DNA of 64,000 bases from Maritimibacter alkaliphilus (GTDB lineage: Bacteria > Pseudomonadota > Alphaproteobacteria > Rhodobacterales > Rhodobacteraceae). Where the stretch lies: positions 1,550,001 to 1,614,000 of the forward strand of contig NZ_JAHVIT010000002.1 in the NCBI RefSeq assembly GCF_019801605.1, read 5' to 3'. The notes under the pieces are model-generated. The model was not told where the DNA came from and did no database searches. It saw only the letters and a program-made list of their open reading frames with translations. This document shows positions 1 through 64,000 of this stretch, piece after piece (the stretch's first letter is position 1; each line of letters begins with the position of its first letter). A program made the translations under genes and the position numbers.

Positions 1-66
1 CGGCAGGCGGGGGCTGCCCCCTGCGCCGGGAGGGACGCATGGGGCCGGCGGCACGGAACCGGTGTG

Positions 67-94
67 GAAAGGGACGGGGCCGGGGACGGCCCCG
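67..94 (-). terminator. Candidate terminator of the aldehyde dehydrogenase gene
   Basis: Read on the minus strand just after the stop codon at 112, a 7-bp perfect stem (GGGGCCG / CGGCCCC, loop TCCC) is followed by GTCCCTTTCC. The stem is strong but the T tract is short, so termination may be inefficient or the hairpin may only stabilise the 3' end. Confidence 0.4.
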
Positions 95-111
95 CCATCA
101 GGCGGCCGGGC

Positions 112-1635
112 TCAGAAGAAGCCCAGCTTGTTCGGGTTGTAAGAGACCAGCATGTTCTTGGTCTGCTGGTAGTGATCCAGCATCATCTTGTGGGTCTCCC
201 GCCCGATCCCGGACTGCTTGTACCCGCCGAAGGCCGCGTGGGCCGGGTAGGCGTGGTAGTTGTTCACCCAGACACGTCCGGCCTGGATCGAGCGGCCGAA
301 GCGGTAGCAGGTGTTCATGTCGCGCGACCAGACACCGGCGCCGAGGCCGTAGAGCGTGTCATTGGCGATGGCGAGCGCCTCGTCCTCGTCCTTGAAGGTC
401 GTGACCGAGACGACGGGGCCGAAGATTTCCTCCTGGAAGACGCGCATCTTGTTGTGGCCGCGCAGGATCGTCGGCTGCACGTAGTAGCCGCCCGCAAGAT
501 CGCCGCCGAGGTCCGCCGCCGCGCCGCCGGTCAGCACCTCCGCACCTTCCTGGCGCCCGATGTCGAAGTAGGAGAGGATCTTCTGCTGCTGCTCTTCCGA
601 GGCCTGCGCGCCCATCATCGTCTCGGCCACCCGCGGGTCACCCATCTTGATGGCGTTGGTCCGCGCAATGGCCCGCTCCATGAAGCGGTCGTAGATCGAC
701 TCGTGGATCAGCGCGCGGGACGGGCAGGTGCAGACCTCGCCCTGGTTCAGCGCGAAGAGCACGAAGCCCTCGATCGCCTTGTCGAAGAAGGCGTCATCCT
801 CGTTGGCCACGTCCTTGTGGAAGATGTTGGGCGACTTGCCCCCCAGTTCCAGCGTCACCGGGATCAGGTTCTCGGTCGCGTATTGCATGATCAGGCGGCC
901 GGTCGAGGTCTCGCCGGTGAAGGCGATCTTGGCGATGCGGGGGCTTTGCGCCAGCGGCTTGCCTGCCTCCAGCCCGAAGCCGTTCACGATGTTCAGCACG
1001 CCTGCGGGCAGTATGTCGGCGATCAGTTCGGCAAAGACCATGATCGTCGCCGGGGTCTGCTCCGCCGGTTTCAGCACGATGCAGTTGCCGGCGGCAAGGG
1101 CAGGGGCCATCTTCCATGCGGCCATCAGCAGCGGGAAGTTCCACGGGATGATCTGGCCGACCACGCCGAGCGGCTCATGGTAGTGGTAGGCCACGGTATC
1201 GGCGTCAATCTCCGACATGGTGCCTTCCTGTCCGCGCAGGACGCCGGCGAAGTAGCGGAAGTGGTCGACGGCCAGCGGCAGGTCGGCGGCCATCGTCTCG
1301 CGGATCGCCTTGCCGTTGTCCCAGGTCTCGCAGGTGGCGAGCAGTTCCAGGTTGGCCTCCAGCCGGTCCGCGATCTGCAGCAGGACGGCGGCGCGGGCGG
1401 CGGGGGCGGTGGCGCCCCAGGCGTCCTTGGCGGCATGGGCCGCGTCGAGGGCGAGGTTGATGTCATCCGCGTCGGAGCGGGCGATCTCGCAAATCTTGGC
1501 GCCGGTGATCGGCGTGGTGTTGTCGAAGTAGCGCCCGGCTTTCGGGGCAACGAACGTGCCGCCGATGAAGTTGTCATAGCGCTGCTTGAAGGGCGAGGCG
1601 AACTGCGTGCCTGCGGTCTGCGTCATCTCGTTCAT
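112..1635 (-). CDS. Aldehyde dehydrogenase, acetaldehyde (ExaC/AldB) type
   Basis: A 507-residue NAD(P)-dependent aldehyde dehydrogenase of normal family length, probably oxidising acetaldehyde or a similar short aldehyde to the acid in the cytoplasm. Visible motifs are the cofactor loop (VLKPAEQTP), the FTGETSTGR glycine segment, the general-base region LELGGKSPN and the catalytic [11 protein letters not shown] segment, with Cys302 as the expected nucleophile and Cys304 beside it. The double-Cys segment and the C-terminal NPNKLGFF ending resemble ExaC/AldB enzymes rather than betaine-aldehyde or succinate-semialdehyde enzymes. The reading frame extends upstream to 1716, but the ATG at 1635 follows GGAGGAAG at good spacing and matches the usual N-terminus. 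A palindromic operator lies 110 bp upstream and a GAF-Fis regulator follows. Substrate is inferred from family. Confidence 0.88.
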
Positions 1636-1745
1636 GGTCTTCCTCCCAAATGACGAGGTCCGGACGCGGTGTCCGGAACACAAGGAGAGGATGACGTGGA
1701 GGGGCTGAGAGATCACTACACCCGAAAGGGGAGTATCCGGCCCCC

Positions 1746-1763
1746 TGTCTCAGCGGTGAGACA
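1746..1763. promoter_or_regulatory. Palindromic operator, likely UAS for the GAF-Fis regulator
   Basis: A perfect inverted repeat TGTCTCA-GCGG-TGAGACA lies between the regulator stop (1826) and the aldehyde dehydrogenase start (1635). It is the type of site bound by Fis-domain activators of the AcoR group. Its position about 110 bp upstream of the dehydrogenase start suits an activator site for that gene. I see no clear sigma-54 -24/-12 element between it and the gene. Confidence 0.55.
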
Positions 1764-1825
1764 CTTTTGGGTCGCTTCGACGCGGATCAGGCGGATCAGG
1801 CGGGGCGGGCGGCGGTTCGGGCCGC

Positions 1826-2818
1826 TCAGCCCTCGCCGATGCCGAGGCGGTTCATCCGGCGATAGAGCGTGGCGCGGCCCATGCCGAGCGCGCGTGCCGC
1901 GGCAGAGACATTGCCATCCGCCCGGGCCAGGGCCCGCACGATCGCGGCACGTTCGGCCCGGTCGAGGCCGGTCTCCGCCCCGTCGCGGCCCAGCAGGTCG
2001 GAGGCGGGGCGGGGCTTGATGCCGCCCTCCGCATCCAGCCCGAAGGTGCGGCGGGCTTCGCGCGTGGCCCCGATGACGAGGTCGTCCTTGTCCACCGCCA
2101 GAAGCGCGGCGCCCTCGGCGCTCTCGCCCTCGGCGGCGACGATCCGGGCGCGCGGGAAGGCGGCGCGGAAGAAATCGCCCTCGATCTGGCGGGCGGTCTG
2201 GGCGACGGTGGCCGCGATCAGCCGGTTGAACCCTTCCGTCTGATCGGCCCGGGCGGAGGAGACATCGAGCGCGGCCAGCAGCCGCCCGTCGGGCCCGTGG
2301 ATCGGCGCGTCGAGGCAGGACATCGCGGTGTTGCGGGCATAGAAGTGGTCTTCGCGATGGATGATCACCTGCCGCCGTTCGGCAAGGCAGGTGCCGATCC
2401 CGTTGGTGCCCTCGGCGGCCTCGCTCCAGTCGGCGCCCTCCCAGAGCCCCCATTCCCGGAACACCGGGGCATCGGCCTCGCGGCAGCGCGTTTCCAGCAC
2501 GACACCTTGGGCATCGGTGAGCAGCACGCCACAGCCGGACCCGCCGACAAGCTGGAACAACTGGTCGAGGCGCGGGGTGGCCAGTTGCAGGAAATCGTCA
2601 AGCGCCGCGCGACGGTCGCCAAGCGAGGTTGCCTCCACCCGGCCGGGGGCACGGCGTTCCCCGGGATCGAGCCCGTGCTTCTCCAGCGAGCGCCGCCAGG
2701 AGGCCGCCAGCCGCGAGCGGGCCGCCGCGGAGTTCGACTGCGCGGTTTCATAGACCCGGTCGATATGCCGACCGGTCCCGGCGCCCTTCCGGGCTCCACT
2801 CTGGGCACCATGATGCAC
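1826..2818 (-). CDS. GAF domain / Fis-type HTH transcriptional regulator without AAA+ domain
   Basis: A 330-residue AcoR-like regulator. The N-terminal part contains a conserved AcoR-type start (SWRRSLEKHGLDP) followed by a GAF-like sensory domain at roughly residues 60-190. A PAS-like stretch is possible around 220-270. The last ~45 residues form a Fis-type helix-turn-helix (GNVSAAARALGMGRATLYRRM). The central sigma-54-activating AAA+ module (GAFTGA, Walker A) found in full-length AcoR is absent, so it cannot act as a classical enhancer-binding ATPase. The start is GTG at 2818, preceded by GGGGGAGGAG at 7-nt spacing. It sits upstream of the aldehyde dehydrogenase in the same orientation and probably controls it through the palindrome at 1746-1763. 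The likely inducer is an alcohol, aldehyde or acetoin-like compound, by inference only. Confidence 0.8.
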   Translation of the reverse strand: MHHGAQSGARKGAGTGRHIDRVYETAQSNSAAARSRLAASWRRSLEKHGLDPGERRAPGRVEATSLGDRRAALDDFLQLATPRLDQLFQLVGGSGCGVLLTDAQGVVLETRCREADAPVFREWGLWEGADWSEAAEGTNGIGTCLAERRQVIIHREDHFYARNTAMSCLDAPIHGPDGRLLAALDVSSARADQTEGFNRLIAATVAQTARQIEGDFFRAAFPRARIVAAEGESAEGAALLAVDKDDLVIGATREARRTFGLDAEGGIKPRPASDLLGRDGAETGLDRAERAAIVRALARADGNVSAAARALGMGRATLYRRMNRLGIGEG

Positions 2819-3203
2819 GGGCGTACTCCTCCCCCGTCTGGTCTGCGTCCTGTCGCCGCGCAGGCCCTCATCGGCAGCCGCCGGGGCGAAAGACCTGTGC
2901 GAAGCGTGCCCCCGCTCCTCCAGCAGGGGTACCCAAGGATGCTAGTCCCCGCGCCGCAGTCTGGCAAGCGGGCGCTCCTGCACTGCGGCGCAACGGCGCT
3001 CAATGGCCGCGATGCGGCGCAAGGTATTGAAAATATGTCGTATATCTCGTGCGGCGTTTCTCTTGTTACCGCCGCGGCATGTCCCTGCGGCAGGCGGAAG
3101 GCTGTCACGCAGGCATGAACATACCGTGAATGTGTCCTGTGACACTGGTACACAGGCCGTGACCTCTTATTTTCCAAGCTTTGAAGCCATTTCCGGGGGA
3201 CAT
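2819..3203. other. Divergent intergenic region with a dyad near 3132-3156
   Basis: 385 bp between divergent genes, with no convincing small gene. Nested inverted repeats occur here: GTGTC-CTGT-GACAC (3132-3145), and CCTGTG paired with CACAGG (3136-3156). They could be an operator for the downstream membrane-protein pair. The stretch around 3025-3050 is locally AT-rich. A promoter is expected here but I cannot place -35/-10 boxes confidently. Confidence 0.3.
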
Positions 3204-4583
3204 ATGACCAATACGAGCGACCGCGGCGCCCGCATGGCGCGCGAACTGGAGGGCCACCTCGGCTGGCTCGACAGTTTCACCGGGGCTGCGCTGGGCGTGC
3301 TGTCGGTGGCGTCGGGCATCTACACCTACCTCGGTGTCTCCTCGCTGCTGGATGGCGACGGGGCCATGACGGCCTTCGCGGCGATCGCCTATTCGATCGC
3401 GGTCTCCACGGGCATCTTCGTCTTCTGGTCCTACATGATGCGGCTCTTCCCGGCGATGCGCACCGCGCGTTCGCGCATGGGGCTCTTGGGCGCCATGGGG
3501 CTGGGCAGCCTCGCCATCGTTGCCATGTCGTCCTGGCTGAACGCGGCGGCACTGGCGGGTGCGGCGGCGGTTGAGCAGCACCTGGCGGAGACGGTGCAGG
3601 ACTACCAGGCCTCGCTGGAGCGCGCCCACGAGATCGCGATCTCGGCGCAGGGGCTGGAGCGCGACGTAGCCCGGGTGCGCCAGAGCTTCGAAGACCTCTC
3701 GGAGCAGGAGGCGGCGGGCACGCTCTCGGGCCTCGCGGGCCGGGGCGCGGTCTTCCGGGTGCTGCGGCAGAAGTCGGCGGAGCTGACGGCGCTGGAAAGC
3801 CAGATCGCCGCGCAGGAGCCGGCCATCAGCAGCGCCTTCGTCGAGGGCAACGCGCTGCTGTCGCGGATGCGCGCGCTGACGGTGGAGCCGGGCCCGGTCG
3901 AGGCGCGGTCGGTCGAATTCTCGGAACAGGCGGTGCAGCTGGCGGGGCTCATCACGCGGCTACGGCAGCTTTCCGTGGCGCAGCTGGTGGAGCGCGCGGC
4001 CCAGGACCTCTCGGCCTCGGTGGTGCTGCCGGAACTGGACGGGCGGACCGAGGCGAACCGCACTGACCAGTCGGCCACGATCTCCTCGGTGCTGGAGGTG
4101 CTGGCGCAGCGGGCCGAGACCCTGCGCAGCGCCGCGGCAGAGGTGCTTGCCATGCCGCCGCCCGCCGAGACGACCTATACGCCGGTCTCTGCCGCCGATG
4201 CGGTGATCCTCTATGCGGGCAACTTCATTCCCAGCTGGGCCGGGGCCATCGCCATCGACCTGCTGCCGGCGGTGCTGGTGCTGATCGTGGCGATCACGCA
4301 GGGCGCCATCCGCCATGGCCGCGAGGGCGCGCCGATCGAGGATACGATGACGATCGCGGAACTGCGCGCGGCGCTCCATGCGGCGCGGGACGTGGACCGG
4401 GCGTTCCTCGCGACGGAGACGGCCAGCCTAGGCAGGGGCGTGGAGCCGGTGGGGCCTGCCTCATCCGGGTATCGGTCAGACCAGACGGCAGAGGAGGTCT
4501 CGACTCAGGCTGGTTCCGATGCGGAGGCCTCCAGCGAGCGGACGACCCCGCCGCGCGATCCCTCGGCCGGGGGCACGGCATGA
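3204..4583 (+). CDS. Hypothetical membrane protein with central coiled coil
   Basis: A 459-residue protein I do not recognise. Three hydrophobic segments lie in the first ~120 residues (around 25-50, 55-80 and 90-115). A long charged, helical, probably coiled-coil region follows (about 120-330, rich in Glu, Ala, Gln and Arg). A fourth membrane segment (AIAIDLLPAVLVLIVAI) is near residue 355, before a polar C-terminal tail. The topology suggests a membrane-anchored protein with a large soluble middle domain. The ATG at 3204 follows GGGGGA, and the longer in-frame extension to 3003 looks non-coding. Its stop overlaps the next start (ATGA at 4580-4583), so the two proteins are translationally coupled and probably work together, for example as a membrane platform and its periplasmic ClpP-fold partner. 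Confidence 0.75.
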   Translation: MTNTSDRGARMARELEGHLGWLDSFTGAALGVLSVASGIYTYLGVSSLLDGDGAMTAFAAIAYSIAVSTGIFVFWSYMMRLFPAMRTARSRMGLLGAMGLGSLAIVAMSSWLNAAALAGAAAVEQHLAETVQDYQASLERAHEIAISAQGLERDVARVRQSFEDLSEQEAAGTLSGLAGRGAVFRVLRQKSAELTALESQIAAQEPAISSAFVEGNALLSRMRALTVEPGPVEARSVEFSEQAVQLAGLITRLRQLSVAQLVERAAQDLSASVVLPELDGRTEANRTDQSATISSVLEVLAQRAETLRSAAAEVLAMPPPAETTYTPVSAADAVILYAGNFIPSWAGAIAIDLLPAVLVLIVAITQGAIRHGREGAPIEDTMTIAELRAALHAARDVDRAFLATETASLGRGVEPVGPASSGYRSDQTAEEVSTQAGSDAEASSERTTPPRDPSAGGTA

Positions 4584-5314
4584 TCAGCGATCAGGAAAAG
4601 TTCCGCCCGATCCGGCGGATGCTGACCGGCGTGCTGGCAGTGCAGCTGGTGATCGCGGCCTTCCTCTTCCTCGGCGACGTGGGGCGCGATTTCGTCCTGC
4701 CCTCGCGCGGGCCCGCCGCGCCGGAATTCGACCGGCCCACGCGGCCCGGCGACCAGACCCGGCGGTATGACCCGACCCTGCCCTCGGGCCCGGGTGTCGA
4801 GACCGGCCCGATGCCGGAGCGGTTGATCCTCGAACGGGTGGATGACGACACCGCGCTGCTGACCGGCAAGATCGAACCGGGCGACGGGGCGCGGATTGCC
4901 AAGCAGATCGCGGCCTCCGAGGCAGGGACGATCCTGCTGCATTCGCCCGGCGGCTCTGTCCGCGATGCGATGGAACTGGGCCGCGCCCTGCGGCAGGCGG
5001 GCAAGGCCACGGCGATGCGCGAGGGCGATGTCTGCCTCTCGGCCTGTCCCTACATCTTTGCCGCCGGGACCGAGCGGCAGGCGGAGGAGGGCGCCCGCAT
5101 CGGGCTGCACCAGCATTACTACGGCGAGAACACGCTGCTGCCCGCCTTCCTCGCGGTGCAGGATATCCAGCGCGGGCAGGGCGAGGTGATGGAATACCTC
5201 GAGGAGATGGGCGTGGACCCGATGCTCATGGCCCCGGGCCTCGCCACGCCGCCGCAGTCGATCTACCTGCTGAGCCGCGAGGAGATGGAGCGCTATGATC
5301 TCGTGACGTCCTGA
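4580..5314 (+). CDS. ClpP/crotonase-fold periplasmic protein (COG3904-like)
   Basis: A 244-residue protein with an N-terminal signal anchor (hydrophobic residues 17-31), a proline-rich linker to about residue 75, and a ClpP-like domain behind it. The domain shows the oxyanion-type HSPGGSV motif (121-127), a candidate nucleophile Ser154 in VCLSACP and a candidate histidine at 177 in IGLHQHY, as in membrane-tethered ClpP-like serine proteases. Cys152 and Cys156 flank the serine and could form a disulfide in the periplasm. No substrate is known. It is coupled by a 4-bp overlap to the upstream coiled-coil membrane protein, which may be a partner, scaffold or substrate. Proteolytic activity is inferred from fold and motifs only. 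Confidence 0.72.
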   Translation: MISDQEKFRPIRRMLTGVLAVQLVIAAFLFLGDVGRDFVLPSRGPAAPEFDRPTRPGDQTRRYDPTLPSGPGVETGPMPERLILERVDDDTALLTGKIEPGDGARIAKQIAASEAGTILLHSPGGSVRDAMELGRALRQAGKATAMREGDVCLSACPYIFAAGTERQAEEGARIGLHQHYYGENTLLPAFLAVQDIQRGQGEVMEYLEEMGVDPMLMAPGLATPPQSIYLLSREEMERYDLVTS

Positions 5315-5356
5315 GCGCGGCCCCGCGGGCTGCGGGGGAGGCGGGACGGCACGAAC

Positions 5357-5387
5357 AAAAGAAGGCCCGCGCAGGGGGCGGGCCTTC
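5357..5387 (-). terminator. Rho-independent terminator of the ABC exporter gene
   Basis: A perfect 10-bp stem (GAAGGCCCGC / GCGGGCCTTC, 7-nt loop) at 5361-5387 is followed on the minus strand by TTTTG. It therefore reads as a terminator for the minus-strand gene ending at 5444. The stem could also slow plus-strand transcription from the ClpP-fold gene. Confidence 0.75.
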
Positions 5388-5443
5388 GGAGACGGTGGGG
5401 GGCTGGGGCAGGCGGCGAGAGCCGCGCCCGGGACGGCCGCCGC

Positions 5444-7309
5444 TCAGCCCTGCCCCTGGGCGATGCCGCCGAACTGCTGGTCATAGAGTGCCCGGAACGG
5501 ACCGGGGCGCAGCAGCAGGTTCTGCGGGCTGCCCGACTGGACCACGCGGCCCGCGTCGATGACGTGGATCTGGTCCGCCTCCATCACGGTCGAGAGCCGG
5601 TGCGCGATCACGATGGTCGTCGTGTTCTGGCTGATCCGGGCGAGGGCCTCCTTGATGAGCCTTTCAGACGTGGCGTCGAGGGCGCTGGTGGCCTCGTCCA
5701 GCAGCAGGATGCTGCCGCCGCGCAGGAAGGCGCGCGCAATCGCCAGCCGCTGACGCTGCCCGCCGGAGAGGAAGGCGCCGTTCTCGCCGACCTCGGTGTA
5801 GTAGCCCTGCGGCAGCGCGGTGATGAAGTCATGCGCATTGGCCTCCTTCGCGGCGGCGATGACGTCCTCCTCGCTGGCGTCGGGGCGCGCGAGGCGGAGG
5901 TTGTTCATCACCGTGGTGGAGAAGAGGAAGGTATCCTGCCCGACGTAGGACAGCCGCTGGTGCAGCGACTTGGCGGTCACGTCGCGCAGGTCCACGCCGT
6001 CGACGCTGACCACGCCGCCGGTGGGGTCGTAGAGCCGCATCAGCAGGTTGAGGATCGTCGACTTGCCGCTGCCCGACGCGCCGACGAGCGCCGTGGTCTG
6101 GCCGGCGGGGAAGGTCAGGTCGATGCCGTCCAGCACCGGCGTCTTGTCGCGGTAGCCGAAGCGGACGTCCTTCATCTCGACCGCGCCGGGGCCGGCGGGC
6201 AGGGCGCGGGCATCTGCCGGATCCTCGACGGTGAGGGGCTGGTCGATCAGGTCGAACATCATCCGCAGCGGCACGATCAGGCCCTCGATCCGCACCCGCA
6301 TCCGGGTCAGCCGCTTGGCCGGCTCATAGGCCATCAGCAGCGCGGTGATGAAGGACATCAGCTGCCCCGGCGTGGTCGGCTGGCCGTCGACGAAGTCGAT
6401 CGCGCTGATCAGCACCACGGCCGCGATCACGAGGCCCGAAAGCGTCTCGATCAGGGGCGAGGTGATGGCGTTCAGCCGCGCCACGGCGTTGGAGCGCTTC
6501 TCCACCTGCCGCACGGCGCCGTCCATGTGGCGCGACATCTGCGGCTCCAGCCCGAAGAGCTTGATGATCTGGAACCCTTTCGCCGTCTCCTGCGTGACCT
6601 TCACGATCTCGGTCAGCGAGGCGGTCTCCTTCTCGACGATGGTGCGGACCTTCTTGAGGATCGTGCGCACACCCAGCAGCACGATGGGCCCGCCCACCAG
6701 CGAGACGAGGGTCAGCAGCGGCTGCTGCCAGAACATGACGAAGATCAGACCGATCAGCGTCAGCAGGTCGCGCACGAAGGAGGTGACGACGAGGTCGATC
6801 ATCTGCCGCGCGTTCTGCGCGCTGCGGGTCGTGTGCAGCAGCAGGTTGGAGGATTCGTTGACGTTGAAGAAGCTCACGCTCTGCGCCAGCAGGCGGTCGT
6901 AGAACTTCATCTGCAGCATCGCCACCAGCCGGTTGCCCGCGCGGGTCATGAAGACCGTCTGCACGTAGGTGGCGATGCCCTTGACGGTGAAGATCGCGGC
7001 CACGGCGATGGCGACGTACAAGACGCGCTGCCGGTTCTCGGTGTCGCTCATGGCATCGACGATGCCTTCCATCACCCAGGCCGTCAGGGCAGAGCCCGCG
7101 GCGGCCACGATCATGGCGATGATGGCGATGGCGTAGGTGCCGGCCTGCGTCGTCAGGCCGGTCATCACCAGCCGCCGGACGAAGTTCTTGTTCGTCTCCT
7201 CCTTCAGGCTCGCACGGGCGGGCTTGGCGTTCGGGGCGTCCGACGCGGGAACAAGAACGGGTTCGGGGGCGGGGCTGCCGGATGCGGCCCTGTCGGGGGT
7301 TTCTGGCAT
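5444..7309 (-). CDS. ABC transporter, fused permease-ATPase (MsbA/exporter type)
   Basis: A 621-residue half-transporter of the exporter class. A charged, proline-rich N-terminal tail (~45 residues) precedes the six-helix transmembrane domain (about 55-350) and a nucleotide-binding domain. The latter carries Walker A (GASGSGKST, near residue 411), the signature LSGGQRQR (near 514), Walker B ILLLDEATSALD (near 536) and the switch histidine in IVIAHRLST. It should homodimerise in the inner membrane and flip or export a lipid or drug-like molecule. Sequence alone does not say whether it is the essential MsbA lipid A flippase or one of the paralogous multidrug exporters common in this group. It stands alone, with a good terminator downstream. 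Confidence 0.85.
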   Translation of the reverse strand: MPETPDRAASGSPAPEPVLVPASDAPNAKPARASLKEETNKNFVRRLVMTGLTTQAGTYAIAIIAMIVAAAGSALTAWVMEGIVDAMSDTENRQRVLYVAIAVAAIFTVKGIATYVQTVFMTRAGNRLVAMLQMKFYDRLLAQSVSFFNVNESSNLLLHTTRSAQNARQMIDLVVTSFVRDLLTLIGLIFVMFWQQPLLTLVSLVGGPIVLLGVRTILKKVRTIVEKETASLTEIVKVTQETAKGFQIIKLFGLEPQMSRHMDGAVRQVEKRSNAVARLNAITSPLIETLSGLVIAAVVLISAIDFVDGQPTTPGQLMSFITALLMAYEPAKRLTRMRVRIEGLIVPLRMMFDLIDQPLTVEDPADARALPAGPGAVEMKDVRFGYRDKTPVLDGIDLTFPAGQTTALVGASGSGKSTILNLLMRLYDPTGGVVSVDGVDLRDVTAKSLHQRLSYVGQDTFLFSTTVMNNLRLARPDASEEDVIAAAKEANAHDFITALPQGYYTEVGENGAFLSGGQRQRLAIARAFLRGGSILLLDEATSALDATSERLIKEALARISQNTTTIVIAHRLSTVMEADQIHVIDAGRVVQSGSPQNLLLRPGPFRALYDQQFGGIAQGQG

Positions 7310-7619
7310 GTCTAGGTCGTCTCATTGCCCCGGGGAGGCGGGGCTGGGGATGGGGCGTGCGCTTTGGCCCGGGGGCCTCGGGGCGGTTGTCGGTACCGTC
7401 TTGCTGGCCGGCGCAGGGGCGCTGGCCGGCAAGGCGGAGGCCGTCTATCTCTGGAGAGACGATAGCAGGCCGATCCAGATACGCACAACATCAGGTTGTC
7501 CGACGCTGCGGCCACCCTTGAAAGCGTCCGCCTACTTGGGGCCTGCGCGGCGCCCTGTCCATGCCGCGCGCCGCGACATGCCGGCCGTGACCGTCACATT
7601 CGCGTGAAAGCAAACCGTC
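7310..7619. other. Intergenic region, nothing recognised
   Basis: 310 bp between the start of the ABC exporter gene and the 3' end of putR. Open frames crossing it are short, have no ribosome-binding site and mirror neighbouring coding frames. A promoter for the exporter is expected near 7310-7400 but no strong boxes are visible. Confidence 0.3.
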
Positions 7620-8111
7620 TCAGGCCGTCATGGCCGCGTCCTTGACGCTCTCCATCGCCATGTAGGTCGAGGTATGCGCCACATGCGGCAGGGCCGACAA
7701 TTGCTCGCCGAGGAAGCGCCGGTAGGCGGTGATGTCCCGCGTGCGGATCTTCACGATATAGTCGAAGCCGCCGGCGATCATGTGGCACTGCTCGACCTCC
7801 GGCAGGCGCGCGATCGCGGTGTTGAACTCCTTCAGCGCCCGTTCCGTGGTGTCGCGCAGCTTCACCTCGACGAAGGCCACGTTCTCCAGCCCCAGCATCA
7901 CCGGGTCGAGCTGTGCCCGGTAGCCGAGGATGTAGCCCTCCGCTTCCAGCCGCCGGATGCGCGCGGCGCAGGGCGTCTTGGAGAGGCCCACCTCGGCCGC
8001 CAGATCGGTCACGGTGATCCGGGCATTGTGACTCAGCGTGTCGAGAATCCGGCGGTCCAGCGCGTCAAGATCACTGCGAGCGACCCACGGGTCTGTCATT
8101 TTCTCTGCCAT
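7620..8111 (-). CDS. putR: Lrp/AsnC-family regulator of proline catabolism
   Basis: A 163-residue Lrp-family protein. Residues ~14-75 form the AsnC-type winged HTH (LDRRILDTLSHNARITVTDLA), and residues ~80-150 form the RAM/effector-binding domain that assembles octamers. It is divergent from putA with only 110 bp between them, the classical arrangement of PutR, which activates putA when proline is present. The symbol is therefore based on context plus family. Start is ATG at 8111; a second in-frame ATG at 8099 is possible. Because the adjacent PutA lacks its own DNA-binding domain, this protein is the obvious regulator. Confidence 0.85.
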   Translation of the reverse strand: MAEKMTDPWVARSDLDALDRRILDTLSHNARITVTDLAAEVGLSKTPCAARIRRLEAEGYILGYRAQLDPVMLGLENVAFVEVKLRDTTERALKEFNTAIARLPEVEQCHMIAGGFDYIVKIRTRDITAYRRFLGEQLSALPHVAHTSTYMAMESVKDAAMTA

Positions 8112-8148
8112 GTGGCCTCACAAAGGTCATTTCGCCTATGATTTGACG

Positions 8149-8163
8149 ATTTTCGGAGAAAAT
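8149..8163. promoter_or_regulatory. Palindromic operator in the putR-putA intergenic region
   Basis: ATTTTC-GGA-GAAAAT is a perfect 6-bp inverted repeat with an AT-rich flank, of the size and composition bound by Lrp/AsnC regulators. A TTGACG hexamer at 8144-8149 runs into it. It lies about 38 bp from the putR start and 73 bp from the putA start, so one site could serve both genes. Confidence 0.5.
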
Positions 8164-8221
8164 GGAAGTCTTCAATCTGCGATACTAGAGACAAATGCCC
8201 CTCTCACCGATGGAGCCCTCC

Positions 8222-11200
8222 ATGACCGCGCCTTTCCAAGCCCCGCTCGCCCCTCTGCCCGATGAAGCCGCCGCCCTTGCGGCGCTGCTGCAGGAGACCT
8301 CGGTCGATGCCGCCCTGCGTGGGCGCATCTCGACCCGCGCCACCCAGATGGTGCGCGACCTGCGCGGCTCCGGCGGGCCGGGGATGATGGAGCTCTTCCT
8401 TGCCGAATACGGCCTCTCGACCGAGGAGGGCGTGGCGCTGATGTCGCTGGCCGAGGCGCTGCTGCGCGTGCCCGACAGCCACACCCGCGACGCGCTGATC
8501 CAGGACAAGATCGCCCGCCACGACTGGGCCGGGCACCTCGGCCATTCCGGCAGCTGGATGGTGAACGCCTCGACGCTGGCGCTGACCACGGCGGGCAAGG
8601 TTCTGGGCGAAGGTTCGACCGGGCCGCTCTCGGGCGCACTGCACCGCGCGGTCAAGCGCGTGGGCGAGCCCGCGATCCGCAAGGCCGTGGGGCAGGTGAT
8701 GGAGGCCGCGGGCCGCCAGTTCGTTCTGGGTGAGACCATCGAGGGCGCCACCAAACGGGCCGCCACGCTGGAAGCCAAGGGCGTCACCCATTCCTATGAC
8801 ATGCTGGGCGAGGCGGCCCTGACCGAGGCCGACGCGCAGCGCTACATCGCCGCCTACGCCAAGGCCATCGCCCATCTGGCGAGCCGGGTGAAGGGCGATG
8901 ACATCCGCGCCAACCCCGGCATCTCGATCAAGCTCTCGGCGCTCTTCCCGCGCTACGAGACCGCGCAGGCCGACCGCGTGATGGTCGACCTCGTGGCGCG
9001 CACCCGGGACCTCGCCCGTCAGGCGAAGGCCGCGGGCATCGGGCTCAACATTGACGCCGAGGAGGCCGCACGGCTGGAGCTGTCGCTGGACGTGATCGCC
9101 GCCGTCATGGCCGATCCCGAACTGGCGGGCTGGGACGGCTTCGGCGTGGTGGTGCAGGCCTATGGGCTGCGCGCCGGCGAGGTGATCGACTGGCTCTACG
9201 GGCTGGCCGGGCGTCTGGACCGCAAGATCATGGTCCGTCTGGTGAAGGGCGCCTACTGGGACGCCGAGATCAAGCGCGCGCAGGTCGAGGGGCTGGAGGG
9301 CTTCCCGGTTTACACCCAGAAGGCCTCGACCGATGTCAGCTACATCTGCAACGCGGCCAAGCTGCTGGAGATGACGGACCGGATCTATCCGCAGTTCGCC
9401 ACCCACAACGCGCATACCATGGCCGCGATCCTCGAAATGGCGCCCTCCAAGGACGTGTTCGAATTCCAGCGCCTGCATGGCATGGGCGAAGAACTGCACG
9501 CGCTGGTGCGCAAGGCGGAAGGCACCCGCTGCCGGATCTACGCGCCCGTCGGCTCCTACCGCGACCTGCTGGCCTACCTCGTGCGGCGCTTGCTGGAAAA
9601 CGGGGCGAACTCCTCCTTCGTGCACCAGATCGCCGATGAAAACGTCGCGCCGGAAGAGATTGCCGCCGATCCCTTCCTCGCCGTCGAAGGCTGGCTTGCC
9701 GCGCCGCACAACCCGGCGATCGACCTGCCCGAGGGGCTGTTCGCGCCCGAGCGTCCGAACTCCAAGGGTTTCGACCTCGACGATCCGGCAGAGCTGGCGG
9801 GCCTCGCCGTGGCGATGGAGCCCTTTGCCACCAAGCAGTACCTCGCAGGGCCCGAGGGCGGTGAAGAGCATCCCGTGATCAATCCCGCCACCGGGGCCGA
9901 AGTGGGCCGCGTCCGCCGCGTCACTGCCGAGGGCGCCGTGGCGGCCTGTGACCGGGCGCGCGACTGGTCCGACACGCCCGTGGCCGAGCGCGCGGCGATC
10001 CTGAACCGCGCCGCAGACCTCTACGAGGCCCACGCCGCCGAGATCTTCGCCCTGCTGTCCCGTGAGGCGGGCAAGGTGCTGGCCGATGGCGTGGCGGAAC
10101 TGCGCGAGGCGGTGGACTTCCTGCGCTACTACGCGGCGCAGGCCACGGCCTCGGAGGCAGCGCCTGCGGGCATCTTCGCCTGTATCTCGCCGTGGAACTT
10201 CCCGCTGGCGATCTTCACCGGCCAGATCTCGGCCGCCCTTGCCACCGGCAACGGGGTCGTGGCGAAACCGGCAGAGGCCACCTGCCTCACCGCCGATCTC
10301 GCCGTGGCGCTGCTGCACGAGGCGGGCGTGCCCGGCGACGTGCTGCAACTGCTGCCCGGCACCGGGGCCGAGGTGGGCGGCGCGATCACCGCGCATCCGC
10401 GCATCGCGGGCGTCTGCTTCACCGGCTCGACCGCCACGGCACAGCGCATCCACCGCACCATGGCCGACAGCTTGCCCGCAGGGGCGCCGCTGATCGCGGA
10501 GACGGGCGGCCTCAACGCGATGATCGTCGATGCTACGGCCCTGCCGGAACAGGCGATCACCGACATCATCGCCTCCTCGTTCCAGTCCGCCGGTCAGCGT
10601 TGCTCGGCACTGCGGGTTCTCTACCTGCAGGAAGACATCGCAGAGGGCTTCCTCGAGATGCTCTATGGCGCGATGGATGAACTGCGCCTCGGCGATCCGG
10701 CGCAGATCACCACCGACGTCGGCCCGGTGATCGACGCCGCGGCCAAGGCCAAGATCGACGCCCATGTCGAGGCCGCCCGCACGGAGGGCCGCCTGCTGCG
10801 CCAGATCGCGGCGCCGGGGCAGGGGACCTTCGTCGGCCCCGCCGTGATCAAGGTGGGCGGCATCGAGGACCTCGCCGAGGAGATCTTCGGCCCGGTCCTG
10901 CATGTGGCGACCTACCGGGCGCGGGACCTCGACCGCGTGGTCGAGGCGGTGAACGGCTGCGGCTATGGCCTGACCTTCGGGCTGCACAGCCGGATCGGCA
11001 GCCGGGTGGCGGATATCACGTCGCGCATCCGCGTCGGCAACGCCTATGTGAACCGCAACCAGATCGGCGCCATCGTCGGCTCGCAACCCTTCGGCGGCGA
11101 GGGGCTCTCGGGCACCGGTCCCAAGGCGGGCGGTCCGCGCTACCTGACCCGCTTCCGCGCCGTCGAGGCCCCGGCGCTGCCCGCGCCCGAGGGGCGCGCG

Positions 11201-11659
11201 GTCTCTGCCGAGGAGATCGAGGCCGCCTTCGCCGCGCTGCCGGTGCCCACGGCCTGCCTCGAAGAGGTCGAGCTGCCGGGGCCCACGGGTGAGAAGAACA
11301 CGCTGCGGACCTTCGCCCGCGACCGCGTGCTCTGCCTCGGGCCGACGGCCGAGGCGGTGGCCAAGCAGGTCGCACAGGCGCGTCGTCTGGGCTGCCGGGC
11401 GGTGGGCGTGGCGCCGGGCTATGGCCTGGGGCTCGACGGCGTGGTGACGGCGGAGGTGCTGGCCGCGCTGCCCGATCTGGCCGCGGTCGTCTCGTGGCAG
11501 GCGGAGGCCGGTGACATCCGCCGCGCCCTCGCGGGTCGCGACGGGGCGCTTGTCCCTCTGCTGGCGGATCAGGACTTCACCCGCTGGCTGGTACTGGAGC
11601 GGCATTGCTGCATCAACACCGCCGCCGCCGGCGGCAACGCCGAGCTGCTGGCAGGCTGA
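8222..11659 (+). CDS. putA: Bifunctional proline dehydrogenase / delta-1-pyrroline-5-carboxylate dehydrogenase
   Basis: A very large (1145 residues) PutA that oxidises proline to P5C with FAD and quinone, then glutamate semialdehyde to glutamate with NAD. After a short arm and dimerisation region comes the PRODH barrel (about 100-470; motif GIGLNIDAEEAARLE), then the aldehyde dehydrogenase domain (about 530-1000). That domain has the general-base stretch AETGGLNAMIVD and nucleophile Cys794 in SAGQRCSAL, followed by a C-terminal tail domain. There is no N-terminal ribbon-helix-helix, so it is not a trifunctional autorepressor. Regulation must come from the divergent Lrp-type gene. I chose ATG at 8222 because GGAG lies 6 nt upstream; ATG at 8195 adds nine residues and is the alternative. 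Confidence 0.97.
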   Translation: MTAPFQAPLAPLPDEAAALAALLQETSVDAALRGRISTRATQMVRDLRGSGGPGMMELFLAEYGLSTEEGVALMSLAEALLRVPDSHTRDALIQDKIARHDWAGHLGHSGSWMVNASTLALTTAGKVLGEGSTGPLSGALHRAVKRVGEPAIRKAVGQVMEAAGRQFVLGETIEGATKRAATLEAKGVTHSYDMLGEAALTEADAQRYIAAYAKAIAHLASRVKGDDIRANPGISIKLSALFPRYETAQADRVMVDLVARTRDLARQAKAAGIGLNIDAEEAARLELSLDVIAAVMADPELAGWDGFGVVVQAYGLRAGEVIDWLYGLAGRLDRKIMVRLVKGAYWDAEIKRAQVEGLEGFPVYTQKASTDVSYICNAAKLLEMTDRIYPQFATHNAHTMAAILEMAPSKDVFEFQRLHGMGEELHALVRKAEGTRCRIYAPVGSYRDLLAYLVRRLLENGANSSFVHQIADENVAPEEIAADPFLAVEGWLAAPHNPAIDLPEGLFAPERPNSKGFDLDDPAELAGLAVAMEPFATKQYLAGPEGGEEHPVINPATGAEVGRVRRVTAEGAVAACDRARDWSDTPVAERAAILNRAADLYEAHAAEIFALLSREAGKVLADGVAELREAVDFLRYYAAQATASEAAPAGIFACISPWNFPLAIFTGQISAALATGNGVVAKPAEATCLTADLAVALLHEAGVPGDVLQLLPGTGAEVGGAITAHPRIAGVCFTGSTATAQRIHRTMADSLPAGAPLIAETGGLNAMIVDATALPEQAITDIIASSFQSAGQRCSALRVLYLQEDIAEGFLEMLYGAMDELRLGDPAQITTDVGPVIDAAAKAKIDAHVEAARTEGRLLRQIAAPGQGTFVGPAVIKVGGIEDLAEEIFGPVLHVATYRARDLDRVVEAVNGCGYGLTFGLHSRIGSRVADITSRIRVGNAYVNRNQIGAIVGSQPFGGEGLSGTGPKAGGPRYLTRFRAVEAPALPAPEGRAVSAEEIEAAFAALPVPTACLEEVELPGPTGEKNTLRTFARDRVLCLGPTAEAVAKQVAQARRLGCRAVGVAPGYGLGLDGVVTAEVLAALPDLAAVVSWQAEAGDIRRALAGRDGALVPLLADQDFTRWLVLERHCCINTAAAGGNAELLAG

Positions 11660-11780
11660 GCCGGGCCCCGTCGTCCGACAGGCTGAGGCGGGTCCTAGGT
11701 GGGGGTGAAGACCGCACCGGCAGACCACGCCTTATGCGTCAGCTCCACATGATCACCGCCCGGGCGCCCCGCGCCCGGGC

Positions 11781-11899
11781 CGCGCCCGTCCCGCCCCCTG
11801 GGCGGGCGCGCTGCGCGCTTCCGGGGCTATCGCCCCCTGCGGGCTCAAAGGCTCCCCCGGAGCCTTTGCAAGACGCCCTCCGGCCCCGGGACGGGCGCG
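11781..11899. repeat. Structured palindromic element between putA and the FAH-family gene
   Basis: A 119-bp segment bounded by a perfect 13-bp inverted repeat (CGCGCCCGTCCCG / CGGGACGGGCGCG). It encloses further hairpins: GGGGC-TATC-GCCCC and a 10-bp perfect stem CAAAGGCTCC-CCC-GGAGCCTTTG (11846-11868). The nested, multi-stem layout looks like a REP/BIME-type extragenic element or a structured RNA at the putA 3' end, not a simple terminator. The rest of the 364-bp gap (11660-12023) shows no gene. Confidence 0.55.
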
Positions 11900-12023
11900 A
11901 CCTTCCCGTAAGGGCAAGGGATCAGGGGTGGTTCTCCCTGACGCCCCGCTGGCACCGCCATGAAGGGCTGTCATTCCCCCGCGCTTCCGCTAGGAAAGGG
12001 GCAAGACCAACAGGGAGGTTTCC

Positions 12024-12863
12024 ATGAAATTGATGCGTGTCGGCCCGCAAGGGGCCGAAAAACCGGCCATTCTCGCAGAAGACGGCTCGATCCGGGATCT
12101 CAGCGGCGTGGTGGAGGACATCAAGGGCGACGTGCTCTCGCCCGAGGGGCTGGCCAAGATTGCCGCGCTCGATCCGATGAGCCTGCCGGAACTGGCCGCA
12201 GACCGCATCGGTCCTTGCGTCGCGGGCACCACCAAGTTCCTCTGCATCGGCCTCAACTATGCCGACCATGCCGAGGAAGCGGGCATGCAGGTCCCGCCTG
12301 AGCCGGTGCTCTTCCTCAAGGGCCTGACCGCGATCTGCGGACCCAACGACGCCACGCCGCTGCCGCGCGGGTCCGAGAAGCTGGACTGGGAGGTCGAGCT
12401 GGCGGTGATCATCGGCAAGCCCGCGAAATACGTCTCTGAGGCCGAGGCGCTCGACTACGTCGCGGGCTACGCGGTGTCGAACGATGTCAGCGAACGCGCC
12501 TACCAGACCGAGCGCGCGGGCCAGTGGACCAAGGGCAAGAGCTGCGACAACTTCGCCCCGCTGGGGCCATGGCTGGTGACCAGGGACGAGGTCGCCGATC
12601 CGCAGGCCCTCAAGATGTGGCTGACCGTGAACGGCGAGACGATGCAGGACGGCGCCACCACGACGATGGTCTACGGCGTGGCCCATGTGGTCAGCTACCT
12701 GAGCCAGTTCATGACCCTGATGCCGGGCGACGTGATCTCGACCGGGACGCCCCCGGGCGTGGGCATGGGGATGAAGCCGCCGCGCTACCTGAAGGTGGGC
12801 GACGTGGTGGAGCTGGGGATCGAGGGCCTCGGCCAGCAGCGACAGGAGATCATCGCCGACTGA
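12024..12863 (+). CDS. Fumarylacetoacetate hydrolase-family protein
   Basis: A 279-residue FAH-superfamily enzyme. These are Mg-dependent and cleave C-C bonds of, or hydrate, 2-oxo acids. The metal-binding acidic residues are visible in WEVELAVI (Glu) and SNDVSERAYQ (Asp), with the characteristic end segment GDVISTGTPPGVG. The N-terminus (MKLMRVGPQGAEKPAIL) resembles 2,4-diketo-3-deoxy-L-rhamnonate/fuconate hydrolases and the proteins often labelled ureidoglycolate lyase. A sugar-acid role is plausible but unproven. It follows AGGGAGG upstream of the ATG and stands as a single gene, convergent with the glycerol operon. Confidence 0.82.
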   Translation: MKLMRVGPQGAEKPAILAEDGSIRDLSGVVEDIKGDVLSPEGLAKIAALDPMSLPELAADRIGPCVAGTTKFLCIGLNYADHAEEAGMQVPPEPVLFLKGLTAICGPNDATPLPRGSEKLDWEVELAVIIGKPAKYVSEAEALDYVAGYAVSNDVSERAYQTERAGQWTKGKSCDNFAPLGPWLVTRDEVADPQALKMWLTVNGETMQDGATTTMVYGVAHVVSYLSQFMTLMPGDVISTGTPPGVGMGMKPPRYLKVGDVVELGIEGLGQQRQEIIAD

Positions 12864-12870
12864 GGCGCGG

Positions 12871-12895
12871 GCGCGGGCTGGCCATCGGCCCGCGC
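12871..12895. terminator. Hairpin between convergent genes
   Basis: A perfect 8-bp stem (GCGCGGGC / GCCCGCGC, 9-nt loop) lies directly after the FAH-family stop codon, between two convergent genes. There is no T tract on either strand, so it is a candidate bidirectional 3'-end structure only. Confidence 0.4.
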
Positions 12896-12942
12896 TATCC
12901 TACCGCCCGGGCGGAGGTCTGAGCCGTAGCGGGGGCTACCCC

Positions 12943-14376
12943 TCAGGCCGTCGCAGCGCGCCCATAGGACTGCACCGCTTCCCGCGCGGCCCGGAACCGG
13001 GCCGTGGCGCCGTCTGGCAGGGCGCGCGGGTGCAGCAGGCGGCCCTTCGGTGCGGCCTCCAGCACCGTTCCCGCCCCCGCCGCCGCCATCGCCGCCGTGC
13101 CGAGCGCGGTCAGCTCCGCCTCGTCCGAGATGCGGATGTCGCGGCCGAGCGCATCGCAGAGAAACTGGCAGAAATAGGGGTTCGCGCTCATCCCGCCGTC
13201 GATGGAGACGGGGGCCGCGAGCGGCACCGCATCGCCCATGCTCTCCAGCACCTCGGCCGCGCGGAAGGCCACGCCCTCCAGCAGCGCCTGCATCATGTCC
13301 GCGGGCGAGGTGTCGAGCGAGAGCCCCATCCACGCGCCGCGCGCCGAGCGGTCCCAATGCGGGCAGGCGAGGCCCGCGAGCGCGGGCACGAAGGCGAGGC
13401 CCCGGGCGATGGCGGGCGGCGCGTCGAAGCGGGCGATCTCGTCGAAGGTCTGGAAGAGCCCGGTTTCCCGCGCCCAGTTTACCGCCGAGGAGGCGGCATA
13501 GACCCCGCCGTCGAGCGCATAGGTCGCACGGTCGCCGGCGATCTGCCAGGCGATCGTGGGGACCGGGCCGGAGGCGGGCCGGCAGAGCGTCTCTCCGGTG
13601 ACCGCAAGGGCGAAGGCCCCGGTGCCGAAGGTGATCTTGGCATCCCCCGCCGCGCGGCAGCCATGGCCGTAGAGCGCCGCCTGCTGGTCCACGAGGCTGG
13701 CGGTCAGGGGTCGCGGGCCTGCGCCGGTCTGCAGGGTGCCGAGGTTCCCCGCGCAGGGCGTGATCGGCGGCAGCAGGTCTATCGGCACGCCGAAGAGCGC
13801 GCAGAGCTCCGCATCCCACTGGCCGGTGTCGAGGTCCATCAGGGAGGTCCGGGAGGCGGTGGTGATGTCGGTCTCATACCGCCCGGTCAGCCGGTCGCGG
13901 AAGAAGGCATCGGTGGTGCCGAGGCGCAGGCGGCCCCGGGCGGCGAGGGCCTGCGCCTCGGGGATGTGGCGCAGGATCCAGCCCAGCTTGGAGGCGGAGA
14001 AATAGGGGTCGAGCGGCAGGCCCGCGCGGGCCTGCGTCAGGGCCTCGGCGCCCTCGGCCTTCAGGCGCTCCGTCTCGGGCGCGGTACGGCTGTCCTGCCA
14101 GACGATGACCGGGCTGACGGCGCGCCCGGTCTCGGCGTCCCAGGCGAGGCAGCTTTCACCCTGGTTGGCGAGGCCCACCGCGGTGACATCCTCCGGAGCG
14201 GCGGCGAGGCAGGCGGCGAGATTGGCGATCAGCTCCTCGGGGTCGTGTTCGACGTGGCCCGGAGCGGGGTAGATCTGACGGTGCCCGTGGCTGGCGAGCA
14301 GGCGCAGGCGGCCGTCCGGCTGTGCCAGTAGCGCGCGTGTCGAGGTGGTGCCCTGGTCGATGGCCAGCAGGGTCAT
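12943..14376 (-). CDS. glpK: Glycerol kinase (FGGY family)
   Basis: A 477-residue FGGY kinase that phosphorylates glycerol to sn-glycerol 3-phosphate with ATP. The N-terminal phosphate-binding loop is DQGTTSTRALL. Glycerol-kinase hallmarks are HVEHDPEEL, VIVWQDSRTA and the C-terminal ATPase segment SIDGGMSANPYFCQFLCD. It is the last gene of a minus-strand operon after two FAD oxidoreductases, and its ATG (14374-14376) overlaps the preceding stop. The DeoR regulator upstream fits GlpR control. It is slightly shorter than E. coli GlpK (about 500) and could accept a different polyol, but the pathway context supports glycerol. Confidence 0.85.
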   Translation of the reverse strand: MTLLAIDQGTTSTRALLAQPDGRLRLLASHGHRQIYPAPGHVEHDPEELIANLAACLAAAPEDVTAVGLANQGESCLAWDAETGRAVSPVIVWQDSRTAPETERLKAEGAEALTQARAGLPLDPYFSASKLGWILRHIPEAQALAARGRLRLGTTDAFFRDRLTGRYETDITTASRTSLMDLDTGQWDAELCALFGVPIDLLPPITPCAGNLGTLQTGAGPRPLTASLVDQQAALYGHGCRAAGDAKITFGTGAFALAVTGETLCRPASGPVPTIAWQIAGDRATYALDGGVYAASSAVNWARETGLFQTFDEIARFDAPPAIARGLAFVPALAGLACPHWDRSARGAWMGLSLDTSPADMMQALLEGVAFRAAEVLESMGDAVPLAAPVSIDGGMSANPYFCQFLCDALGRDIRISDEAELTALGTAAMAAAGAGTVLEAAPKGRLLHPRALPDGATARFRAAREAVQSYGRAATA

Positions 14377-15575
14377 GGCTGCCTCAGGGTGATTTCTGCG
14401 GACGGCCCCCGGGGCGTGGGCAGCGGCAGGGAGAGGCGGCGCTCGGGGCGGCTGTCGATCTGGCCGAGGGCGGTCTCGGCCTCCGGCGCGGTGAGAAGGG
14501 CGGTGCCGCGGGCGGGCTCGGCAAGACGCAGGTGCAGGCGCGGGAAGGCGGGCGGCAGGTCGCCCGTGATCACGCGTTGCGGCAGGACGTAGCGGAGGGG
14601 CGCGGCGGGCGTGAGGGTGCAGCCGGTTTCGGGCGCGGGCAGGCGGCCGTCGAGATCGGCAAGGATCGCCTGGGCCACGGCGCGGCCCTCGGCCCAGCAG
14701 TGGCCCGCCGTCTCGACCCCGCGCAGCAGGTTGCCCGCCGCGAAATAGGCCGGATCGGAGCAGCGCCCGTACTGGTCGATCTGCGGCCCGCCGGTGCCGG
14801 GGTCGATCTGGACGGGACCGGGGCGGAGCAGCTGCGTCTCGGGACGGAAGAGCCCGGTGAGGATGAGCCCGTCGGCCTCGATCCGCTGCGCGCCCTTGGG
14901 CTTGGCGAGGTGGATCGCGCGAACGCGCTCCTCGCCCTCGATGGCGGTGATCTGCGTCCCGGTGAGGAGCGGCACGCCGAGGGCCTTCGGCAGCAGGGCG
15001 GCGGGGAAGCGGGCGGTGGGGCGCGGCCCGGGCTCGATCATGGCCACCGGGCGGATGCCCGCGTGGCGGCAGGTGAGCAGGGCGGAGAAGGCGACCATCT
15101 CGGACCCGAGGATCACCGGGCGGCGAAAGGGCGTGAGGTGGTCGAGGTAGACAAGGCCCTGCAGGGCGCCGGTGTTGAGCACGCCGCCGGGCTTTGTGCC
15201 GCCGATCATCCGCGCCGCGCGGGAGCTTTCCCGGCAGCCCATGGCAAGCAGCACCCGGTCGGGGGTCAACGTCTCGGGGCCCTCGGGGGCGAGCAGGTCG
15301 ATCCGGCCGCCGGGATGGAGCGCGGTGACATGGGTCGAGAGGCGGATATGCGCGCCCGCCGCCCGGGCGGTTGCGGCGAGGCGGCGGGCATAGGCGCGGC
15401 CCGAGAGCAGGCGGCGGTATTCGCGAAGGCCATAGGGCGAGTGTCCGCAGTGGCGGGGAATGCCGCCCGGCTCGGGTTCGCGCTCGATCACCGTGACGGA
15501 ATGGCCGGCCGCGGCGAGGCTGGCGGCGGCGGAGAGGCCGGCGGGGCCGGCGCCGATGATGGCGATCCGGGTCAT
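14373..15575 (-). CDS. FAD/NAD(P)-binding oxidoreductase, partner of the GlpA-like dehydrogenase
   Basis: A 400-residue protein of the pyridine-nucleotide-disulfide oxidoreductase fold. It has an N-terminal dinucleotide motif (IIGAGPAGLSAAASLAAAGH), an internal NAD-type glycine stretch, and ends with FAAGNLLRGVETAGHCWAEGR, the typical FAD-contact segment. It resembles the HcnB/opine oxidase A-type subunits that pair with a substrate-binding FAD subunit. Here the likely partner is the [2Fe-2S]-containing gene upstream, giving a two-component glycerol-3-phosphate dehydrogenase or a related polyol-phosphate enzyme. It starts 179 bp after its upstream neighbour, across a repeat, and overlaps glpK by 4 bp. 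Confidence 0.72.
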   Translation of the reverse strand: MTRIAIIGAGPAGLSAAASLAAAGHSVTVIEREPEPGGIPRHCGHSPYGLREYRRLLSGRAYARRLAATARAAGAHIRLSTHVTALHPGGRIDLLAPEGPETLTPDRVLLAMGCRESSRAARMIGGTKPGGVLNTGALQGLVYLDHLTPFRRPVILGSEMVAFSALLTCRHAGIRPVAMIEPGPRPTARFPAALLPKALGVPLLTGTQITAIEGEERVRAIHLAKPKGAQRIEADGLILTGLFRPETQLLRPGPVQIDPGTGGPQIDQYGRCSDPAYFAAGNLLRGVETAGHCWAEGRAVAQAILADLDGRLPAPETGCTLTPAAPLRYVLPQRVITGDLPPAFPRLHLRLAEPARGTALLTAPEAETALGQIDSRPERRLSLPLPTPRGPSAEITLRQP

Positions 15576-15650
15576 GGGGCGAGCCGTGGGGCGGGTTGCG
15601 TGTGAGGGGGCTGTGCGGGAAGGGTCTGCGCCTGCGGCGGGCGGGGGAGG

Positions 15651-15727
15651 GGGGCTGTCTGCCCCCCGTCGCGCAGGGCGCGACTCCCCCCGAGGATGTT
15701 TTCGAGCGAAAGATGGGGCTGGGTGGC
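15651..15727. repeat. Dispersed Rhodobacteraceae-type extragenic repeat
   Basis: The 179-bp gap inside the glycerol operon contains a GGGGGCTGTCTGCCCCC hairpin, a GC dyad (GTCGCGCAGGGCGCGAC) and CCCCCCGAGGATGTTTTCGAGCGAAAGATG. Similar blocks, with the CCCCCGG-ATATTT-GAAAGATGAAG pattern, occur at 42.62-42.68 kb and 49.88-49.95 kb. From memory such blocks are abundant between genes in this family. It interrupts an otherwise tightly packed operon. Confidence 0.6.
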
Positions 15728-15754
15728 ATGGGTGAGAGGAAGTGCGTGGGGCAT

Positions 15755-17149
15755 TCAGTCCTCCATCCGGTCGGCGGGGCCGGTCATGGGCCGGGCGAGG
15801 CGGCCTTCGGTGAGCGTGGCAAGCGCGGCGGAGCAGTAGAAGCCCTGGCAGCGGCCCATGGTGACGCGGGTCCGGCGCTTGAGGCCCGCGAGCGTGTTCG
15901 GGGCGAGGGGGCCGGTAAGGGCGGCCTCGACCTCGCGGCGGGTGACCTCCTCGCAGGGGCAGATCAGGCCATCGTGGCCGGGGGCGTGGCAGTCGCGCGG
16001 GGCGGTGGTGGAGATGTTGGGCAGGCGCGGCGTGACCGGATCGGCGAGGGGGGCGGCGCGGTGGCCGAGGGTTTCTGCGAGGGCGCGGACGTGCTGCGCG
16101 GTGCCGAGCGCGGAGGAGAGGCCGGTGGAGCGGATGCCGCCCACGGTGATCAGGGCGCGGTCGGGGTGCGCCTTGATGCGGTAGTCCTTGTATTGCGTCG
16201 CGGGGCGCAGGCCGGCGTAGAGCGTGGTGACCTCGTGGTCGCGGAGCGCGGGCAGGATCTCCTCGCCCCGGGCCTTGAGGGCGGCGAGGGCCTCGGGCAC
16301 GAGGGCGGCGGTGACGCGGTCGTCCTGATCCTCGGCGGTGGGGCCAACGAGGAGATTGCCGAAGGCGGTGCGGCAAAGGACGATGCCCTTGGTCTTCTCC
16401 GTGGGCACCGGCAGCAGGATGTGTCGGGCCAGGGAGGCTGCGGATTTGTCGTAGACCACGAACTGGCCCTTGCGGGGGCGGATGGTGAAATCGCGCTGGC
16501 CGAGAAGACGCTCGTCGAGCAGATCGCCCCAGAGGCCGGCGGCATTGATCACCAGGCCTGCGCGCAGCGGGCCTGCGCCCGTGTCGAGGTGCCAGTCGGT
16601 GCCGTCGTGCTGGCCGCCCGTCACCTCGGCGTTGCGCAGCAGGGTGGCGCCGTTGAGCAGCGCCTGCAGCAGGTAGGCATGGGGCGCGGACCAGGGGTCG
16701 ATCAGGGATTCGCCCGGGACGCGGAAGCCGGCGCGCAGGCGGGGGGAAAGATGGGGCTCTTCCCTGCGGATCTCGGCGGCGGTGAGGGGGGCGGCATCGG
16801 TGACGCCGTTGGCATGGGCCTGGCCGAGCAGGGCGGGCAGGCGGGCCTCTTCCTCCTCGCTCCAGGCCAGCACGAGGGCGCCGCAGGGATCGAGCGGCAG
16901 GCCGAGCCCCGCGCGGATCGAGAGGTATTCGGCATGGCCAGCGGCCACGCAGCGCTGTTCCAGAGAGCCCTCGGGCGCGTCGAACCCGGTGTGGAGGATG
17001 GCGGAATTGCCCTTGGAGGCACCGTCGAGCACATCCGCTGCCTTTTCGAGCACCACGACCTTCGCCCCGTCCAGCGTGAAGGCCCGGGCGATGGCACAGC
17101 CGATCACCCCGGCCCCGATTACCGCGATATCGTAGCGTTCCGCTGCCAT
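15755..17149 (-). CDS. Glycerol-3-phosphate dehydrogenase-like FAD enzyme with BFD-type [2Fe-2S] domain
   Basis: A 464-residue GlpA-like protein. An N-terminal DAO-type FAD domain (DIAVIGAGVIGCAIARAF; about 1-370) is followed by a C-terminal BFD-like domain. The C-terminal domain binds [2Fe-2S] through CPCEEVTRREVE and a second cysteine pair in VTMGRCQGFYC. It should oxidise sn-glycerol 3-phosphate to DHAP at the inner membrane face, feeding electrons to quinone. The anaerobic GlpC partner is not present; the next gene is a GlpB/HcnB-like oxidoreductase instead. The frame is open to 17323, but ATG at 17149 (MAAERYDIAVIG) places the dinucleotide motif at the expected distance. It is first gene of the operon, divergent from the DeoR regulator. 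Confidence 0.82.
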   Translation of the reverse strand: MAAERYDIAVIGAGVIGCAIARAFTLDGAKVVVLEKAADVLDGASKGNSAILHTGFDAPEGSLEQRCVAAGHAEYLSIRAGLGLPLDPCGALVLAWSEEEEARLPALLGQAHANGVTDAAPLTAAEIRREEPHLSPRLRAGFRVPGESLIDPWSAPHAYLLQALLNGATLLRNAEVTGGQHDGTDWHLDTGAGPLRAGLVINAAGLWGDLLDERLLGQRDFTIRPRKGQFVVYDKSAASLARHILLPVPTEKTKGIVLCRTAFGNLLVGPTAEDQDDRVTAALVPEALAALKARGEEILPALRDHEVTTLYAGLRPATQYKDYRIKAHPDRALITVGGIRSTGLSSALGTAQHVRALAETLGHRAAPLADPVTPRLPNISTTAPRDCHAPGHDGLICPCEEVTRREVEAALTGPLAPNTLAGLKRRTRVTMGRCQGFYCSAALATLTEGRLARPMTGPADRMED

Positions 17150-17246
17150 GCTGCCCCAGAGAGTGATGGATAGGTCGTAGGTAAAGTCGTGGATTTTGTG
17201 GCACGATTTGCCCGTTCGGTCAATTCTCCCCGGCGCGACGCAGCGG

Positions 17247-17278
17247 TTTTGACCGATTGATCGGAAAAAATGTTGACA
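17247..17278. promoter_or_regulatory. Divergent promoter/operator region of the glycerol genes
   Basis: A dyad with core CCGAT-TG-ATCGG (17253-17264) is flanked by TTTT on the left and an A tract on the right, a plausible operator for the DeoR/GlpR-type regulator. A TTGACA hexamer at 17273-17278 points toward the regulator gene. On the minus strand a TTGACC hexamer near 17215-17220 points toward the glycerol operon. No clear -10 is visible for either. Confidence 0.45.
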
Positions 17279-17346
17279 CGGGCGCGGGGCCTCGGATTTC
17301 CTCTGGCCATTGTTTTCACACACATGATCCTGCCGAGGTCCCCCCG

Positions 17347-18102
17347 ATGAAACCAGCAGAGCGCCGTTCGCGGATCGCCGAGGCCGTCGCAGCGGCCGGG
17401 CAGATGTCCGTCGAGGCGCTCGCGGATCTCTTCGAGGTCTCGGCCGAGACGATCCGGCGCGACCTGGCCCAGCTGGACGAGGCCGGGCGGCTTCAGAAGA
17501 TGCATGGCGGCGCGCGGCGCCCGCGGCTCCATATCGAGGGTCCGCTGCCCGAGCGGATGGAGGAAGACACCGCCGGCAAGGAAGAGATCGGCCGCAAGCT
17601 GGCGGCCCATGTGCGGCCCGGCGAGACGATCTTTGTCGACACCGGATCGACCACCGTCATTGGCGCGCGGGCGCTGGCCGAGGTGCCGGGGCTGACGGTG
17701 ATCACCAATTCGCTGGGGGTCGCGCAGGTGCTGGGGCAGGCGGGGGGCACCGTGAAGGTCTTCCTGCTGGGCGGGGCCTATGGCGCGGGCAATGCCCAGA
17801 CCGTGGGACCCATGGTCATCGACCAGATCGACCGCTTCCAGGCGGATCAGGCGGTGATCACGGTGGCCGCGGTGGACGCGGAAACCGGCGCCATGGATTC
17901 GGATGCGCAGGAGGCCCATGTGGCCCGCGCGATGATGGCACGCTCGGAGCGGGTGGTGGTGCTGGCCAACGGGGCCAAGATCGGCCGCCGCGCCGCCTTC
18001 CGGCTGTGCAGACTGGATGCAATCGACACGCTGATCACCAACGTCACACCGGATGAGGCTTTCATGGCTGCTCTGGCGCGGGCGAAGGTGGAGCTGCTCT
18101 GA
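17347..18102 (+). CDS. glpR: DeoR-family transcriptional repressor, GlpR-like
   Basis: A 251-residue DeoR-family repressor. It has an N-terminal winged HTH (MSVEALADLFEVSAETIRRDLAQLDEAG, then MHGGA) and a C-terminal sugar-phosphate-sensing domain with the FVDTGSTT loop and VITNS/LLGG segments. It diverges from the glycerol dehydrogenase/kinase operon, hence the GlpR assignment with glycerol 3-phosphate as expected effector. Only 46 bp separate its stop from the TRAP transporter genes, so it may be the first gene of the TRAP operon and could control both directions. ATG at 17347 chosen; the upstream in-frame extension overlaps the promoter. Confidence 0.78.
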   Translation: MKPAERRSRIAEAVAAAGQMSVEALADLFEVSAETIRRDLAQLDEAGRLQKMHGGARRPRLHIEGPLPERMEEDTAGKEEIGRKLAAHVRPGETIFVDTGSTTVIGARALAEVPGLTVITNSLGVAQVLGQAGGTVKVFLLGGAYGAGNAQTVGPMVIDQIDRFQADQAVITVAAVDAETGAMDSDAQEAHVARAMMARSERVVVLANGAKIGRRAAFRLCRLDAIDTLITNVTPDEAFMAALARAKVELL

Positions 18103-18148
18103 CCTCCGATCAACGGGGGCGGGGAAAAAGAACAGGGAGTACGGGCAG

Positions 18149-18703
18149 ATGCCCAAGGCAATCAGGACCTATGTCCGGGTGGTGGACACCCTATCGCAAT
18201 ACGTGGGCTACGTGGCCATGTACCTCATCTTCCTCATGGTGGGGATCCTGCTGCTGGACGCGGTGACGCGCAATGTCATCGACATCCCGCTGCACTGGTG
18301 CATCGAGGCGGCGCAGTTCACGCTGGCAAGCTATTACTTCCTCGGCGGGGCGATGACCCTGAAGGACAATGACCACGTCCGGATGGACCTGCTCTATGAC
18401 CGGCTCTCGGTGACGGGGAAGGCGCGGCTCGACCTGATCACGATGATCTGCCTGCTGTTCTACCTCGGCGTGCTGCTGACCGGCGCGATCTCCTCGCTGG
18501 AATACGCGATCCAGACCAACGAGCGCAGGTTCTCCATGTGGAACCCCTCGATGATCCCGATCAAGTCGCTGATGGTGGGCTGCATCATCCTGATGATCCT
18601 CCAGACCGTCTCGCTCTGCTTCAAGTACTGGGCGATCCTGCGCGGTGCGCCGCTGACGGACGAGCATGACCCGAACGAGATGGGCGAGGAGGACGTGGCA
18701 TGA
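18149..18703 (+). CDS. TRAP transporter small permease (DctQ family)
   Basis: A 184-residue inner-membrane protein with four predicted helices (about 20-45, 55-75, 95-120, 140-165), the standard DctQ size and topology. It forms the membrane part of a sodium-driven tripartite transporter with the next gene. GGGAG precedes the ATG. The stop overlaps the DctM start (ATGA at 18700). The substrate is not evident from this subunit; the downstream enzymes suggest an amine-containing alcohol. Confidence 0.88.
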   Translation: MPKAIRTYVRVVDTLSQYVGYVAMYLIFLMVGILLLDAVTRNVIDIPLHWCIEAAQFTLASYYFLGGAMTLKDNDHVRMDLLYDRLSVTGKARLDLITMICLLFYLGVLLTGAISSLEYAIQTNERRFSMWNPSMIPIKSLMVGCIILMILQTVSLCFKYWAILRGAPLTDEHDPNEMGEEDVA

Positions 18704-20034
18704 GCTATGAACTCATCGCGCTCTTGATGTTCGCCTCGATGATGGTGCTGCTGCTGACCGGGCAGCGGGTCTTTGCGGCCATCGGCTTCGTCGCCTCGGG
18801 GGCGGTGTTGCTGCTCTATGGCACGGGCGGGATCGAGATCCCCTTCTCGGCGGCGTTCAAGCTCTTCAACTGGTTCCCGATGCTGACGCTGCCGCTCTTC
18901 ATCTACATGGGCTACGTGCTGAGCGAGGCGGGCATCGCCGAAGACCTCTACCGGATGCTCCATGTCTGGTTCGGCAAGGTCCGGGGCGGGCTGGCGATCG
19001 GGACGATCTTCCTGATGGTCATCATCTCGGCCATGAACGGGCTGTCGGTGGCGGGTATGGCCATCGGGGCCACGATCGCGCTGCCCGAGATGCTGCGCCG
19101 GGGCTACGACAAGGTGCTGATCACCGGGGTGGTGCAGGGGGGATCCTCGCTGGGCATCCTCGTGCCGCCCTCGGTGGTCATGGTGCTGTATGGCATGATC
19201 GCGCGCCAGCCGGTGAGCCAGCTGTGGCTGGCGGGCGTGCTGCCGGGGCTGATCATGGCGGGGATGTTCGTCGTCTACGTGGTGGTGCGCTGCAAGCTGA
19301 ACCCCGCCCTCGCGCCGACCGTCTCGGACGAGGAGATGACCATGCCGCTGAGCGAGAAGCTCAAGCTGCTGCGCGCGGGCATCATTCCCTTCCTGATCTT
19401 CTTCGCCATGACCGGGCTCTTCGTCATGGGGATCACCTCGCTTGTGGAAAGCTCTGCCGTGGGGGCCACGGCGGCCACGCTGGCGGCTGCGGTCAAGGGG
19501 CGGCTGACCTTCCGCATGATGCACGAGACGGCGCGCAAGACGCTGGCGATCTCCTGCATGTTCCTGTGGCTGATCCTTGCAGCGCTGGCCTTTGGCGCGG
19601 TCTTCGACGGCATCGGGGCGGTGCGCGCGATCGAGAACCTCTTCATCACCCGGTGGGAACTGACGCCCTGGCAGGTGATCATCATGATGCAGCTCAGCTT
19701 CATCGTGATGGGCATGTTCCTCGATGACACGGCAATGCTGGTGATCGTGGCGCCGCTCTACGTGCCGCTCGTGAAACTACTGGACCTCGGCTTCGGCAAC
19801 CAGCTGATCTGGTTCGGCGTGCTCTACACGATGACCTGCCAGATCGCCTACATCACCCCGCCCTTCGGCTATAACCTGTTCCTGATGCGGGCCATGGCGC
19901 CGAAAGAGATCACGCTACCCGATATCTACCGCTCCATCTGGCCCTTCGTGGCGATGATGGCGCTGACCATCGCACTGGTCATGATTTTCCCGCAGATCGC
20001 ACTGTGGCTGCCGGAATACGTGCGGGGGCGCTGA
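18700..20034 (+). CDS. TRAP transporter large permease (DctM family)
   Basis: A 444-residue DctM protein with about twelve hydrophobic segments, spanning the length typical for the family. Recognisable segments include AMNGLSVAGMAIGAT, GGSSLGILVPPSVVMVLYG and YITPPFGYNLFLM, the conserved loops of the elevator-type transport domain. It couples sodium influx to uptake of the ligand delivered by the periplasmic protein encoded 58 bp downstream. Confidence 0.92.
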   Translation: MSYELIALLMFASMMVLLLTGQRVFAAIGFVASGAVLLLYGTGGIEIPFSAAFKLFNWFPMLTLPLFIYMGYVLSEAGIAEDLYRMLHVWFGKVRGGLAIGTIFLMVIISAMNGLSVAGMAIGATIALPEMLRRGYDKVLITGVVQGGSSLGILVPPSVVMVLYGMIARQPVSQLWLAGVLPGLIMAGMFVVYVVVRCKLNPALAPTVSDEEMTMPLSEKLKLLRAGIIPFLIFFAMTGLFVMGITSLVESSAVGATAATLAAAVKGRLTFRMMHETARKTLAISCMFLWLILAALAFGAVFDGIGAVRAIENLFITRWELTPWQVIIMMQLSFIVMGMFLDDTAMLVIVAPLYVPLVKLLDLGFGNQLIWFGVLYTMTCQIAYITPPFGYNLFLMRAMAPKEITLPDIYRSIWPFVAMMALTIALVMIFPQIALWLPEYVRGR

Positions 20035-20092
20035 GGCCCCCGTTCCACCAAAGGCCCGACAAGAGGCCACCCTTTAACCCCAGGAGAGAGAT

Positions 20093-21166
20093 ATGAGTGA
20101 TTTGATCAAACCCACACCGTCCGAGAAGATCCTGTCGTCCCGCCGCCGCTTCCTGAAGGGCGCGGGCGTCGGTGCCGCGGCCACGCTGGCCGCCCCGGCC
20201 GTGATCGCCCAGACCGGCGCGATCAAGTGGCGCCTGCAGACCTACTCCGGCGCGCCCCTCGGGGCCCACGTCATCAAGCCGCAGATCGACGCCTTCAACG
20301 AGGCGGCGAACGGCGAGATGGAGATCGAGCTCTACTACGCTGACCAGCTGGTGCCGACGGGCGAGCTGTTCCGCGCCATGCAGAACGGCACCATCGACGC
20401 GGTGCAATCGGACGAGGCCACCATGGCCTCGCCGGTCGATATCTCGGTCTTTGGCGGCTACTTCCCCTTCGCCACGCGCTACTCGCTCGATGTGCCGGCG
20501 CTCTTCAACTACTACGGGCTGAAGGAAATCTGGGAAGACGCCTATTCCGAGGTCGACAACGTGACCTGGCTCTCCGCCGGGGCATGGGATCCGCTGCACA
20601 TCTTCACCAAGGAGCCGATCCGCTCGCTCGAGGACATGCGCGGCAAGCGCGTCTTCGGCGTGCCCACCGCCGGGCGCTTCCTGTCGCAATACGGGCTGAT
20701 CCCCGTGACCGTGCCGTGGGATGACGTCGAAGTGGCGCTTCAGACAGGCGAGCTGGACGGCGTCGCCTGGTGCGGCTTCACCGAGGCCTATGAGGTCGGT
20801 TGGGCTGATTTGTGCAATTATGCCCTCACCAACAGCGTCACCGGCGCGTGGTTCGGTTCGTATTTCGCAAACACCGAAAGCTGGAACAAGGTGCCGCCGC
20901 ACCTGCAGGAGCTGTTCAAGATCACCATCGACCAGTCGCATTACTACCGTGCCGTCTGGTACTGGGGCGGCGAGGCCAAGCTGCGCGTCGAGGGCGAGAA
21001 GATGGAACTGACCTCGATCCCGCCCGAGGAATGGGCCACCGTGGTCAAGGACGCCGAAACCTTCTGGGACGAGATCGCGGCCCAGGGCGAGCGCCCCGCG
21101 AAGGTCGTCGAGGCCTTCAAGAAATACGCTGCAACCATGGAAAAAGCGGGCTATCCCTACCGCTGA
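20093..21166 (+). CDS. TRAP transporter solute-binding protein (DctP family)
   Basis: A 357-residue periplasmic protein with a twin-arginine-type signal (SRRRFLKGAGVGAAATLAAPAVIAQ; cleavage near residue 40) and a DctP fold. The segment after the hinge reads DMRGKRVFGVPTAGRF (residues 181-196). Lined up by eye with the usual GLKIRVPG motif, Phe188 falls where the carboxylate-binding arginine normally sits. That argues for a ligand lacking a free carboxylate, but the alignment is uncertain because Arg186 is close. Downstream enzymes fit an amino alcohol. AGGAGAG precedes the ATG. Confidence 0.88.
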   Translation: MSDLIKPTPSEKILSSRRRFLKGAGVGAAATLAAPAVIAQTGAIKWRLQTYSGAPLGAHVIKPQIDAFNEAANGEMEIELYYADQLVPTGELFRAMQNGTIDAVQSDEATMASPVDISVFGGYFPFATRYSLDVPALFNYYGLKEIWEDAYSEVDNVTWLSAGAWDPLHIFTKEPIRSLEDMRGKRVFGVPTAGRFLSQYGLIPVTVPWDDVEVALQTGELDGVAWCGFTEAYEVGWADLCNYALTNSVTGAWFGSYFANTESWNKVPPHLQELFKITIDQSHYYRAVWYWGGEAKLRVEGEKMELTSIPPEEWATVVKDAETFWDEIAAQGERPAKVVEAFKKYAATMEKAGYPYR

Positions 21167-21174
21167 CGCCATCC

Positions 21175-21202
21175 GGGCCGGGCGCATCGCGCTGCCCGGC
21201 CC
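21175..21202 (+). other. Intercistronic hairpin after the TRAP binding-protein gene
   Basis: A perfect 9-bp stem GGGCCGGGC / GCCCGGCCC with a 10-nt loop lies eight bases after the binding-protein stop and before the ligase gene, with no T tract. Such hairpins often protect the upstream binding-protein mRNA and lower expression of downstream genes. Confidence 0.5.
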
Positions 21203-21253
21203 AACCGCAACTTCGCGCCACAGGGCGCTGATTTCCCGAAAGAAGAGACGGAC

Positions 21254-22618
21254 ATGCCTGCCAATCTGACGTTCGACAAGCTCAAGGAAATGGTCGCCGC
21301 GGGCGAGATCGACACGGTGCTGACCTGCATCGTGGACATGCAGGGGCGTCTGATGGGCAAACGCTTCCACGCGGTGCATTTCGTGAACAGCGGCTACGAG
21401 GAAACCCACGGCTGCAACTACCTGCTGGCCACCGACCTCGAAATGACCACGGTGCAGGGCTTCAAGTCCACCAACTGGGAGGCGGGCTATGGCGATTACG
21501 TGCACAAGCCCGATCTCGACACGCTGCGCCTCGTGCCCTGGCTGCCCGGCACCGCGATGGTGATGTGCGACCTGCTGGACCACCACACCCACGAACCCGT
21601 GCCCTTCTCGCCGCGCGCGATCCTCAAGAAGCAGGTGGCCCGCGCCAAGGCCATGGGCTTTGACGTCATGATGGCCACCGAGTTGGAGTTCTTCCTCTTC
21701 GAGCAGAGCTTCGACGCGATGCGCGACGGCAACTACCAGAACATGCAGACCTTCGGGCGCTACAACATCGACTACTCGATCTTCGGCACCACGAAGGAAG
21801 AGAGCGTGATGCGCGACATCCGCAACGGGCTCTACGGTGCCGGCATCCTGGTGGAGAACACCAAGGGCGAGGCCGAGGTCGGGCAGGAGGAGATCAACGT
21901 CAGGTATTCCGACGCCCTCGACACCGCCGACATGCACACGATCACCAAGAACGCCACCAAGGAGATCGCCCACAAGCACGGGCGGTCCGTCACCTTCATG
22001 GCGAAGTATCACACCGACCGGGCGGGCAATTCCTCCCATGTGCACCAGTCGCTCTGGAAGGACGGCCAGCCCGCCTTCCTCGACATGGAGGACACCTATG
22101 GCATGTCCGCGACCATGAAGAGCTACATGGCCGGCCTGCTGGAACATGCCCGCGACATGACCTATTTCCTCGCGCCCTATCCCAACAGCTACAAGCGCTT
22201 CTGCGTCGGGCTCTTCGCGCCGACCAAGGCGGTCTGGTCCACCGACAACCGCACCGCGGGCTTCCGCGTCTGCGGCGAGCGGACCAAGGGCGTGCGGGTG
22301 GAATGCCGCATCGGCGGCGCGGACCTGAACCCCTACCTGGCGCTGGCGGCACAGATTGCCGCGGGCCTCGACGGGCTGGAGCGCGGGCTGGACCTGGAAC
22401 CCGCCACCCATGGTGACGTCTACCAGGCCGACAAGGTGCGCGAGGTGCCGCGCTCGCTGGACGAGGCGGCGGAGCTGCTGTGGAATTCCAGGATGCTGCG
22501 CGACGCCTTCGGCGACGATGTGGTGGAGCATTACCACCGCGCGGCCCTGTGGGAGATCGAAGAGCGGGACCGTATCGTGACCGACTGGGAAGTCCGGCAC
22601 GGTTTCGAACAGGCGTAA
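21254..22618 (+). CDS. Glutamine synthetase-like gamma-glutamyl amide ligase
   Basis: A 454-residue member of the glutamine-synthetase superfamily. It has the N-terminal beta-grasp region, the catalytic MATELEFFLF and VGQEEINVRYSDAL glutamate-binding segments, SSHVHQSLW (the metal/ammonium loop) and NRTAGFRVCGERTKGVRVECRIGGADLNPYLALAA. It lacks the Tyr-adenylylation signature of housekeeping GlnA and sits among catabolic genes. A role as ATP-dependent ligase that attaches glutamate to an amine substrate is therefore likely, as in PuuA, IpuC or the Streptomyces GlnA4 gamma-glutamylethanolamide synthetase. The following ADH and ALDH suggest the substrate is an amino alcohol. The exact amine cannot be read from sequence. 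Confidence 0.82.
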   Translation: MPANLTFDKLKEMVAAGEIDTVLTCIVDMQGRLMGKRFHAVHFVNSGYEETHGCNYLLATDLEMTTVQGFKSTNWEAGYGDYVHKPDLDTLRLVPWLPGTAMVMCDLLDHHTHEPVPFSPRAILKKQVARAKAMGFDVMMATELEFFLFEQSFDAMRDGNYQNMQTFGRYNIDYSIFGTTKEESVMRDIRNGLYGAGILVENTKGEAEVGQEEINVRYSDALDTADMHTITKNATKEIAHKHGRSVTFMAKYHTDRAGNSSHVHQSLWKDGQPAFLDMEDTYGMSATMKSYMAGLLEHARDMTYFLAPYPNSYKRFCVGLFAPTKAVWSTDNRTAGFRVCGERTKGVRVECRIGGADLNPYLALAAQIAAGLDGLERGLDLEPATHGDVYQADKVREVPRSLDEAAELLWNSRMLRDAFGDDVVEHYHRAALWEIEERDRIVTDWEVRHGFEQA

Positions 22619-22639
22619 GCCTTTACCGGAGCGTAAGAC

Positions 22640-24028
22640 ATGACTGACATGATCCAATGTATCTCGCCCGTGGACGGGCGGGTCTATGCGGAGCGTCCGG
22701 CGATGCCGCTGGACGAGGCGCGCGCCGCCGTGGCCCGCGCCGCCGCCGCGCAGGCCGAGTGGGCCGAGAAACCGCTGGCAGAGCGGATCGCCATCGTGGA
22801 GGCGGGCCTTGCCGCGCTGAACGAGGAGAGCGCCGAGGCCGTCGAGGAACTGGCCTGGCAGATGGGCCGCCCGGTGCGCTACGGCGGCGAGTTCGGCGGC
22901 ATGAACGAGCGGGCAGGCTACATGGCCTCGGTCGCGGAGGAGGCCTTGGCCCCCATCGTGGTGGAAAGCTCGGACGCCTTCGAGCGGCGGATCGAACGTG
23001 CGCCCCATGGGGTGGTGCTGGTCATCGCGCCATGGAACTACCCCTATATGACGGCGATCAATGCCGTCGCGCCCGCGCTGATCGCGGGCAATGCGGTGAT
23101 CCTGAAACACGCCTCCCAGACCCTGCTGGTGGGCGAGCGGATGGCCAAGGCCTTTGCGCGCGGCGGTGTCCCGGCGGAGCTTTTCCAGAACCTCTTCCTC
23201 ACCCATGACGTGACCGAGGCGCTGATCGGCGAACGCGCCTTCGGCTTCATCAACTTCACCGGTTCGGTCGGCGGCGGCACGGCGATCGAGAAAGCGGCGG
23301 CGGGCACCTTCACCGGTGTCGGGCTGGAGCTGGGCGGCAAGGACCCGGGCTATGTCATGGAGGACGCGGACCTCGACTGGGCGGTGGACACGCTGCTGGA
23401 CGGGGCGATGTTCAACGCGGGCCAGTGCTGCTGCGGGATCGAGCGGATCTATGTCCACGAAAGCCTCTACGATGCCTTCGTCGAAAAGGCCGTGGCCTTC
23501 GTGAACGGCCTGACACTGGGCAATCCGCTGGAGGAGGCGACGACGCTGGGGCCGATGGCCCATGCGCGCTTTGCCAAAGTGGTGCGTGAGCAGGTGGCCG
23601 AGGCGGTGGCGCAGGGCGCCAAGCCGCTGATCGATCCGGCCGATTTCCCGGCGGATGACGGCGGCGCCTACCTGATGCCGCAGATCCTCGTCGATGTGAC
23701 CCACGACATGCGCGTCATGAAAGAAGAGAGCTTTGGCCCCGTCGTCGGCATCATGCCGGTGAAGGACGATGCCGAGGCGCTCGCCCTGATGAACGATTGC
23801 GACTACGGGCTGACGGCCTCGCTCTGGACGCAGGACGTGGACCGCGCCATGGCGCTGGGGCGGCAGATCGAGACGGGCACCGTCTTCCTCAATCGCGCCG
23901 ATTACCTCGATCCGGCCATGTGCTGGACCGGCTGCAAGGACACCGGGCGGGGCGCCTCGCTCTCGGTTCTGGGCTTCCACGCCCTGACCCGGCCGCGCTC
24001 CTACCATTTCAGAAAGGTGAAAGCATGA
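22640..24028 (+). CDS. NAD(P)-dependent aldehyde dehydrogenase
   Basis: A 462-residue aldehyde dehydrogenase with cofactor segment IAPWNYPYMTAINAVAPALIAGNAVILKHA, general base in GLELGGKDPGYV and the nucleophile in FNAGQCCCGIERIYV, where three adjacent cysteines occur and the first or second is catalytic. It begins 21 bp after the ligase gene and overlaps the iron alcohol dehydrogenase (ATGA). In the proposed pathway it would oxidise a gamma-glutamyl amino aldehyde to the acid, for example gamma-glutamylglycine from ethanolamine. Generic family membership is certain; this substrate is inference. Confidence 0.88.
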   Translation: MTDMIQCISPVDGRVYAERPAMPLDEARAAVARAAAAQAEWAEKPLAERIAIVEAGLAALNEESAEAVEELAWQMGRPVRYGGEFGGMNERAGYMASVAEEALAPIVVESSDAFERRIERAPHGVVLVIAPWNYPYMTAINAVAPALIAGNAVILKHASQTLLVGERMAKAFARGGVPAELFQNLFLTHDVTEALIGERAFGFINFTGSVGGGTAIEKAAAGTFTGVGLELGGKDPGYVMEDADLDWAVDTLLDGAMFNAGQCCCGIERIYVHESLYDAFVEKAVAFVNGLTLGNPLEEATTLGPMAHARFAKVVREQVAEAVAQGAKPLIDPADFPADDGGAYLMPQILVDVTHDMRVMKEESFGPVVGIMPVKDDAEALALMNDCDYGLTASLWTQDVDRAMALGRQIETGTVFLNRADYLDPAMCWTGCKDTGRGASLSVLGFHALTRPRSYHFRKVKA

Positions 24029-25170
24029 CCCTCGTTGGAAACTGGTCCTATCCCACGGCGATCAAGTTCGGCGCAGGCCGCATCAAGGAACTGCCCGAGG
24101 CCTGCAAGCAGGCGGGGATCTCCAAGCCCCTGCTGGTGACAGACAAGGGCCTCGCCGCCTTGCCGATCACGCAGGACACACTGGCGATCATGGAAGCCGC
24201 GGGCCTCGGGGCCGCGCTCTTTGCCGAGGTCGATCCGAACCCGACCGAGATCAACCTCGCCGCCGGGATCGAGGTCTACAAGGCCGGCGGCCATGATGGC
24301 GTGATCGCCTTCGGCGGCGGATCGGGCCTCGACTTGGCCAAGACGATTGCCTTCATGGCGGGCCAGACCCGCCCGGTCTGGGATTTCGAGGACATCGGCG
24401 ATTGGTGGACCCGCGCGGATGCCGCGAAGATCGCGCCCATCGTCGCCGTGCCCACCACCGCGGGCACCGGGTCGGAGGTGGGCCGTGCCACGGTGCTCAC
24501 CAACTCCGAGACCCATTACAAGAAGATCATCTTCCATCCCAAGATGCTGCCCGCGGTCGTGATCTGCGACCCTGAGCTGACGGTGGGCATGCCCAGGATG
24601 ATCACCGCGGGCACCGGCATGGATGCCTTCGCCCATTGCCTCGAGGCCTATTCCTCGCCCTTCTACCATCCGATGAGCCAGGGCGTCGCGCTGGAAGGGC
24701 TGCGGCTGGTGAACGACTACCTGCCGCGCGCCTATGCCGACGGCACGGACCTCGAGGCGCGGGCGCAGATGATGTCGGCAGCGATGATGGGGGCGGTGGC
24801 CTTCCAGAAGGGCCTCGGTGTGATCCATGCGCTGAGCCATCCGGTCGGCGCGCTCTACAACACGCACCACGGCACGACGAATGCCGTCGTCATGCCCGCC
24901 TGCCTCGCCTTCAATAGGCCAAAGATCGAGGCGCGGCTGGACCGCGCCGCGGCCTACATGGGCATCGCGGGCGGCTACGAGGGCTTCTGCGCCCGCGTGG
25001 TGGAGTTGAACGAGATGCTGGGCATCCCGGCGAAGCTCTCGGCGCTTGGCGTGGGAACCGACAGGATCGACCTGCTGACCGAAATGGCGCTGACCGACCC
25101 CTCGGTGGGGGGCAACCCGGTCGCGATGACGGCCGAGAACACCAAGGCACTCTTCGAAGCGGTCATCTGA
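24025..25170 (+). CDS. Iron-containing alcohol dehydrogenase
   Basis: A 381-residue type III alcohol dehydrogenase. It shows the NAD-binding GGGSGLDLAKTIAFM segment, TTAGTGSEVGRATVL and the Fe-binding residues in TGMDAFAHCLEAYSS (Asp, His) and GVIHALSHPVGALYNTHHGTTNA (two His). It is the last gene of the TRAP/ligase/ALDH set and overlaps the ALDH by 4 bp. Its alcohol substrate would logically be the hydroxyl group of a gamma-glutamyl amino alcohol, delivering the aldehyde to the preceding enzyme. Confidence 0.9.
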   Translation: MTLVGNWSYPTAIKFGAGRIKELPEACKQAGISKPLLVTDKGLAALPITQDTLAIMEAAGLGAALFAEVDPNPTEINLAAGIEVYKAGGHDGVIAFGGGSGLDLAKTIAFMAGQTRPVWDFEDIGDWWTRADAAKIAPIVAVPTTAGTGSEVGRATVLTNSETHYKKIIFHPKMLPAVVICDPELTVGMPRMITAGTGMDAFAHCLEAYSSPFYHPMSQGVALEGLRLVNDYLPRAYADGTDLEARAQMMSAAMMGAVAFQKGLGVIHALSHPVGALYNTHHGTTNAVVMPACLAFNRPKIEARLDRAAAYMGIAGGYEGFCARVVELNEMLGIPAKLSALGVGTDRIDLLTEMALTDPSVGGNPVAMTAENTKALFEAVI

Positions 25171-25179
25171 CCGCAGGCA

Positions 25180-25200
25180 CCCGGGGAGACATCCCCCGGG
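25180..25200. terminator. Hairpin between convergent genes
   Basis: A perfect CCCGGGG / CCCCGGG stem with a 7-nt loop lies between the iron alcohol dehydrogenase stop and the convergent TetR gene. No T tract is present; a 3'-end role for the plus-strand operon is likely but termination efficiency is uncertain. Confidence 0.5.
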
Positions 25201-25212
25201 AAGAGAACGGGA

Positions 25213-25842
25213 TCAGGAGACGGGGGCGTCCGCCGGGGCGTCCCCGGTCTGCGTCGCGGGCGCGGGCTGGGGGCAGGGGCCGATCTCCTGCGCGCCCTCG
25301 GGCGTGATCATGCCATGGACGATCAGGTGCACGGCCTTCCACGCCAGCGTCGGACGCTCTGCCGGCGGGTGCCCGCTGAGCATCGCGCCGATCATCCGCA
25401 GGCCAAGCGCCATGTCCTCCGCGGTCATCTCCGCGCGCAGCAGGCCCTCGGACTTGGCGGCGTCGATCGGGGCCTCGAAACAGCGGATCAGGCGGTCCTG
25501 CAACCGTTCCACCGCCTGCGGCTCGGCGGTCTGGGAGCGCCAGAAATCGTAGAGCGTGCAGTTGTCGGAGATTTCGCTGACCGTGGCGGTAAGGAGGTCG
25601 AAGAAGGCATGGGGGTCCTGCCGGCCCGCCACCAGCGTCTCGATCCGCTCGAAGGAGCGTTCCAGCAGCGCCTCCACCAGCGCCCCCCGGTCAGGGAAGT
25701 TGCGGTAGAGCGTGGCCCGACCGACACCGGCCACCTGCCGGATGTGATCCAGCGGTGCGGTGATCCCCTCATTCAGGAAGACCTCATGCGCGGCCTGCAG
25801 CAGGCGGGCGCGGTTTCGAACGGCATCGGCGCGGCGTGTCAT
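25213..25842 (-). CDS. TetR/AcrR-family transcriptional regulator
   Basis: A 209-residue TetR-type repressor with the N-terminal HTH (RARLLQAAHEVFLNEGITA, then IRQVAGVGRATLYRNFPDRGALVEALL) and a C-terminal ligand domain. The C-terminal domain resembles the TetR_C SbtR-like class. The last ~25 residues are Pro/Ala-rich and probably disordered. It is convergent with the alcohol dehydrogenase operon and upstream of nothing on its own strand within 57 bp of ackA's 3' end. Its target is unknown and it may not regulate its neighbours. Confidence 0.85.
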   Translation of the reverse strand: MTRRADAVRNRARLLQAAHEVFLNEGITAPLDHIRQVAGVGRATLYRNFPDRGALVEALLERSFERIETLVAGRQDPHAFFDLLTATVSEISDNCTLYDFWRSQTAEPQAVERLQDRLIRCFEAPIDAAKSEGLLRAEMTAEDMALGLRMIGAMLSGHPPAERPTLAWKAVHLIVHGMITPEGAQEIGPCPQPAPATQTGDAPADAPVS

Positions 25843-25899
25843 GCGGCGGAGTATATGGGTGGCCTCGGCAGGGTCAACGCAGGGCGGGCCGTATCGGGC

Positions 25900-27063
25900 C
25901 TACAGAAGTGCAGCTGCCGCGCGTGCGATCACGATCTCCTCATCCGTGGGGATGACGAGCACGCGGATCTTGCCGGTTCCGATCTCCCGCGCGTTCGCGG
26001 CATTGGCCTGCGGGTCGACCGAGACCCCCAGCCAGCCCATCGGATCGCAGATCCTCTGCCGCACGGGGGCCGCGTTCTCGCCGATGCCGCCGCAGAAGAC
26101 GATGCCGTCCAGCCCCTCCAGTGCGGCGGCCATGGCCCCCAGTTCGCGCCTAATGCGGAAGGTGAAGTAATCCACCGCGTTCTTCGCGTCCGCGCTGTCT
26201 GAGCCGAGCAGGTCGCGCATGTCGTGGCTGATGCCTGAAATTCCGGCAAGACCCGATTTCGTATAGAGGATTTCGGCGATCCTCTCCGGCGAGAGTTTCT
26301 CCTGCTGGAGCATGTAGAGCACCACGCCCGGGTCGAGCTGGCCCGAGCGCGTGCCCATCGGCAGCCCGTCCAGCGCCGAGAACCCCATGGTCGAGGCCAG
26401 CGACCGCCCGGCCCGGATCGCGCAGAGCGAGGCCCCGTTGCCGAGGTGGGCGACGGCGACGCGGCCTTCGTGAAGGTCGGGATACTCTGCCTCCAGCACG
26501 CCGGTGATGTAGTCGTAGCTCAGCCCGTGGAAGCCGTAGCGCCGCACGCCCTTTTCGTAATACTCCTTCGGCAGGGCGAAGGTGTCGTTCACGAAGGGAT
26601 GCGAGCGGTGGAAGGCGGTGTCGAAACAGGCCACCTGCAGCGCCTCCGGGAAGGCCTCCACCGCGGCACGGACACCGGCGAGGTTGTGCGGCTGGTGCAG
26701 CGGCGCGAAGGGCGAGAGTTGGTCGAGATCGGCGATGACTTCCTGCGTCAGCCGGGCCGGGGCGGAATGCTTGCGCCCGCCATGGACGACACGATGGCCC
26801 ACGGCGCGGACCCGGGCGCTGGGGTAGGCGCCCTCCAGCGCGGCAAGCGCGGCCTGCAGCGCGCCCGAATGGCTGGTGGCGGCGATGCGCTCCTCCTTCG
26901 CGATGCTGCGCCCGCTGGCGCTGTCCGTCAGGGACAGGACGGGGGCGGAGCCGATCCGCTCCACCTTGCCTACGGCGCGGGGGACGGGATCGCCCTCCGC
27001 CGTGGCATAGAGCGCGAACTTCAGCGAGGAGGAGCCCGCGTTCAGCGTCAGCAGGTGGCTCAT
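25900..27063 (-). CDS. ackA: Acetate kinase
   Basis: A 387-residue acetokinase that interconverts acetyl phosphate and acetate with ATP formation. Family signatures are LTLNAGSSSLKFALY at the N-terminus, VGHRVVHGG with the catalytic region, FDTAFH and the HLGNGASLCAIRAGRS phosphate-binding segment. Its start overlaps the stop of the preceding MaoC-phosphotransacetylase gene (27060-27063). Together they form an acyl-CoA to acyl-phosphate to acid plus ATP route. Slightly shorter than E. coli AckA (400), within family range; propionate/butyrate kinase activity is possible. Confidence 0.92.
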   Translation of the reverse strand: MSHLLTLNAGSSSLKFALYATAEGDPVPRAVGKVERIGSAPVLSLTDSASGRSIAKEERIAATSHSGALQAALAALEGAYPSARVRAVGHRVVHGGRKHSAPARLTQEVIADLDQLSPFAPLHQPHNLAGVRAAVEAFPEALQVACFDTAFHRSHPFVNDTFALPKEYYEKGVRRYGFHGLSYDYITGVLEAEYPDLHEGRVAVAHLGNGASLCAIRAGRSLASTMGFSALDGLPMGTRSGQLDPGVVLYMLQQEKLSPERIAEILYTKSGLAGISGISHDMRDLLGSDSADAKNAVDYFTFRIRRELGAMAAALEGLDGIVFCGGIGENAAPVRQRICDPMGWLGVSVDPQANAANAREIGTGKIRVLVIPTDEEIVIARAAAALL

Positions 27064-28451
27064 GCCGCGCCCCCGGAGATGCGGGCATGGTGCAGCGCCG
27101 CCACCGCGCAGGAGGCGAGGCGGGCCATGTCGTCGTCGGCGCGGGAGTTCAGGATGAAGGGCACCTTGGCCCCCAGCACCAGCCCCGCGCCTTCGGCGTG
27201 GGAGATGTAGGTCAGCTGTTTCGCCAGCATGTTGCCCGCGTCGAGGTTGGGCACAACCAGCACCTCGGCCCGGCCTGCCACGGGGGAGGTGATCCCCTTG
27301 GTCCGCGCGGCGGCGAGGTCCACGGCATTGTCCATGGCCAGCGGCCCGTCCACCAGCCCGCCGGTGATCTGCCCCCGGTCCGCCATCTTGCTCAGCAACG
27401 CCGCGTCGATGGAGGAGGGCAGGTCGGGGTTCACAGTCTCCACCGCCGAGAGCACGCCGACCTTGGGCTGTTCGATCCCGAGCGACAGCGCGAGGTCGAT
27501 GGCGTTCTGCACGATGTCGACCTTGGTCTTGAGGTCGGGCTGGATGTTGATCGCCGCATCGGTGACCAGCAGCGGGTGGTTGAGCCCCGGCACATCCATC
27601 ACGAAGACATGGGTGAAGCGGCGCCCGGTGCGCAGGCCGCGGACCTTGTCGAGGGCCGCGCGCAGCAGGACGTCGGTGTGCAGGTGCCCCTTCATCACCG
27701 CGTGGGCCCGGCCCTCGTGCACCAGCGCCACGCCCTTCTCGGCGGCGGCGTTGTGGTCGGGCAGGTCGATCACCTCGATCCCGTCGAGGGGGCGGCCGAT
27801 CTCCTCGGCGCAGGCGGCGATCTTGCGGGCGCAGCCCACGAGGATCGGCTCGATCAGCGTGTGATCGCGGCCCAGCAGCGCGCCGCCGAGCGAGTTCGGC
27901 TCCTCCGGACAGACCACGGCGGTCTTGAGCGCGGGCAGGGGCTCGGCCTTGGCCAGCAGCGCCTCGAAGTGGCGGTGGCGCTGGACGATGAGGCCCGGCA
28001 GGTCGATGGTGGAGTAATGCAGCTTGTGCCTGGGCGCCTCCACGAGGGCCTCGCCGCTGAGGATCAGCGCATCGTCCGAGACCCGGCGGATCGTGGTGTC
28101 CAGCGTCACCGTGCCGGTGGCCGCGTCCTTCGCCGTCACCGTGACGGTCGAGATCAGCTCTTCCCCGGCATGGGCGCGTTCGTGGAAGGTGAACTGCTGC
28201 GACCGGTAGCGCGTGCCCGCGCCGGGCAGCACGTTGCCGAGCACCGCGGAGATCAGCGAGCCCAGGAACATGCCCGGCGCCACGGCCTCGTGCAGGCCGT
28301 CGCCATCGCCGTCGTAGTCATGCAGGTGCAGCGGGTTGTGATTGCCCGAGACATTTGCGAAGGCGATCAGGTCATCCTGCGTGCAGAGCCGACGGATCTG
28401 GGAGGTATCCCCCGGGGAGAGCTCATCGAACGTCCGGTTCTCGATCATCAT
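27060..28451 (-). CDS. MaoC-like hydratase / phosphate acetyl(butyryl)transferase fusion
   Basis: A 463-residue two-domain protein. Residues ~1-150 are a MaoC/hot-dog enoyl-CoA hydratase-like domain with the hydratase motif FANVSGNHNPLHLHD (Asp/His-type active site). Residues ~165-460 are a phosphotransacetylase/phosphobutyryltransferase domain, with VCPEEPNSLGGAL, MKGHLHTDVLLRA and VLVVPNLDAGNMLAKQL. Such fusions are known in alphaproteobacteria and pair with an acetate/butyrate kinase, as here with ackA. It may connect (R)-3-hydroxyacyl-CoA or crotonyl-CoA chemistry of polyhydroxybutyrate metabolism with acyl-phosphate formation. AGGAG precedes two adjacent ATG codons at 28451 and 28448. 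Confidence 0.85.
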   Translation of the reverse strand: MMIENRTFDELSPGDTSQIRRLCTQDDLIAFANVSGNHNPLHLHDYDGDGDGLHEAVAPGMFLGSLISAVLGNVLPGAGTRYRSQQFTFHERAHAGEELISTVTVTAKDAATGTVTLDTTIRRVSDDALILSGEALVEAPRHKLHYSTIDLPGLIVQRHRHFEALLAKAEPLPALKTAVVCPEEPNSLGGALLGRDHTLIEPILVGCARKIAACAEEIGRPLDGIEVIDLPDHNAAAEKGVALVHEGRAHAVMKGHLHTDVLLRAALDKVRGLRTGRRFTHVFVMDVPGLNHPLLVTDAAINIQPDLKTKVDIVQNAIDLALSLGIEQPKVGVLSAVETVNPDLPSSIDAALLSKMADRGQITGGLVDGPLAMDNAVDLAAARTKGITSPVAGRAEVLVVPNLDAGNMLAKQLTYISHAEGAGLVLGAKVPFILNSRADDDMARLASCAVAALHHARISGGAA

Positions 28452-28774
28452 GGTGCAACACTCCTGACCTTTACGCGACGGTACCTGCCTAGCCTCCGCC
28501 TGCCTCGCGGGACAAGCTGCAACCGGCACGTGACGTTGCGGTGACAGCATAGCCGTCCATGTTCCGGGCGGATTTGCGCTGGATCATGCTGCGGTGCCGC
28601 GATCTGCGGCAGGGAGGGGGGTGAGTTGGTCGCGACAGCGCCGTGCGACCGCGATCCGCCGCGCGGGGGCCATATCGGCGCAGATGAAATTTGCACCGCG
28701 CCGGCGTCGATCCGCCGATAAATTGCGCTCAAGCGGACAGATCGGGCAGAATCTGTCGCGGAAACCCCGCCGGA

Positions 28775-28815
28775 TTGATCCGCGTCAAATCCATGTTTCA
28801 CGGCTCTGCTATGAT
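28775..28815 (+). promoter_or_regulatory. FNR-type box and -10 element of a class II promoter for the phasin gene
   Basis: TTGAT-CCGC-GTCAA (28775-28788) matches the FNR/FnrL half-sites TTGAT-N4-ATCAA with one change. A TATGAT -10 hexamer lies at 28810-28815. A transcript start at about 28823 would place the box centre at -41.5, the class II activator position, 39 bp before the phasin ATG. The rest of the 410-bp gap (28452-28861) shows no gene. Confidence 0.65.
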
Positions 28816-28861
28816 TCCGCCCGGGGTAACCAGTTTGAAAGTCAGTTTGAAAGGACGTGCC

Positions 28862-29167
28862 ATGTGTGCCACCAAAACCACCGCTCCGAAGGCCGCAGGC
28901 TTCTTGGACAGCAAGGACATGCCGGTCTGGCCCGCGGCGCAGTTCTTTGAAACCTGGATGGAATTCGGGTCGGAGCTGTCCACCTTCACCGCGGCGCGGA
29001 TGAAGGAAGACGTGGATTTCACCCACACGATGCTGCACTGCCGCACGCCGGCGGAGCTCTACCAGGCGCAGCTCGAATTCTACAAGAAGGCCGTGAACGA
29101 CTACCACGACGAAGCGGGCAAGCTGGTCGAGATCGGCCGCAAGATCGGCTTCGAAGAGGTCATCTGA
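28862..29167 (+). CDS. Phasin-like small protein
   Basis: A 101-residue, mostly helical acidic/amphipathic protein. The C-terminal half (YQAQLEFYKKAVNDYHDEAGKLVEIG) has the phasin-family heptad-like pattern, where such proteins coat polyhydroxyalkanoate granules. The N-terminal ~25 residues are low-complexity. GGA precedes ATG 28862. It is divergent from the MaoC-phosphotransacetylase/ackA pair, which also fits storage-polymer metabolism, and its promoter carries an FNR-type site, suggesting induction at low oxygen. Family assignment is by pattern, not search. Confidence 0.68.
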   Translation: MCATKTTAPKAAGFLDSKDMPVWPAAQFFETWMEFGSELSTFTAARMKEDVDFTHTMLHCRTPAELYQAQLEFYKKAVNDYHDEAGKLVEIGRKIGFEEVI

Positions 29168-29438
29168 TCCTGCGCGGGCCCGACCGCGGCCTGACCGGGG
29201 CCCGGTTGAGATCCGTTTGAGACCTGTCCAAGGGACCGTCTTTCGTCCTGTCCGGGGGCCGGTTCGCGTGCGACGCCGGTGCCGGGTCCGTGTCGTGCTG
29301 CCCGCCGGACGGGCGGGCCGCGCAGGCGCGCGCGAATGAATGGCCGGTTTGCAGGATCGCCTCTTGCAACCCGCGCCGATCCCCTGTTCCCTCGCCGCGC
29401 CGGGCCCCGCCCGATGACGCAAGGACAGGAGACGCCCC

Positions 29439-31739
29439 ATGACCGCAATGCCCCCCCGCCTCGGACGGATCGAGGATGACAGGCTGATCACGGGTCAGGG
29501 TCGCTACACCGATGACCTTGCGCAGCCCGGTGCGCTCAAGGCCTATTTCCTGCGCGCCAGCATCGCCAATGGCACCGTCACCACCCTGAACGTCGAGGAC
29601 GCCCGCGAGATGCCCGGCGTCGTGGCGATCTTCACCGCTGCGGACCTCGAGGCCGATGGCGTCGCGGCCTATCAGGCGCCGCTGAACGTCGAGGGGCCGG
29701 ACGGCACAAAGTACACCGCCACCGAACGCCCGCTGCTGGTCTCGGATCGTATCCGCTACCTCGGCGAGCCGCTGGCGATGATCCTGGCCGAGAGCCTGGC
29801 CGAGGCCATGGATGCCGCCGAGGCGATCGAGGTCGATTTCGACGATCTGGACGCGGTGGTGCATGTGACCGACGCCCGCGCCGAGGGCGCGCCGCTGGTC
29901 CATGATGACCGTGCCGGCAACATCGGCGCGATCTGGGGCCGGGGCGACTGGGACGGGACCCGCGCCGCGCTGGAGGCCTCCGACAAGGTGGTGCATCTGC
30001 GCCTGCCGATCAGCCGCGTGACCGCCGTTGCGATGGAGCCGCGCAACGCCTTCGCCCACATGGAAGAGGGCGGGCGGCTGGCGCTCTATGCCTCCTACCA
30101 GCACCCGGTGGCGCTGCGGGCCGATCTGGCGTCCTGCTTCGGCATGGAGGCGGAGAGCATCCGCGTCGTGTCCCGGGACGTGGGCGGTGCCTTCGGCATG
30201 AAGAGCGGCCCGCTCCGCGAGGAGATGCTGGTCTTCTGGGCCGCCAAGATGCTGGGACAGCCTGTGCGCTGGCGCGCCGACCGGTCGGAGGATTTCCTCT
30301 CTGACGAGGGCGGCCGCGACATGGTCTTCGATGCCAGCCTCGGGCTGGACGCCGAGGGCCATTTCACCGCGCTCTCGGTCGAGGTGCTCCAGAACATCGG
30401 CGCCTATGCCACGGGCCGCTCGATGCCCGCGATCCTGAACATCGGCGGCATCGCCGGGGTCTATCGCACCCCCGCCGTGGCCGCCCGGATCGAGCTGGTG
30501 CTGACCAACACCGTGCCTGTGACCGCCTACCGCGGTGCGGGCCGCCCCGAGGCGACCTTCATCATCGAACAGCTGGTGGACAAGGCCGCGCGGCAGCTGG
30601 GTCTCGACCCGATCGAACTGCGCCGCCGGAACCTGATCCAGCCCGACCAGATGCCCTGGACCTCTCCCTTCATCTTCGACTACGACAGCGGCGATTTCCC
30701 CGCGATCCTCGAAGCCGGGTTGAAGAATGCCGATGCGGAGGGCTTTGCCGCCCGCAAGGCCGAGAGCGAGGCCAAGGGCCTGCTGCGCGGCTTCGGCCTC
30801 GCGCTCTGCGTCGAGACCTCGGGCGGGCCCTACGGGCGCAAGTCCGATGACGCCACCGACATTTCCTTCAATGCAGACGGCACAGTGACCGTGGCCGTGG
30901 GCGCCTTCTCGGCCGGTCAGGGGCTGGAGACGGCGATGGTCGACCTCGCCGCTGCCGAACTGGGCCTGAGCCCGGACCGCATCCGCTACGTGCAGGGCGA
31001 CACCGAGACGGTGAAGAAGGGCAAGGGCATGGGCGGGTCCTCGGCCATGATCCTGGGCGGCTCCGCCTTGCAGGACGGCGTGTCGCGGGTGATCGCGCAG
31101 GCCAAGGAGATCGCGGGCGACGCGCTGGAGGCGGATGCCGCCGACATCGAGTATGACGCGGGCACCTTCCGCATCGCCGGCACCGACCGCGAGATCGAGA
31201 TGACCGAGGTCGCGAAGCTGGCCGCCGAAAGCGGCGTGCAACTGATCGGGCGCGGCATCTTCGAGACCGACGGGCCGACCTTCCCGAACGGCTGCCACGT
31301 GGCCGAGGTGGAGATCGACCCCGAGACCGGGCGCGCCCGGCTCGACCGCTATTCCGCCATCGAGGACATCGGCGTGGTGCTGAACCCGCAGCTGGCCGAG
31401 GGGCAGATCCACGGCGGCGCGGTGCAGGCGCTGGGGCAGGTGTTCCTGGAAGAGATGCGCTATGGCGAGGGCGACGGGCAGCTGCTGACCGGCACCTTCA
31501 TGGATTACGCCATGCCGCGCGCCGAGGACATGCCGCTCTTCAACTGCGGTTTCCACGAGGTGCCGACCGCGCTGAACCCGCTGAAGGTGAAGGGCGTGGG
31601 CGAGGCCGGCTCGGTTGGGGGCATGGCAGCCGGCATGTCGGCGGTCTGCGATGCTCTCGCGCAGCGCGGGGTCGAGGATTTCGCGATGCCCGCGAGCCCG
31701 GGACGGGTCTGGGCCGCGCTGGACGCCGCGAAGGGCTGA
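29439..31739 (+). CDS. Xanthine dehydrogenase-family molybdopterin-binding subunit, unaccompanied
   Basis: A 766-residue molybdenum hydroxylase large subunit of the CoxL form II type. The active-site loop reads TAYRGAGRPEATFI instead of the CO dehydrogenase AYxCSFR motif, and the catalytic glutamate is Glu722 in VKGVGEAGSVGG. Other landmarks are GGAFGMKSG and the Q-loop AGQGLETAM. Enzymes of this family normally need a [2Fe-2S] small subunit and an FAD medium subunit, but neither is encoded on either side: the neighbours are a phasin and convergent hydantoinase genes. It must borrow partners from elsewhere. The substrate, an aldehyde or N-heterocycle, is unknown. AGGAG precedes the ATG. Confidence 0.87.
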   Translation: MTAMPPRLGRIEDDRLITGQGRYTDDLAQPGALKAYFLRASIANGTVTTLNVEDAREMPGVVAIFTAADLEADGVAAYQAPLNVEGPDGTKYTATERPLLVSDRIRYLGEPLAMILAESLAEAMDAAEAIEVDFDDLDAVVHVTDARAEGAPLVHDDRAGNIGAIWGRGDWDGTRAALEASDKVVHLRLPISRVTAVAMEPRNAFAHMEEGGRLALYASYQHPVALRADLASCFGMEAESIRVVSRDVGGAFGMKSGPLREEMLVFWAAKMLGQPVRWRADRSEDFLSDEGGRDMVFDASLGLDAEGHFTALSVEVLQNIGAYATGRSMPAILNIGGIAGVYRTPAVAARIELVLTNTVPVTAYRGAGRPEATFIIEQLVDKAARQLGLDPIELRRRNLIQPDQMPWTSPFIFDYDSGDFPAILEAGLKNADAEGFAARKAESEAKGLLRGFGLALCVETSGGPYGRKSDDATDISFNADGTVTVAVGAFSAGQGLETAMVDLAAAELGLSPDRIRYVQGDTETVKKGKGMGGSSAMILGGSALQDGVSRVIAQAKEIAGDALEADAADIEYDAGTFRIAGTDREIEMTEVAKLAAESGVQLIGRGIFETDGPTFPNGCHVAEVEIDPETGRARLDRYSAIEDIGVVLNPQLAEGQIHGGAVQALGQVFLEEMRYGEGDGQLLTGTFMDYAMPRAEDMPLFNCGFHEVPTALNPLKVKGVGEAGSVGGMAAGMSAVCDALAQRGVEDFAMPASPGRVWAALDAAKG

Positions 31740-31789
31740 CGTGGGGCCGGGGCGTCTGACGGTGCCCTGCTGACCTCTCGATCTGTCCC

Positions 31790-32006
31790 GCCCGGCCTCC
31801 GGCCGGGCAGCGCGGACCCGCCCCCATGGGGCGGCGCTATAGCGCCACCCCGCGGGACGGCGCTGCCCTACGTGTTCCCTATCCGGCGATCGAGACGGCG
31901 CGCTCTGGGGACATGCCGGCTCCCGGTCCCTTTTCTCCCGGGGCAAACCTCTCGACCCCACCCGGAATTTTCGAAAATTCCGGTCCGTTTTCTTCGAAGA
32001 AAACGG
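31790..32006. repeat. Dense array of perfect palindromes, including a TTCGAA-type pair
   Basis: The 307-bp gap between convergent genes carries a run of dyads: GCCCGGCC-TCC-GGCCGGGC (31790-31808), CCCCATGGGG, a 14-bp palindrome GGCGCTATAGCGCC (31833-31846), then two perfect 22-bp palindromes in tandem. These are CCGGAATTTTC plus its complement (31962-31983) and CCGTTTTCTTC plus its complement (31985-32006). The second is shared, over 20 bp, with 42507-42526. They have no loop and no T tail. Confidence 0.75.
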
Positions 32007-32046
32007 GCCTCACCGCCCCCGCGCGAGACCTTCTCGACCGGCGCGC

Positions 32047-33783
32047 CTAGACGCCGGTCCCGCGTCGCGCCGCCGTGGCCTCGGCGTCCACCTCGGCCCC
32101 CGCCAGCACCACGCCGAAGAGCGCCTCTGCCTGCGCCGCCGTGTAGCGCCCCAGCCGCACGTCCTGCGCCACCAGCGCCGGGTCGCGCCGCATCGGGTCG
32201 CCCCAGCCGCCGCCGCCGGGCGTGCGGACGTGGACCACGTCGCCGGGGGCCAGCGGAATGTCCTGCTCCTTCGACAGATGCTCCGGCACATGGACCGCGC
32301 CGTTCCGGATCACCTCGACCCGGTTCATCGCGCCGTCCGCACCGCCCATGGCACCCTGCGGCCCGAAGCGGCCGTGGTCCATGACGAAGCTCGCCCGCGC
32401 CGATCCGCGCCGCAGCTCCAGCTTGTAGTCCAGCCCGAAGCCCCCGCGATGGGCACCGGCCCCGCCGGAGCCCTCGTGGAGCGCGTAGTGGTGGTAGAGC
32501 ACCGGGAACTGCTGCTCCATGATCTCCACCGGCGGCGCCTTGGAGATGCCGATGGTGGAACAGCCGTTGGCCAGCCCGTCCTCGCCCGCGCTGCCGCCAT
32601 AGCCGCCGCCCGAGAGCTGGTACATGACGAAATCGCGCCCCTTCTCGGGGTCGTGCCCGCCAAGGGCGAAGTTGCCCGAGGTGCCCGCAGGGGCCGCCGT
32701 GGCGCGGTCGGGTAGGGCGGGGGCAAGGGCGGCAAAGACCGCCTCGGCGATCCGCTGGCTGACTTCGGCCGCGCAGCCCGACACGGGGCGGGGATATTGC
32801 GCATCGAGGAAGGTGCCCGCGACGCCCGTCACCTCCAGCGGCTCGAAGGCACCGGCGGAGATCGGCACCTCGGGGAAGAGATGCCGCATGGCGAGGTAGA
32901 CCGAGGAGAGCGTCGTCGCCAGCACCGAGTTCATCGGCCCGGCGCAGGGCGCGGAGGAGCCGGTGAAGTCGAAGCGCAGCCCGTCGTCCTGTCGGGTCAC
33001 CGCCAGCCGGATCGCCAGCGGCTCGTTCACCACGCCATCGCTGTCGATCCAGGCCACGGCCTCGTGTGATCCTTCGGGGATCAGGGCGACGCAGGCGCGC
33101 ATCTGCTGGGCGGCGCGCGCGCGCAACTCGGCAATCGCCCCGGCCACCACGTCGTCGCCGTAACGGTCGAGCAAGGCCGAAAGCCGTTCCGCCCCGACCT
33201 TCAGGGCCGCCGCCTGCGCCTGCACATCCCCGATCCGCTGATCCGCCACGCGGATGTTGGAACAGATGATCGCGTAGATCTCCGGGTCCAGCACGCCCCG
33301 TTTGAAGAGCCGCACCGGCGGCAGCCGCAGGCCCTCCTGTTCCACCGAGGTGGCGGAGGCAGAGAAGCCGCCGGGCACCGCGCCGCCGGTATCGGGCCAA
33401 TGCCCGGTGTTGGACAGCCAGCAGAAGATCTCGCCATCCCGGTAGAAGGGCATGGCAAAGCGCACGTCCATCAGGTGCGTCCCGCCGAGGTAGGGATCGT
33501 TGACGATGTAGATGTCGCCCTCGACCGGCGCCGGGGTCAGCCCGTCGCGGATACGCTCCACCAGCACGCGGGTGGAATATTGCATCGTCCCCACGAAGAC
33601 CGGCAGGCCGCCCGCGCCCTGCGCGATCAGCGCGCCATCCTCGGCGGCATAGATCCCGTCGGAGCGGTCGTTGGCCTCGGCGATCACGGGGGAAAAGGCC
33701 GCGCGGGAGAAGCTGAGGTCCATCTCGTCGCAGACCTGTTGCAGACCGGCCTGAATGACGCTGAGGGTGATCGGGTCGATCAT
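32047..33783 (-). CDS. Hydantoinase B / oxoprolinase family protein
   Basis: A 578-residue HyuB-type subunit (N-methylhydantoinase B / 5-oxoprolinase C-terminal half). Hallmarks are ITLSVIQAGLQQVCDEM at the start, NDPYLGGTHLMDV, FTGSSAPCAGPMN and the HRGGFGLDYKLELRRG segment. With the HyuA partner it should hydrolyse a cyclic amide or imide (hydantoin, 5-oxoproline or related lactam) in an ATP-dependent reaction. Its start overlaps the HyuA stop (33780-33783). It is the second gene of a minus-strand pair next to a heterocycle-type uptake and oxidation cluster. The exact lactam is unknown. Confidence 0.9.
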   Translation of the reverse strand: MIDPITLSVIQAGLQQVCDEMDLSFSRAAFSPVIAEANDRSDGIYAAEDGALIAQGAGGLPVFVGTMQYSTRVLVERIRDGLTPAPVEGDIYIVNDPYLGGTHLMDVRFAMPFYRDGEIFCWLSNTGHWPDTGGAVPGGFSASATSVEQEGLRLPPVRLFKRGVLDPEIYAIICSNIRVADQRIGDVQAQAAALKVGAERLSALLDRYGDDVVAGAIAELRARAAQQMRACVALIPEGSHEAVAWIDSDGVVNEPLAIRLAVTRQDDGLRFDFTGSSAPCAGPMNSVLATTLSSVYLAMRHLFPEVPISAGAFEPLEVTGVAGTFLDAQYPRPVSGCAAEVSQRIAEAVFAALAPALPDRATAAPAGTSGNFALGGHDPEKGRDFVMYQLSGGGYGGSAGEDGLANGCSTIGISKAPPVEIMEQQFPVLYHHYALHEGSGGAGAHRGGFGLDYKLELRRGSARASFVMDHGRFGPQGAMGGADGAMNRVEVIRNGAVHVPEHLSKEQDIPLAPGDVVHVRTPGGGGWGDPMRRDPALVAQDVRLGRYTAAQAEALFGVVLAGAEVDAEATAARRGTGV

Positions 33784-35852
33784 GCCGCACCTCCGATGTG
33801 AACGATCAGGTTGCCCATGGCATCCGCCTCGGCCCGGTCGCCGGGCGGGATCAGCAGGGTGGTGTCCATCTGCTCGACGATCGCGGGGCCGGGGACCACC
33901 GCGCCCGTGGGCAGGTGGTCGCGCCAGTAGAGCGGCGTGTCGTGCCATTGGCCCTCGAAGCAGACCGACCGGGTGCCGCGCTGTGCCTCTGCCAGCGAGG
34001 TGCGGCGCTCCGCCGGGTCCAGCAGGATCGTCAGGTCGAGCGGCTGACGCGTCCCGATGACCGAGCAGTTGGCGTTGACCACCGCGGCGCGGATCGTTTC
34101 CAGCCGGACGCGGAAGCGGTTGAAATAGACCTCCTCGAACCGTGCCAGCAGCGCCTCTGCGGTGATTTCGGCACCATCGAGCGGCACGCGCAGCAGGTGG
34201 GTCTGGCCCATGAACTGCATGTCGAGAGAGAAGACCGCGCGCACCTCGCTGAGCGGCACCGTCTCGCGTTCGATGAGGGCGCGGCCCTCGGCCTCCTGCG
34301 CGCGCAGCACCGCGGCCAGATCGTCCATCGGCAGGGCGTCCAGCGGGCGGTTCAGCGTGGTGACGAAGTCATGGCGCAGATCGGCCACGACACAGCCAAG
34401 CGCGTTGGTGATACCGGGGCGGGCAGGGACGAGAACCTTGGGCACCCCCAACTCCCGCGCCAGAGCACAGGCATGGAGCGGCCCGGCCCCGCCAAAGGCG
34501 AAGAGCGCGAAGTCCCGCGGATCGGCGCCGAGCGAGAGTGAGACCATGCGGATCGCGCCCGACATCTTGACGTTGGCGAGGCGGATCACCGCCTCGGCTG
34601 CCTCTTCCGGCGTCAGCCCCAGCGGGTCGCCGAGCTCTGCGGCGAAGACCCTGCGCACGTCCTCCAGCGTCACACCGCCCTCGACGGAGGCGAGCTTGCC
34701 CGGATCGAGCCGCCCGAGCAGCAGGTTCGCGTCTGAAATCGTGGGCCGGGTACCGCCCCGGCCATAGCAGACCGGCCCCGGCGTCGCGCCCGCGCTTTCG
34801 GGGCCGACCTCCAGCAGGCCGGCGGCGTTCACCTTGGCGATGGAGCCGCCCCCCGCGCCCACGGTGCGCACGTCCACCATGGGGACGTGGATCGGCATGG
34901 CGTATTCCACCTCGATCTCGTTGCTGACGGCGGGCTGCGCATCGCGGATCAGCGCCACATCGGTGGAGGTGCCGCCCATGTCGTAGGTCAGCAGGTTCTC
35001 CAGACCCGCCGCGCGGCCCGTGAAGGCCGCGGCCATGACGCCGGAGGCGGGGCCCGACATCACCGTCTTGGCCGCCTCGCGCGACACCGTGCGGGCCGAG
35101 ACCATGCCGCCGTTGCCGTTCATCACCAGAAGGTCGCCGCCATAGCCGCCCGCCTCCAACTCGCCGGTCAGGCGCGAAACATAGCGTTCCAGAAGCGGCT
35201 GGACCGAGGCATTCACCGCCGCCGTCACCCCGCGTTCGAACTCCCGGCTTTCCGAGAGCAGCGCATGGCCGAGGGTGACGTGATCGTTGGGCCAGACCTC
35301 GGCGAGGATCTCGCCCGCGCGCAACTCATGGGCGTTGTTGGCATAGGCATGAAGGAAGTGCACCACGACCGAGACACAGCCGGCCTCCAGCAGCTGCGCC
35401 GCGGCGGCTCGCAGGGCGTCCTCATCCAGCGCGGTGACGACGCGGCCCTGTGCATCCATCCGCTCGGGCACCTCAAGGCGCAGGTCGCGGGGGATCAGCG
35501 GGGTGAAGCTGCCCTTCATGCCATAGGCCTGCGGGCGTGTCCGGCGGCCCAGTTCGAGCACGTCGCGGAAACCGGCGGTGGTGATCAGCCCGGTGCGGGC
35601 CAGCTTGCGCTCCAGCACGGCGTTGGTGGTGGTGGTCGTGCCATGGACGATGAGGTCCACCGTCGTCAGGTCGGCCTCGGCCACTGTCACCGCGTTCATC
35701 ACGCCGCGCGCCTGATTGTCGAGGGTCGAGGGCACCTTGGCCAGCCGCACGCGGCCCGTGGCCGGATCGGTCAGCACCAGATCGGTGAAGGTTCCGCCCA
35801 CATCGACGCCGATCACGCGCCCCGTTGCCTCGGCCCTGCTGGTGCCCGCCAT
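33780..35852 (-). CDS. Hydantoinase A / oxoprolinase family protein
   Basis: A 690-residue HyuA-type ATPase subunit. It has IGVDVGGTFTDLVLTD at the N-terminus (actin-like ATP site), GTTTTTNAVLERK, YDMGGTSTDVALI and AFGGAGPLHACALA, all standard for N-methylhydantoinase A / 5-oxoprolinase / acetone carboxylase beta relatives. The next gene is HyuB, so hydantoinase/oxoprolinase is preferred over acetone carboxylase. ATG at 35852 has AGGAGG 5 nt upstream. A near-perfect palindrome sits 20-31 bp upstream of the start and recurs, in variant form, at two other promoters of the region, suggesting shared control by the MarR protein. Confidence 0.9.
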   Translation of the reverse strand: MAGTSRAEATGRVIGVDVGGTFTDLVLTDPATGRVRLAKVPSTLDNQARGVMNAVTVAEADLTTVDLIVHGTTTTTNAVLERKLARTGLITTAGFRDVLELGRRTRPQAYGMKGSFTPLIPRDLRLEVPERMDAQGRVVTALDEDALRAAAAQLLEAGCVSVVVHFLHAYANNAHELRAGEILAEVWPNDHVTLGHALLSESREFERGVTAAVNASVQPLLERYVSRLTGELEAGGYGGDLLVMNGNGGMVSARTVSREAAKTVMSGPASGVMAAAFTGRAAGLENLLTYDMGGTSTDVALIRDAQPAVSNEIEVEYAMPIHVPMVDVRTVGAGGGSIAKVNAAGLLEVGPESAGATPGPVCYGRGGTRPTISDANLLLGRLDPGKLASVEGGVTLEDVRRVFAAELGDPLGLTPEEAAEAVIRLANVKMSGAIRMVSLSLGADPRDFALFAFGGAGPLHACALARELGVPKVLVPARPGITNALGCVVADLRHDFVTTLNRPLDALPMDDLAAVLRAQEAEGRALIERETVPLSEVRAVFSLDMQFMGQTHLLRVPLDGAEITAEALLARFEEVYFNRFRVRLETIRAAVVNANCSVIGTRQPLDLTILLDPAERRTSLAEAQRGTRSVCFEGQWHDTPLYWRDHLPTGAVVPGPAIVEQMDTTLLIPPGDRAEADAMGNLIVHIGGAA

Positions 35853-35870
35853 GACAGCCTCCTGAAAACC

Positions 35871-35884
35871 ATTCGTGCACAAAT
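35871..35884. promoter_or_regulatory. Candidate MarR operator at the hydantoinase promoter
   Basis: ATTCGTG-CACAAAT is a 14-bp dyad with six of seven pairs. Read on the minus strand (TTTGTGCACGAA) it matches the site before the XDH genes (TTTGTACACCAA) at 10 of 12 positions. It lies in the 123-bp gap between hyuA and the divergent membrane-protein gene and could control both. Confidence 0.5.
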
Positions 35885-35975
35885 GATTTCCATGGGCTGA
35901 CCAAAAGTCAACGGCGCTGCGACCTGCGGCGAATTTTCCCTGTGCCCGCGGTCAGGAAAGGGGCAGTTTGGCGGC

Positions 35976-37334
35976 ATGAGATTTCTCCTGCTCCTCCCGG
36001 TCCTCCTGTCGCTGCCCTCGATGGCGCTGGCCCATGCCTCCGAGCAGGGGTTCGTCCTGCTGCTGCCCACGGATCTCTATGTCGCGGGGGGGGCGGCCAG
36101 CGTGGCGCTGACGGTGCTGCTGATCGCGCTGGTTCCCCCTTCATGGGCGGCGGCGCTGTTCCGGCCTGTCGGGCTGGCGCGGGTGCGGCCCCTGCCGGGG
36201 CGGGCGCGGATCGGCCTTGCGGTGACGGCTGCGCTGATGGGGATGGTGGCGCTGGGCCTGACGGGGCCCCATGACCCGACGGAGAACCTGCTGCCGCTGG
36301 GGATATGGAGCCTGTTCTGGATTTTCCTCGTTTCGCTGACCCTGATCGCGGGCGGGCTCTGGCGTGTGGCGGACCCGTGGCGCGGGGTCTGGGCGCTGGC
36401 CCATGGGCTGGGCTGGCGGCGGCTGGTACGCCTGCCGCGGGCGCTGGGCAGCTGGTTGCCTCTGGCCAGCTTCCTCGCCTTTGCCGCGGTGCTGCTGGCC
36501 CATCCCGCCCCCGCCGATCCGGACCGGCTGGCGCTGATGGTGCTGAGTTACTGGGGCCTGCACATGGCGGGCACGCTGGTCTTCGGCCCCACGTGGCTGC
36601 GCCGGGCGGAGGGGCTGGGCACGCTGCTGCGGCTCTATGGCCAGATCGCCCTGCTGGCACGGCGGGGCAGGGCGCTGCGCCTTGGCCTGCCGGGTTGGCA
36701 GGCGTTGCAGATGCCCCGGCCCGCGCTGGCGCAGGCGACCTTCATGCTGACGGCGCTCGGCGTCGGTTCCTTTGACGGGCTGAACGAGACCTTCTGGTGG
36801 TTCGGGCGCATCGGGATCAACCCGCTGGAATTCCCCGGGCGCTCCGCCGTGGTCTGGCAGAGTTTCGCGGGCATGGTCGTGGCGGTGGCCCTGCTGATCG
36901 GGGCCTATACGCTCTGTATCTGGCTGGGGCTGCGGCTGGTGCGGATGCCGCTGGACCTGCGGGCGGGCTATTGCCTGCTGGCGCCCGCGATCCTGCCGAT
37001 CGCACTGGCCTATCACATCGCCCACTACCTGCCCTCGTCGCTGGTGGAGGCGCAGAATGTCTGGGAGGCGCTCGGCCATCTGACGGGGCTTTGGCACTGG
37101 CATGTGACCACCGGCTTTTTCAACACGCGGGCCACGGTGCAGGTGATCTGGCTGACGCAGGCGGGCGTTGTGGTGCTGGGCCATGTCATCGCCATCCTGA
37201 TGTCACACCTGATCGCGCTGCGGCTTACGGGCAACCACGCCCGCGCCGCCGTCTCGCAACTGCCGCTGGCGGTGTTCATGGTGCTCTACACGCTCTTCGG
37301 CCTGTGGCTGCTGGCCTCTCCGCGCGGCATCTGA
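35976..37334 (+). CDS. Hypothetical polytopic membrane protein
   Basis: A 452-residue protein with a cleavable-looking signal (MRFLLLLPVLLSLPSMALAHA) and about ten further hydrophobic segments spread to the C-terminus. Aromatic and histidine residues cluster in LTGLWHWHVTTGFFN and FDGLNETFWWFGRIG. I cannot assign a function. From memory, similar roseobacter proteins carry the label fenitrothion hydrolase, but nothing in the sequence shows hydrolase motifs, so I do not adopt it. It is divergent from hyuA across a candidate MarR operator and upstream of the ABC importer. A permease or membrane-bound redox role in the same pathway is possible. Confidence 0.7.
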   Translation: MRFLLLLPVLLSLPSMALAHASEQGFVLLLPTDLYVAGGAASVALTVLLIALVPPSWAAALFRPVGLARVRPLPGRARIGLAVTAALMGMVALGLTGPHDPTENLLPLGIWSLFWIFLVSLTLIAGGLWRVADPWRGVWALAHGLGWRRLVRLPRALGSWLPLASFLAFAAVLLAHPAPADPDRLALMVLSYWGLHMAGTLVFGPTWLRRAEGLGTLLRLYGQIALLARRGRALRLGLPGWQALQMPRPALAQATFMLTALGVGSFDGLNETFWWFGRIGINPLEFPGRSAVVWQSFAGMVVAVALLIGAYTLCIWLGLRLVRMPLDLRAGYCLLAPAILPIALAYHIAHYLPSSLVEAQNVWEALGHLTGLWHWHVTTGFFNTRATVQVIWLTQAGVVVLGHVIAILMSHLIALRLTGNHARAAVSQLPLAVFMVLYTLFGLWLLASPRGI

Positions 37335-37388
37335 TCCCGCAGGCAGGGGCTGCCGCGGGGGCAACTGCGCCGAAGCTCTGAGCAGTTT

Positions 37389-37485
37389 GTTTGTGTACCT
37401 ACGAGTGATCCCGCGCCGAGGTGCGGAAAAACTGGACAAGTCGTTTGCGTGCCTAAAGACTTGATTCCAAGGGTCACCCTATAAG
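37389..37485 (+). promoter_or_regulatory. Promoter region of the ABC importer operon with two operator-like repeats
   Basis: Two related elements, GTTTGTGTACCTAC (37389-37402) and GTTTGCGTGCCTAA (37443-37456), are 54 bp apart, about five helical turns. They agree with each other at 11 of 14 positions and the first agrees with the XDH-promoter site at 11 of 14. A TATAAG -10-like hexamer follows at 37480-37485, 34 bp before the gene start. They fit a cooperatively bound repressor or activator. Confidence 0.5.
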
Positions 37486-37519
37486 GCCCGCGACACATCC
37501 AACCAACAGGGATACCGAG

Positions 37520-38833
37520 ATGACCAAGCTGATCCTGCCCGCGGGAGAGGGCGCCAAGCTGCACTCCCCCGGTCGTCGTAAGGCACTGAAAACACTGGCG
37601 GCCGGCGTTGGCGCCGCGGCCACGATGCCGCTGCTGGGGCGCTATGCCTCGGCGCAGAGCACGGCCCCCATCCGCATCGGCTTCCAGAAGCATGCCACCG
37701 GCATCGGCGCCGCCTACGGTCGCTGGTACGAACGCGCCACGCTGGCCGCGGTGGAGAAGATCAACGGCGAAGGCGGCATCAACGGCCGCCCGGTGGAGAT
37801 CGTGACCGAGGATGACGGCACCGATCCCAAGCGCGGCGCAGAGGTGCTGGAGAAATTCGCCAACCAGTCGAACTGTGACATCGCCTACGGCACGCTCTTC
37901 AGCCACGTGGTCATGGGCTCCGCCCCCCGCGCGGGCGAGCTGAAGCTGCCCTATTTCGTTGTCTCCGAAGGGCATCACGTCGCCTCGGGCGCGCTGAACC
38001 GCTGGACACTGCAACCGGGCATCACCGACGTGAAGAGCCAGGTTCAGGCCATGGCCCCCTTCATCGGCGATGTGCTGGGCAAGAAGGTCACGATGATCTT
38101 CCCGGACTACGCCTTCGGCTATGACCACCGCGACAACCTGCCTGCGGCAATCGCGGCGGCGGGCGGCGAGGTGATCGAGCAGATCGCCATCCCGCCGAGC
38201 GAGACCTCCTACACCAAGTACTTCCCGCGCATCCCGCGCGAGACCGAGGTGATCTATCACGTCATGATCGGCCCCGGCGTCCTGACCTTCGTCAAGGAAC
38301 TGGGCGAGTTCTTCGGCCCCTCGCGGCCCGAGATCTTCGGCTTCGTCGACTCGATCGAGGCCACAGACTTGACCTCGCCGGGCCTCGAGTTCCTCGATGG
38401 CACCTACTTCTGGGAAGGCATGCCGCGCTACGCGCAGGAGGATGATACCGAGTTCTCCACCGCCTACCGCGCCGCCGTCGGCTGTGATGAAAACGGTGCC
38501 AGCCTCGCCGATCCCAAGGACGTGGCGACCTATGCCCACATGTACGGCTGCTGGGAAACGCTGCACATCATCAAGGCCGGGATGGAAGCCTGCGATTACA
38601 AGGGCATCGAGGACCGTCAGGCGCTGATCGAGGCCGTCGAGGCGATGTCCGACATGCCCGAGGGCTTCGACCATCCGCAGGGGCCGAAACGCTTCAACGG
38701 CAAGACCCACCAGACCTTCGGGCAGCAGTACATCTCGAAGGTCGAGGGCGGCAAGCTGGTCAAGGTCCACACGGCCGCGATCGACGACACGATCTACCCG
38801 GACGAGGTCGACTACACGAGCATGTCGTTCTGA
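37520..38833 (+). CDS. ABC transporter substrate-binding protein (branched-chain amino acid/amide family)
   Basis: A 437-residue periplasmic binding protein with a twin-arginine-like signal (SPGRRKALKTLAAGVGAAATMPLLG; cleavage near residue 47). A type I fold typical of the Peripla_BP_5/6 group follows (IRIGFQKHATGIGAAYGRW, NGRPVEIVTEDDGTDPKRGAEV). These proteins bind amino acids, amides, urea or aromatic acids. Its operon contains two permeases and two ATPases, and the neighbouring enzymes suggest an N-heterocyclic or amide ligand. It lies behind a promoter with two MarR-like sites and is separated from the permease gene by a stable hairpin. Confidence 0.88.
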   Translation: MTKLILPAGEGAKLHSPGRRKALKTLAAGVGAAATMPLLGRYASAQSTAPIRIGFQKHATGIGAAYGRWYERATLAAVEKINGEGGINGRPVEIVTEDDGTDPKRGAEVLEKFANQSNCDIAYGTLFSHVVMGSAPRAGELKLPYFVVSEGHHVASGALNRWTLQPGITDVKSQVQAMAPFIGDVLGKKVTMIFPDYAFGYDHRDNLPAAIAAAGGEVIEQIAIPPSETSYTKYFPRIPRETEVIYHVMIGPGVLTFVKELGEFFGPSRPEIFGFVDSIEATDLTSPGLEFLDGTYFWEGMPRYAQEDDTEFSTAYRAAVGCDENGASLADPKDVATYAHMYGCWETLHIIKAGMEACDYKGIEDRQALIEAVEAMSDMPEGFDHPQGPKRFNGKTHQTFGQQYISKVEGGKLVKVHTAAIDDTIYPDEVDYTSMSF

Positions 38834-38878
38834 CGGCTGGTCTTGGCGGCTGTCCGTGACGGCTTTTCGTGACGGAGG

Positions 38879-38912
38879 GCCCTGCCGGGCCGGGGGACCG
38901 GGCCGGCAGGGC
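38879..38912 (+). other. Intercistronic stem-loop after the binding-protein gene
   Basis: A perfect 10-bp stem GCCCTGCCGG / CCGGCAGGGC with a GC-rich 14-nt loop lies 46 bp after the binding-protein stop. A second hairpin, CCCCGGCATG-GA-CATGCCGGGG (39002-39023), follows before the permease. Neither has a T tract. They probably set different mRNA levels for binding protein and membrane components. Confidence 0.55.
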
Positions 38913-39083
38913 ACGTGACGGGCGGGGCCGGTACGGGACCGGTGCGGGGGCATTCCTGCGCCCCGGCAGACTTTCAGGGGCGTGGCCCCAACCGGCGGTT
39001 GCCCCGGCATGGACATGCCGGGGACTGCCCCCTGCGTCTGCCCGCTCCCGGGCGGCGCGAGAGCTCAAGACGCGACGGACTTC

Positions 39084-40010
39084 ATGGATTTCGGACCTTA
39101 CCTGATGCTCGCCATGCTGGAGGGCGCGGTGCTGGCCTCGGTGCTGGCGCTGATGGCCTCGGGGCTCAGCCTCGTCTTCGGCGTGATGCGCGTGGTCAAC
39201 GTGGCGCATGGCGAATTCTACATGCTGGGCGCGGTCATGGCCTGGGCGGTGACCTCCTTCATCGGCGGCGGCCCGGCGCTGGCCTTCATCGCCGCCGCGA
39301 TCCTCGCGCCGCTGCTGGTGGGCGGGCTGGCCGCCTTGGCCGACATCGTGATCCTCAAGCGGCTGAACTACGACCCCGAGCGGACGATCGTCGCCACCAT
39401 CGGGCTGCTCTACATCCTTCAGCAGGCCACGCTGATGAGCTATGGCGCAGATGCGCGCCCCGTGGTGCCGCCCTTCAACCACCGCATTGCGCTGCCCTGG
39501 ATCGAATGGGGTGAGGGCGGTCTGGCGTTCTACTTCCCCTGGGGGCTGTCCACCACGTCCTACAAGCTGTTCGTCATCGGGGCCGCCGTGGTGCTGATCG
39601 CCGCGCTGCGGCTCTTCATGACCCGCTCCAGGGCCGGGTTGATCATGCGCGCCACCCAGCTGGACGGGGACATGGCCACCGCCTTCGGCATCCCGGTCGA
39701 GCGCGTCTATGCCGCCGTCTTCGGCGTGGGGGCAGGGCTCGCGGCACTTGCGGGCGTGCTGATCGTGCCGATCCAGCAGGCACATTACCTGATGGGGGGC
39801 GATGCGCTGCTGCTGTCCTTCATCGTCGTGATCATCGGCGGGCTGGGATCGCTGGCGGGCACCATCGTGGCCGCCGTGCTGATCGGCATGTCCGACGGCA
39901 TCATCTCGGTCTTCTTCTCGCCCACGCTGGCCAAGATCCTCGCCACGCTGGCCGTGGCGCTGGTGCTGGTGTTCAGGCCGCAGGGCCTCTTCGGGGGCAA
40001 GGGCCGATGA
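39084..40010 (+). CDS. Branched-chain-type ABC transporter permease (LivH family)
   Basis: A 308-residue inner-membrane permease with eight or so helices and the LivH signatures ALMASGLSLVFGVMRVVNVAHGEFYMLGA and FGVGAGLAALAGVLIVPI / IIGGLGSLAGTIVAAVLIG. The reading frame is open from 38982, but the upstream part overlaps a hairpin and has no hydrophobic character. ATG at 39084 puts the first helix at the normal distance, although its ribosome-binding site is weak. Stop overlaps the next start (ATGA). Confidence 0.88.
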   Translation: MDFGPYLMLAMLEGAVLASVLALMASGLSLVFGVMRVVNVAHGEFYMLGAVMAWAVTSFIGGGPALAFIAAAILAPLLVGGLAALADIVILKRLNYDPERTIVATIGLLYILQQATLMSYGADARPVVPPFNHRIALPWIEWGEGGLAFYFPWGLSTTSYKLFVIGAAVVLIAALRLFMTRSRAGLIMRATQLDGDMATAFGIPVERVYAAVFGVGAGLAALAGVLIVPIQQAHYLMGGDALLLSFIVVIIGGLGSLAGTIVAAVLIGMSDGIISVFFSPTLAKILATLAVALVLVFRPQGLFGGKGR

Positions 40011-40948
40011 GCGCACGGTATTACTGGGGCCTGCATCTGGGCCTGATCGCACTGCTGTTCGCAGGCCATTTCGTCCTGCCCGCCTACCAGCACGGCAATG
40101 TCGCCCGCATCATGGTGCTGGCGGTCTATGCCATGGGCTACAACATCGCCTTTGGCTACACCGGCCTGCTGAGCCTCGGCCATGCCATGTTCTTTGGCGC
40201 GGGCATGTACGGGATGGGGCTGCTCTCCTACCACTTCGATGCGGGCGCGCTGCCGGCGATGGCTGCGGGCATCGTGGCGGGGGCGATGCTGTCGCTGGTC
40301 GTGGGCCTGCTGGCGCTGCGCACGGCGGGCGTCAGCTTCATGATCGTGACGCTGATGTTCTCTCAGGCGCTGGCCATGACGCTGGTCTACTTCCGCGACA
40401 TCACGCGGGGCGACGAGGGCTTCGTCATCCCCTCCGCCACCCGGCGGCTCTGGGGCATGGACCTTTCGGACGAGGCGCATCGCTACCTGATCGCCTGGGG
40501 GCTGTTCTCCATCGTGCTGATCTTCACCCTCTGGCTGGTGCGCCACCGCTGGGGCCGCGTCTTCGTGGCCCTGCGCGAGAACGAGGAACGCGCCAGCCTG
40601 CTGGGCTATGATGCCTTCCGCACCAAGCTGGGGGCGCTGGTGATCTCGGGCACGATCTCGGCCCTGTCCGGGGCCGCCTATGCGTTGCTCTTCGGCTATG
40701 CGGGCGCGACCTTTGCGGGCGTGCAATATTCCATCTTCCCACTGCTCTGGGTCCTCCTTGGCGGGGCGGGCACGGTGCTGGGGCCCTTCGTGGGCGCGCT
40801 CTTCATGTTCTACCTGATCGACCTCTCCTCGGGCGTGACCGATGCCTACATGCTGATCGCGGGCGTGGCGCTGGTCCTGCTGACGCTCTTCCTGCCGCAG
40901 GGGCTGGTGGGCGAGGTGAAACGCCGCCTCTGGAGGGACCTGCCATGA
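40007..40948 (+). CDS. Branched-chain-type ABC transporter permease (LivM family)
   Basis: A 313-residue permease with YAMGYNIAFGYTGLLSLGHAMFFGAGMYG near the N-terminus and the cytoplasmic-loop motif FVALRENEERASLLGYDAFRTKL that contacts the ATPases, plus a conserved GGAGTVLGPFVGALF. It forms the membrane heterodimer with the LivH-type protein. It is translationally coupled on both sides by 4-bp overlaps. Confidence 0.92.
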   Translation: MSARYYWGLHLGLIALLFAGHFVLPAYQHGNVARIMVLAVYAMGYNIAFGYTGLLSLGHAMFFGAGMYGMGLLSYHFDAGALPAMAAGIVAGAMLSLVVGLLALRTAGVSFMIVTLMFSQALAMTLVYFRDITRGDEGFVIPSATRRLWGMDLSDEAHRYLIAWGLFSIVLIFTLWLVRHRWGRVFVALRENEERASLLGYDAFRTKLGALVISGTISALSGAAYALLFGYAGATFAGVQYSIFPLLWVLLGGAGTVLGPFVGALFMFYLIDLSSGVTDAYMLIAGVALVLLTLFLPQGLVGEVKRRLWRDLP

Positions 40949-41679
40949 GCGTGATCCTCCAGACCCGCGGCCTCTCGCGCAGCTTCTCCGGCCTGCGTGC
41001 CGTGCACGAGGTGGATTTCGACCTGCCGCAGCACAAGATCCGGGCGCTCATCGGGCCCAATGGGGCGGGCAAGACGACCTTCGTCTCGATGCTGATCGGG
41101 CGGCTGCCGCCGTCCTCGGGGTCGATCACCTTCGAGGGGCGCGACGTGACCGCGCTGCCTGCGCCCAAACGGGTCGGGCTGGGGATGGCCTACACGTTCC
41201 AGATCACCTCGGTCTTCGGCAAGCTGACCTGCCACGAGAACGTGGCGCTGGCCGCCATGCGCCGCCTTGGCGGGGACACCGCGGCGGTCGACGCCGAGGT
41301 GCGCGAGGCGCTGACCCGCGTGGGTCTGGCCGACCGGGCCGCGGACGTGGCGGGAGACCTCTCCTACGGTCACCAGCGTCTGCTGGAGATCGCCATGGGG
41401 CTGGCACAGCGCCCGCGTCTCCTGATCCTCGACGAGCCGACGCAGGGGCTGGCCGAGAGCGAGATCGCCGATTTCAAGGCACTGATCCGGGCGCTGAAGG
41501 CCGAGACGACGATCCTGCTGATCGAACACAACATGTCCGTGGTGATGGAACTGGCCGACCGGGTGACGGTGCTGAACTTCGGCGAGGTGCTGGCCGAGGG
41601 CACGCCGGAAGAGATCCACGCCAGCCGCGCCGTGCAGGCCGCTTACCTCGGCACCGGAACGGAGGAGGCGTCATGCTGA
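40945..41679 (+). CDS. Branched-chain-type ABC transporter ATP-binding protein (LivG family)
   Basis: A 244-residue cytoplasmic ATPase with Walker A GPNGAGKTTF near residue 35, the LivG-specific FQITSVFGKLTCHENVALA region, a signature-like LSYGHQRLLEIAMGLAQRP, Walker B LLILDEPTQGL and the switch segment LLIEHNMSVV. It energises the permease pair with LivF. The signature has SYG in place of SGG, a normal variation in LivG proteins. Overlaps LivF by 7 bp. Confidence 0.92.
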   Translation: MSVILQTRGLSRSFSGLRAVHEVDFDLPQHKIRALIGPNGAGKTTFVSMLIGRLPPSSGSITFEGRDVTALPAPKRVGLGMAYTFQITSVFGKLTCHENVALAAMRRLGGDTAAVDAEVREALTRVGLADRAADVAGDLSYGHQRLLEIAMGLAQRPRLLILDEPTQGLAESEIADFKALIRALKAETTILLIEHNMSVVMELADRVTVLNFGEVLAEGTPEEIHASRAVQAAYLGTGTEEASC

Positions 41680-42368
41680 AGATCGAGGGCGTGGACGTGT
41701 CCTATGGCGCGGCACAGGTGCTGCGGGGCGTGTCACTGACCGCAGAGGCCGGGCAGATCACCTGCCTGATGGGCCGCAACGGCGCGGGCAAGACGACGCT
41801 GATGAAGGCGATCATGGGGCTTTTGCCGCTGGGGTCGGGGCAGATCGCGCTGGAGGGCGCGGTGCTGTCCGATCTGCCGCCGCATGAGGTGCCGAAACAG
41901 GGGGTGGGCTATATCCCCCAAGGCCGGCGGCTTTTCGGCGAATTGACCGTGGCGCAGAACATCGACATCGGGCTGATGGCGCGAGGCAGCGATGCCAAGC
42001 TGCGCGAGGAGCTTTTGGAGATTTTCCCGCGCCTGCGCGAGCGGCTGGGACAGCGGGCCGACACGCTTTCGGGCGGGGAGCAGCAGATGCTGGCCACGGC
42101 CCGGGCGCTGGCGCTGCGGCCGAAACTGCTGCTGCTGGATGAGCCGACGGAGGGGTTGCAGCCCTCGATGATCGAGGCGATCCGGCAGGTGGTGCTGACC
42201 ATGCGCGACCGGGGCGTGGCGGTGGTGCTGGTGGAGCAGCGGGTGGAGGCGGTCCTCGACATGGCGGACCGGGTCTTCGTCATCGAGATGGGCGCGAACC
42301 GGGACGAGATGGACCGCGCCACGCTGAGGGCGGATCCGGCGCGGCTGCGGGCGCACCTGGGGGTGTGA
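41673..42368 (+). CDS. Branched-chain-type ABC transporter ATP-binding protein (LivF family)
   Basis: A 231-residue ATPase with Walker A GRNGAGKTTLMKAIMG, the LivF-typical GVGYIPQGRRLFGELTVAQNI, signature LSGGEQQMLATARALALRP, Walker B LLLLDEPTEGLQPS and VVLVEQRVEAVL. Last gene of the five-gene importer. Its 3' end is followed by the repeat-rich gap 42369-42686. Confidence 0.92.
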   Translation: MLKIEGVDVSYGAAQVLRGVSLTAEAGQITCLMGRNGAGKTTLMKAIMGLLPLGSGQIALEGAVLSDLPPHEVPKQGVGYIPQGRRLFGELTVAQNIDIGLMARGSDAKLREELLEIFPRLRERLGQRADTLSGGEQQMLATARALALRPKLLLLDEPTEGLQPSMIEAIRQVVLTMRDRGVAVVLVEQRVEAVLDMADRVFVIEMGANRDEMDRATLRADPARLRAHLGV

Positions 42369-42395
42369 TGCCGGCGAGACGCGCGCGAGGGGCCC

Positions 42396-42683
42396 GGAAA
42401 ATTCTTCGAAGAATTTTCCCAAGAGTTTTCGAAACTTCTTGGATGCAACTGGATGAACGCGGGGGGTGATGGCGGCGGTGCTCGGAATTCTTGGAAAATT
42501 CCGGTGCGTTTTCTTCGAAGAAAACGGGGAGTGGTTCAACGCCTTTGCCGGGCCAGCGATGTGCCGCCGTGCCGTGAGGGCGGGAAGCGACCGGGCAGCC
42601 CGGGTGCCGATGGCGACGGCGGAAGGGGCGCTGCCCCCTTGGCCTGCGGCCAATTCCCCCGGGATATTTGGGAACAGTGGATG
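42396..42683. repeat. Repeat cluster: TTCGAA palindromes plus a dispersed extragenic repeat
   Basis: The 318-bp gap between livF-type and marR-type genes holds no gene. It contains a perfect 24-bp palindrome (GGAAAATTCTTC plus its complement, 42396-42419) and an imperfect dyad at 42421-42440. It also has a perfect 20-bp palindrome (CGTTTTCTTC plus its complement, 42507-42526) identical to the core of the one at 31986-32005. At 42625-42683 there is a CTGCCCCC...AATTCCCCCGGGATATTTGG block like those at 15.7 and 49.9 kb. Confidence 0.75.
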
Positions 42684-42686
42684 AGG

Positions 42687-43115
42687 TCAGGTGAGCTTGA
42701 GCAGGAGGTCGAGGAACTGGGCGCGTTCTTCCGGGGTCAGGGGCTCGAGCGTGTCGAGCGTGACGCGGTGCGCCTTTGGGAAGGTGGCCTCGTAGAGCGC
42801 GCGGCCCTGATCGGTGGGGGTTAGGTGGATGCGGCGGCGATCGTCGGGATCGGGGGTCGAGACGAGAAGGCCCTTGGCGCGCAGCCGGTCCGCCACGCCC
42901 TTGATCGTCGCGGCATCCATCGAGGTCGCCCGTCCGAGCGCGTTCTGCGACGTGGGGCCGAGTTCGCAGAGCTTGGCCAGCGCCGCGAACTGGGTCGAGG
43001 TCAGCTGCGGGATATGCTGCGAGAAGATAGAGAGGTGCCGCTGCGTCGCGCGGCGCAGCAGGTAGCCCACCTGAAGGTCGAGGCGGTAGTCGCCGGTCTC
43101 TTGCTCATTTTTCAT
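42687..43115 (-). CDS. MarR-family transcriptional regulator
   Basis: A 142-residue MarR-type winged-helix protein: DLQVGYLLRRATQRHLSIFSQHIP, HTH TSQNALGRATSMDAATIKGVADRLRAKG and the wing VSTPDPDDRRRIHLTPTD. MarR proteins bind short palindromes as dimers and release DNA on binding aromatic ligands, which suits a heterocycle pathway. It is divergent from the molybdenum hydroxylase operon. The frame is open to 43193; ATG at 43115 gives the usual MarR N-terminus and leaves room for the promoter. A dyad in the shared gap, with relatives at two other promoters, is its probable operator. Confidence 0.88.
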   Translation of the reverse strand: MKNEQETGDYRLDLQVGYLLRRATQRHLSIFSQHIPQLTSTQFAALAKLCELGPTSQNALGRATSMDAATIKGVADRLRAKGLLVSTPDPDDRRRIHLTPTDQGRALYEATFPKAHRVTLDTLEPLTPEERAQFLDLLLKLT

Positions 43116-43199
43116 CGCTTCTTTGTGGGAGTCCCCCGTTCCGCTGGCAAGGGCAGAAATGCATGATTGACAGGACTGGGGCGGGAGCGGCACGCTTCT

Positions 43200-43213
43200 G
43201 TTTGTACACCAAC
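43200..43213. promoter_or_regulatory. Candidate MarR operator before the molybdenum hydroxylase operon
   Basis: GTTTGTA-CACCAAC is a 14-bp dyad with five of seven pairs, 18-31 bp upstream of the FAD-subunit GTG and about 85 bp from the marR start. The placement suits repression of the XDH operon. Related sequences occur at 35871-35884 and 37389-37456. Confidence 0.55.
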
Positions 43214-43230
43214 AATAACGGAGCCCTGCC

Positions 43231-44055
43231 GTGACTGCCTACCACAGGCCCGACACGCTGGACGAGGCGCTGCGGATCGCGGCCGATGGCGCCTGCATTC
43301 TGGCAGCGGGCTGTACCGACCTGTTCCCGGCCACCTCCGCGCAGGCGCTGACGGGGCCGGTGCTGGACCTGACCGGCATCGCGGCGCTGAAGGGGATCAC
43401 CCGCAGCGCGGCGGGATGGCGCATCGGGGCGGGCACCTCCTGGGCCGAGATCGCGCGGGCCGACCTGCCCGAGGCCTTCGCGGGCCTGCAGGCGGCGGCG
43501 CGGGAGGTGGGATCGGTACAGATCCAGACCTCCGGCACCATCGGCGGGAACCTCTGCAATGCCTCTCCGGCGGCGGACGGCGTGCCGCCGCTGCTGACCC
43601 TGGGCGCCTCGGTGGAACTGGCGGGCCCTGCGGGGCTGCGGGTGCTGGCGCTGGAGGCGTTCATGCTGGGGCCGCGCCGGGTGGCGCTGGTGCCGGGGGA
43701 GATCCTGACGGCGGTGCTGATCCCGGAGGTGTCGGGGCAGGGGGGCTTCCTGAAACTCGGGGCGCGGGCCTATCTTGTGATCTCGATCGTCATGGGCGCG
43801 TCGCGGATCGTGCTGGACGACGGGCGCATCGCGCAGGCAGCGCTGGCCATGGGCGCGGCCTCGCCCGTCGCCCGGCGGCTGACGGCGCTGGAGGCGGCGG
43901 TGACGGGCCTGCGTCCCGCAGAGGCGGCGGGCTTCGATCCGGTGCTGGTGACCCGGGCGCTGTCGCCGCTGAGCGATCCGCGCGCGGATGAGACCTATCG
44001 CAACGAGGCGGCGGTGACGCTGATGCGCCGCCTGATCGGGGAGGCGGGCCGATGA
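43231..44055 (+). CDS. Molybdenum hydroxylase FAD-binding subunit (CoxM/XdhB-like)
   Basis: A 274-residue xanthine-dehydrogenase-family FAD subunit. The FAD site is visible in ILAAGCTDLFP (the usual AGGTDL motif is replaced by AGCTDL) and in TIGGNLCNASPAADGVPPLLTLGA. It passes electrons from the Fe-S/Mo subunit to NAD or another acceptor. The start is GTG at 43231 with CGGAG 7 nt upstream. It overlaps the next gene by 4 bp, so the two form one enzyme, first in the XDH-Hnr operon. Confidence 0.9.
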   Translation: MTAYHRPDTLDEALRIAADGACILAAGCTDLFPATSAQALTGPVLDLTGIAALKGITRSAAGWRIGAGTSWAEIARADLPEAFAGLQAAAREVGSVQIQTSGTIGGNLCNASPAADGVPPLLTLGASVELAGPAGLRVLALEAFMLGPRRVALVPGEILTAVLIPEVSGQGGFLKLGARAYLVISIVMGASRIVLDDGRIAQAALAMGAASPVARRLTALEAAVTGLRPAEAAGFDPVLVTRALSPLSDPRADETYRNEAAVTLMRRLIGEAGR

Positions 44056-46805
44056 CCTTGCCACGGATGAGCCTGCGCGTGAACGGCACCGCCCGCGACG
44101 TCGAAGCAGCGCCACTGACGCGGCTGTCGGACGTGCTGCGCGAGGATATCGGGCTGACCGGCACCAAGGTGGGCTGCGACGCGGGCGACTGCGGCGCCTG
44201 CACCGTCCTGCTGGACGGCGCGCCGGTCTGTGCCTGCCTGACCCCGCTGGGGCAGGTGGCCGGGCGCGAGATCACCACGGTCGAGGGCCTGTCCGAGGCC
44301 GACGCGGGCCGGGCATTGCAGGAGAGTTTCCTGCGCCATGGGGCGGCGCAATGCGGGATCTGCACGCCGGGGATGCTGGTGGCGGCGACGGCCTTGCTGC
44401 GCGAGGTGCCCAAGCCGAGCCGGGCACAGGCCGAGGCGGCGCTTGGTGGCGTGCTCTGCCGCTGTACGGGCTATGCGAAGATCATCGATGCCGTCTGTGA
44501 CGCGCGTCCGGGGGCAGTGGCCGGGATGGCTGATGAGACCCCGGCACCTGCGCTTGTGCAGGCCCCCGCGCAGGGCCGGGCCGTCGGTGCGCGGATGCCG
44601 CGTCGCGACGGGGCGCCCAAGGTGGCGGGCACCGAGGTCTTCGGTGCCGACCACCGGATGGAGGGCGAGCTCTGGGTCCGGGCGATCCGCTCGCCCCATG
44701 CTGCTGCAGCTTTCGACCTTTCGGGGCTGACCGGCTGGGCCAAGGCGCGGGGCCTCATGGCTTTCACCGCCGCCGACCTGCCGGGGATCAATGCCCACGG
44801 GGTGATCCCGCCCTTCGCGGACCAGCCTGCCCTGGCCGAGCGCGAGGCGCGGTTCCGCGGCGAGGCAGTGGCGCTGCTGGCGGGCCCGCGCGACGTGCTG
44901 GAGCCGCTGGACCTGCGCAGCGCGCCCGTGGTCTGGACCGAGTTGGAGGCCGTCCTCGACCCGGCGCACGCCATTGGCGCGCGCCCCGTGCAGGACCAGC
45001 GCCCCGACAACGTGTTGACTCGGGGCCGCGTGGCGCAGGGCGATGCGGAGGAGGGGCTGGCGCAGGCCGCCCACCTTGCCGAGGTGGAGATCACCACCGC
45101 CTATGTCGAACACGCCTATATCGAGCCCGAGGCCGGCATCGCCTGGACGGAGGGCGACGTGCTGAACATCCGCGCCTCGACCCAGGCGCCGGTGATGGAT
45201 CAGGAGGACGTGGCCAAGCTGCTGGACCTGCCGCTGGAGAAGGTGCGCATCCGCCCCTCCGGCGTGGGCGGGGGCTTCGGCTCAAAGCTGGACGTGAACA
45301 TCCAGCCGCTGATCGGTCTGGTGGCGCTCAAGACCGGACGGCCCGCGCGGATGGTACTGACCCGGGCGGACTCGCTGACCTCCTCCACCAAGCGGCATCC
45401 GGCGACCATGCGGGCGCGGATCGGCTGCGACGGGGAGGGCCGCCTGACGGGGATGGCCTTCGACGGGATTTTCAACACCGGGGCCTATGCCTCTTGGGGG
45501 CCGACGGTGGCGAACCGTGTGCCGGTCCATGCCTCGGGGCCCTACCGGACGCCGAACTACCGGGCCGAGACGGTGGCGGTGCATACCAACGGGCCGGTGT
45601 CCGGGGCCTTCCGGGGCTTCGGGGTCCCGCAGGCGGCGCTGGTGCAGGAAACGCTCTATGACATGCTGGCCGAGGCGACGGGGATCGACCGGCTGGCCTT
45701 CCGGCGGATCAACGCGCTGAAGGATGGTGAGCCGACGGTCTGCGGGCAAAAGCTGGGCGGTGTGGGTATCGGCGCTTGCCTTGAGGCGCTCGAGGCGCCG
45801 TGGCAGGCCGCGCTCGACCGGGCGGCGGCCAAGGACACCGAGGGCGGGCGCCTGCGTCACGGCGTTGGCGTGGCCTCCTGCTGGTACGGCTGCGGGAATA
45901 CCGCGCTGCCCAACCCCTCGACCATGCGGCTGGGGCTGACGGCGCAGGGGCGGCTGGTGCTCCATCAGGGGGCGACGGACATCGGGCAGGGCTCAAACAC
46001 CGTGATCCCGCAGATCTGTGCCGATGCGCTCGGCCTGCCGATCGCGCAGATGGAGACCATCGGTGCCGATACCGCGCTGACGCCGGACGGCGGCAAGACC
46101 TCCGCCTCGCGGCAGACCTATGTTTCGGGCAAGGCGGCGCTGCTGGCGGGGCAGGCGCTGAGGGCGCAGATCCTCATGCGGGCGAACCGGGCCGAGGAGG
46201 CCGTGCTGACGCTCGAGGGTGCGCGCCTGACGGTGCGCGATGCCGCTGGCGAGAGTGTCATCGACCTTGCCGCACTGCCGGTGGAGGGCGATTACGTGCT
46301 GGTGGCGGAGGAGAGCTATGACCCGCCGACCGCGCCGCTGGACGAGAACGGGCAGGGCGTACCCTATGCGGTCTACGGCTACGGCGCGCAGGTGGCGGAG
46401 GTGACGGTGGACGTCGAGCTTGGCACCACCAAGGTCACCCGGATCACCGCCGCCCATGACCTTGGCCGGGTGGTGAACCCGCTGCTGGCGGAGGGCCAGA
46501 TCGAGGGCGGGATCGCACAGGGTCTCGGCATGGCGCTGATGGAGGAATACCTCCCCGGCCGCACCGAGAACCTGCACGATTACCTGATCCCCACCACCGG
46601 CGACATGCCACGGATCGACCCGATCCTGATCGAGGTGCCGGACCCGGAGGGCCCGATGGGTGCCAAGGGGCTGGGGGAGCACGTGCTGATCCCCACCGCG
46701 CCCGCGATCCTCAATGCCATCGCCCATGCCACCGGCGTGCGGGTCACCCGCACCCCCGTCCTGCCGCACCGCCTGCGCGCGGCTCTCAGAGAGGCCGGCC
46801 TATGA
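44052..46805 (+). CDS. Molybdenum hydroxylase, fused [2Fe-2S] and molybdopterin subunits
   Basis: A 917-residue fusion. Residues ~1-160 are the two-cluster Fe-S subunit: plant-type [2Fe-2S] ligands Cys42, Cys47, Cys50 and Cys62, and the second cluster from Cys101/Cys104 (QCGICTPG) and Cys136/Cys138 (CRCTGY). A linker (~160-185) leads to the molybdopterin domain, with GVGGGFGSKLD, GPVSGAFRGFGVPQ, GATDIGQGSNT and the catalytic Glu876 in GAKGLGEHV. The fused order resembles Desulfovibrio aldehyde oxidoreductase, but here a separate FAD protein is present. The CO dehydrogenase motif is absent. Next to a 6-hydroxynicotinate-reductase homologue, hydroxylation of nicotinate or a similar N-heteroaromatic ring is the most economical role. 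It overlaps both neighbours by 4 bp. Confidence 0.9.
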   Translation: MTLPRMSLRVNGTARDVEAAPLTRLSDVLREDIGLTGTKVGCDAGDCGACTVLLDGAPVCACLTPLGQVAGREITTVEGLSEADAGRALQESFLRHGAAQCGICTPGMLVAATALLREVPKPSRAQAEAALGGVLCRCTGYAKIIDAVCDARPGAVAGMADETPAPALVQAPAQGRAVGARMPRRDGAPKVAGTEVFGADHRMEGELWVRAIRSPHAAAAFDLSGLTGWAKARGLMAFTAADLPGINAHGVIPPFADQPALAEREARFRGEAVALLAGPRDVLEPLDLRSAPVVWTELEAVLDPAHAIGARPVQDQRPDNVLTRGRVAQGDAEEGLAQAAHLAEVEITTAYVEHAYIEPEAGIAWTEGDVLNIRASTQAPVMDQEDVAKLLDLPLEKVRIRPSGVGGGFGSKLDVNIQPLIGLVALKTGRPARMVLTRADSLTSSTKRHPATMRARIGCDGEGRLTGMAFDGIFNTGAYASWGPTVANRVPVHASGPYRTPNYRAETVAVHTNGPVSGAFRGFGVPQAALVQETLYDMLAEATGIDRLAFRRINALKDGEPTVCGQKLGGVGIGACLEALEAPWQAALDRAAAKDTEGGRLRHGVGVASCWYGCGNTALPNPSTMRLGLTAQGRLVLHQGATDIGQGSNTVIPQICADALGLPIAQMETIGADTALTPDGGKTSASRQTYVSGKAALLAGQALRAQILMRANRAEEAVLTLEGARLTVRDAAGESVIDLAALPVEGDYVLVAEESYDPPTAPLDENGQGVPYAVYGYGAQVAEVTVDVELGTTKVTRITAAHDLGRVVNPLLAEGQIEGGIAQGLGMALMEEYLPGRTENLHDYLIPTTGDMPRIDPILIEVPDPEGPMGAKGLGEHVLIPTAPAILNAIAHATGVRVTRTPVLPHRLRAALREAGL

Positions 46806-48316
46806 ACTCCCCCGCGCAACCTGCTGCCAAGCCTGAGAAAATCCGCTGCGATGCCTGCCCGGTCATGTGTTTCGTGGCCGAAGGCCGCACCGGGGCCTGC
46901 GACCGCTATGCCAACGAGGGCGGCAAGATCGTGCGCTGCGATCCGATCACCGTGCTGGACCGGCGGCTGGAGGCGGGCGGCGAGATCCGGCCCTTCCTCA
47001 AGGACGACTGGGACGGCAGCGTTCTGGCGGGCGACGACCTCTTCGTCTCGGCCGTTGGGGCGGGCACGACCTATCCCGACTTCAAGCCCGCGCCCTTCAT
47101 CGTCTCGCGCGAGGTCGAGGGCGTGGACACCGTCACCGTCGTGACCGAGGCGATCTATTCCTACTGCGGCGTGAAGGTGAAGATCGACACCGACCGGCAC
47201 CTTGGCCACGAGGGCGCGAAGGTGCGCGCCAAGGGCGAGGTCGTGGGGCTGGTCATCACCTCCGAATACGGCTCGCAGATGCTGTCGCTGGGCGGCGTGG
47301 ATCACCTGACCGGCGGCTCCAAGTCCGAGGGCCGGGTGACCTGTGACACGCTCATGGCGCTGTGCAACCGCGAGGCGGTGGAGCTGGAGATCGAAGACGG
47401 CGCCACGGTCGTCGTGCAGGCCGGTCAGCCGCCCATCGTCGATGGCAAGCGCGAGGAACGGATGCGGGTCGGCTGCGGCTCGGCCACCATCGGGATGTTC
47501 GCGGGCCACTGGCAGGGGCTGGTGGACGAGGTGGTGGTGGTCGATGACCATATCACTGGTGTCGTCAGCGAACATCAGGCGGGCAAGGTGATCGGCTGGC
47601 CCGACACCGGCATCCGCATCAACGGGCGGCGCTCGACGCCCGGACGGTATTTCCAGGTGGCCGAACCGGGCCTCGGCTGGGGCGGGACCGATATCGAGGA
47701 CCCGCTTTCGATCCTCGGCGAATGGCGTGCGGCCAAGGGCGCGACCGAGGGCATGACGTTGCTCATGGTCTCGACCACCGGCGAACATGCGGCGGCCTAC
47801 CGGCTGGACGCGGAGCTGCGCCCGCAGCCGGTGCCGCTGTCGCCGGACCTGCAGGAGACGGTGGACCTGATCGCCGAGAACTGCGAACCGGCGCTCTGCA
47901 CGGTGATGTTCACCGGCGGCGCGGGGGGATCGTTGCGGTCAGGCGTGACCCGCAACCCGGTGCGGCTGACCCGCGCCGTGCAGGGGAGGCGCGCCACGGT
48001 GACGGTGGGCGGGGCCGAGTGTTTCGTCTGGCCCGGCGGCGGGATCACCCTGATGGCGGACGTGACGCAGATGCCGGCGCAGAGCTTCGGTTACGTGCCC
48101 ACGCCCGCGCTGGTGGCACCGCTGGAGTTCACCATGCCGCGGGCGGATTACGTGGCGCTTGGCGGGCACGAGGGCGCGATCCGGGCGCTGTCGGACGTGC
48201 TGGAAAACGGTGGCGAATACGGTGCCGAGTGGCGTGCCCTGCCACGGGAGGCCGGGCGGCGGGCGCAGCCTGCGCGCGGGGCAGACGCCACCCCCGATCC
48301 GAAGCACAGGCCATGA
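46802..48316 (+). CDS. 6-hydroxynicotinate reductase-like Fe-S protein
   Basis: A 504-residue protein recognised as the Hnr family, named after the Eubacterium barkeri enzyme that reduces 6-hydroxynicotinate to 1,4,5,6-tetrahydro-6-oxonicotinate. An N-terminal cluster motif Cys16-x2-Cys19-x3-Cys23-x9-Cys33 (RCDACPVMC...TGACDRY) probably binds [4Fe-4S]. The middle contains VTVVTEAIYSYCGVKVKIDTD and GSATIGMFA. Near the C-terminus, residues 380-383 (SGVT) resemble the Thr-flavinylation motif of FMN-bind proteins. From memory, the E. barkeri enzyme contains a covalently bound flavin, and the next gene is ApbE-like. The C-terminal ~25 residues are a polar tail. It is coupled by a 4-bp overlap to the molybdenum hydroxylase. 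The true substrate here is unproven. Confidence 0.78.
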   Translation: MNSPAQPAAKPEKIRCDACPVMCFVAEGRTGACDRYANEGGKIVRCDPITVLDRRLEAGGEIRPFLKDDWDGSVLAGDDLFVSAVGAGTTYPDFKPAPFIVSREVEGVDTVTVVTEAIYSYCGVKVKIDTDRHLGHEGAKVRAKGEVVGLVITSEYGSQMLSLGGVDHLTGGSKSEGRVTCDTLMALCNREAVELEIEDGATVVVQAGQPPIVDGKREERMRVGCGSATIGMFAGHWQGLVDEVVVVDDHITGVVSEHQAGKVIGWPDTGIRINGRRSTPGRYFQVAEPGLGWGGTDIEDPLSILGEWRAAKGATEGMTLLMVSTTGEHAAAYRLDAELRPQPVPLSPDLQETVDLIAENCEPALCTVMFTGGAGGSLRSGVTRNPVRLTRAVQGRRATVTVGGAECFVWPGGGITLMADVTQMPAQSFGYVPTPALVAPLEFTMPRADYVALGGHEGAIRALSDVLENGGEYGAEWRALPREAGRRAQPARGADATPDPKHRP

Positions 48317-49146
48317 TCCAGTCCCGCCTCCTGCCCGACGGGGTGCGGCTGCACCTGCACCACGGGCCGATCGACCTGATCCTCTGGGCCGACGAGGCGG
48401 TGCGCGGGGCGGCCTATGCGGCCGCCGCCATGGCCTTCGACGGGCTGCTGGAAGACCTCGTGGCAGAGCTGCCCGCCTTGCGGAGCGAGACCCCCGGCCC
48501 GTTGCACCACCCGGTCGCGCAGGCGATGGAGGGCGCGGTGGCGCCCTTCCGGCCCGCCTTCGTCACGCCCATGGCGGCGGTGGCGGGCGCGGTGGCCGAC
48601 CATGTGGCCGGTGCCATGGCGCGCACGGGCGCGCGCAAGGCCTGGGTCAACAATGGCGGGGACATCGCGCTGGTGCTCGGCCCGGGGCAGAACTTCTCGG
48701 CCGCCATGCCGGGCGGGCGGGTGACCTTGCAGGGGGCAGAGCCCTGGCGCGGGATCGCCACGTCGGGACGGGGCGGGCGCTCCCATTCACTGGGCATTGC
48801 CGATGCGGTGACCGTGGTGGCGCGCACGGCGGCGGAGGCCGATGCGGCGGCCACGATGATCGCCAACGCGGTGAACCTGCCCGGCCATCCGTCGGTCAGC
48901 CGCGCCCCGGCCTGTGATCTTTCCCCCGACAGCGACCTTGGCGCGCGGCTTGTGGTCACCGGCCTCGGCCCGCTGGCGCGCGACGAGATCGACCGTGCCC
49001 TTGCGGCGGGGCGGGCACGGGCGCAGAGATATCTTGCACGCGGCCTGATCGGCGGCGCGCATCTGGCCCTTCGCGGGCAGAGCACCGCCGTGGGCGCGAT
49101 GGCCCCGGGCGGCGCATTGGCACTGGAGGAGACGGAAGATGCCTGA
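48313..49146 (+). CDS. UPF0280 family protein, ApbE-like (possible flavin transferase)
   Basis: A 277-residue UPF0280 protein. Its second half follows the pattern of FAD:protein FMN transferase ApbE: a VNNGGDIALVL strand-turn, then IATSGRGGRSHSLGIADAVTVVARTAAEADAAATMI, corresponding to the ATSG, H/D and T-A-x-x-AD-A segments of ApbE. No signal peptide is visible, so it would act in the cytoplasm. Its 4-bp overlap with the Hnr-like gene and the candidate flavinylation motif there suggest it attaches flavin to that protein. That is inference; the family has no established activity that I know of. It overlaps the next gene by 8 bp. Confidence 0.75.
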   Translation: MIQSRLLPDGVRLHLHHGPIDLILWADEAVRGAAYAAAAMAFDGLLEDLVAELPALRSETPGPLHHPVAQAMEGAVAPFRPAFVTPMAAVAGAVADHVAGAMARTGARKAWVNNGGDIALVLGPGQNFSAAMPGGRVTLQGAEPWRGIATSGRGGRSHSLGIADAVTVVARTAAEADAAATMIANAVNLPGHPSVSRAPACDLSPDSDLGARLVVTGLGPLARDEIDRALAAGRARAQRYLARGLIGGAHLALRGQSTAVGAMAPGGALALEETEDA

Positions 49147-49720
49147 ATTCACCCTGCGCAAGACGATGATCTTTCTGGAAGACATCGCCCATGACGGCGG
49201 CCCTGCACCGGAGGTGCCGCGCCAGCGCGGTGCCATCGTGGCGCTCGTGAAGAACCCCTTCGCCGGGCAGTATGTCGAGGACCTGAGCAGCCACATGGAC
49301 GCGCTGAAACCGCTGGGCCTGATGATGACCGACCGGCTGATCGCGGCGATGGGCGGGATCGAGGGTATCGACGGCTATGGCAAGGCCGCCATGTGCGGCG
49401 AGGCGGGCGAGCTGGAGCATACCGCGCTGTGGCATGTGCCAGGCGGCTATTCCATGCGCGAGAGGCTGGGCGAGGCGCTGGCCATCGTGCCCTCCGCCAT
49501 GAAGCAGGGCGGGCCGGGCACGCGGATCGACGTGCCGCTGGGGCATATCAACGCGGCCTATGTGCGCAGCCATTTCGACGCCATGGAAGTGGGGCTGCCG
49601 GACGGGCCGCGGGCGGATGAGCTGATGTTTGCCCTCGCCATGTCGCGCGGCGGGCGGGTCCATGCGCGGATGGGCGGGCTGGAAGTTTCGCAGATCGCCA
49701 AGATGGACGGGCTGCGCTGA
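49139..49720 (+). CDS. Amino acid synthesis family protein (DUF1185)
   Basis: A 193-residue protein of the AA_synth/DUF1185 family (TLRKTMIFLEDIAHDGG start; VALVKNPFAGQYVEDLS; GKAAMCGEAGELEHTALWH; PLGHINAAYVRSHFD). The family name comes from structural genomics and context; no reaction is established to my knowledge. It is the last gene of the MarR-controlled XDH-Hnr operon. Because no recognisable enamidase follows Hnr, this protein is a candidate for opening the reduced lactam ring, with hydantoinase A/B the alternative. The 3' end is followed by a large palindrome cluster. Confidence 0.75.
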   Translation: MPEFTLRKTMIFLEDIAHDGGPAPEVPRQRGAIVALVKNPFAGQYVEDLSSHMDALKPLGLMMTDRLIAAMGGIEGIDGYGKAAMCGEAGELEHTALWHVPGGYSMRERLGEALAIVPSAMKQGGPGTRIDVPLGHINAAYVRSHFDAMEVGLPDGPRADELMFALAMSRGGRVHARMGGLEVSQIAKMDGLR

Positions 49721-49729
49721 GGCGGGCGG

Positions 49730-49947
49730 CCAAGAATTTCAAGGAAAATTCTTGGGAAAAGTCTTGTTTCAAGACTTTTCAGCGCGCCCGGTGAGGTAGG
49801 TGTGCCGCTGCAAGGGCTATGCCCGGCTGGGGCGGTCGCCGGAAAATTCGAATTTTCCGGACCGGACTTTTCGAAAAGTCCGGGGGGCTCTGCCCCCTTA
49901 CCCCGCGGGGCGGGGCAATTCCCCCGGAGTATTTCGGGAAAGATGAA
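49730..49947. repeat. Repeat cluster closing the XDH-Hnr operon
   Basis: A 10-bp stem CCAAGAATTT / AAATTCTTGG (49730-49755) is followed by an 11-bp stem GAAAAGTCTTG-TTT-CAAGACTTTTC (49756-49780). Two perfect 22-bp palindromes come next: CCGGAAAATTC plus complement (49839-49860) and CCGGACTTTTC plus complement (49862-49883). A CTCTGCCCCC...AATTCCCCCGGAGTATTTCGGGAAAGATGAAG-type dispersed repeat runs to 49947. The early hairpins may terminate the operon although no T run follows. Confidence 0.75.
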
Positions 49948-49967
49948 GGACTCCGGGGGTTAGCGGG

Positions 49968-51011
49968 TCAGGCCGGGAAGCGATCGCGTTCCACCGAGCG
50001 CAGGATCGCCGTGGCGAGCGAGAGCGTCGGTGTCGGGATGCCGAGCGCGGCTGCGACCGAGCAGGTGGCTGCGAAGATCGGTTCGATCTCCATCGGGCGG
50101 CCCTTTTCGAGGTCCTGCAGGGTCGAGGTCTTGAAGCCCCGGTTGCCCTTGGCCTTCTCCAGACGCTGATTCGGCAGGGCCGGGTCGATGGTCACGCCCT
50201 GCGCGCCGGCTATGGCGATGATCTCGTTCATGATCCCTTCGACGAACTGCGCCAGCACCGGGTCCTGCACGATGGAGGACATCGAGGCGCGACAGATCGC
50301 GGTAGTCGAGTTCATCGAGCAGTTGGCCAGCAGCTTGGTCCAGATCACCTCCTCGAAGGGTTCGGTTTCCTTGACGGTGACGCCGCCCTGCCGCAGCAGA
50401 TCTGCGATCCGGGCCACGTCGGTGCGGTCCTGGCCCGAGAGGCGCCCGAGTTCGAGGAAGCCCGGCAGTTCGACGTGGATCAGACCGGGTTCGGGCACCG
50501 AGGCGCCCATGAAGGCCACCGCGCCGATGGCACGCTCCGGCCCGATCAGGGACCAGAGCTTGCCGTCCGGGTCGACCTCGGCCGCGCCGCGATAGCCGCC
50601 GGGGGCGGAGGCGTCGGGCAGGGGATACCACCACGGCACGCCGTTCACGATCGGCACGATGCGGCCATGGGGGGCCAGCAGGGCCGCGAGGGCCTCGGCC
50701 ATGGCGGGCACCTGGTGGCCCTTCAGCGCCGTGATCACCACGTCCTGCGGCGGCAGGCCGGCAAGGTCCTCGACCGCGGTCACCGGGATCGCCACGGGCG
50801 GGTCGATCTCGGGCGATTTCAGCCGCAGGCCCTGACCTTGCATGGCGTCGAGGTGCGCGCCGCGGGCGACGAGGGTCAGCTGGCCCAGTTCGGGCAGGGT
50901 TCCGGCCGCGGCGGCCTGCGCCAGCGGCGCGGCAATGGCCCCGCCGATGGCGCCGACGCCCACGATGCAGACATTGAGCGGGCGGTCGGGAAGGGGGGGC
51001 AGATCGGTCAT
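49968..51011 (-). CDS. Ketopantoate reductase-family (ApbA/PanE) dehydrogenase
   Basis: A 347-residue NADP-type dehydrogenase with the Rossmann start VCIVGVGAIGGAIAAPLA, the PanE-like VITALKGHQVPAMAEALAALL, IVPIVNGVPWWYPL and the catalytic lysine segment EEVIWTKLLANCSMNSTTAIC. It is longer than biosynthetic PanE (about 300), with an extended middle, as in catabolic paralogues. It could be 2-dehydropantoate reductase, or it could reduce an aldehyde or 2-oxo acid arising from the adjacent heterocycle pathway. In E. barkeri a related superfamily enzyme reduces 2-formylglutarate. It is convergent with that operon and monocistronic. Confidence 0.78.
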   Translation of the reverse strand: MTDLPPLPDRPLNVCIVGVGAIGGAIAAPLAQAAAAGTLPELGQLTLVARGAHLDAMQGQGLRLKSPEIDPPVAIPVTAVEDLAGLPPQDVVITALKGHQVPAMAEALAALLAPHGRIVPIVNGVPWWYPLPDASAPGGYRGAAEVDPDGKLWSLIGPERAIGAVAFMGASVPEPGLIHVELPGFLELGRLSGQDRTDVARIADLLRQGGVTVKETEPFEEVIWTKLLANCSMNSTTAICRASMSSIVQDPVLAQFVEGIMNEIIAIAGAQGVTIDPALPNQRLEKAKGNRGFKTSTLQDLEKGRPMEIEPIFAATCSVAAALGIPTPTLSLATAILRSVERDRFPA

Positions 51012-51209
51012 GAGAGGGCCTTTGCTTGGAAGGTGCCCAGCCGGAGAGGCCGGGGCGATTTGCGCGCAGACTAGGCGGCAGGGACGCGGGAGAGAAGGCC
51101 CCCGGATCGGTGGCGCGCGGCAAATCCGTCCCGGGCGTCAGGGGAGGTTTACAAAATGGGCGCTGCTTGCTAATGCCTTCGCCTGTCTGAACGCAGGAAG
51201 GTCTTGGCC

Positions 51210-51287
51210 ATGCACGCGGCCCCCCTTGGACAGCGATGGCGGTGCCGGTGGAGCACCGGACGATGGCGTAGCCCCTCGTCCAACTGA
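51210..51287 (+). CDS. trpL: Candidate trp leader peptide
   Basis: A 25-codon reading frame that starts at ATG 51210 behind AGGAAGG (8-nt spacing) and ends at TGA 51285-51287, 97 bp before trpE(G). Three Trp codons occur at positions 10, 14 and 19 within RWRCRWSTGRW, far more than expected by chance in 25 codons. The Trp codons lie in an RNA segment able to form alternative hairpins. Rhizobial trpE(G) fusions, closely similar to the gene downstream, are known to be controlled by such a leader. It differs from the rhizobial peptides in having spaced rather than tandem Trp codons. Confidence 0.6.
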   Translation: MHAAPLGQRWRCRWSTGRWRSPSSN

Positions 51288-51343
51288 CATGCCGTCCCCG
51301 CGAGGGACCCACCGATGACAGGCGCCCCGAGGAATTTTCCTGT
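51245..51343 (+). promoter_or_regulatory. Candidate transcription/translation attenuator of trpE(G)
   Basis: Within the leader, CCGGTG-GAG-CACCGG (51245-51259) covers the second Trp codon. Its CGGTGG can instead pair with CCACCG at 51309-51314. CCCTCG (51273-51278) pairs with CGAGGG (51301-51306). ACAGG/CCTGT (51318-51343) forms a further stem near the trpE start. No GC-rich stem followed by a T run is obvious, so the mechanism is unresolved. The remainder of the gap 51012-51209 shows no gene. Confidence 0.4.
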
Positions 51344-51384
51344 GCAGATCTCGCAGGCGCCACCCGTGAGACGAGACTTACACC

Positions 51385-53559
51385 ATGACCGATCTGACCT
51401 TTGAAACCAAAGGCCGCGTGCGCGTGACGCGCCGCGAATTCCCCGCGACCTACATGGCCGACAGCGAGACGCTGATCGACCGGCTCGATGGTCAACGGGG
51501 CGCGCTCTTCAGCTCCAACTACGAATATCCCGGCCGCTACACCCGGTGGGAGTTCGGCTTTGCCGAGCCGCCGCTGATGGTGGAAAGCCGCGGCCGCGCC
51601 CTGCGCCTGAAAGCGCTGAACGCCCGCGGTGAAGTGCTGATGCAGATCATCCGCCCGGCGCTGGAAGACCTCGCCGCGGTGGAGAGCATGAGAGGCGACG
51701 CCAAGGTGCTGGACCTGCAGATCCGCACGCCTGAACGGCTCTACAACGAGGAAGAGCGCTCGCGGGCGCCTTCCGTCTTCTCGGTCCTGCGGGAGATCGT
51801 GGCGCTTTTCGCCACGGAAGAGGACGGCCACCTCGGGCTTTACGGCGCCTTCGGCTATGACCTCGCCTTCCAGTTCGAGCCGATCGAATACCACCTCGAT
51901 CGCCCCGAGGATCAGCGCGACCTCGTGCTCTTCCTGGCCGATGACATCCTCGTCTCGGATCACTACTCGGCCCGGGCGCATCGCTATACCTACGACTTCG
52001 CGCAGGGGGCGCTGACCACCGAGGGTCTTTCCGGCGCGACCCCGGCCGAGCCCTTCACCCCCGGCCCGCAGGAGGTGCCGCGCGGCGACCACGTGCCCGG
52101 CGAATATGCCGAACTGGTGCGCGCCGCCAAGGCCAGCTTCCGCCGCGGTGACCTTTTCGAGGTGGTGCCCGGTCAGGTCTTCTACGAACCCTGCAAGGAC
52201 AGCCCCGCCGCGATCTTCCGCCGGTTGCAGAAGATCAACCCCGCGCCCTTCGGCTTCCTCATGAACCTCGGTGAGCAGGAATACCTCGTCGGTGCCAGCC
52301 CCGAGATGTTCGTGCGCGTCACCGGCCGCCGGGTCGAGACCTGCCCGATCTCGGGCACGATCAAGCGCGGCGCCGATGCGATCGAGGACAGTGAACAGAT
52401 CCTCAAGCTGCTTCAGTCCAAGAAGGACGAGAGCGAGCTGACCATGTGTTCCGACGTGGACCGCAACGACAAGTCGCGCGTCTGCGAGCCGGGGTCTGTC
52501 CGGGTCATCGGGCGGCGCCAGATCGAGATGTATTCCCGCCTGATCCACACGGTCGACCATATCGAGGGGCGGCTGCGCGCGGGCATGGATGCCTTCGATG
52601 CCTTCCTGTCCCACGCCTGGGCCGTGACCGTGACCGGCGCGCCGAAACTCTGGGCCATGCGCTTCATCGAGAAGCACGAGAAATCGACCCGGAAATGGTA
52701 TGGTGGCGCCGTGGGCGCGATGCAGTTCAACGGCGACATGAACACCGGCCTGACCCTGCGGACGATCCGCATCAAGGACGGCATCGCCGAGGTGCGCGCC
52801 GGGGCGACGCTGCTGAACGACAGCGACCCCGAGGATGAAGAGGCGGAGACCGAATTGAAGGCAAGCGCCATGCGGGCCGCCGTGCGCGGCGATGTGCGGA
52901 CCAACGAAGGCGGCGGCGACGGCACCCGCCTTCAGGTCGGGCAGGGGCGTCGCATCCTGCTGGTCGATCACGAGGACAGCTTCGTGCACACGCTGGCGAA
53001 CTACTTCCGCCAGACCGGGGCCGAGGTGCTGACCACCCGCTCGCCTGTGGCACCGGAGCTGGTGGATGACTTCGCCCCCGATCTCGTCGTGCTCTCGCCC
53101 GGTCCGGGCAACCCGTCGGACTTCGACTGCCGGGCGACCATCGACACGGCACTGTCGCGCGACCTGCCGGTCTTCGGCGTCTGCCTCGGGCTGCAGGCGA
53201 TCGGGGAATACTTCGGCGGCACACTGGATCAACTGGGCGAGCCGGTGCACGGCAAACCCTCGCGGATTACGGTGCATGAGCCGGGCTGTGTCTTTGCGGA
53301 CCTGCCGGAACAGGTGACCGTGGGGCGCTACCACTCGCTGCATATCCGCCGCGAGAGCCTGCCCAACGACGTGACCGTGACGGCCTCGACCGAGGACGGG
53401 ATCGTCATGGGGATCGAGCACCAGTCCCTGCCGGTGGCAGCGGTACAGTTCCACCCGGAATCGATCATGTCGATGGGGCAGGACGCGGGCATCAAGCTGA
53501 TCGAGAACGTCGTGTCGCGCCTCGGACGCGACGGCGCGCGGAGAAATGCCGCGGAGTAA
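51385..53559 (+). CDS. trpE: Anthranilate synthase, fused components I and II
   Basis: A 724-residue TrpE(G) fusion converting chorismate and glutamine to anthranilate, first step of tryptophan synthesis. Residues ~1-510 are component [18 protein letters not shown] near the feedback site, [43 protein letters not shown] and [16 protein letters not shown]. Residues ~530-720 are the TrpG amidotransferase with [28 protein letters not shown], nucleophile Cys in [16 protein letters not shown] and the His/Glu pair in VQFHPESIM. The layout and sequence are very like rhizobial TrpE(G), unlike the split genes common elsewhere. The ribosome-binding site is weak, fitting control through the leader. Confidence 0.95.
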
Positions 53560-53583
53560 ACACGCTTCGGCGATAGACTGACA

Positions 53584-53613
53584 CGGGCGCGGATTGGAAA
53601 CAATCCGCGCCCG
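53584..53613 (+). terminator. Strong hairpin terminator of trpE(G)
   Basis: A perfect 13-bp stem CGGGCGCGGATTG / CAATCCGCGCCCG closed by a GAAA tetraloop starts 24 bp after the trpE stop. It is followed by ACGCATTTCT, a weak T tract. It is the most stable hairpin in this part of the window. Confidence 0.8.
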
Positions 53614-53984
53614 ACGCATTTCTGCCTCAATTGTGCATAATTGGCATCTCGCGTTGAGCGGTGCGTAATTGGTCTATATCATTTTGATAAGGTGTGATGC
53701 GCCTTGGCGTCTGTCTTGTCTCATTGGTATAGGTTCAATTTTGTGAACCCTAACGTTTTCTAAAAATACACTGCCGCTTTGAATGGCGGTTTCAATCCCG
53801 GGGCTTGGGGCCGGTCATTACCTTCCGGAAAGATGTGAAGATTCAGCGTTAATTCGCCTGCTGTCACAAGTGTGTTTATTGACTTTCAATCTGATCTCTC
53901 AATATTCGGGGTACCCCCTTGCAATCCCCCAAGGCAGGAAAGCTGCCGATTAAGCGGGCGTCACAGGAAAGGACAAGAATAAAG
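53614..53984 (+). promoter_or_regulatory. AT-rich promoter region of the H-NS-like gene
   Basis: About 370 bp without a gene and clearly richer in A/T than its surroundings. TTGACT (53879-53884), a 16-bp spacer and AATATT (53901-53906) form a plausible promoter about 80 bp before the start codon. A dyad GGTTCA-ATTTTG-TGAACC lies near 53733-53750. High A/T content and length suit autoregulation by an H-NS-type protein. Confidence 0.55.
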
Positions 53985-54302
53985 ATGTCTGACTTTGCAC
54001 TCGACGAAATGACTCTGGATCAACTGAAGAAGCTCCAGAAGGACACCGATCTCGCCATCAAATCCTACCAGGAGCGGGAGCGTAAAAAGGCCATCGCGGC
54101 AATCGAGGCCAAGGCCCAGGAAATGGGTTTCAGCCTCTCCGAATTGACCGGTGGCGCGGTCAAGAGCCGTAAGGTCAATCCGCCGAAATACCGCAATCCC
54201 GCCGACCCGACCCAGACCTGGAGCGGCCGTGGCCGTCAGCCCGGCTGGGTCAAGGACGTGATTGCCGCCGAGGGTAACCTCGAAGGCTGCCTGATCGGCT
54301 GA
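53985..54302 (+). CDS. H-NS/HvrA-family nucleoid-associated regulator
   Basis: A 105-residue H-NS-like protein. An N-terminal coiled coil for dimerisation (DQLKKLQKDTDLAIKSYQERERKKAIAAIEAKAQEMG) precedes a C-terminal DNA-binding motif, KYRNPADPTQTWSGRGRQPGWVKD, equivalent to the H-NS core TWTGQGRTP. It resembles HvrA/Spb of Rhodobacter, small H-NS proteins that bind AT-rich DNA and tune photosynthesis or nitrogen genes. ATG at 53985 is chosen; an in-frame ATG at 53919 would add 22 unlikely residues. It stands alone behind a long AT-rich promoter. Confidence 0.88.
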   Translation: MSDFALDEMTLDQLKKLQKDTDLAIKSYQERERKKAIAAIEAKAQEMGFSLSELTGGAVKSRKVNPPKYRNPADPTQTWSGRGRQPGWVKDVIAAEGNLEGCLIG

Positions 54303-54319
54303 GGCGGTTCTGACTGCCA

Positions 54320-54355
54320 ACTGACGCGGGGCGCAGGCCCGTGGCCCGCGTCAGT
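54320..54355. terminator. Hairpin between convergent H-NS-like and phnM genes
   Basis: A perfect 11-bp stem ACTGACGCGGG / CCCGCGTCAGT with a 14-nt loop starts 18 bp after the H-NS-like stop. No T run follows on either strand. Its symmetric position between convergent genes suggests a bidirectional 3' end. Confidence 0.55.
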
Positions 54356-54429
54356 CCGCCCGCGCCGCAGGGCGACGGGCCACGACCTCACGCTGCGCCC
54401 GGCCGTCTGCCGCCCCGACGCGCGCGCCC

Positions 54430-55653
54430 TCAGCCCCCGAGGCCGAGGTAGACCGTCCGCCCGCCGCGCAGCATTCGCGTGACCGCAGGCGGCACCACCT
54501 CTCCCGCAGCGCGCTCCGGCCAGTCCACGAGGATCAGGTCCGCGCGCAGCCCTTCGGCGATCTGTCCCCTGTCTGTCAGACCCATGGCCGCCGCTGGCCC
54601 TGCCGTCACCAACGACCACAGCCGGTGCAGGGGCGCGCGCCGTTCGTGATGGAGCCGCGCCACGGCGGCCAGCATCGCGGGATAGAAGTAATCCGAGGCG
54701 AGGATATCGCAGAGCCCCGCCTCCACCATGTCCGCCGCGCCGGGCGAGCCGATGTGGCTGCCGCCGCGCATGACATTGGGCGCTCCGAAAATGATCCGGT
54801 CGCCGGCGTCCCGGGCGGCTTTCGCCACATCCACCTGCATCGGGAATTCGGAAATCCGCGCCCCGAGGCCGCGGAAGTAATCCCGGGTCTCCAATTGCGT
54901 GTCATCGTGGCTCAACATCGGGGCGCCAACGGCGCGGGCCTTTTCGGCAATGGCCGCGAGGCGGGCAGGGACCTCCGATCGGGTTGCCCATGTCGTCTTC
55001 ATCAGGTCGAGGAATTCCCCCTCCCCAAGGCCGGAGCGTTTCGCCTTTGCCCCGATCCGGCCCTGCATACGGGGATCGTCCGGATCGGCCACGGCAAAGG
55101 CCGGGCTGAATTCGAAGGCACGGTCCTGGATCGGAATGTCGTAGTCGCGCATCGTCATCGAGAGATGGTCATTGAACGCCAGGGACGGGGTCAGGGGCCC
55201 GGCCAGCATCTCCTCGATCAGGGGCAGCGCCTCTGCGGCAAAGGTCTCCCATCGCAATTGCACGCGGTTTTCCGCGATCAGCCGGGGCGTCAGCCGCGCG
55301 AGCGCATCGAGAAAGGCGCGCCCGGCGGAGACGGCGCGCAGGCCCGGTTCCCAGCTCAGCGTCAGCGCGTGATAGGCCGTGGCAATGCCATTGCCCGCCA
55401 ATTGCCGGTCGGTATCCAGAATGGCCGCATCGACCGGGAAAAAGACATTCGGGCGCGGCATCAATTGCCGCTCGAAGGCATCACCGTGGACATCGATCAT
55501 CGCGGGCGCCAGCAGGAGGCCCGTGGCGTCCAGCTCTGTCTCGGCGCGGGTGTCGCTGCCGATGGCGGCGATCCGGCCCTCGGCGAGGGTGACGCTCGTC
55601 TCCTCGATCCCCTCCGGCAGCACCACCCGTGCGCCCGTGATCCGCATGCTCAT
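54430..55653 (-). CDS. phnM: PhnM-like alpha-D-ribose 1-methylphosphonate 5-triphosphate diphosphatase
   Basis: A 407-residue amidohydrolase-fold protein of the PhnM family: LAPAMIDVHGDAFERQLMPRPNVFF (metal site and family signature), MLSHDDTQLETRDYF, and FGAPNVMRGGSHIGSPGAADM. In C-P lyase pathways PhnM removes pyrophosphate from ribose-1-phosphonate triphosphate. No other phn gene lies within the window on either side, so it may be a displaced member or a stand-alone duplicate. ATG 55653 has AGGAG 6 nt upstream. Confidence 0.88.
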   Translation of the reverse strand: MSMRITGARVVLPEGIEETSVTLAEGRIAAIGSDTRAETELDATGLLLAPAMIDVHGDAFERQLMPRPNVFFPVDAAILDTDRQLAGNGIATAYHALTLSWEPGLRAVSAGRAFLDALARLTPRLIAENRVQLRWETFAAEALPLIEEMLAGPLTPSLAFNDHLSMTMRDYDIPIQDRAFEFSPAFAVADPDDPRMQGRIGAKAKRSGLGEGEFLDLMKTTWATRSEVPARLAAIAEKARAVGAPMLSHDDTQLETRDYFRGLGARISEFPMQVDVAKAARDAGDRIIFGAPNVMRGGSHIGSPGAADMVEAGLCDILASDYFYPAMLAAVARLHHERRAPLHRLWSLVTAGPAAAMGLTDRGQIAEGLRADLILVDWPERAAGEVVPPAVTRMLRGGRTVYLGLGG

Positions 55654-55794
55654 GCCCGTCTCCTGCCCGGCTGTTCTGTGCGCAGGGAAGGGCCCGGGCC
55701 TGCCAGTGTCAATCGGGGGCGGGCCGGTGCCGGGCCTGTGCCCGGTTTTTCAGCAGATCGGCGCGGAAGCGGGGCGCGACCCCGGTTTCAAAAA

Positions 55795-55810
55795 TTTACC
55801 ATTTGATAAA
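55795..55810. promoter_or_regulatory. RutR-like operator before preT
   Basis: TTTACCA-TT-TGATAAA is a 16-bp dyad (six of seven pairs) that matches the RutR consensus TTGACCA-NN-TGGTCAA at 11 of 14 positions. It lies 64-79 bp upstream of preT. RutR is a TetR-type repressor released by uracil or thymine, which fits the pyrimidine-degrading function of the operon. Confidence 0.5.
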
Positions 55811-55873
55811 ATTTCGACCTGTGGCAGGCTGATTGCAACGAAAACCAAGAAAAGCCACCAACGGGAGCCAACC

Positions 55874-57208
55874 ATGACCCTGTCCCCCAAGACGCCCGGA
55901 ATCGCTGCCGGCCGCCTCGGAGCCGAGGTGCTGGCCGAGAATTTCGGCGACCTGCATCCGCCGCTGGAACGCCACGAGGCCCATGTCGCCGCGGATCGCT
56001 GCTACTTCTGCCACGATGCGCCCTGCATGACGGCCTGTCCGACCTCGATCGACATTCCGCTCTTCATCCGCCAGATCGCGACCGACACGCCCGAGGCGGC
56101 GGCGCGCACGATCCTGCAACAGAACATCCTCGGCGGCATGTGCGCCCGCGTCTGCCCGACCGAGACGCTCTGCGAAGAGGTCTGCGTGCGCGAGACGGCG
56201 GAGGGCAAGCCGGTCGAGATCGGGCGGCTGCAACGCTATGCCACCGATACGCTGATGGCGAAGAACGACCATCCCTTCACCCGCGCGGCGCCCACGGGCA
56301 AGCGCGTGGCGGTGGTGGGGGCGGGGCCTGCGGGCCTTTCCGCCGCGCACCGGCTTGCGATGAAGGGGCATGACGTGGTGCTCTTCGATGCGCGGCCCAA
56401 GCCGGGCGGGCTGAACGAATTCGGCATCGCCTCCTACAAGGCACCGGACAACTTCGCTCAGGCGGAGGTCGACTGGCTGCTGCAGATCGGGGGCATCACG
56501 GTCGAGACCGGCCAGAAGCTGGGCGCGGGCCTGACGCTGGAGGGGCTGACGGCAGAGTATGACGCGGTCTTCCTCGGCATTGGCCTCGCCGGTGTGAACG
56601 CCCTGCGCTGCGAGGGCGAGGACCGCGAGGGCGTCGAGGACGCGGTGGACTTCATCGCCACCCTGCGCCAGTCCGATGACCTCTCGACCCTGCCGGTGGG
56701 CCGCGACGTGGTGGTGATCGGCGGGGGCATGACCGCCGTGGACGCGGCCGTGCAGTCCAAGCTGCTGGGGGCCGAGAACGTCACCATCGCCTATCGCCGT
56801 GATCGTGAGGCCATGGGCGCCTCCGACTTCGAGAAGGACCTCGCGGCCTCCAAGGGCGTGCGCCTGCTGACCGACGTGCGCCCGGTGGCGGTGCATGGCA
56901 ACGGCAAGGCCGTCGAGATCGAACTGGAGTACACCAAGACCGAGGATGGCGCCCTCGTCGGCACCGGCGAGACCTTCCGCCTGAAGGCCGATCAGGTCTT
57001 CAAGGCCATCGGCCAGACGCTGGAGGGTGCGCCCGAGGGGCTGGAGATCACCCGCGGCAAGATCACCGTCAGCGGGCCGGGGCGCACCACGCTGCCCGGG
57101 GTCTGGGCCGGCGGCGACTGTGCGCTTGGCGGCGAGGACCTGACCGTCACCGCCGTGGCCGAGGGCCGCGATGCCGCCGAGGACATCCACGCCACGCTGA
57201 TGGGCTGA
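55874..57208 (+). CDS. preT: NAD-dependent dihydropyrimidine dehydrogenase subunit PreT
   Basis: A 444-residue FAD/Fe-S protein of the GltD-like family. An N-terminal cysteine-rich domain (DRCYFCHDAPCMTACPTSIDIPLF and GGMCARVCPTETLCEEVCVRE) carries two [4Fe-4S] clusters. FAD- and NAD-binding motifs follow (VAVVGAGPAGLSAAHRLAMKGH near residue 140; VVVIGGGMTAVDAA near 285). With PreA it reduces uracil and thymine with NADH, the first step of reductive pyrimidine degradation. ATG 55874 follows GGGAG. The frame is open far upstream, but that part overlaps phnM and the operator. PreA follows after 71 bp. Confidence 0.93.
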   Translation: MTLSPKTPGIAAGRLGAEVLAENFGDLHPPLERHEAHVAADRCYFCHDAPCMTACPTSIDIPLFIRQIATDTPEAAARTILQQNILGGMCARVCPTETLCEEVCVRETAEGKPVEIGRLQRYATDTLMAKNDHPFTRAAPTGKRVAVVGAGPAGLSAAHRLAMKGHDVVLFDARPKPGGLNEFGIASYKAPDNFAQAEVDWLLQIGGITVETGQKLGAGLTLEGLTAEYDAVFLGIGLAGVNALRCEGEDREGVEDAVDFIATLRQSDDLSTLPVGRDVVVIGGGMTAVDAAVQSKLLGAENVTIAYRRDREAMGASDFEKDLAASKGVRLLTDVRPVAVHGNGKAVEIELEYTKTEDGALVGTGETFRLKADQVFKAIGQTLEGAPEGLEITRGKITVSGPGRTTLPGVWAGGDCALGGEDLTVTAVAEGRDAAEDIHATLMG

Positions 57209-57279
57209 CCAGCCTGCCATAGCCAGGAGAGGGGCGCCGCAAGACGCGCCCCCGCAAAGCAAACCAACGGGAGGCTGAC

Positions 57280-58584
57280 ATGGCCGATCTGACGACCGAT
57301 TTCCTGGGCATCAAGAGCCCGAACCCCTTCTGGCTGGCCTCCGCGCCGCCGACCGACAAGGAATACAACGTCCGCCGCGCCTTCGAGGCGGGCTGGGGCG
57401 GCGTGGTGTGGAAGACGCTGGGCTCGGAAGGGCCGCCGGTGGTGAACGTCAACGGGCCGCGCTATGGCGCGATCTGGGGCGCGGACCGGCGTCTGCTGGG
57501 GCTCAACAACATCGAGCTGATCACCGACCGCGATCTCTACACGAACCTGGAGGAGATCACCCGGGTCAAGAAGGATTACCCCGACCGGGCGCTGATCGTT
57601 TCGATCATGGTGCCCTGCGACGAGGAAAGCTGGAAGGCGATCCTGCCGCTGGTGGAAGAGACCGGCGCCGACGGGATCGAGCTGAACTTCGGCTGTCCGC
57701 ACGGCATGGCGGAGCGTGGCATGGGCTCGGCCGTGGGGCAGGTGCCGGAGTACATCCAGATGGTGACCGAGTGGTGCAAGAAGTACTACTCCAAGCCGGT
57801 GATCGTGAAGCTGACGCCGAACATCACCGACATCCGCAAGCCCGCGCAGGCGGCCAAGGCGGGCGGGGCCGATGCGGTCTCGCTGATCAACACGATCAAC
57901 TCGATCACCTCGGTGAACCTCGACGCCATGGCGCCGGAGCCGATGATCGACGGCAAGGGCACCCACGGCGGCTATTGCGGCCCGGCGGTGAAACCCATCG
58001 CCATGAACATGGTGGCCGAGATCGCGCGCGACCCGGAAACCCACGGCCTGCCGATCTCGGGCATTGGCGGCATCACCACATGGCGCGACGCGGCGGAGTT
58101 CATGGTGCTGGGGGCGGGCAACGTGCAGGTCTGCACCGCGGCCATGACCTATGGCTTCAAGGTGGTGCAGGAGATGATCTCGGGCCTGAGCCAGTGGATG
58201 GACGAGAAGGGCTATACCGCGACGTCCGACTTCATCGGCAAGGCGGTGCCCAATGTGACCGACTGGCAGTACCTGAACCTGAACTACGTCACCAAGGCAC
58301 AGATCAGCCAGGACGATTGCATCAAGTGTGGCCGCTGCTACGCCGCCTGCGAGGATACCTCGCACCAGGCGATCGCCATGTCGGCGGACCGGACCTTTAC
58401 CGTGAAGGACGAGGAATGCGTGGCCTGCAACCTCTGCGTCAACGTCTGCCCGGTGGAGAACTGCATCACCATGGTGGAGATGGCACAGGGCGCGGTCGAT
58501 CCGCGCACGGGCCGCGAGGTGGGGGATTACGCCAACTGGACGACCCACCCGAACAACCCCTCGGCCAACGTCGCGGCAGAGTGA
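57280..58584 (+). CDS. preA: NAD-dependent dihydropyrimidine dehydrogenase subunit PreA
   Basis: A 434-residue FMN protein. A dihydroorotate-dehydrogenase-like barrel (NPFWLASAPPTDKEYNVRRAFEAGWGG; IELNFGCPHGMAERGMGSAVGQ, containing the pyrimidine-site residues; SGIGGITTWRDAAEF for FMN phosphate) is followed by a C-terminal ferredoxin domain. The latter has two [4Fe-4S] motifs (CIKCGRCYAACEDTSHQ and CVACNLCVNVCPVENC). It is the catalytic partner of PreT. Length matches bacterial PreA proteins. The dihydropyrimidinase and beta-ureidopropionase of the pathway are not in this window. Confidence 0.95.
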   Translation: MADLTTDFLGIKSPNPFWLASAPPTDKEYNVRRAFEAGWGGVVWKTLGSEGPPVVNVNGPRYGAIWGADRRLLGLNNIELITDRDLYTNLEEITRVKKDYPDRALIVSIMVPCDEESWKAILPLVEETGADGIELNFGCPHGMAERGMGSAVGQVPEYIQMVTEWCKKYYSKPVIVKLTPNITDIRKPAQAAKAGGADAVSLINTINSITSVNLDAMAPEPMIDGKGTHGGYCGPAVKPIAMNMVAEIARDPETHGLPISGIGGITTWRDAAEFMVLGAGNVQVCTAAMTYGFKVVQEMISGLSQWMDEKGYTATSDFIGKAVPNVTDWQYLNLNYVTKAQISQDDCIKCGRCYAACEDTSHQAIAMSADRTFTVKDEECVACNLCVNVCPVENCITMVEMAQGAVDPRTGREVGDYANWTTHPNNPSANVAAE

Positions 58585-58680
58585 GCGGGCCGACCTGAGG
58601 GCCTGATCGTGCGCCTTATCGAGGCGCCTGATCGGGGGGCCTGACCCACCGGCGGCGCTGATGCGCCACACGATCCCTGG

Positions 58681-58725
58681 CGGCCCGGTGTCCGGGCCGC
58701 GACGGGCCCCTGCGGGGGCCCTTTT
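58681..58725 (+). terminator. Tandem-hairpin terminator of preTA
   Basis: CGGCCCGG-TGT-CCGGGCCG (58681-58699) is followed by GGGCCCC / GGGGCCC (58704-58721) and directly by TTTT. The second hairpin with its T run is a good intrinsic terminator for the plus-strand preTA operon, 100-140 bp after the stop. Confidence 0.75.
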
Positions 58726-58741
58726 CCGTGTCCCTTGACGG

Positions 58742-59626
58742 TCAGGGGCGGACGCGCGGTTCCGGGCGGCCGGCAATGTCCTGCACCAGCGCGTAGGTAC
58801 AGCCCTGCGCCGCGTCGGGGGCGGCGATCCCCTCGCGCGCGGAGGTGACGAAGAGCGTCTTCAGCCCGGGCCCGCCGAAGGCCGGGCAGGAGGCATGGCG
58901 GCCTTCCAGTGTCACGATCCGGTCGGTCCGGCCATCGGGGGCATAGCGCACCACCCGCGCGCTGCCCCATTGGGCGTTCCAGAGCCCGCCTTCCGCATCG
59001 GTGACCGACCCGTCTGGGCTGGCACCCTGCGCGGCAACATCGACAAAGGGCACCGGATCGCCTGCGGGCCAGCCCTCGGGGTCGAGGGGGACGCGGAAGA
59101 TCTGTCCTACCTTCGTGTCGGTGAAATAGGCGGCCTCCCCGCCGGGGGCGAAGCAGATCGAGTTCGGGATCGAGAGCGCGCCGTAGAGCCGGCGCACTTC
59201 CCCCATGTGGTAGCGATAGATCGCCCCGCGCCCGTCCTCGGCCGCCTTGCCCATGGTCCCGATCCAGAAACCGCCCTGCGGATCGGCCCGGCCATCGTTG
59301 GAGCGGGTCGCGGGGTCCTCTGCCTCCAGCGCACAGATCAGCCGGCGCGCGCCGCTCGCGATGTCGAAGCGCCAGAGCCCGGTTTCGGTGGCGATCAGCA
59401 GCGTGTCGCGGTCGATCCAGCCGGCGGCGGAGGCGCATTCGCCCATGTCCCACGCCAAGGGGGTGTCCCCCGCGCGAGAGAGCAGCCGGTGGCCGAGGAT
59501 GTCGAACCAGAAGAGCTGCTCCCGCTCGGGATGCCAGAAGGCCCCCTCGCCGAGGTGGCAGGGGCGGGCGTCGTGAAGCGTGGCGGTCAGGGGCGCCATC
59601 TGCGTGGGGCTCGGTTCCGGGGTCAT
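58742..59626 (-). CDS. SMP-30/gluconolactonase family sugar lactonase
   Basis: A 294-residue beta-propeller lactonase: CHLGEGAFWHPEREQLFWFDI (first metal ligand Glu), SNDGRADPQGGFWIGTMG, SIPNSICFAPGGEAAYFTDT and SPDGSVTDAEGGLWNAQWGSARVVRY (metal-binding Asn and Asp). It hydrolyses aldono-lactones; in the operon context, L-arabino-gamma-lactone and/or D-galactono-lactone made by the upstream sugar 1-dehydrogenase. It is the last gene of the minus-strand sugar operon, 250 bp after dgoA. An in-frame ATG at 59599 is a possible alternative start. Confidence 0.9.
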   Translation of the reverse strand: MTPEPSPTQMAPLTATLHDARPCHLGEGAFWHPEREQLFWFDILGHRLLSRAGDTPLAWDMGECASAAGWIDRDTLLIATETGLWRFDIASGARRLICALEAEDPATRSNDGRADPQGGFWIGTMGKAAEDGRGAIYRYHMGEVRRLYGALSIPNSICFAPGGEAAYFTDTKVGQIFRVPLDPEGWPAGDPVPFVDVAAQGASPDGSVTDAEGGLWNAQWGSARVVRYAPDGRTDRIVTLEGRHASCPAFGGPGLKTLFVTSAREGIAAPDAAQGCTYALVQDIAGRPEPRVRP

Positions 59627-59670
59627 CTACCTGCTCATGTCTGTGCGCGGGGCGCGGGGCTTTTCCTTTC

Positions 59671-59813
59671 GGGACGGCGGGCGGAGCCGTCCCCGTGGAG
59701 CGGCCCCTGAAACACTCTGCCCGGCGCGGGGAGGGGGACAAGGGGCCGTGACGCGGCGGTTCCACGGGACCGGAACTGGGACCAGGACCGGGACCAAGAC
59801 CGGGACCGGGGGC
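59671..59813. repeat. Hairpin and degenerate hexamer repeat between dgoA and the lactonase
   Basis: The 250-bp gap carries a stem GGGACGGC / GCCGTCCC (59671-59693) and, at 59766-59813, eight consecutive hexamers of which four are exactly GGGACC and the others differ by one to three bases (GGAACT, AGGACC, AAGACC, GGGGGC). It is a short degenerate tandem array, non-coding on the operon strand. Its effect on the mRNA is unknown. Confidence 0.55.
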
Positions 59814-59876
59814 GCGAGGCAGGCGTCATCGGAGTGTCCCGGGTGACTGCGGCAGGGCTTGGCACCGCACCGGGCA

Positions 59877-60482
59877 TCAGGCGCCCATCCCGTCGTAGCG
59901 GGCCACCAGCCGCGCGGCCTTGGCGGCGACGGTCGCGGCGCTGTCGCCGGGGGCGAAGAGCGCGGAGCCGATGCCGACGCCGGCGGCGCCTGCGGCGAAC
60001 CACTCGGGCAGGTTGGCCTCGGACACACCGCCCACCGCCCAGACCCCGGCCTCGCGCGGGAGCACCGCACGCATGGCCTTCAGCCCGGCGGGACCCGCGA
60101 TCTCGCCGGGGAAGAGCTTCAGCGCATCGGCCCCGGCGGCGAGGGCGGCGAAGCCTTCCGTCGGGGTCAGGACGCCGGGATAGGAGGCGAGGCCGAGGCG
60201 CTTCGTCTCGCCGATCACCGCCGGGTCCATGTTGGGCGAGACGATGAGCCGCCCGCCAGCCTGCGCCACCTGGGCCACCTGCGCGGGCGTCAGCACCGTG
60301 CCCGCGCCGATCTGCGCGCGCTCGCCACAGGCCCCGGCCATGCGGGCGATGGAGGTCAGCGGATCGGGCGAATTCAGCGGCACCTCGATCAGGGTCACGC
60401 CGGCCTCGATCAGCACCTCGGCCACGGGGACCGCATGCTCGGGCGTGAGGCCGCGCAGGATGGCGATGATGGATCGGGTCAT
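59877..60482 (-). CDS. dgoA: 2-dehydro-3-deoxy-6-phosphogalactonate aldolase
   Basis: A 201-residue class I aldolase of the KDPG/KDPGal family that splits 2-keto-3-deoxy-6-phosphogalactonate into pyruvate and glyceraldehyde 3-phosphate. Motifs: [20 protein letters not shown], the catalytic glutamate region [22 protein letters not shown] and the Schiff-base lysine in [10 protein letters not shown], then VWAVGGV. The kinase gene immediately before it (4-bp overlap) favours the galactonate over the gluconate branch. Confidence 0.9.
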
Positions 60483-61417
60483 GGGCGTGCTCCGCCAATC
60501 GGGGGCAGGCCCGCGCGTGCGAGGCGCAGCCCGGCCAGTGTGAGGGTCTCGGCATCGTGCCGGGTGAGGGTGACGCCCTGCGCGGTGAGCGGCGCGTATT
60601 GCGCCTGCTGCGCGGCACTGCCGACGAGGGCAACGCGGCCCGCCTCCCAGAAGGGGCGTGCGCCCGCCAGTTCGAGGCCGGTGAGCAGCCCCGAGAGCCG
60701 GGCCCGCGCGGCGCCCGGGGCGGGCGTGGCCAGCAGCGCCTCGGCCCGGATCGCGAAGAGGGCGGCACTGACGCTCTCGGGGGCGGCAAGCGCCTCGGCC
60801 ACGGCGGCGTCGAAGGCGGGGGCGTTCCACTGGTCATCGAGGCTGAGGCGCAGGATCGACTGGGACGAAAGCAGGGCGAAAAGCTCGCCGGTCAGAAAGG
60901 TGCGAAACCCGGTGACCTGCCCGCGCGAGAGGCGGACCCACTTGGTATGGGTGCCGGGCAGGCAGAGCGCGCCGTCGAAATCGGGCTCTGCGGCCAAGAG
61001 CCCCGCGATCTGCGTCTCCTCGCCGCGCATGACGTCGGCGGGCGCGGATTGCGAAAGGCCGGGCAGGATGCGGACCCGCAGCCGTGCGTCGTGGGTGGGG
61101 GCGGGCGTTGCCTCGGCCGGGGCGGGCGCGCAGGGCACGGCGGCATAGCCTGCCTCGGCCCAGCCCCCGCGGGCACCGGCCATGCCGCAGATCAGCACCT
61201 CGGCACCCTCGGGACCGATCCAGTCACCCGCAAGGGCGAGGAGGGCGCCCTCGAACGCCTCAGGCGCCAGCCCGCCCATGCCCCGGTCGGAGCGGCGCGC
61301 CTCCAACACCGCGCCGTCGGGCGCGATGGCCCAGACCCGCAGGTTGGTGGTGCCCCAGTCGGCGGCGATCCAGTCGATGGCCTGTTTTTCCAAACCTTGC
61401 CTCCCCGCGACGGTCAT
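60479..61417 (-). CDS. dgoK: 2-dehydro-3-deoxygalactonokinase
   Basis: A 312-residue DgoK-family kinase phosphorylating 2-keto-3-deoxygalactonate at C6. The phosphate loop [16 protein letters not shown], the [12 protein letters not shown] segment and [12 protein letters not shown] with [10 protein letters not shown] are characteristic. It lies 7 bp after the dehydratase gene and overlaps dgoA, forming the De Ley-Doudoroff-type galactose branch with it. Confidence 0.9.
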
Positions 61418-61424
61418 GCGCCCC

Positions 61425-62342
61425 TCACTTGCCCCAGCGGAGCGCGATCAGGTCCAGCTCTTCGCTCAGCGAGAGCAGGCGGGCCCTGGTCCGCTCCGAC
61501 ATCGGCTTGAGGGGGTGGCGCACATGGTCCGAGCCGATCACGCCGCCCGCCATCATCACCGTCTTGGCGGCGCGCAGGCCGCACTGGCGGTTCTCGTGGT
61601 TGATCAGCGGCAGGCAGAGCTTCCACTGCTCCAGCGCGGCGGCGGTGTTGCCCGCGCGGTACTCGGTCACGATGGGGCGGATCTTCTCGGGTTGCAGCGC
61701 CGAGGTCATCGTGCCGGTGCAGCCTGCATCGAGGTCCGCCAGCAGGGTCACCGCCTCCTCGCCGTCGAAGGGGCCGACGATGTCGGGGCCGCCTGCCTCG
61801 ATCAGCGCGGCCAGCTTGTCGGCGGCGAAGGGGGTTTCCATCTTGAAGTAGGAGACATGTTCGATCTCGCGCGCCATGCGCACCAGCAGCGGCACCGGCA
61901 GGGACACCCCGGAGAGCGGCGCATCCTGCACCATGATCGGGATGTCGATCGCCTCGGACACGGCGGCGAAATGCTCGAAGATGCCCGCCTCGGCGGGGAC
62001 GAGGCCGACGCCGTGATAGGGCGGCATCATCATCAGCATCGAGGCGCCGAGGGCCTGTGCCTCCTTGGCACGGGCCACGACGATCTGCGTCGAGAAATGG
62101 CTGATCGTGACGATCACCGGCACCCGGCCCGCGACATGCTCAAGACAGACCCGGGTCAGCAGGGCGCGCTCCTCGTCCGACAGCAGGAACTGCTCGGAGT
62201 AGTTGGCGAGGATGCAGATCGCGTCGACGCCCTGATCGATCATGCAGTCGAGGACGCGGCGCATCCCCTCGGGGTCGAGGCTGCCATCGGCGTGGAAGGG
62301 CGTGGGGGCGACGGGCAGGATTCCGGTGAGCGGTTGGGTCAT
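61425..62342 (-). CDS. Dihydrodipicolinate synthase-family protein, L-2-keto-3-deoxyarabonate dehydratase-like
   Basis: A 305-residue DapA-superfamily enzyme. The Schiff-base lysine is Lys167 in SYFKMETP. The segments CILANYSEQFLLSDEER, MMPPYHG, IMVQDAPLSG, FDGEEAVTLLADL and especially LINHENRQ resemble the Azospirillum L-2-keto-3-deoxyarabonate dehydratase. That enzyme converts the keto-deoxy acid of L-arabinose to 2-oxoglutarate semialdehyde. This reading fits the adjacent sugar dehydrogenase and lactonase. A 2-keto-3-deoxy sugar-acid aldolase is the alternative. It is sandwiched between aldose epimerase and dgoK with gaps of 10 and 7 bp. Confidence 0.82.
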   Translation of the reverse strand: MTQPLTGILPVAPTPFHADGSLDPEGMRRVLDCMIDQGVDAICILANYSEQFLLSDEERALLTRVCLEHVAGRVPVIVTISHFSTQIVVARAKEAQALGASMLMMMPPYHGVGLVPAEAGIFEHFAAVSEAIDIPIMVQDAPLSGVSLPVPLLVRMAREIEHVSYFKMETPFAADKLAALIEAGGPDIVGPFDGEEAVTLLADLDAGCTGTMTSALQPEKIRPIVTEYRAGNTAAALEQWKLCLPLINHENRQCGLRAAKTVMMAGGVIGSDHVRHPLKPMSERTRARLLSLSEELDLIALRWGK

Positions 62343-62352
62343 CTGGGCCTCT

Positions 62353-63306
62353 TCAGGTCTTGTGCGTCACGGCAAAGCGCGACGTCTGGCGATAGGTCTC
62401 ACCGGGGCGCAGCCCGGCGGAGGGGAAATCGGGGCGGTTCGGGCTGTCGGGCCAGACCTGCGGCTCCAGCGCGATGCCGTGCTGCTGGCCGGTGTAGACC
62501 TGTACCCCCGGTTCGGTGGTCTCGACCGCGAGGCGCAGCCGGTCGGTCTCAAACAAGCAGGCCGGCGCGAGGGGGCCGCGCGCGGGGCGCAGGCAGAAAT
62601 TATGGTCGAGCGTTGCGGCGGGCGGGCGTGGCTGCCGGTGATCGAAGACGGTGCCCGCAACGGGGGCAGGGCCGCCCGCAGGGATCTTGTCTGCATCGAC
62701 GGGCAGGTAGCTCTCTGCCGCGACGGTCAGCCGGTGCCCCGAGAGGTCGGCACGGCCGTCGAGCGTCCAGTAGCCGTGGAAGGCGGGGGCAAAGCAGGTC
62801 TCCCGCGCGGTCTCGGCCGTGATGTCGAGGATCAGGGCGCCGCTGGCGTCGAGGCCATAGCGGGCGGTAATCTCCACCGGACCGGGGAAGCCGCCACATC
62901 CGTCGGGATGGGTGAGGGCGAGGGTGACGCTGTCCTCCTCGACCGCGCTGACCCGCCAGTTGCGGGCGTCGAGGGCGGCAGACCCGCCGTGCAGCGTCGT
63001 GCGCCCGGCCTCGTTGCGGTCCAGCGTGAGCAGGCGGCCCGCGACGGGCATCTGCCCGCCGGCAATGCGGTTTGCCACCGGCCCGACGATGGCGCCGTAG
63101 TGGCACAGCGGGCCGAGGTAATCCTCGAACCGCGCGCTGCCGAGGATCAGCGAGAAATCCACGCCCTCGATCCGGTAGTCGAGCAGGGTCGCACCCCATG
63201 TCATCACCTGAACGGTGGTCCCGGCACGGGCGAGGGTGACCACCTCCACCGCCGTGCCGTCGGGCGCGGTGCCGAAGGGCGCGATATGGGGCCGGGTGGT
63301 CACCAT
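62353..63306 (-). CDS. Aldose 1-epimerase (mutarotase)
   Basis: A 317-residue galactose-mutarotase-family protein that equilibrates sugar anomers for the 1-dehydrogenase. Recognisable are VMTWGATLLDYRI, YGAIVGPVANRIAGG, TTLHGGSAALDARNW (substrate His), FHGYWTLDG (catalytic His) and the C-terminal QQHGIALEPQVWPDSPNRPDFPSAGLRPGETY with the catalytic Glu. It overlaps the stop of the upstream dehydrogenase gene by 7 bp (ATG at 63306). Confidence 0.9.
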   Translation of the reverse strand: MVTTRPHIAPFGTAPDGTAVEVVTLARAGTTVQVMTWGATLLDYRIEGVDFSLILGSARFEDYLGPLCHYGAIVGPVANRIAGGQMPVAGRLLTLDRNEAGRTTLHGGSAALDARNWRVSAVEEDSVTLALTHPDGCGGFPGPVEITARYGLDASGALILDITAETARETCFAPAFHGYWTLDGRADLSGHRLTVAAESYLPVDADKIPAGGPAPVAGTVFDHRQPRPPAATLDHNFCLRPARGPLAPACLFETDRLRLAVETTEPGVQVYTGQQHGIALEPQVWPDSPNRPDFPSAGLRPGETYRQTSRFAVTHKT

Positions 63307-64000
63307 GCGAAGGCGGGGGCCGTCACCCGGCGGCCCAGCAGGAAGGCATCGGCCACGTGGCGCAGGGGAGAAAGGTCCATCTCGCTGCCGCCGGTCTTCA
63401 CCAGCTTTGCCATCTGGTCGTAGAGGCGGGGGTATTCGCCGCTGAGCCCGGGCAGGGCCTCCTGCGCGACCCCGTCGATGGAGAGCGCGCCGCCACCCTG
63501 TTCCAGCAGCAGGACACCCGCGTCGGTCACGGCCTCTATGCTCCATGTCGGCGCGCCGGGCTCCAGCCAGTCGAGGTCCATCGTCACCTCCGCCCCCTGC
63601 GGGTGGTGGAAGCGACAGCTGGCGGCGATGGGCGTCTCGCGGTTCTCGGGGAAGTGCAGCTCGGCCCCGGTGAGGTGCACCGGATCGGGCAGGATTTCTG
63701 TCAGGATGGAGAGCGCGTTGATGCCCGGATCGAAGACGCCGAGGCCCCCGGCCTCGAAGACCCAGTCCTGCCCGGGGTGCCACTGGCGCACGTCCTCGCG
63801 CCATGTGATCGTCAGCCGCTCCAGCCGCTTGTCCTTCAGCCAGGCCTTGGCGGCGGGCACCTTGTCGGCCTGCCGCGAGTGCCATGTGGCATAGATCGAG
63901 ACCCGGTGCCTGCGCGCAAGCGCCTCCAGCGCATGACATTCCGAGAGCGTGGCGCCGGGCGGTTTTTCCAGCATCACGTGGCGGCCCGCAGCGATGGCCC
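63300..64000 (-). CDS. Gfo/Idh/MocA-family sugar 1-dehydrogenase, cut by the window edge
   Basis: The C-terminal 232 residues of an NAD(P)-dependent oxidoreductase; the gene begins beyond position 64000. The visible part opens with AIAAGRHVMLEKPPGATLSE, the conserved EKP segment after the Rossmann fold. It continues with WEDVRQWHPGQ-like active-site residues (WREDVRQWHPGQDWV) and GGLGVFDPGINALSI. It resembles the Azospirillum L-arabinose 1-dehydrogenase and D-galactose 1-dehydrogenases, fitting the rest of the operon. Oxidation of L-arabinose, D-galactose or D-fucose to the lactone is inferred. Confidence 0.85.
   Translation of the reverse strand, partial: AIAAGRHVMLEKPPGATLSECHALEALARRHRVSIYATWHSRQADKVPAAKAWLKDKRLERLTITWREDVRQWHPGQDWVFEAGGLGVFDPGINALSILTEILPDPVHLTGAELHFPENRETPIAASCRFHHPQGAEVTMDLDWLEPGAPTWSIEAVTDAGVLLLEQGGGALSIDGVAQEALPGLSGEYPRLYDQMAKLVKTGGSEMDLSPLRHVADAFLLGRRVTAPAFAW

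Follow-up and report, generated by a model that had tools for sequence, protein, structure and literature searches.

The island described here is part of a 64,000-nucleotide stretch of Maritimibacter alkaliphilus DNA (the window), and its features are listed in Table 1. The genes for a hydantoinase/oxoprolinase-type pair (HyuA and HyuB) and for a polytopic membrane protein are followed by a five-gene ABC importer of the branched-chain type (37520-42368, plus strand), by a MarR-family regulator gene and by an enzyme operon (43231-49720, plus strand), which encodes the FAD subunit and the fused subunit (XdhSL) of a molybdenum hydroxylase, Hnr, UPF0280 and a DUF1185 protein. The families named in the sequence-only reading of this DNA are all present in their places, as found by Pfam or NCBIfam for Hydantoinase_A/_B, the importer, MarR, the hydroxylase, UPF0280 and DUF1185 and by similarity for Hnr, and the 4-8 bp overlaps that it described are found at eight junctions of the island, HyuA/HyuB included. 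The positions of its gene layout also hold, with the HyuB start mended to 33783, where there is an ATGA overlap with HyuA, and with HyuA, HyuB and MarR now placed on the minus strand. The XdhL0 gene (29439-31739) was considered as a further pathway member and left out, because the relatives of its product near Hnr in other loci are only 26-37% identical, which is the level of the XdhSL family.

Table 1. Features of the island, with positions in the window.
Feature	Positions	Strand	Basis
HyuB, 578 aa, hydantoinase B/oxoprolinase family, proposed second subunit of the ring opener	32047..33783	-	PF02538, 518 bits; best solved match 6yra_B
HyuA, 700-aa ORF with TTG start, proposed first subunit of the ring opener	33780..35882	-	PF05378, PF01968, PF19278
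Polytopic membrane protein, 452 aa	35976..37334	+	no family matched in Pfam or NCBIfam
Putative operator before the importer operon	37391..37404	+	2 mismatches to TTGTRYACNAACAA
ABC importer, substrate-binding protein	37520..38833	+	PF13458 (Peripla_BP_6)
ABC importer, permease 1	38982..40010	+	PF02653 (BPD_transp_2)
ABC importer, permease 2	40007..40948	+	PF02653 (BPD_transp_2)
ABC importer, ATPase 1	40945..41679	+	PF00005, PF12399
ABC importer, ATPase 2	41673..42368	+	PF00005
MarR-family regulator, divergent from the hydroxylase-Hnr operon	42687..43115	-	PF01047
Putative operator TTGTACACCAACAA, MarR/hydroxylase promoter region	43202..43215	+	motif search
Molybdenum hydroxylase, FAD subunit	43231..44055	+	PF00941, PF03450 (FAD_binding_5/CO_deh_flav_C)
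XdhSL, fused 2Fe-2S and molybdopterin subunit of the hydroxylase, proposed nicotinate hydroxylase	44052..46805	+	Fer2/Fer2_2/MoCoBD_1/2
Hnr, proposed 6-hydroxynicotinate reductase	46802..48316	+	similarity to annotated 6-hydroxynicotinate reductases
UPF0280, predicted ApbE-like fold, Hnr partner	48313..49146	+	NCBIfam NF003322, 315.3 bits vs cut-off 290
DUF1185 (AA_synth), alpha kind	49139..49720	+	PF06684; relatives 3byq, 2qtp

The genome_contigs scan gave 187 relatives of Hnr, the best 80 of which were taken as loci (with flanks of 10 kb at most), and in the class sample, an even draw of 385 alphaproteobacterial genomes, Hnr is found in 68 genomes, including the genome of the window itself, which has one Hnr; 67 class-sample loci were read. 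The co-occurrence search across genomes that had been proposed from the sequence alone finds the clustering conserved and in excess of chance, UPF0280 being beside Hnr in 80/80 (best 80 of 187) and 65/67 loci, respectively. With genes cut off by contig ends scored as lacking, DUF1185 is present in 74, XdhSL in 70 and MarR in 53 of the best 80 of 187 genome_contigs loci, and XdhSL in 59, DUF1185 in 43 and MarR in 38 of the 67 class-sample loci. The two loci that lack UPF0280 (L147 and L181) sit on short contigs, and both genomes (G292 and G231) carry UPF0280 elsewhere. Relatives of the membrane protein are seen in 32/80 genome_contigs, 6/67 class-sample and 2/5 plasmid Hnr loci. The closest relative of Hnr (98%) is from Pseudooceanicola nanhaiensis (L014), whose DNA is 93-94% identical to the window across 42687 to 53613. 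This 21-kb locus does not contain the importer/HyuAB block that forms the left part of the island, which shows that the halves need not be adjacent.

For Azorhizobium caulinodans and Bradyrhizobiaceae, a cluster for reductive nicotinate degradation has already been published; it comprises a hydroxylase, Hnr, a ring-opening step, an ABC importer and a pair of conserved proteins of unknown function. As far as the available text of this source goes, the cluster is said to cover the first three steps, the Azorhizobium route continues towards glutarate, and SG-6C, which has a cluster of the described type, grows on nicotinate via 6-hydroxynicotinate (PMC3511419). The earlier suggestion that the gene set and its substrate are undescribed is thus superseded, also because the evidence given below points to nicotinate. 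The window shares with this cluster the hydroxylase, Hnr, the importer, two conserved unknown proteins and the occurrence in aerobic Alphaproteobacteria, whereas it has HyuAB instead of enamidase when compared with the cluster as it is known here from the paper's description. The layout of the published cluster, with a NicB-like hydroxylase and enamidase, is seen in G361. In the nicotinate fermentation of Eubacterium barkeri, as far as described, the hydroxylase step is likewise followed by ring reduction, and 1,4,5,6-tetrahydro-6-oxonicotinate (THON) is opened hydrolytically in E. barkeri and A. caulinodans according to the available part of PMC9304392. In contrast, the genome of the window has no enamidase match at E<=0.001, in a search that found strong matches in 29 of the other 67 genomes. 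This supports the earlier proposal of a pathway with hydroxylation, Hnr-type ring reduction and lactam opening without enamidase.

Several lines of evidence suggest that nicotinate, rather than an unknown N-heterocycle, is most likely the substrate. By sequence, the window hydroxylase is related to the nicotinate dehydrogenase of E. barkeri (3hrd), which among solved structures is the best match of both MoCo halves of XdhSL when they are used as separate queries (217.4 bits, next 146.0, and 227.1 bits, next 140.7). When the whole XdhSL is used as the query, 3hrd_A is only 22nd of 49 solved matches, because 3hrd is split into chains; this rank was rejected as evidence against nicotinate, since the separate halves both rank 3hrd first. 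The FAD subunit does count against nicotinate, as 3hrd_C is third among its solved matches (69.1 bits, xanthine dehydrogenase 1jro having 87.9 bits). Eight loci of Pseudooceanicola and kin are without XDH, and in seven of these genomes (L003 being left out) no XdhSL orthologue is found, the best match being 35%. A full-length NicB-like protein, with MoCo and cytochrome c domains, is present in 7/7 of these HyuAB-cluster genomes and is absent from the genome of the window; it is 49-53% identical to a gene product of L085 that is annotated as nicotinate dehydrogenase subunit B, and L085 combines nicA/nicB, Hnr and HyuAB. In Pseudomonas putida, nicotinate is hydroxylated by NicAB.

Nicotinamidase-like genes occur in 12 clusters, 11/11 tested passing the NCBIfam cut-off (182-222 bits vs 174). 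They are found in the HyuAB loci L049-L051, in the enamidase loci L061, L079 and L131 (the last not among the 11 scored) and, for a further six, in loci without a visible ring opener; the 64-kb window has no nicotinamidase relative, which counts against the nicotinate reading. The importer families are common to both ring-opener types, with four changes of type in the SBPw tree, where 25 of the 44 rows carry a label and two changes are forced by starred branches, and five in the SBPf tree (31 labelled rows of 34), and the binding protein of the window is 62-75% identical to those of eight enamidase-type loci. Homarine and trigonelline were also considered as substrates, because many hosts are marine, and were rejected, the literature search having found nothing on these genes.

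The aspect that looks new is the ring opener, with HyuAB in the place of enamidase. The best solved match of HyuA is 7hk5, an N-methylhydantoinase, followed by 6yra, a 5-oxoprolinase, and the Hydant_A_N, Hydantoinase_A and Hydantoinase_B domains are all present in HyuA/HyuB. The domains and the two-subunit layout are those of 5-oxoprolinase, N-methylhydantoinase and caprolactamase, from which the window pair differs in its proposed substrate, THON, and in scoring 497 and 300 bits against caprolactamase equivalog cut-offs of 1000. Other clusters have an amidohydrolase, and the one of L084, a Sulfitobacter plasmid, aligns with the solved E. barkeri enamidase (2vun) at residues 6-388, scoring 360.6 bits. 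The two openers exclude each other. Within the best 80 of 187 genome_contigs loci, 22 have HyuAB only, 14 enamidase only, none both and 44 neither; the corresponding counts are 21, 16, 0 and 30 for the class-sample loci and 3, 2, 0 and 0 for the plasmid loci. Genome-wide, the 68 Hnr-positive genomes comprise 29 with an enamidase orthologue, 37 with a close HyuA orthologue and two with neither (G226, which is 70% complete, and G313, which is 86% complete); no genome has both, and the Fisher P is 3e-17, uncorrected for the relatedness of the genomes. The orthologue cut-offs (at least 552.8 bits for enamidase, at least 790.8 bits for HyuA) were placed in the observed gaps after the scores had been seen; among these 68 genomes the top HyuA relative in any enamidase genome has 639.5 bits and the top enamidase relative in any HyuAB genome 297.5 bits.

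Two observations count against the best reading: a weaker enamidase-like protein (37-41%) is present in three HyuAB genomes (G104, G289 and G064), and HyuA relatives with more than 790 bits are found in 5/317 Hnr-negative genomes, four more being at 743-764 bits, without a clear gap. The HyuA relatives of Hnr-negative genomes adjoin a different molybdenum subunit in three loci. Enamidase is found in 1/317 Hnr-negative genomes (G082). Only two candidates per Hnr-negative genome were scored for HyuA and four for enamidase, so misses are possible in these counts. In the literature search, which covered few subscription papers, HyuAB is nowhere described in nicotinate degradation, and nothing joins hydantoinase with hydroxynicotin- compounds.

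The ring opener has been exchanged several times among related bacteria. Of the sequences from 152 loci, 139 passed for the Hnr tree (internal-stop and short sequences being left out), and 102 rows were used, having a ring-opener label or class-sample origin and at least 400 aa. In the quick tree of these 102 rows (44 enamidase, 57 HyuAB, 1 neither), a minimum of eight label changes is needed, and five to six are forced by starred branches. The window Hnr belongs to a HyuAB clade of 24 rows that is starred, and the next fork outside it (support 91, unstarred) adds two enamidase rows. The DUF1185 copies are of two kinds, as assigned by comparison with three reference copies only. The copy right after UPF0280 resembles the window copy or the first L084 copy in 40/40 cases for the HyuAB loci with the window and in 32/34 for the enamidase loci, so DUF1185-alpha is present in both types, whereas the other copies resemble the second L084 copy (beta) in 37/38 cases in enamidase loci and 3/3 in HyuAB loci. 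On the Hnr tree, the latter three (L083, L085 and L175) are all neighbours of enamidase rows, which is what a recent exchange would produce. For DUF1185, the available text of the structure paper goes no further than suggesting an involvement in amino-acid metabolism (PMC2954203).

Hnr matches no Pfam or NCBIfam family, and owes its proposed name to relatives that carry the annotation 6-hydroxynicotinate reductase: it is 56-70% identical to its matches in 26 plasmid records, many of which are annotated in this way. An identity of 42% between the SG-6C and E. barkeri proteins is given in the available text of PMC3511419. The 59 relatives share nine invariant cysteines, of which C16, C19, C23 and C33 are N-terminal. 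The sequence search of solved structures gives chance matches only, and the predicted model, whose mean pLDDT of 75.2 means moderate confidence, has a best solved match of only E 0.15, so that no fold is proposed for Hnr.

UPF0280 is present in all 68 Hnr-positive genomes and in none of the 317 Hnr-negative ones, if two marginal matches in the latter are set aside (G101 and G243; E about 7e-4, with internal stops). It has no Pfam match, and no paper on it was found in the literature search. In a Foldseek search, its predicted model (pLDDT 96.0) ranks 2o34 first, followed by 39 chains of ApbE, Ftp or FmnB (E 4.5e-5 to 4e-3), with a modest TM-score of at most 0.50 by query length. Asn113, Gly115, Gly116, Asp117, Asp177 and Thr181, belonging to the NxGGD and ADxxAT motifs, are invariant in 64 sequences; the NxGGD motif and the Asp and Thr of ADxxAT are the Mg/FAD-binding elements of ApbE. 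The predicted fold and the ADxxAT and NxGG motifs are thus as in the ApbE flavin transferases, whereas the canonical ApbE HxxDP loop, which carries the catalytic His, seems to be missing: the HIIDP stretch of the ApbE from the same genome is opposite a gap in the profile alignment with UPF0280, which is a weak match (probability 1.9, E 0.026). The earlier description as ApbE-like therefore holds for the predicted fold and fails for this loop. E. barkeri Hnr has a covalent flavin, and our hypothesis is that UPF0280 may act on the flavin of Hnr.

A shared motif connects the operons. The MarR/hydroxylase promoter region contains TTGTACACCAACAA, and the pattern TTGT-N6-ACAA, chosen after looking at the window sequence, is found in 13/39 MarR/hydroxylase promoter regions, window included, against 0.045 in mononucleotide shuffles, kinship being uncorrected and L057 being counted with another core. 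When two mismatches are allowed, TTGTRYACNAACAA is found in two places only in the window (0.24 expected), exactly at the MarR/hydroxylase site and again before the importer operon; no copy precedes HyuAB or the membrane protein gene there. A scan of 190 loci gives 25 exact matches, which are spread over 24 of them and never fall inside a recognised gene. Nineteen precede the gene for the hydroxylase FAD subunit or for Hnr, six of these in enamidase loci; two are before HyuA (L035 and L116, the same stretch), one is between divergent enamidase and ferredoxin reductase (L072), one is between CoA transferase and reductase (L077), and two are beside the enamidase 3' end (L120 and L123). An operator before enamidase is seen in L072 only. 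The protein that binds this putative operator is probably MarR.

From these comparisons, it is likely that the island belongs to a nicotinate catabolic regulon with a reductive route via 6-hydroxynicotinate and THON, in which HyuAB replaces enamidase. The ABC importer would take up the substrate, and the two-gene molybdenum hydroxylase (XDH type here, NicAB type in relatives) would convert nicotinate into 6-hydroxynicotinate, which Hnr, with UPF0280 as a dedicated partner that probably acts on its flavin, would reduce to THON. HyuA/HyuB would then open the THON lactam in the place of enamidase, presumably generating 2-formylglutarate and ammonia, and the ring-opened product would proceed towards glutarate, as described for Azorhizobium in the available text of PMC3511419. 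A regulator, probably MarR, would control the importer and enzyme operons via the shared operator. What the sequences show directly is the gene content and its conservation, the mutually exclusive occurrence of HyuA and enamidase, their repeated exchange and the common motif, whereas the substrate, the individual reactions, the use of ATP, the part played by UPF0280 and the binding of MarR are inferred, the reactions from the protein families. A more specific combination is proposed tentatively, as something rather short of probable: HyuAB may open THON in a reaction that is probably ATP-driven and new for the family, it may have replaced enamidase and its companion DUF1185-beta several times, and UPF0280 may be a relative of ApbE that lacks the His loop and works specifically on the Hnr flavin. 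Opening of the enamide should need no ATP, yet HyuAB is an ATPase family, which counts against the proposed route with HyuAB.

It is conceivable, but unlikely, that the HyuAB-type clusters serve a different, related ring such as picolinate and the enamidase-type clusters serve nicotinate, the opener being different because the lactam is different. HyuAB is in the 5-oxoprolinase/hydantoinase family, and reduced picolinate is the six-ring homologue of 5-oxoproline; separate pathways could also give the 0/68 co-occurrence of HyuA and enamidase, and relatives of the window HyuA are also found without Hnr. Such a division of substrates is difficult to reconcile with importers that are interleaved between the types, with nicotinamidase inside the HyuAB clusters L049-L051, with the co-occurrence of a NicB-like hydroxylase and HyuAB, with nicotinate dehydrogenase as the best match of the MoCo halves, with the same operator in both types and with the many label changes on the Hnr tree. 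We consider it very improbable that HyuAB acts later or on another compound, THON being opened by an unrecognised enzyme such as DUF1185. HyuAB is indeed outside the Hnr locus in part of the genomes, being local in 21/67 class-sample loci as against 36/67 of the same genomes genome-wide (own genome left out), but HyuA and enamidase together account for 66/68 genomes, and DUF1185 does not track the exchange, because the alpha kind is in both types and PF06684 is not found in 9/68 Hnr-positive genomes.

The flavin-related role of UPF0280 has a more substantial competitor, although a somewhat doubtful one, in which UPF0280 is a structural subunit or chaperone for the iron-sulphur part of Hnr and not a flavin enzyme. 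This would agree with the ApbE HxxDP loop having no counterpart in the weak alignment and with the lack of a Pfam family, whereas the ApbE-like predicted fold and the invariance of the NxGGD motif and of Asp177 and Thr181 argue for the role on the Hnr flavin.

The proposed route offers a testable function for a HyuAB subfamily, for UPF0280 and for the two kinds of DUF1185, and it would provide a clean case of one catabolic step that is swapped repeatedly between unrelated enzymes. With Hnr in 68/385 sampled alphaproteobacterial genomes, this pathway may be a common nicotinate sink in soil and sea.

Relatives of HyuA, a subunit of the proposed ring opener HyuAB, also occur in line with a relative of XdhL0, the lone CoxL-type molybdenum subunit, in three genomes that lack Hnr, the proposed 6-hydroxynicotinate reductase; these genomes (loci L184, L185 and L186) belong to the single family f114. 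Close to the XdhL0 and HyuA relatives, BKACE and a PLP decarboxylase are found in L184 and L186, and in L184 a Rieske oxygenase is found as well. Perhaps the f114 loci represent a second pathway employing the same HyuAB.

Features compared inside and outside the window
Feature	Position	Strand	Remark
XdhL0	window 29439-31739	+	convergent with HyuB
XdhL0 relatives	L184:11312-13669, L185:11354-13624, L186:9299-11641		40-42% to XdhL0
Importer-MarR gap	window 42369-42686		compared with L014 1-5886

A VanA_C-type Rieske oxygenase is present in nine Hnr loci (L065, L083, L084, L118, L119, L125, L127, L130 and L173), where it could, as a guess, be an N-demethylase for trigonelline-like compounds. The membrane protein without known family (35976-37334) is present in Hnr loci with either type of ring opener. 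Two records titled Exiguobacterium and Oceanobacillus (L080, L081) hold Hnr relatives with 66-67% identity to the Hnr of the window, and their names or assemblies may be wrong.

When compared with the Pseudooceanicola nanhaiensis locus L014, the homology of the window ends at 42687; AT-rich palindromic pieces are seen by eye within the importer-MarR gap. The own genome has one ApbE above the Pfam cut-off (G000:C2:458447-459238, L183), and the adjoining 411-residue protein is NqrF-like by eye. In the window, a protein with DHO_dh and 4Fe-4S domains is encoded at 57280-58584, which we take to be PreA-like, and this suggests reductive pyrimidine catabolism nearby.
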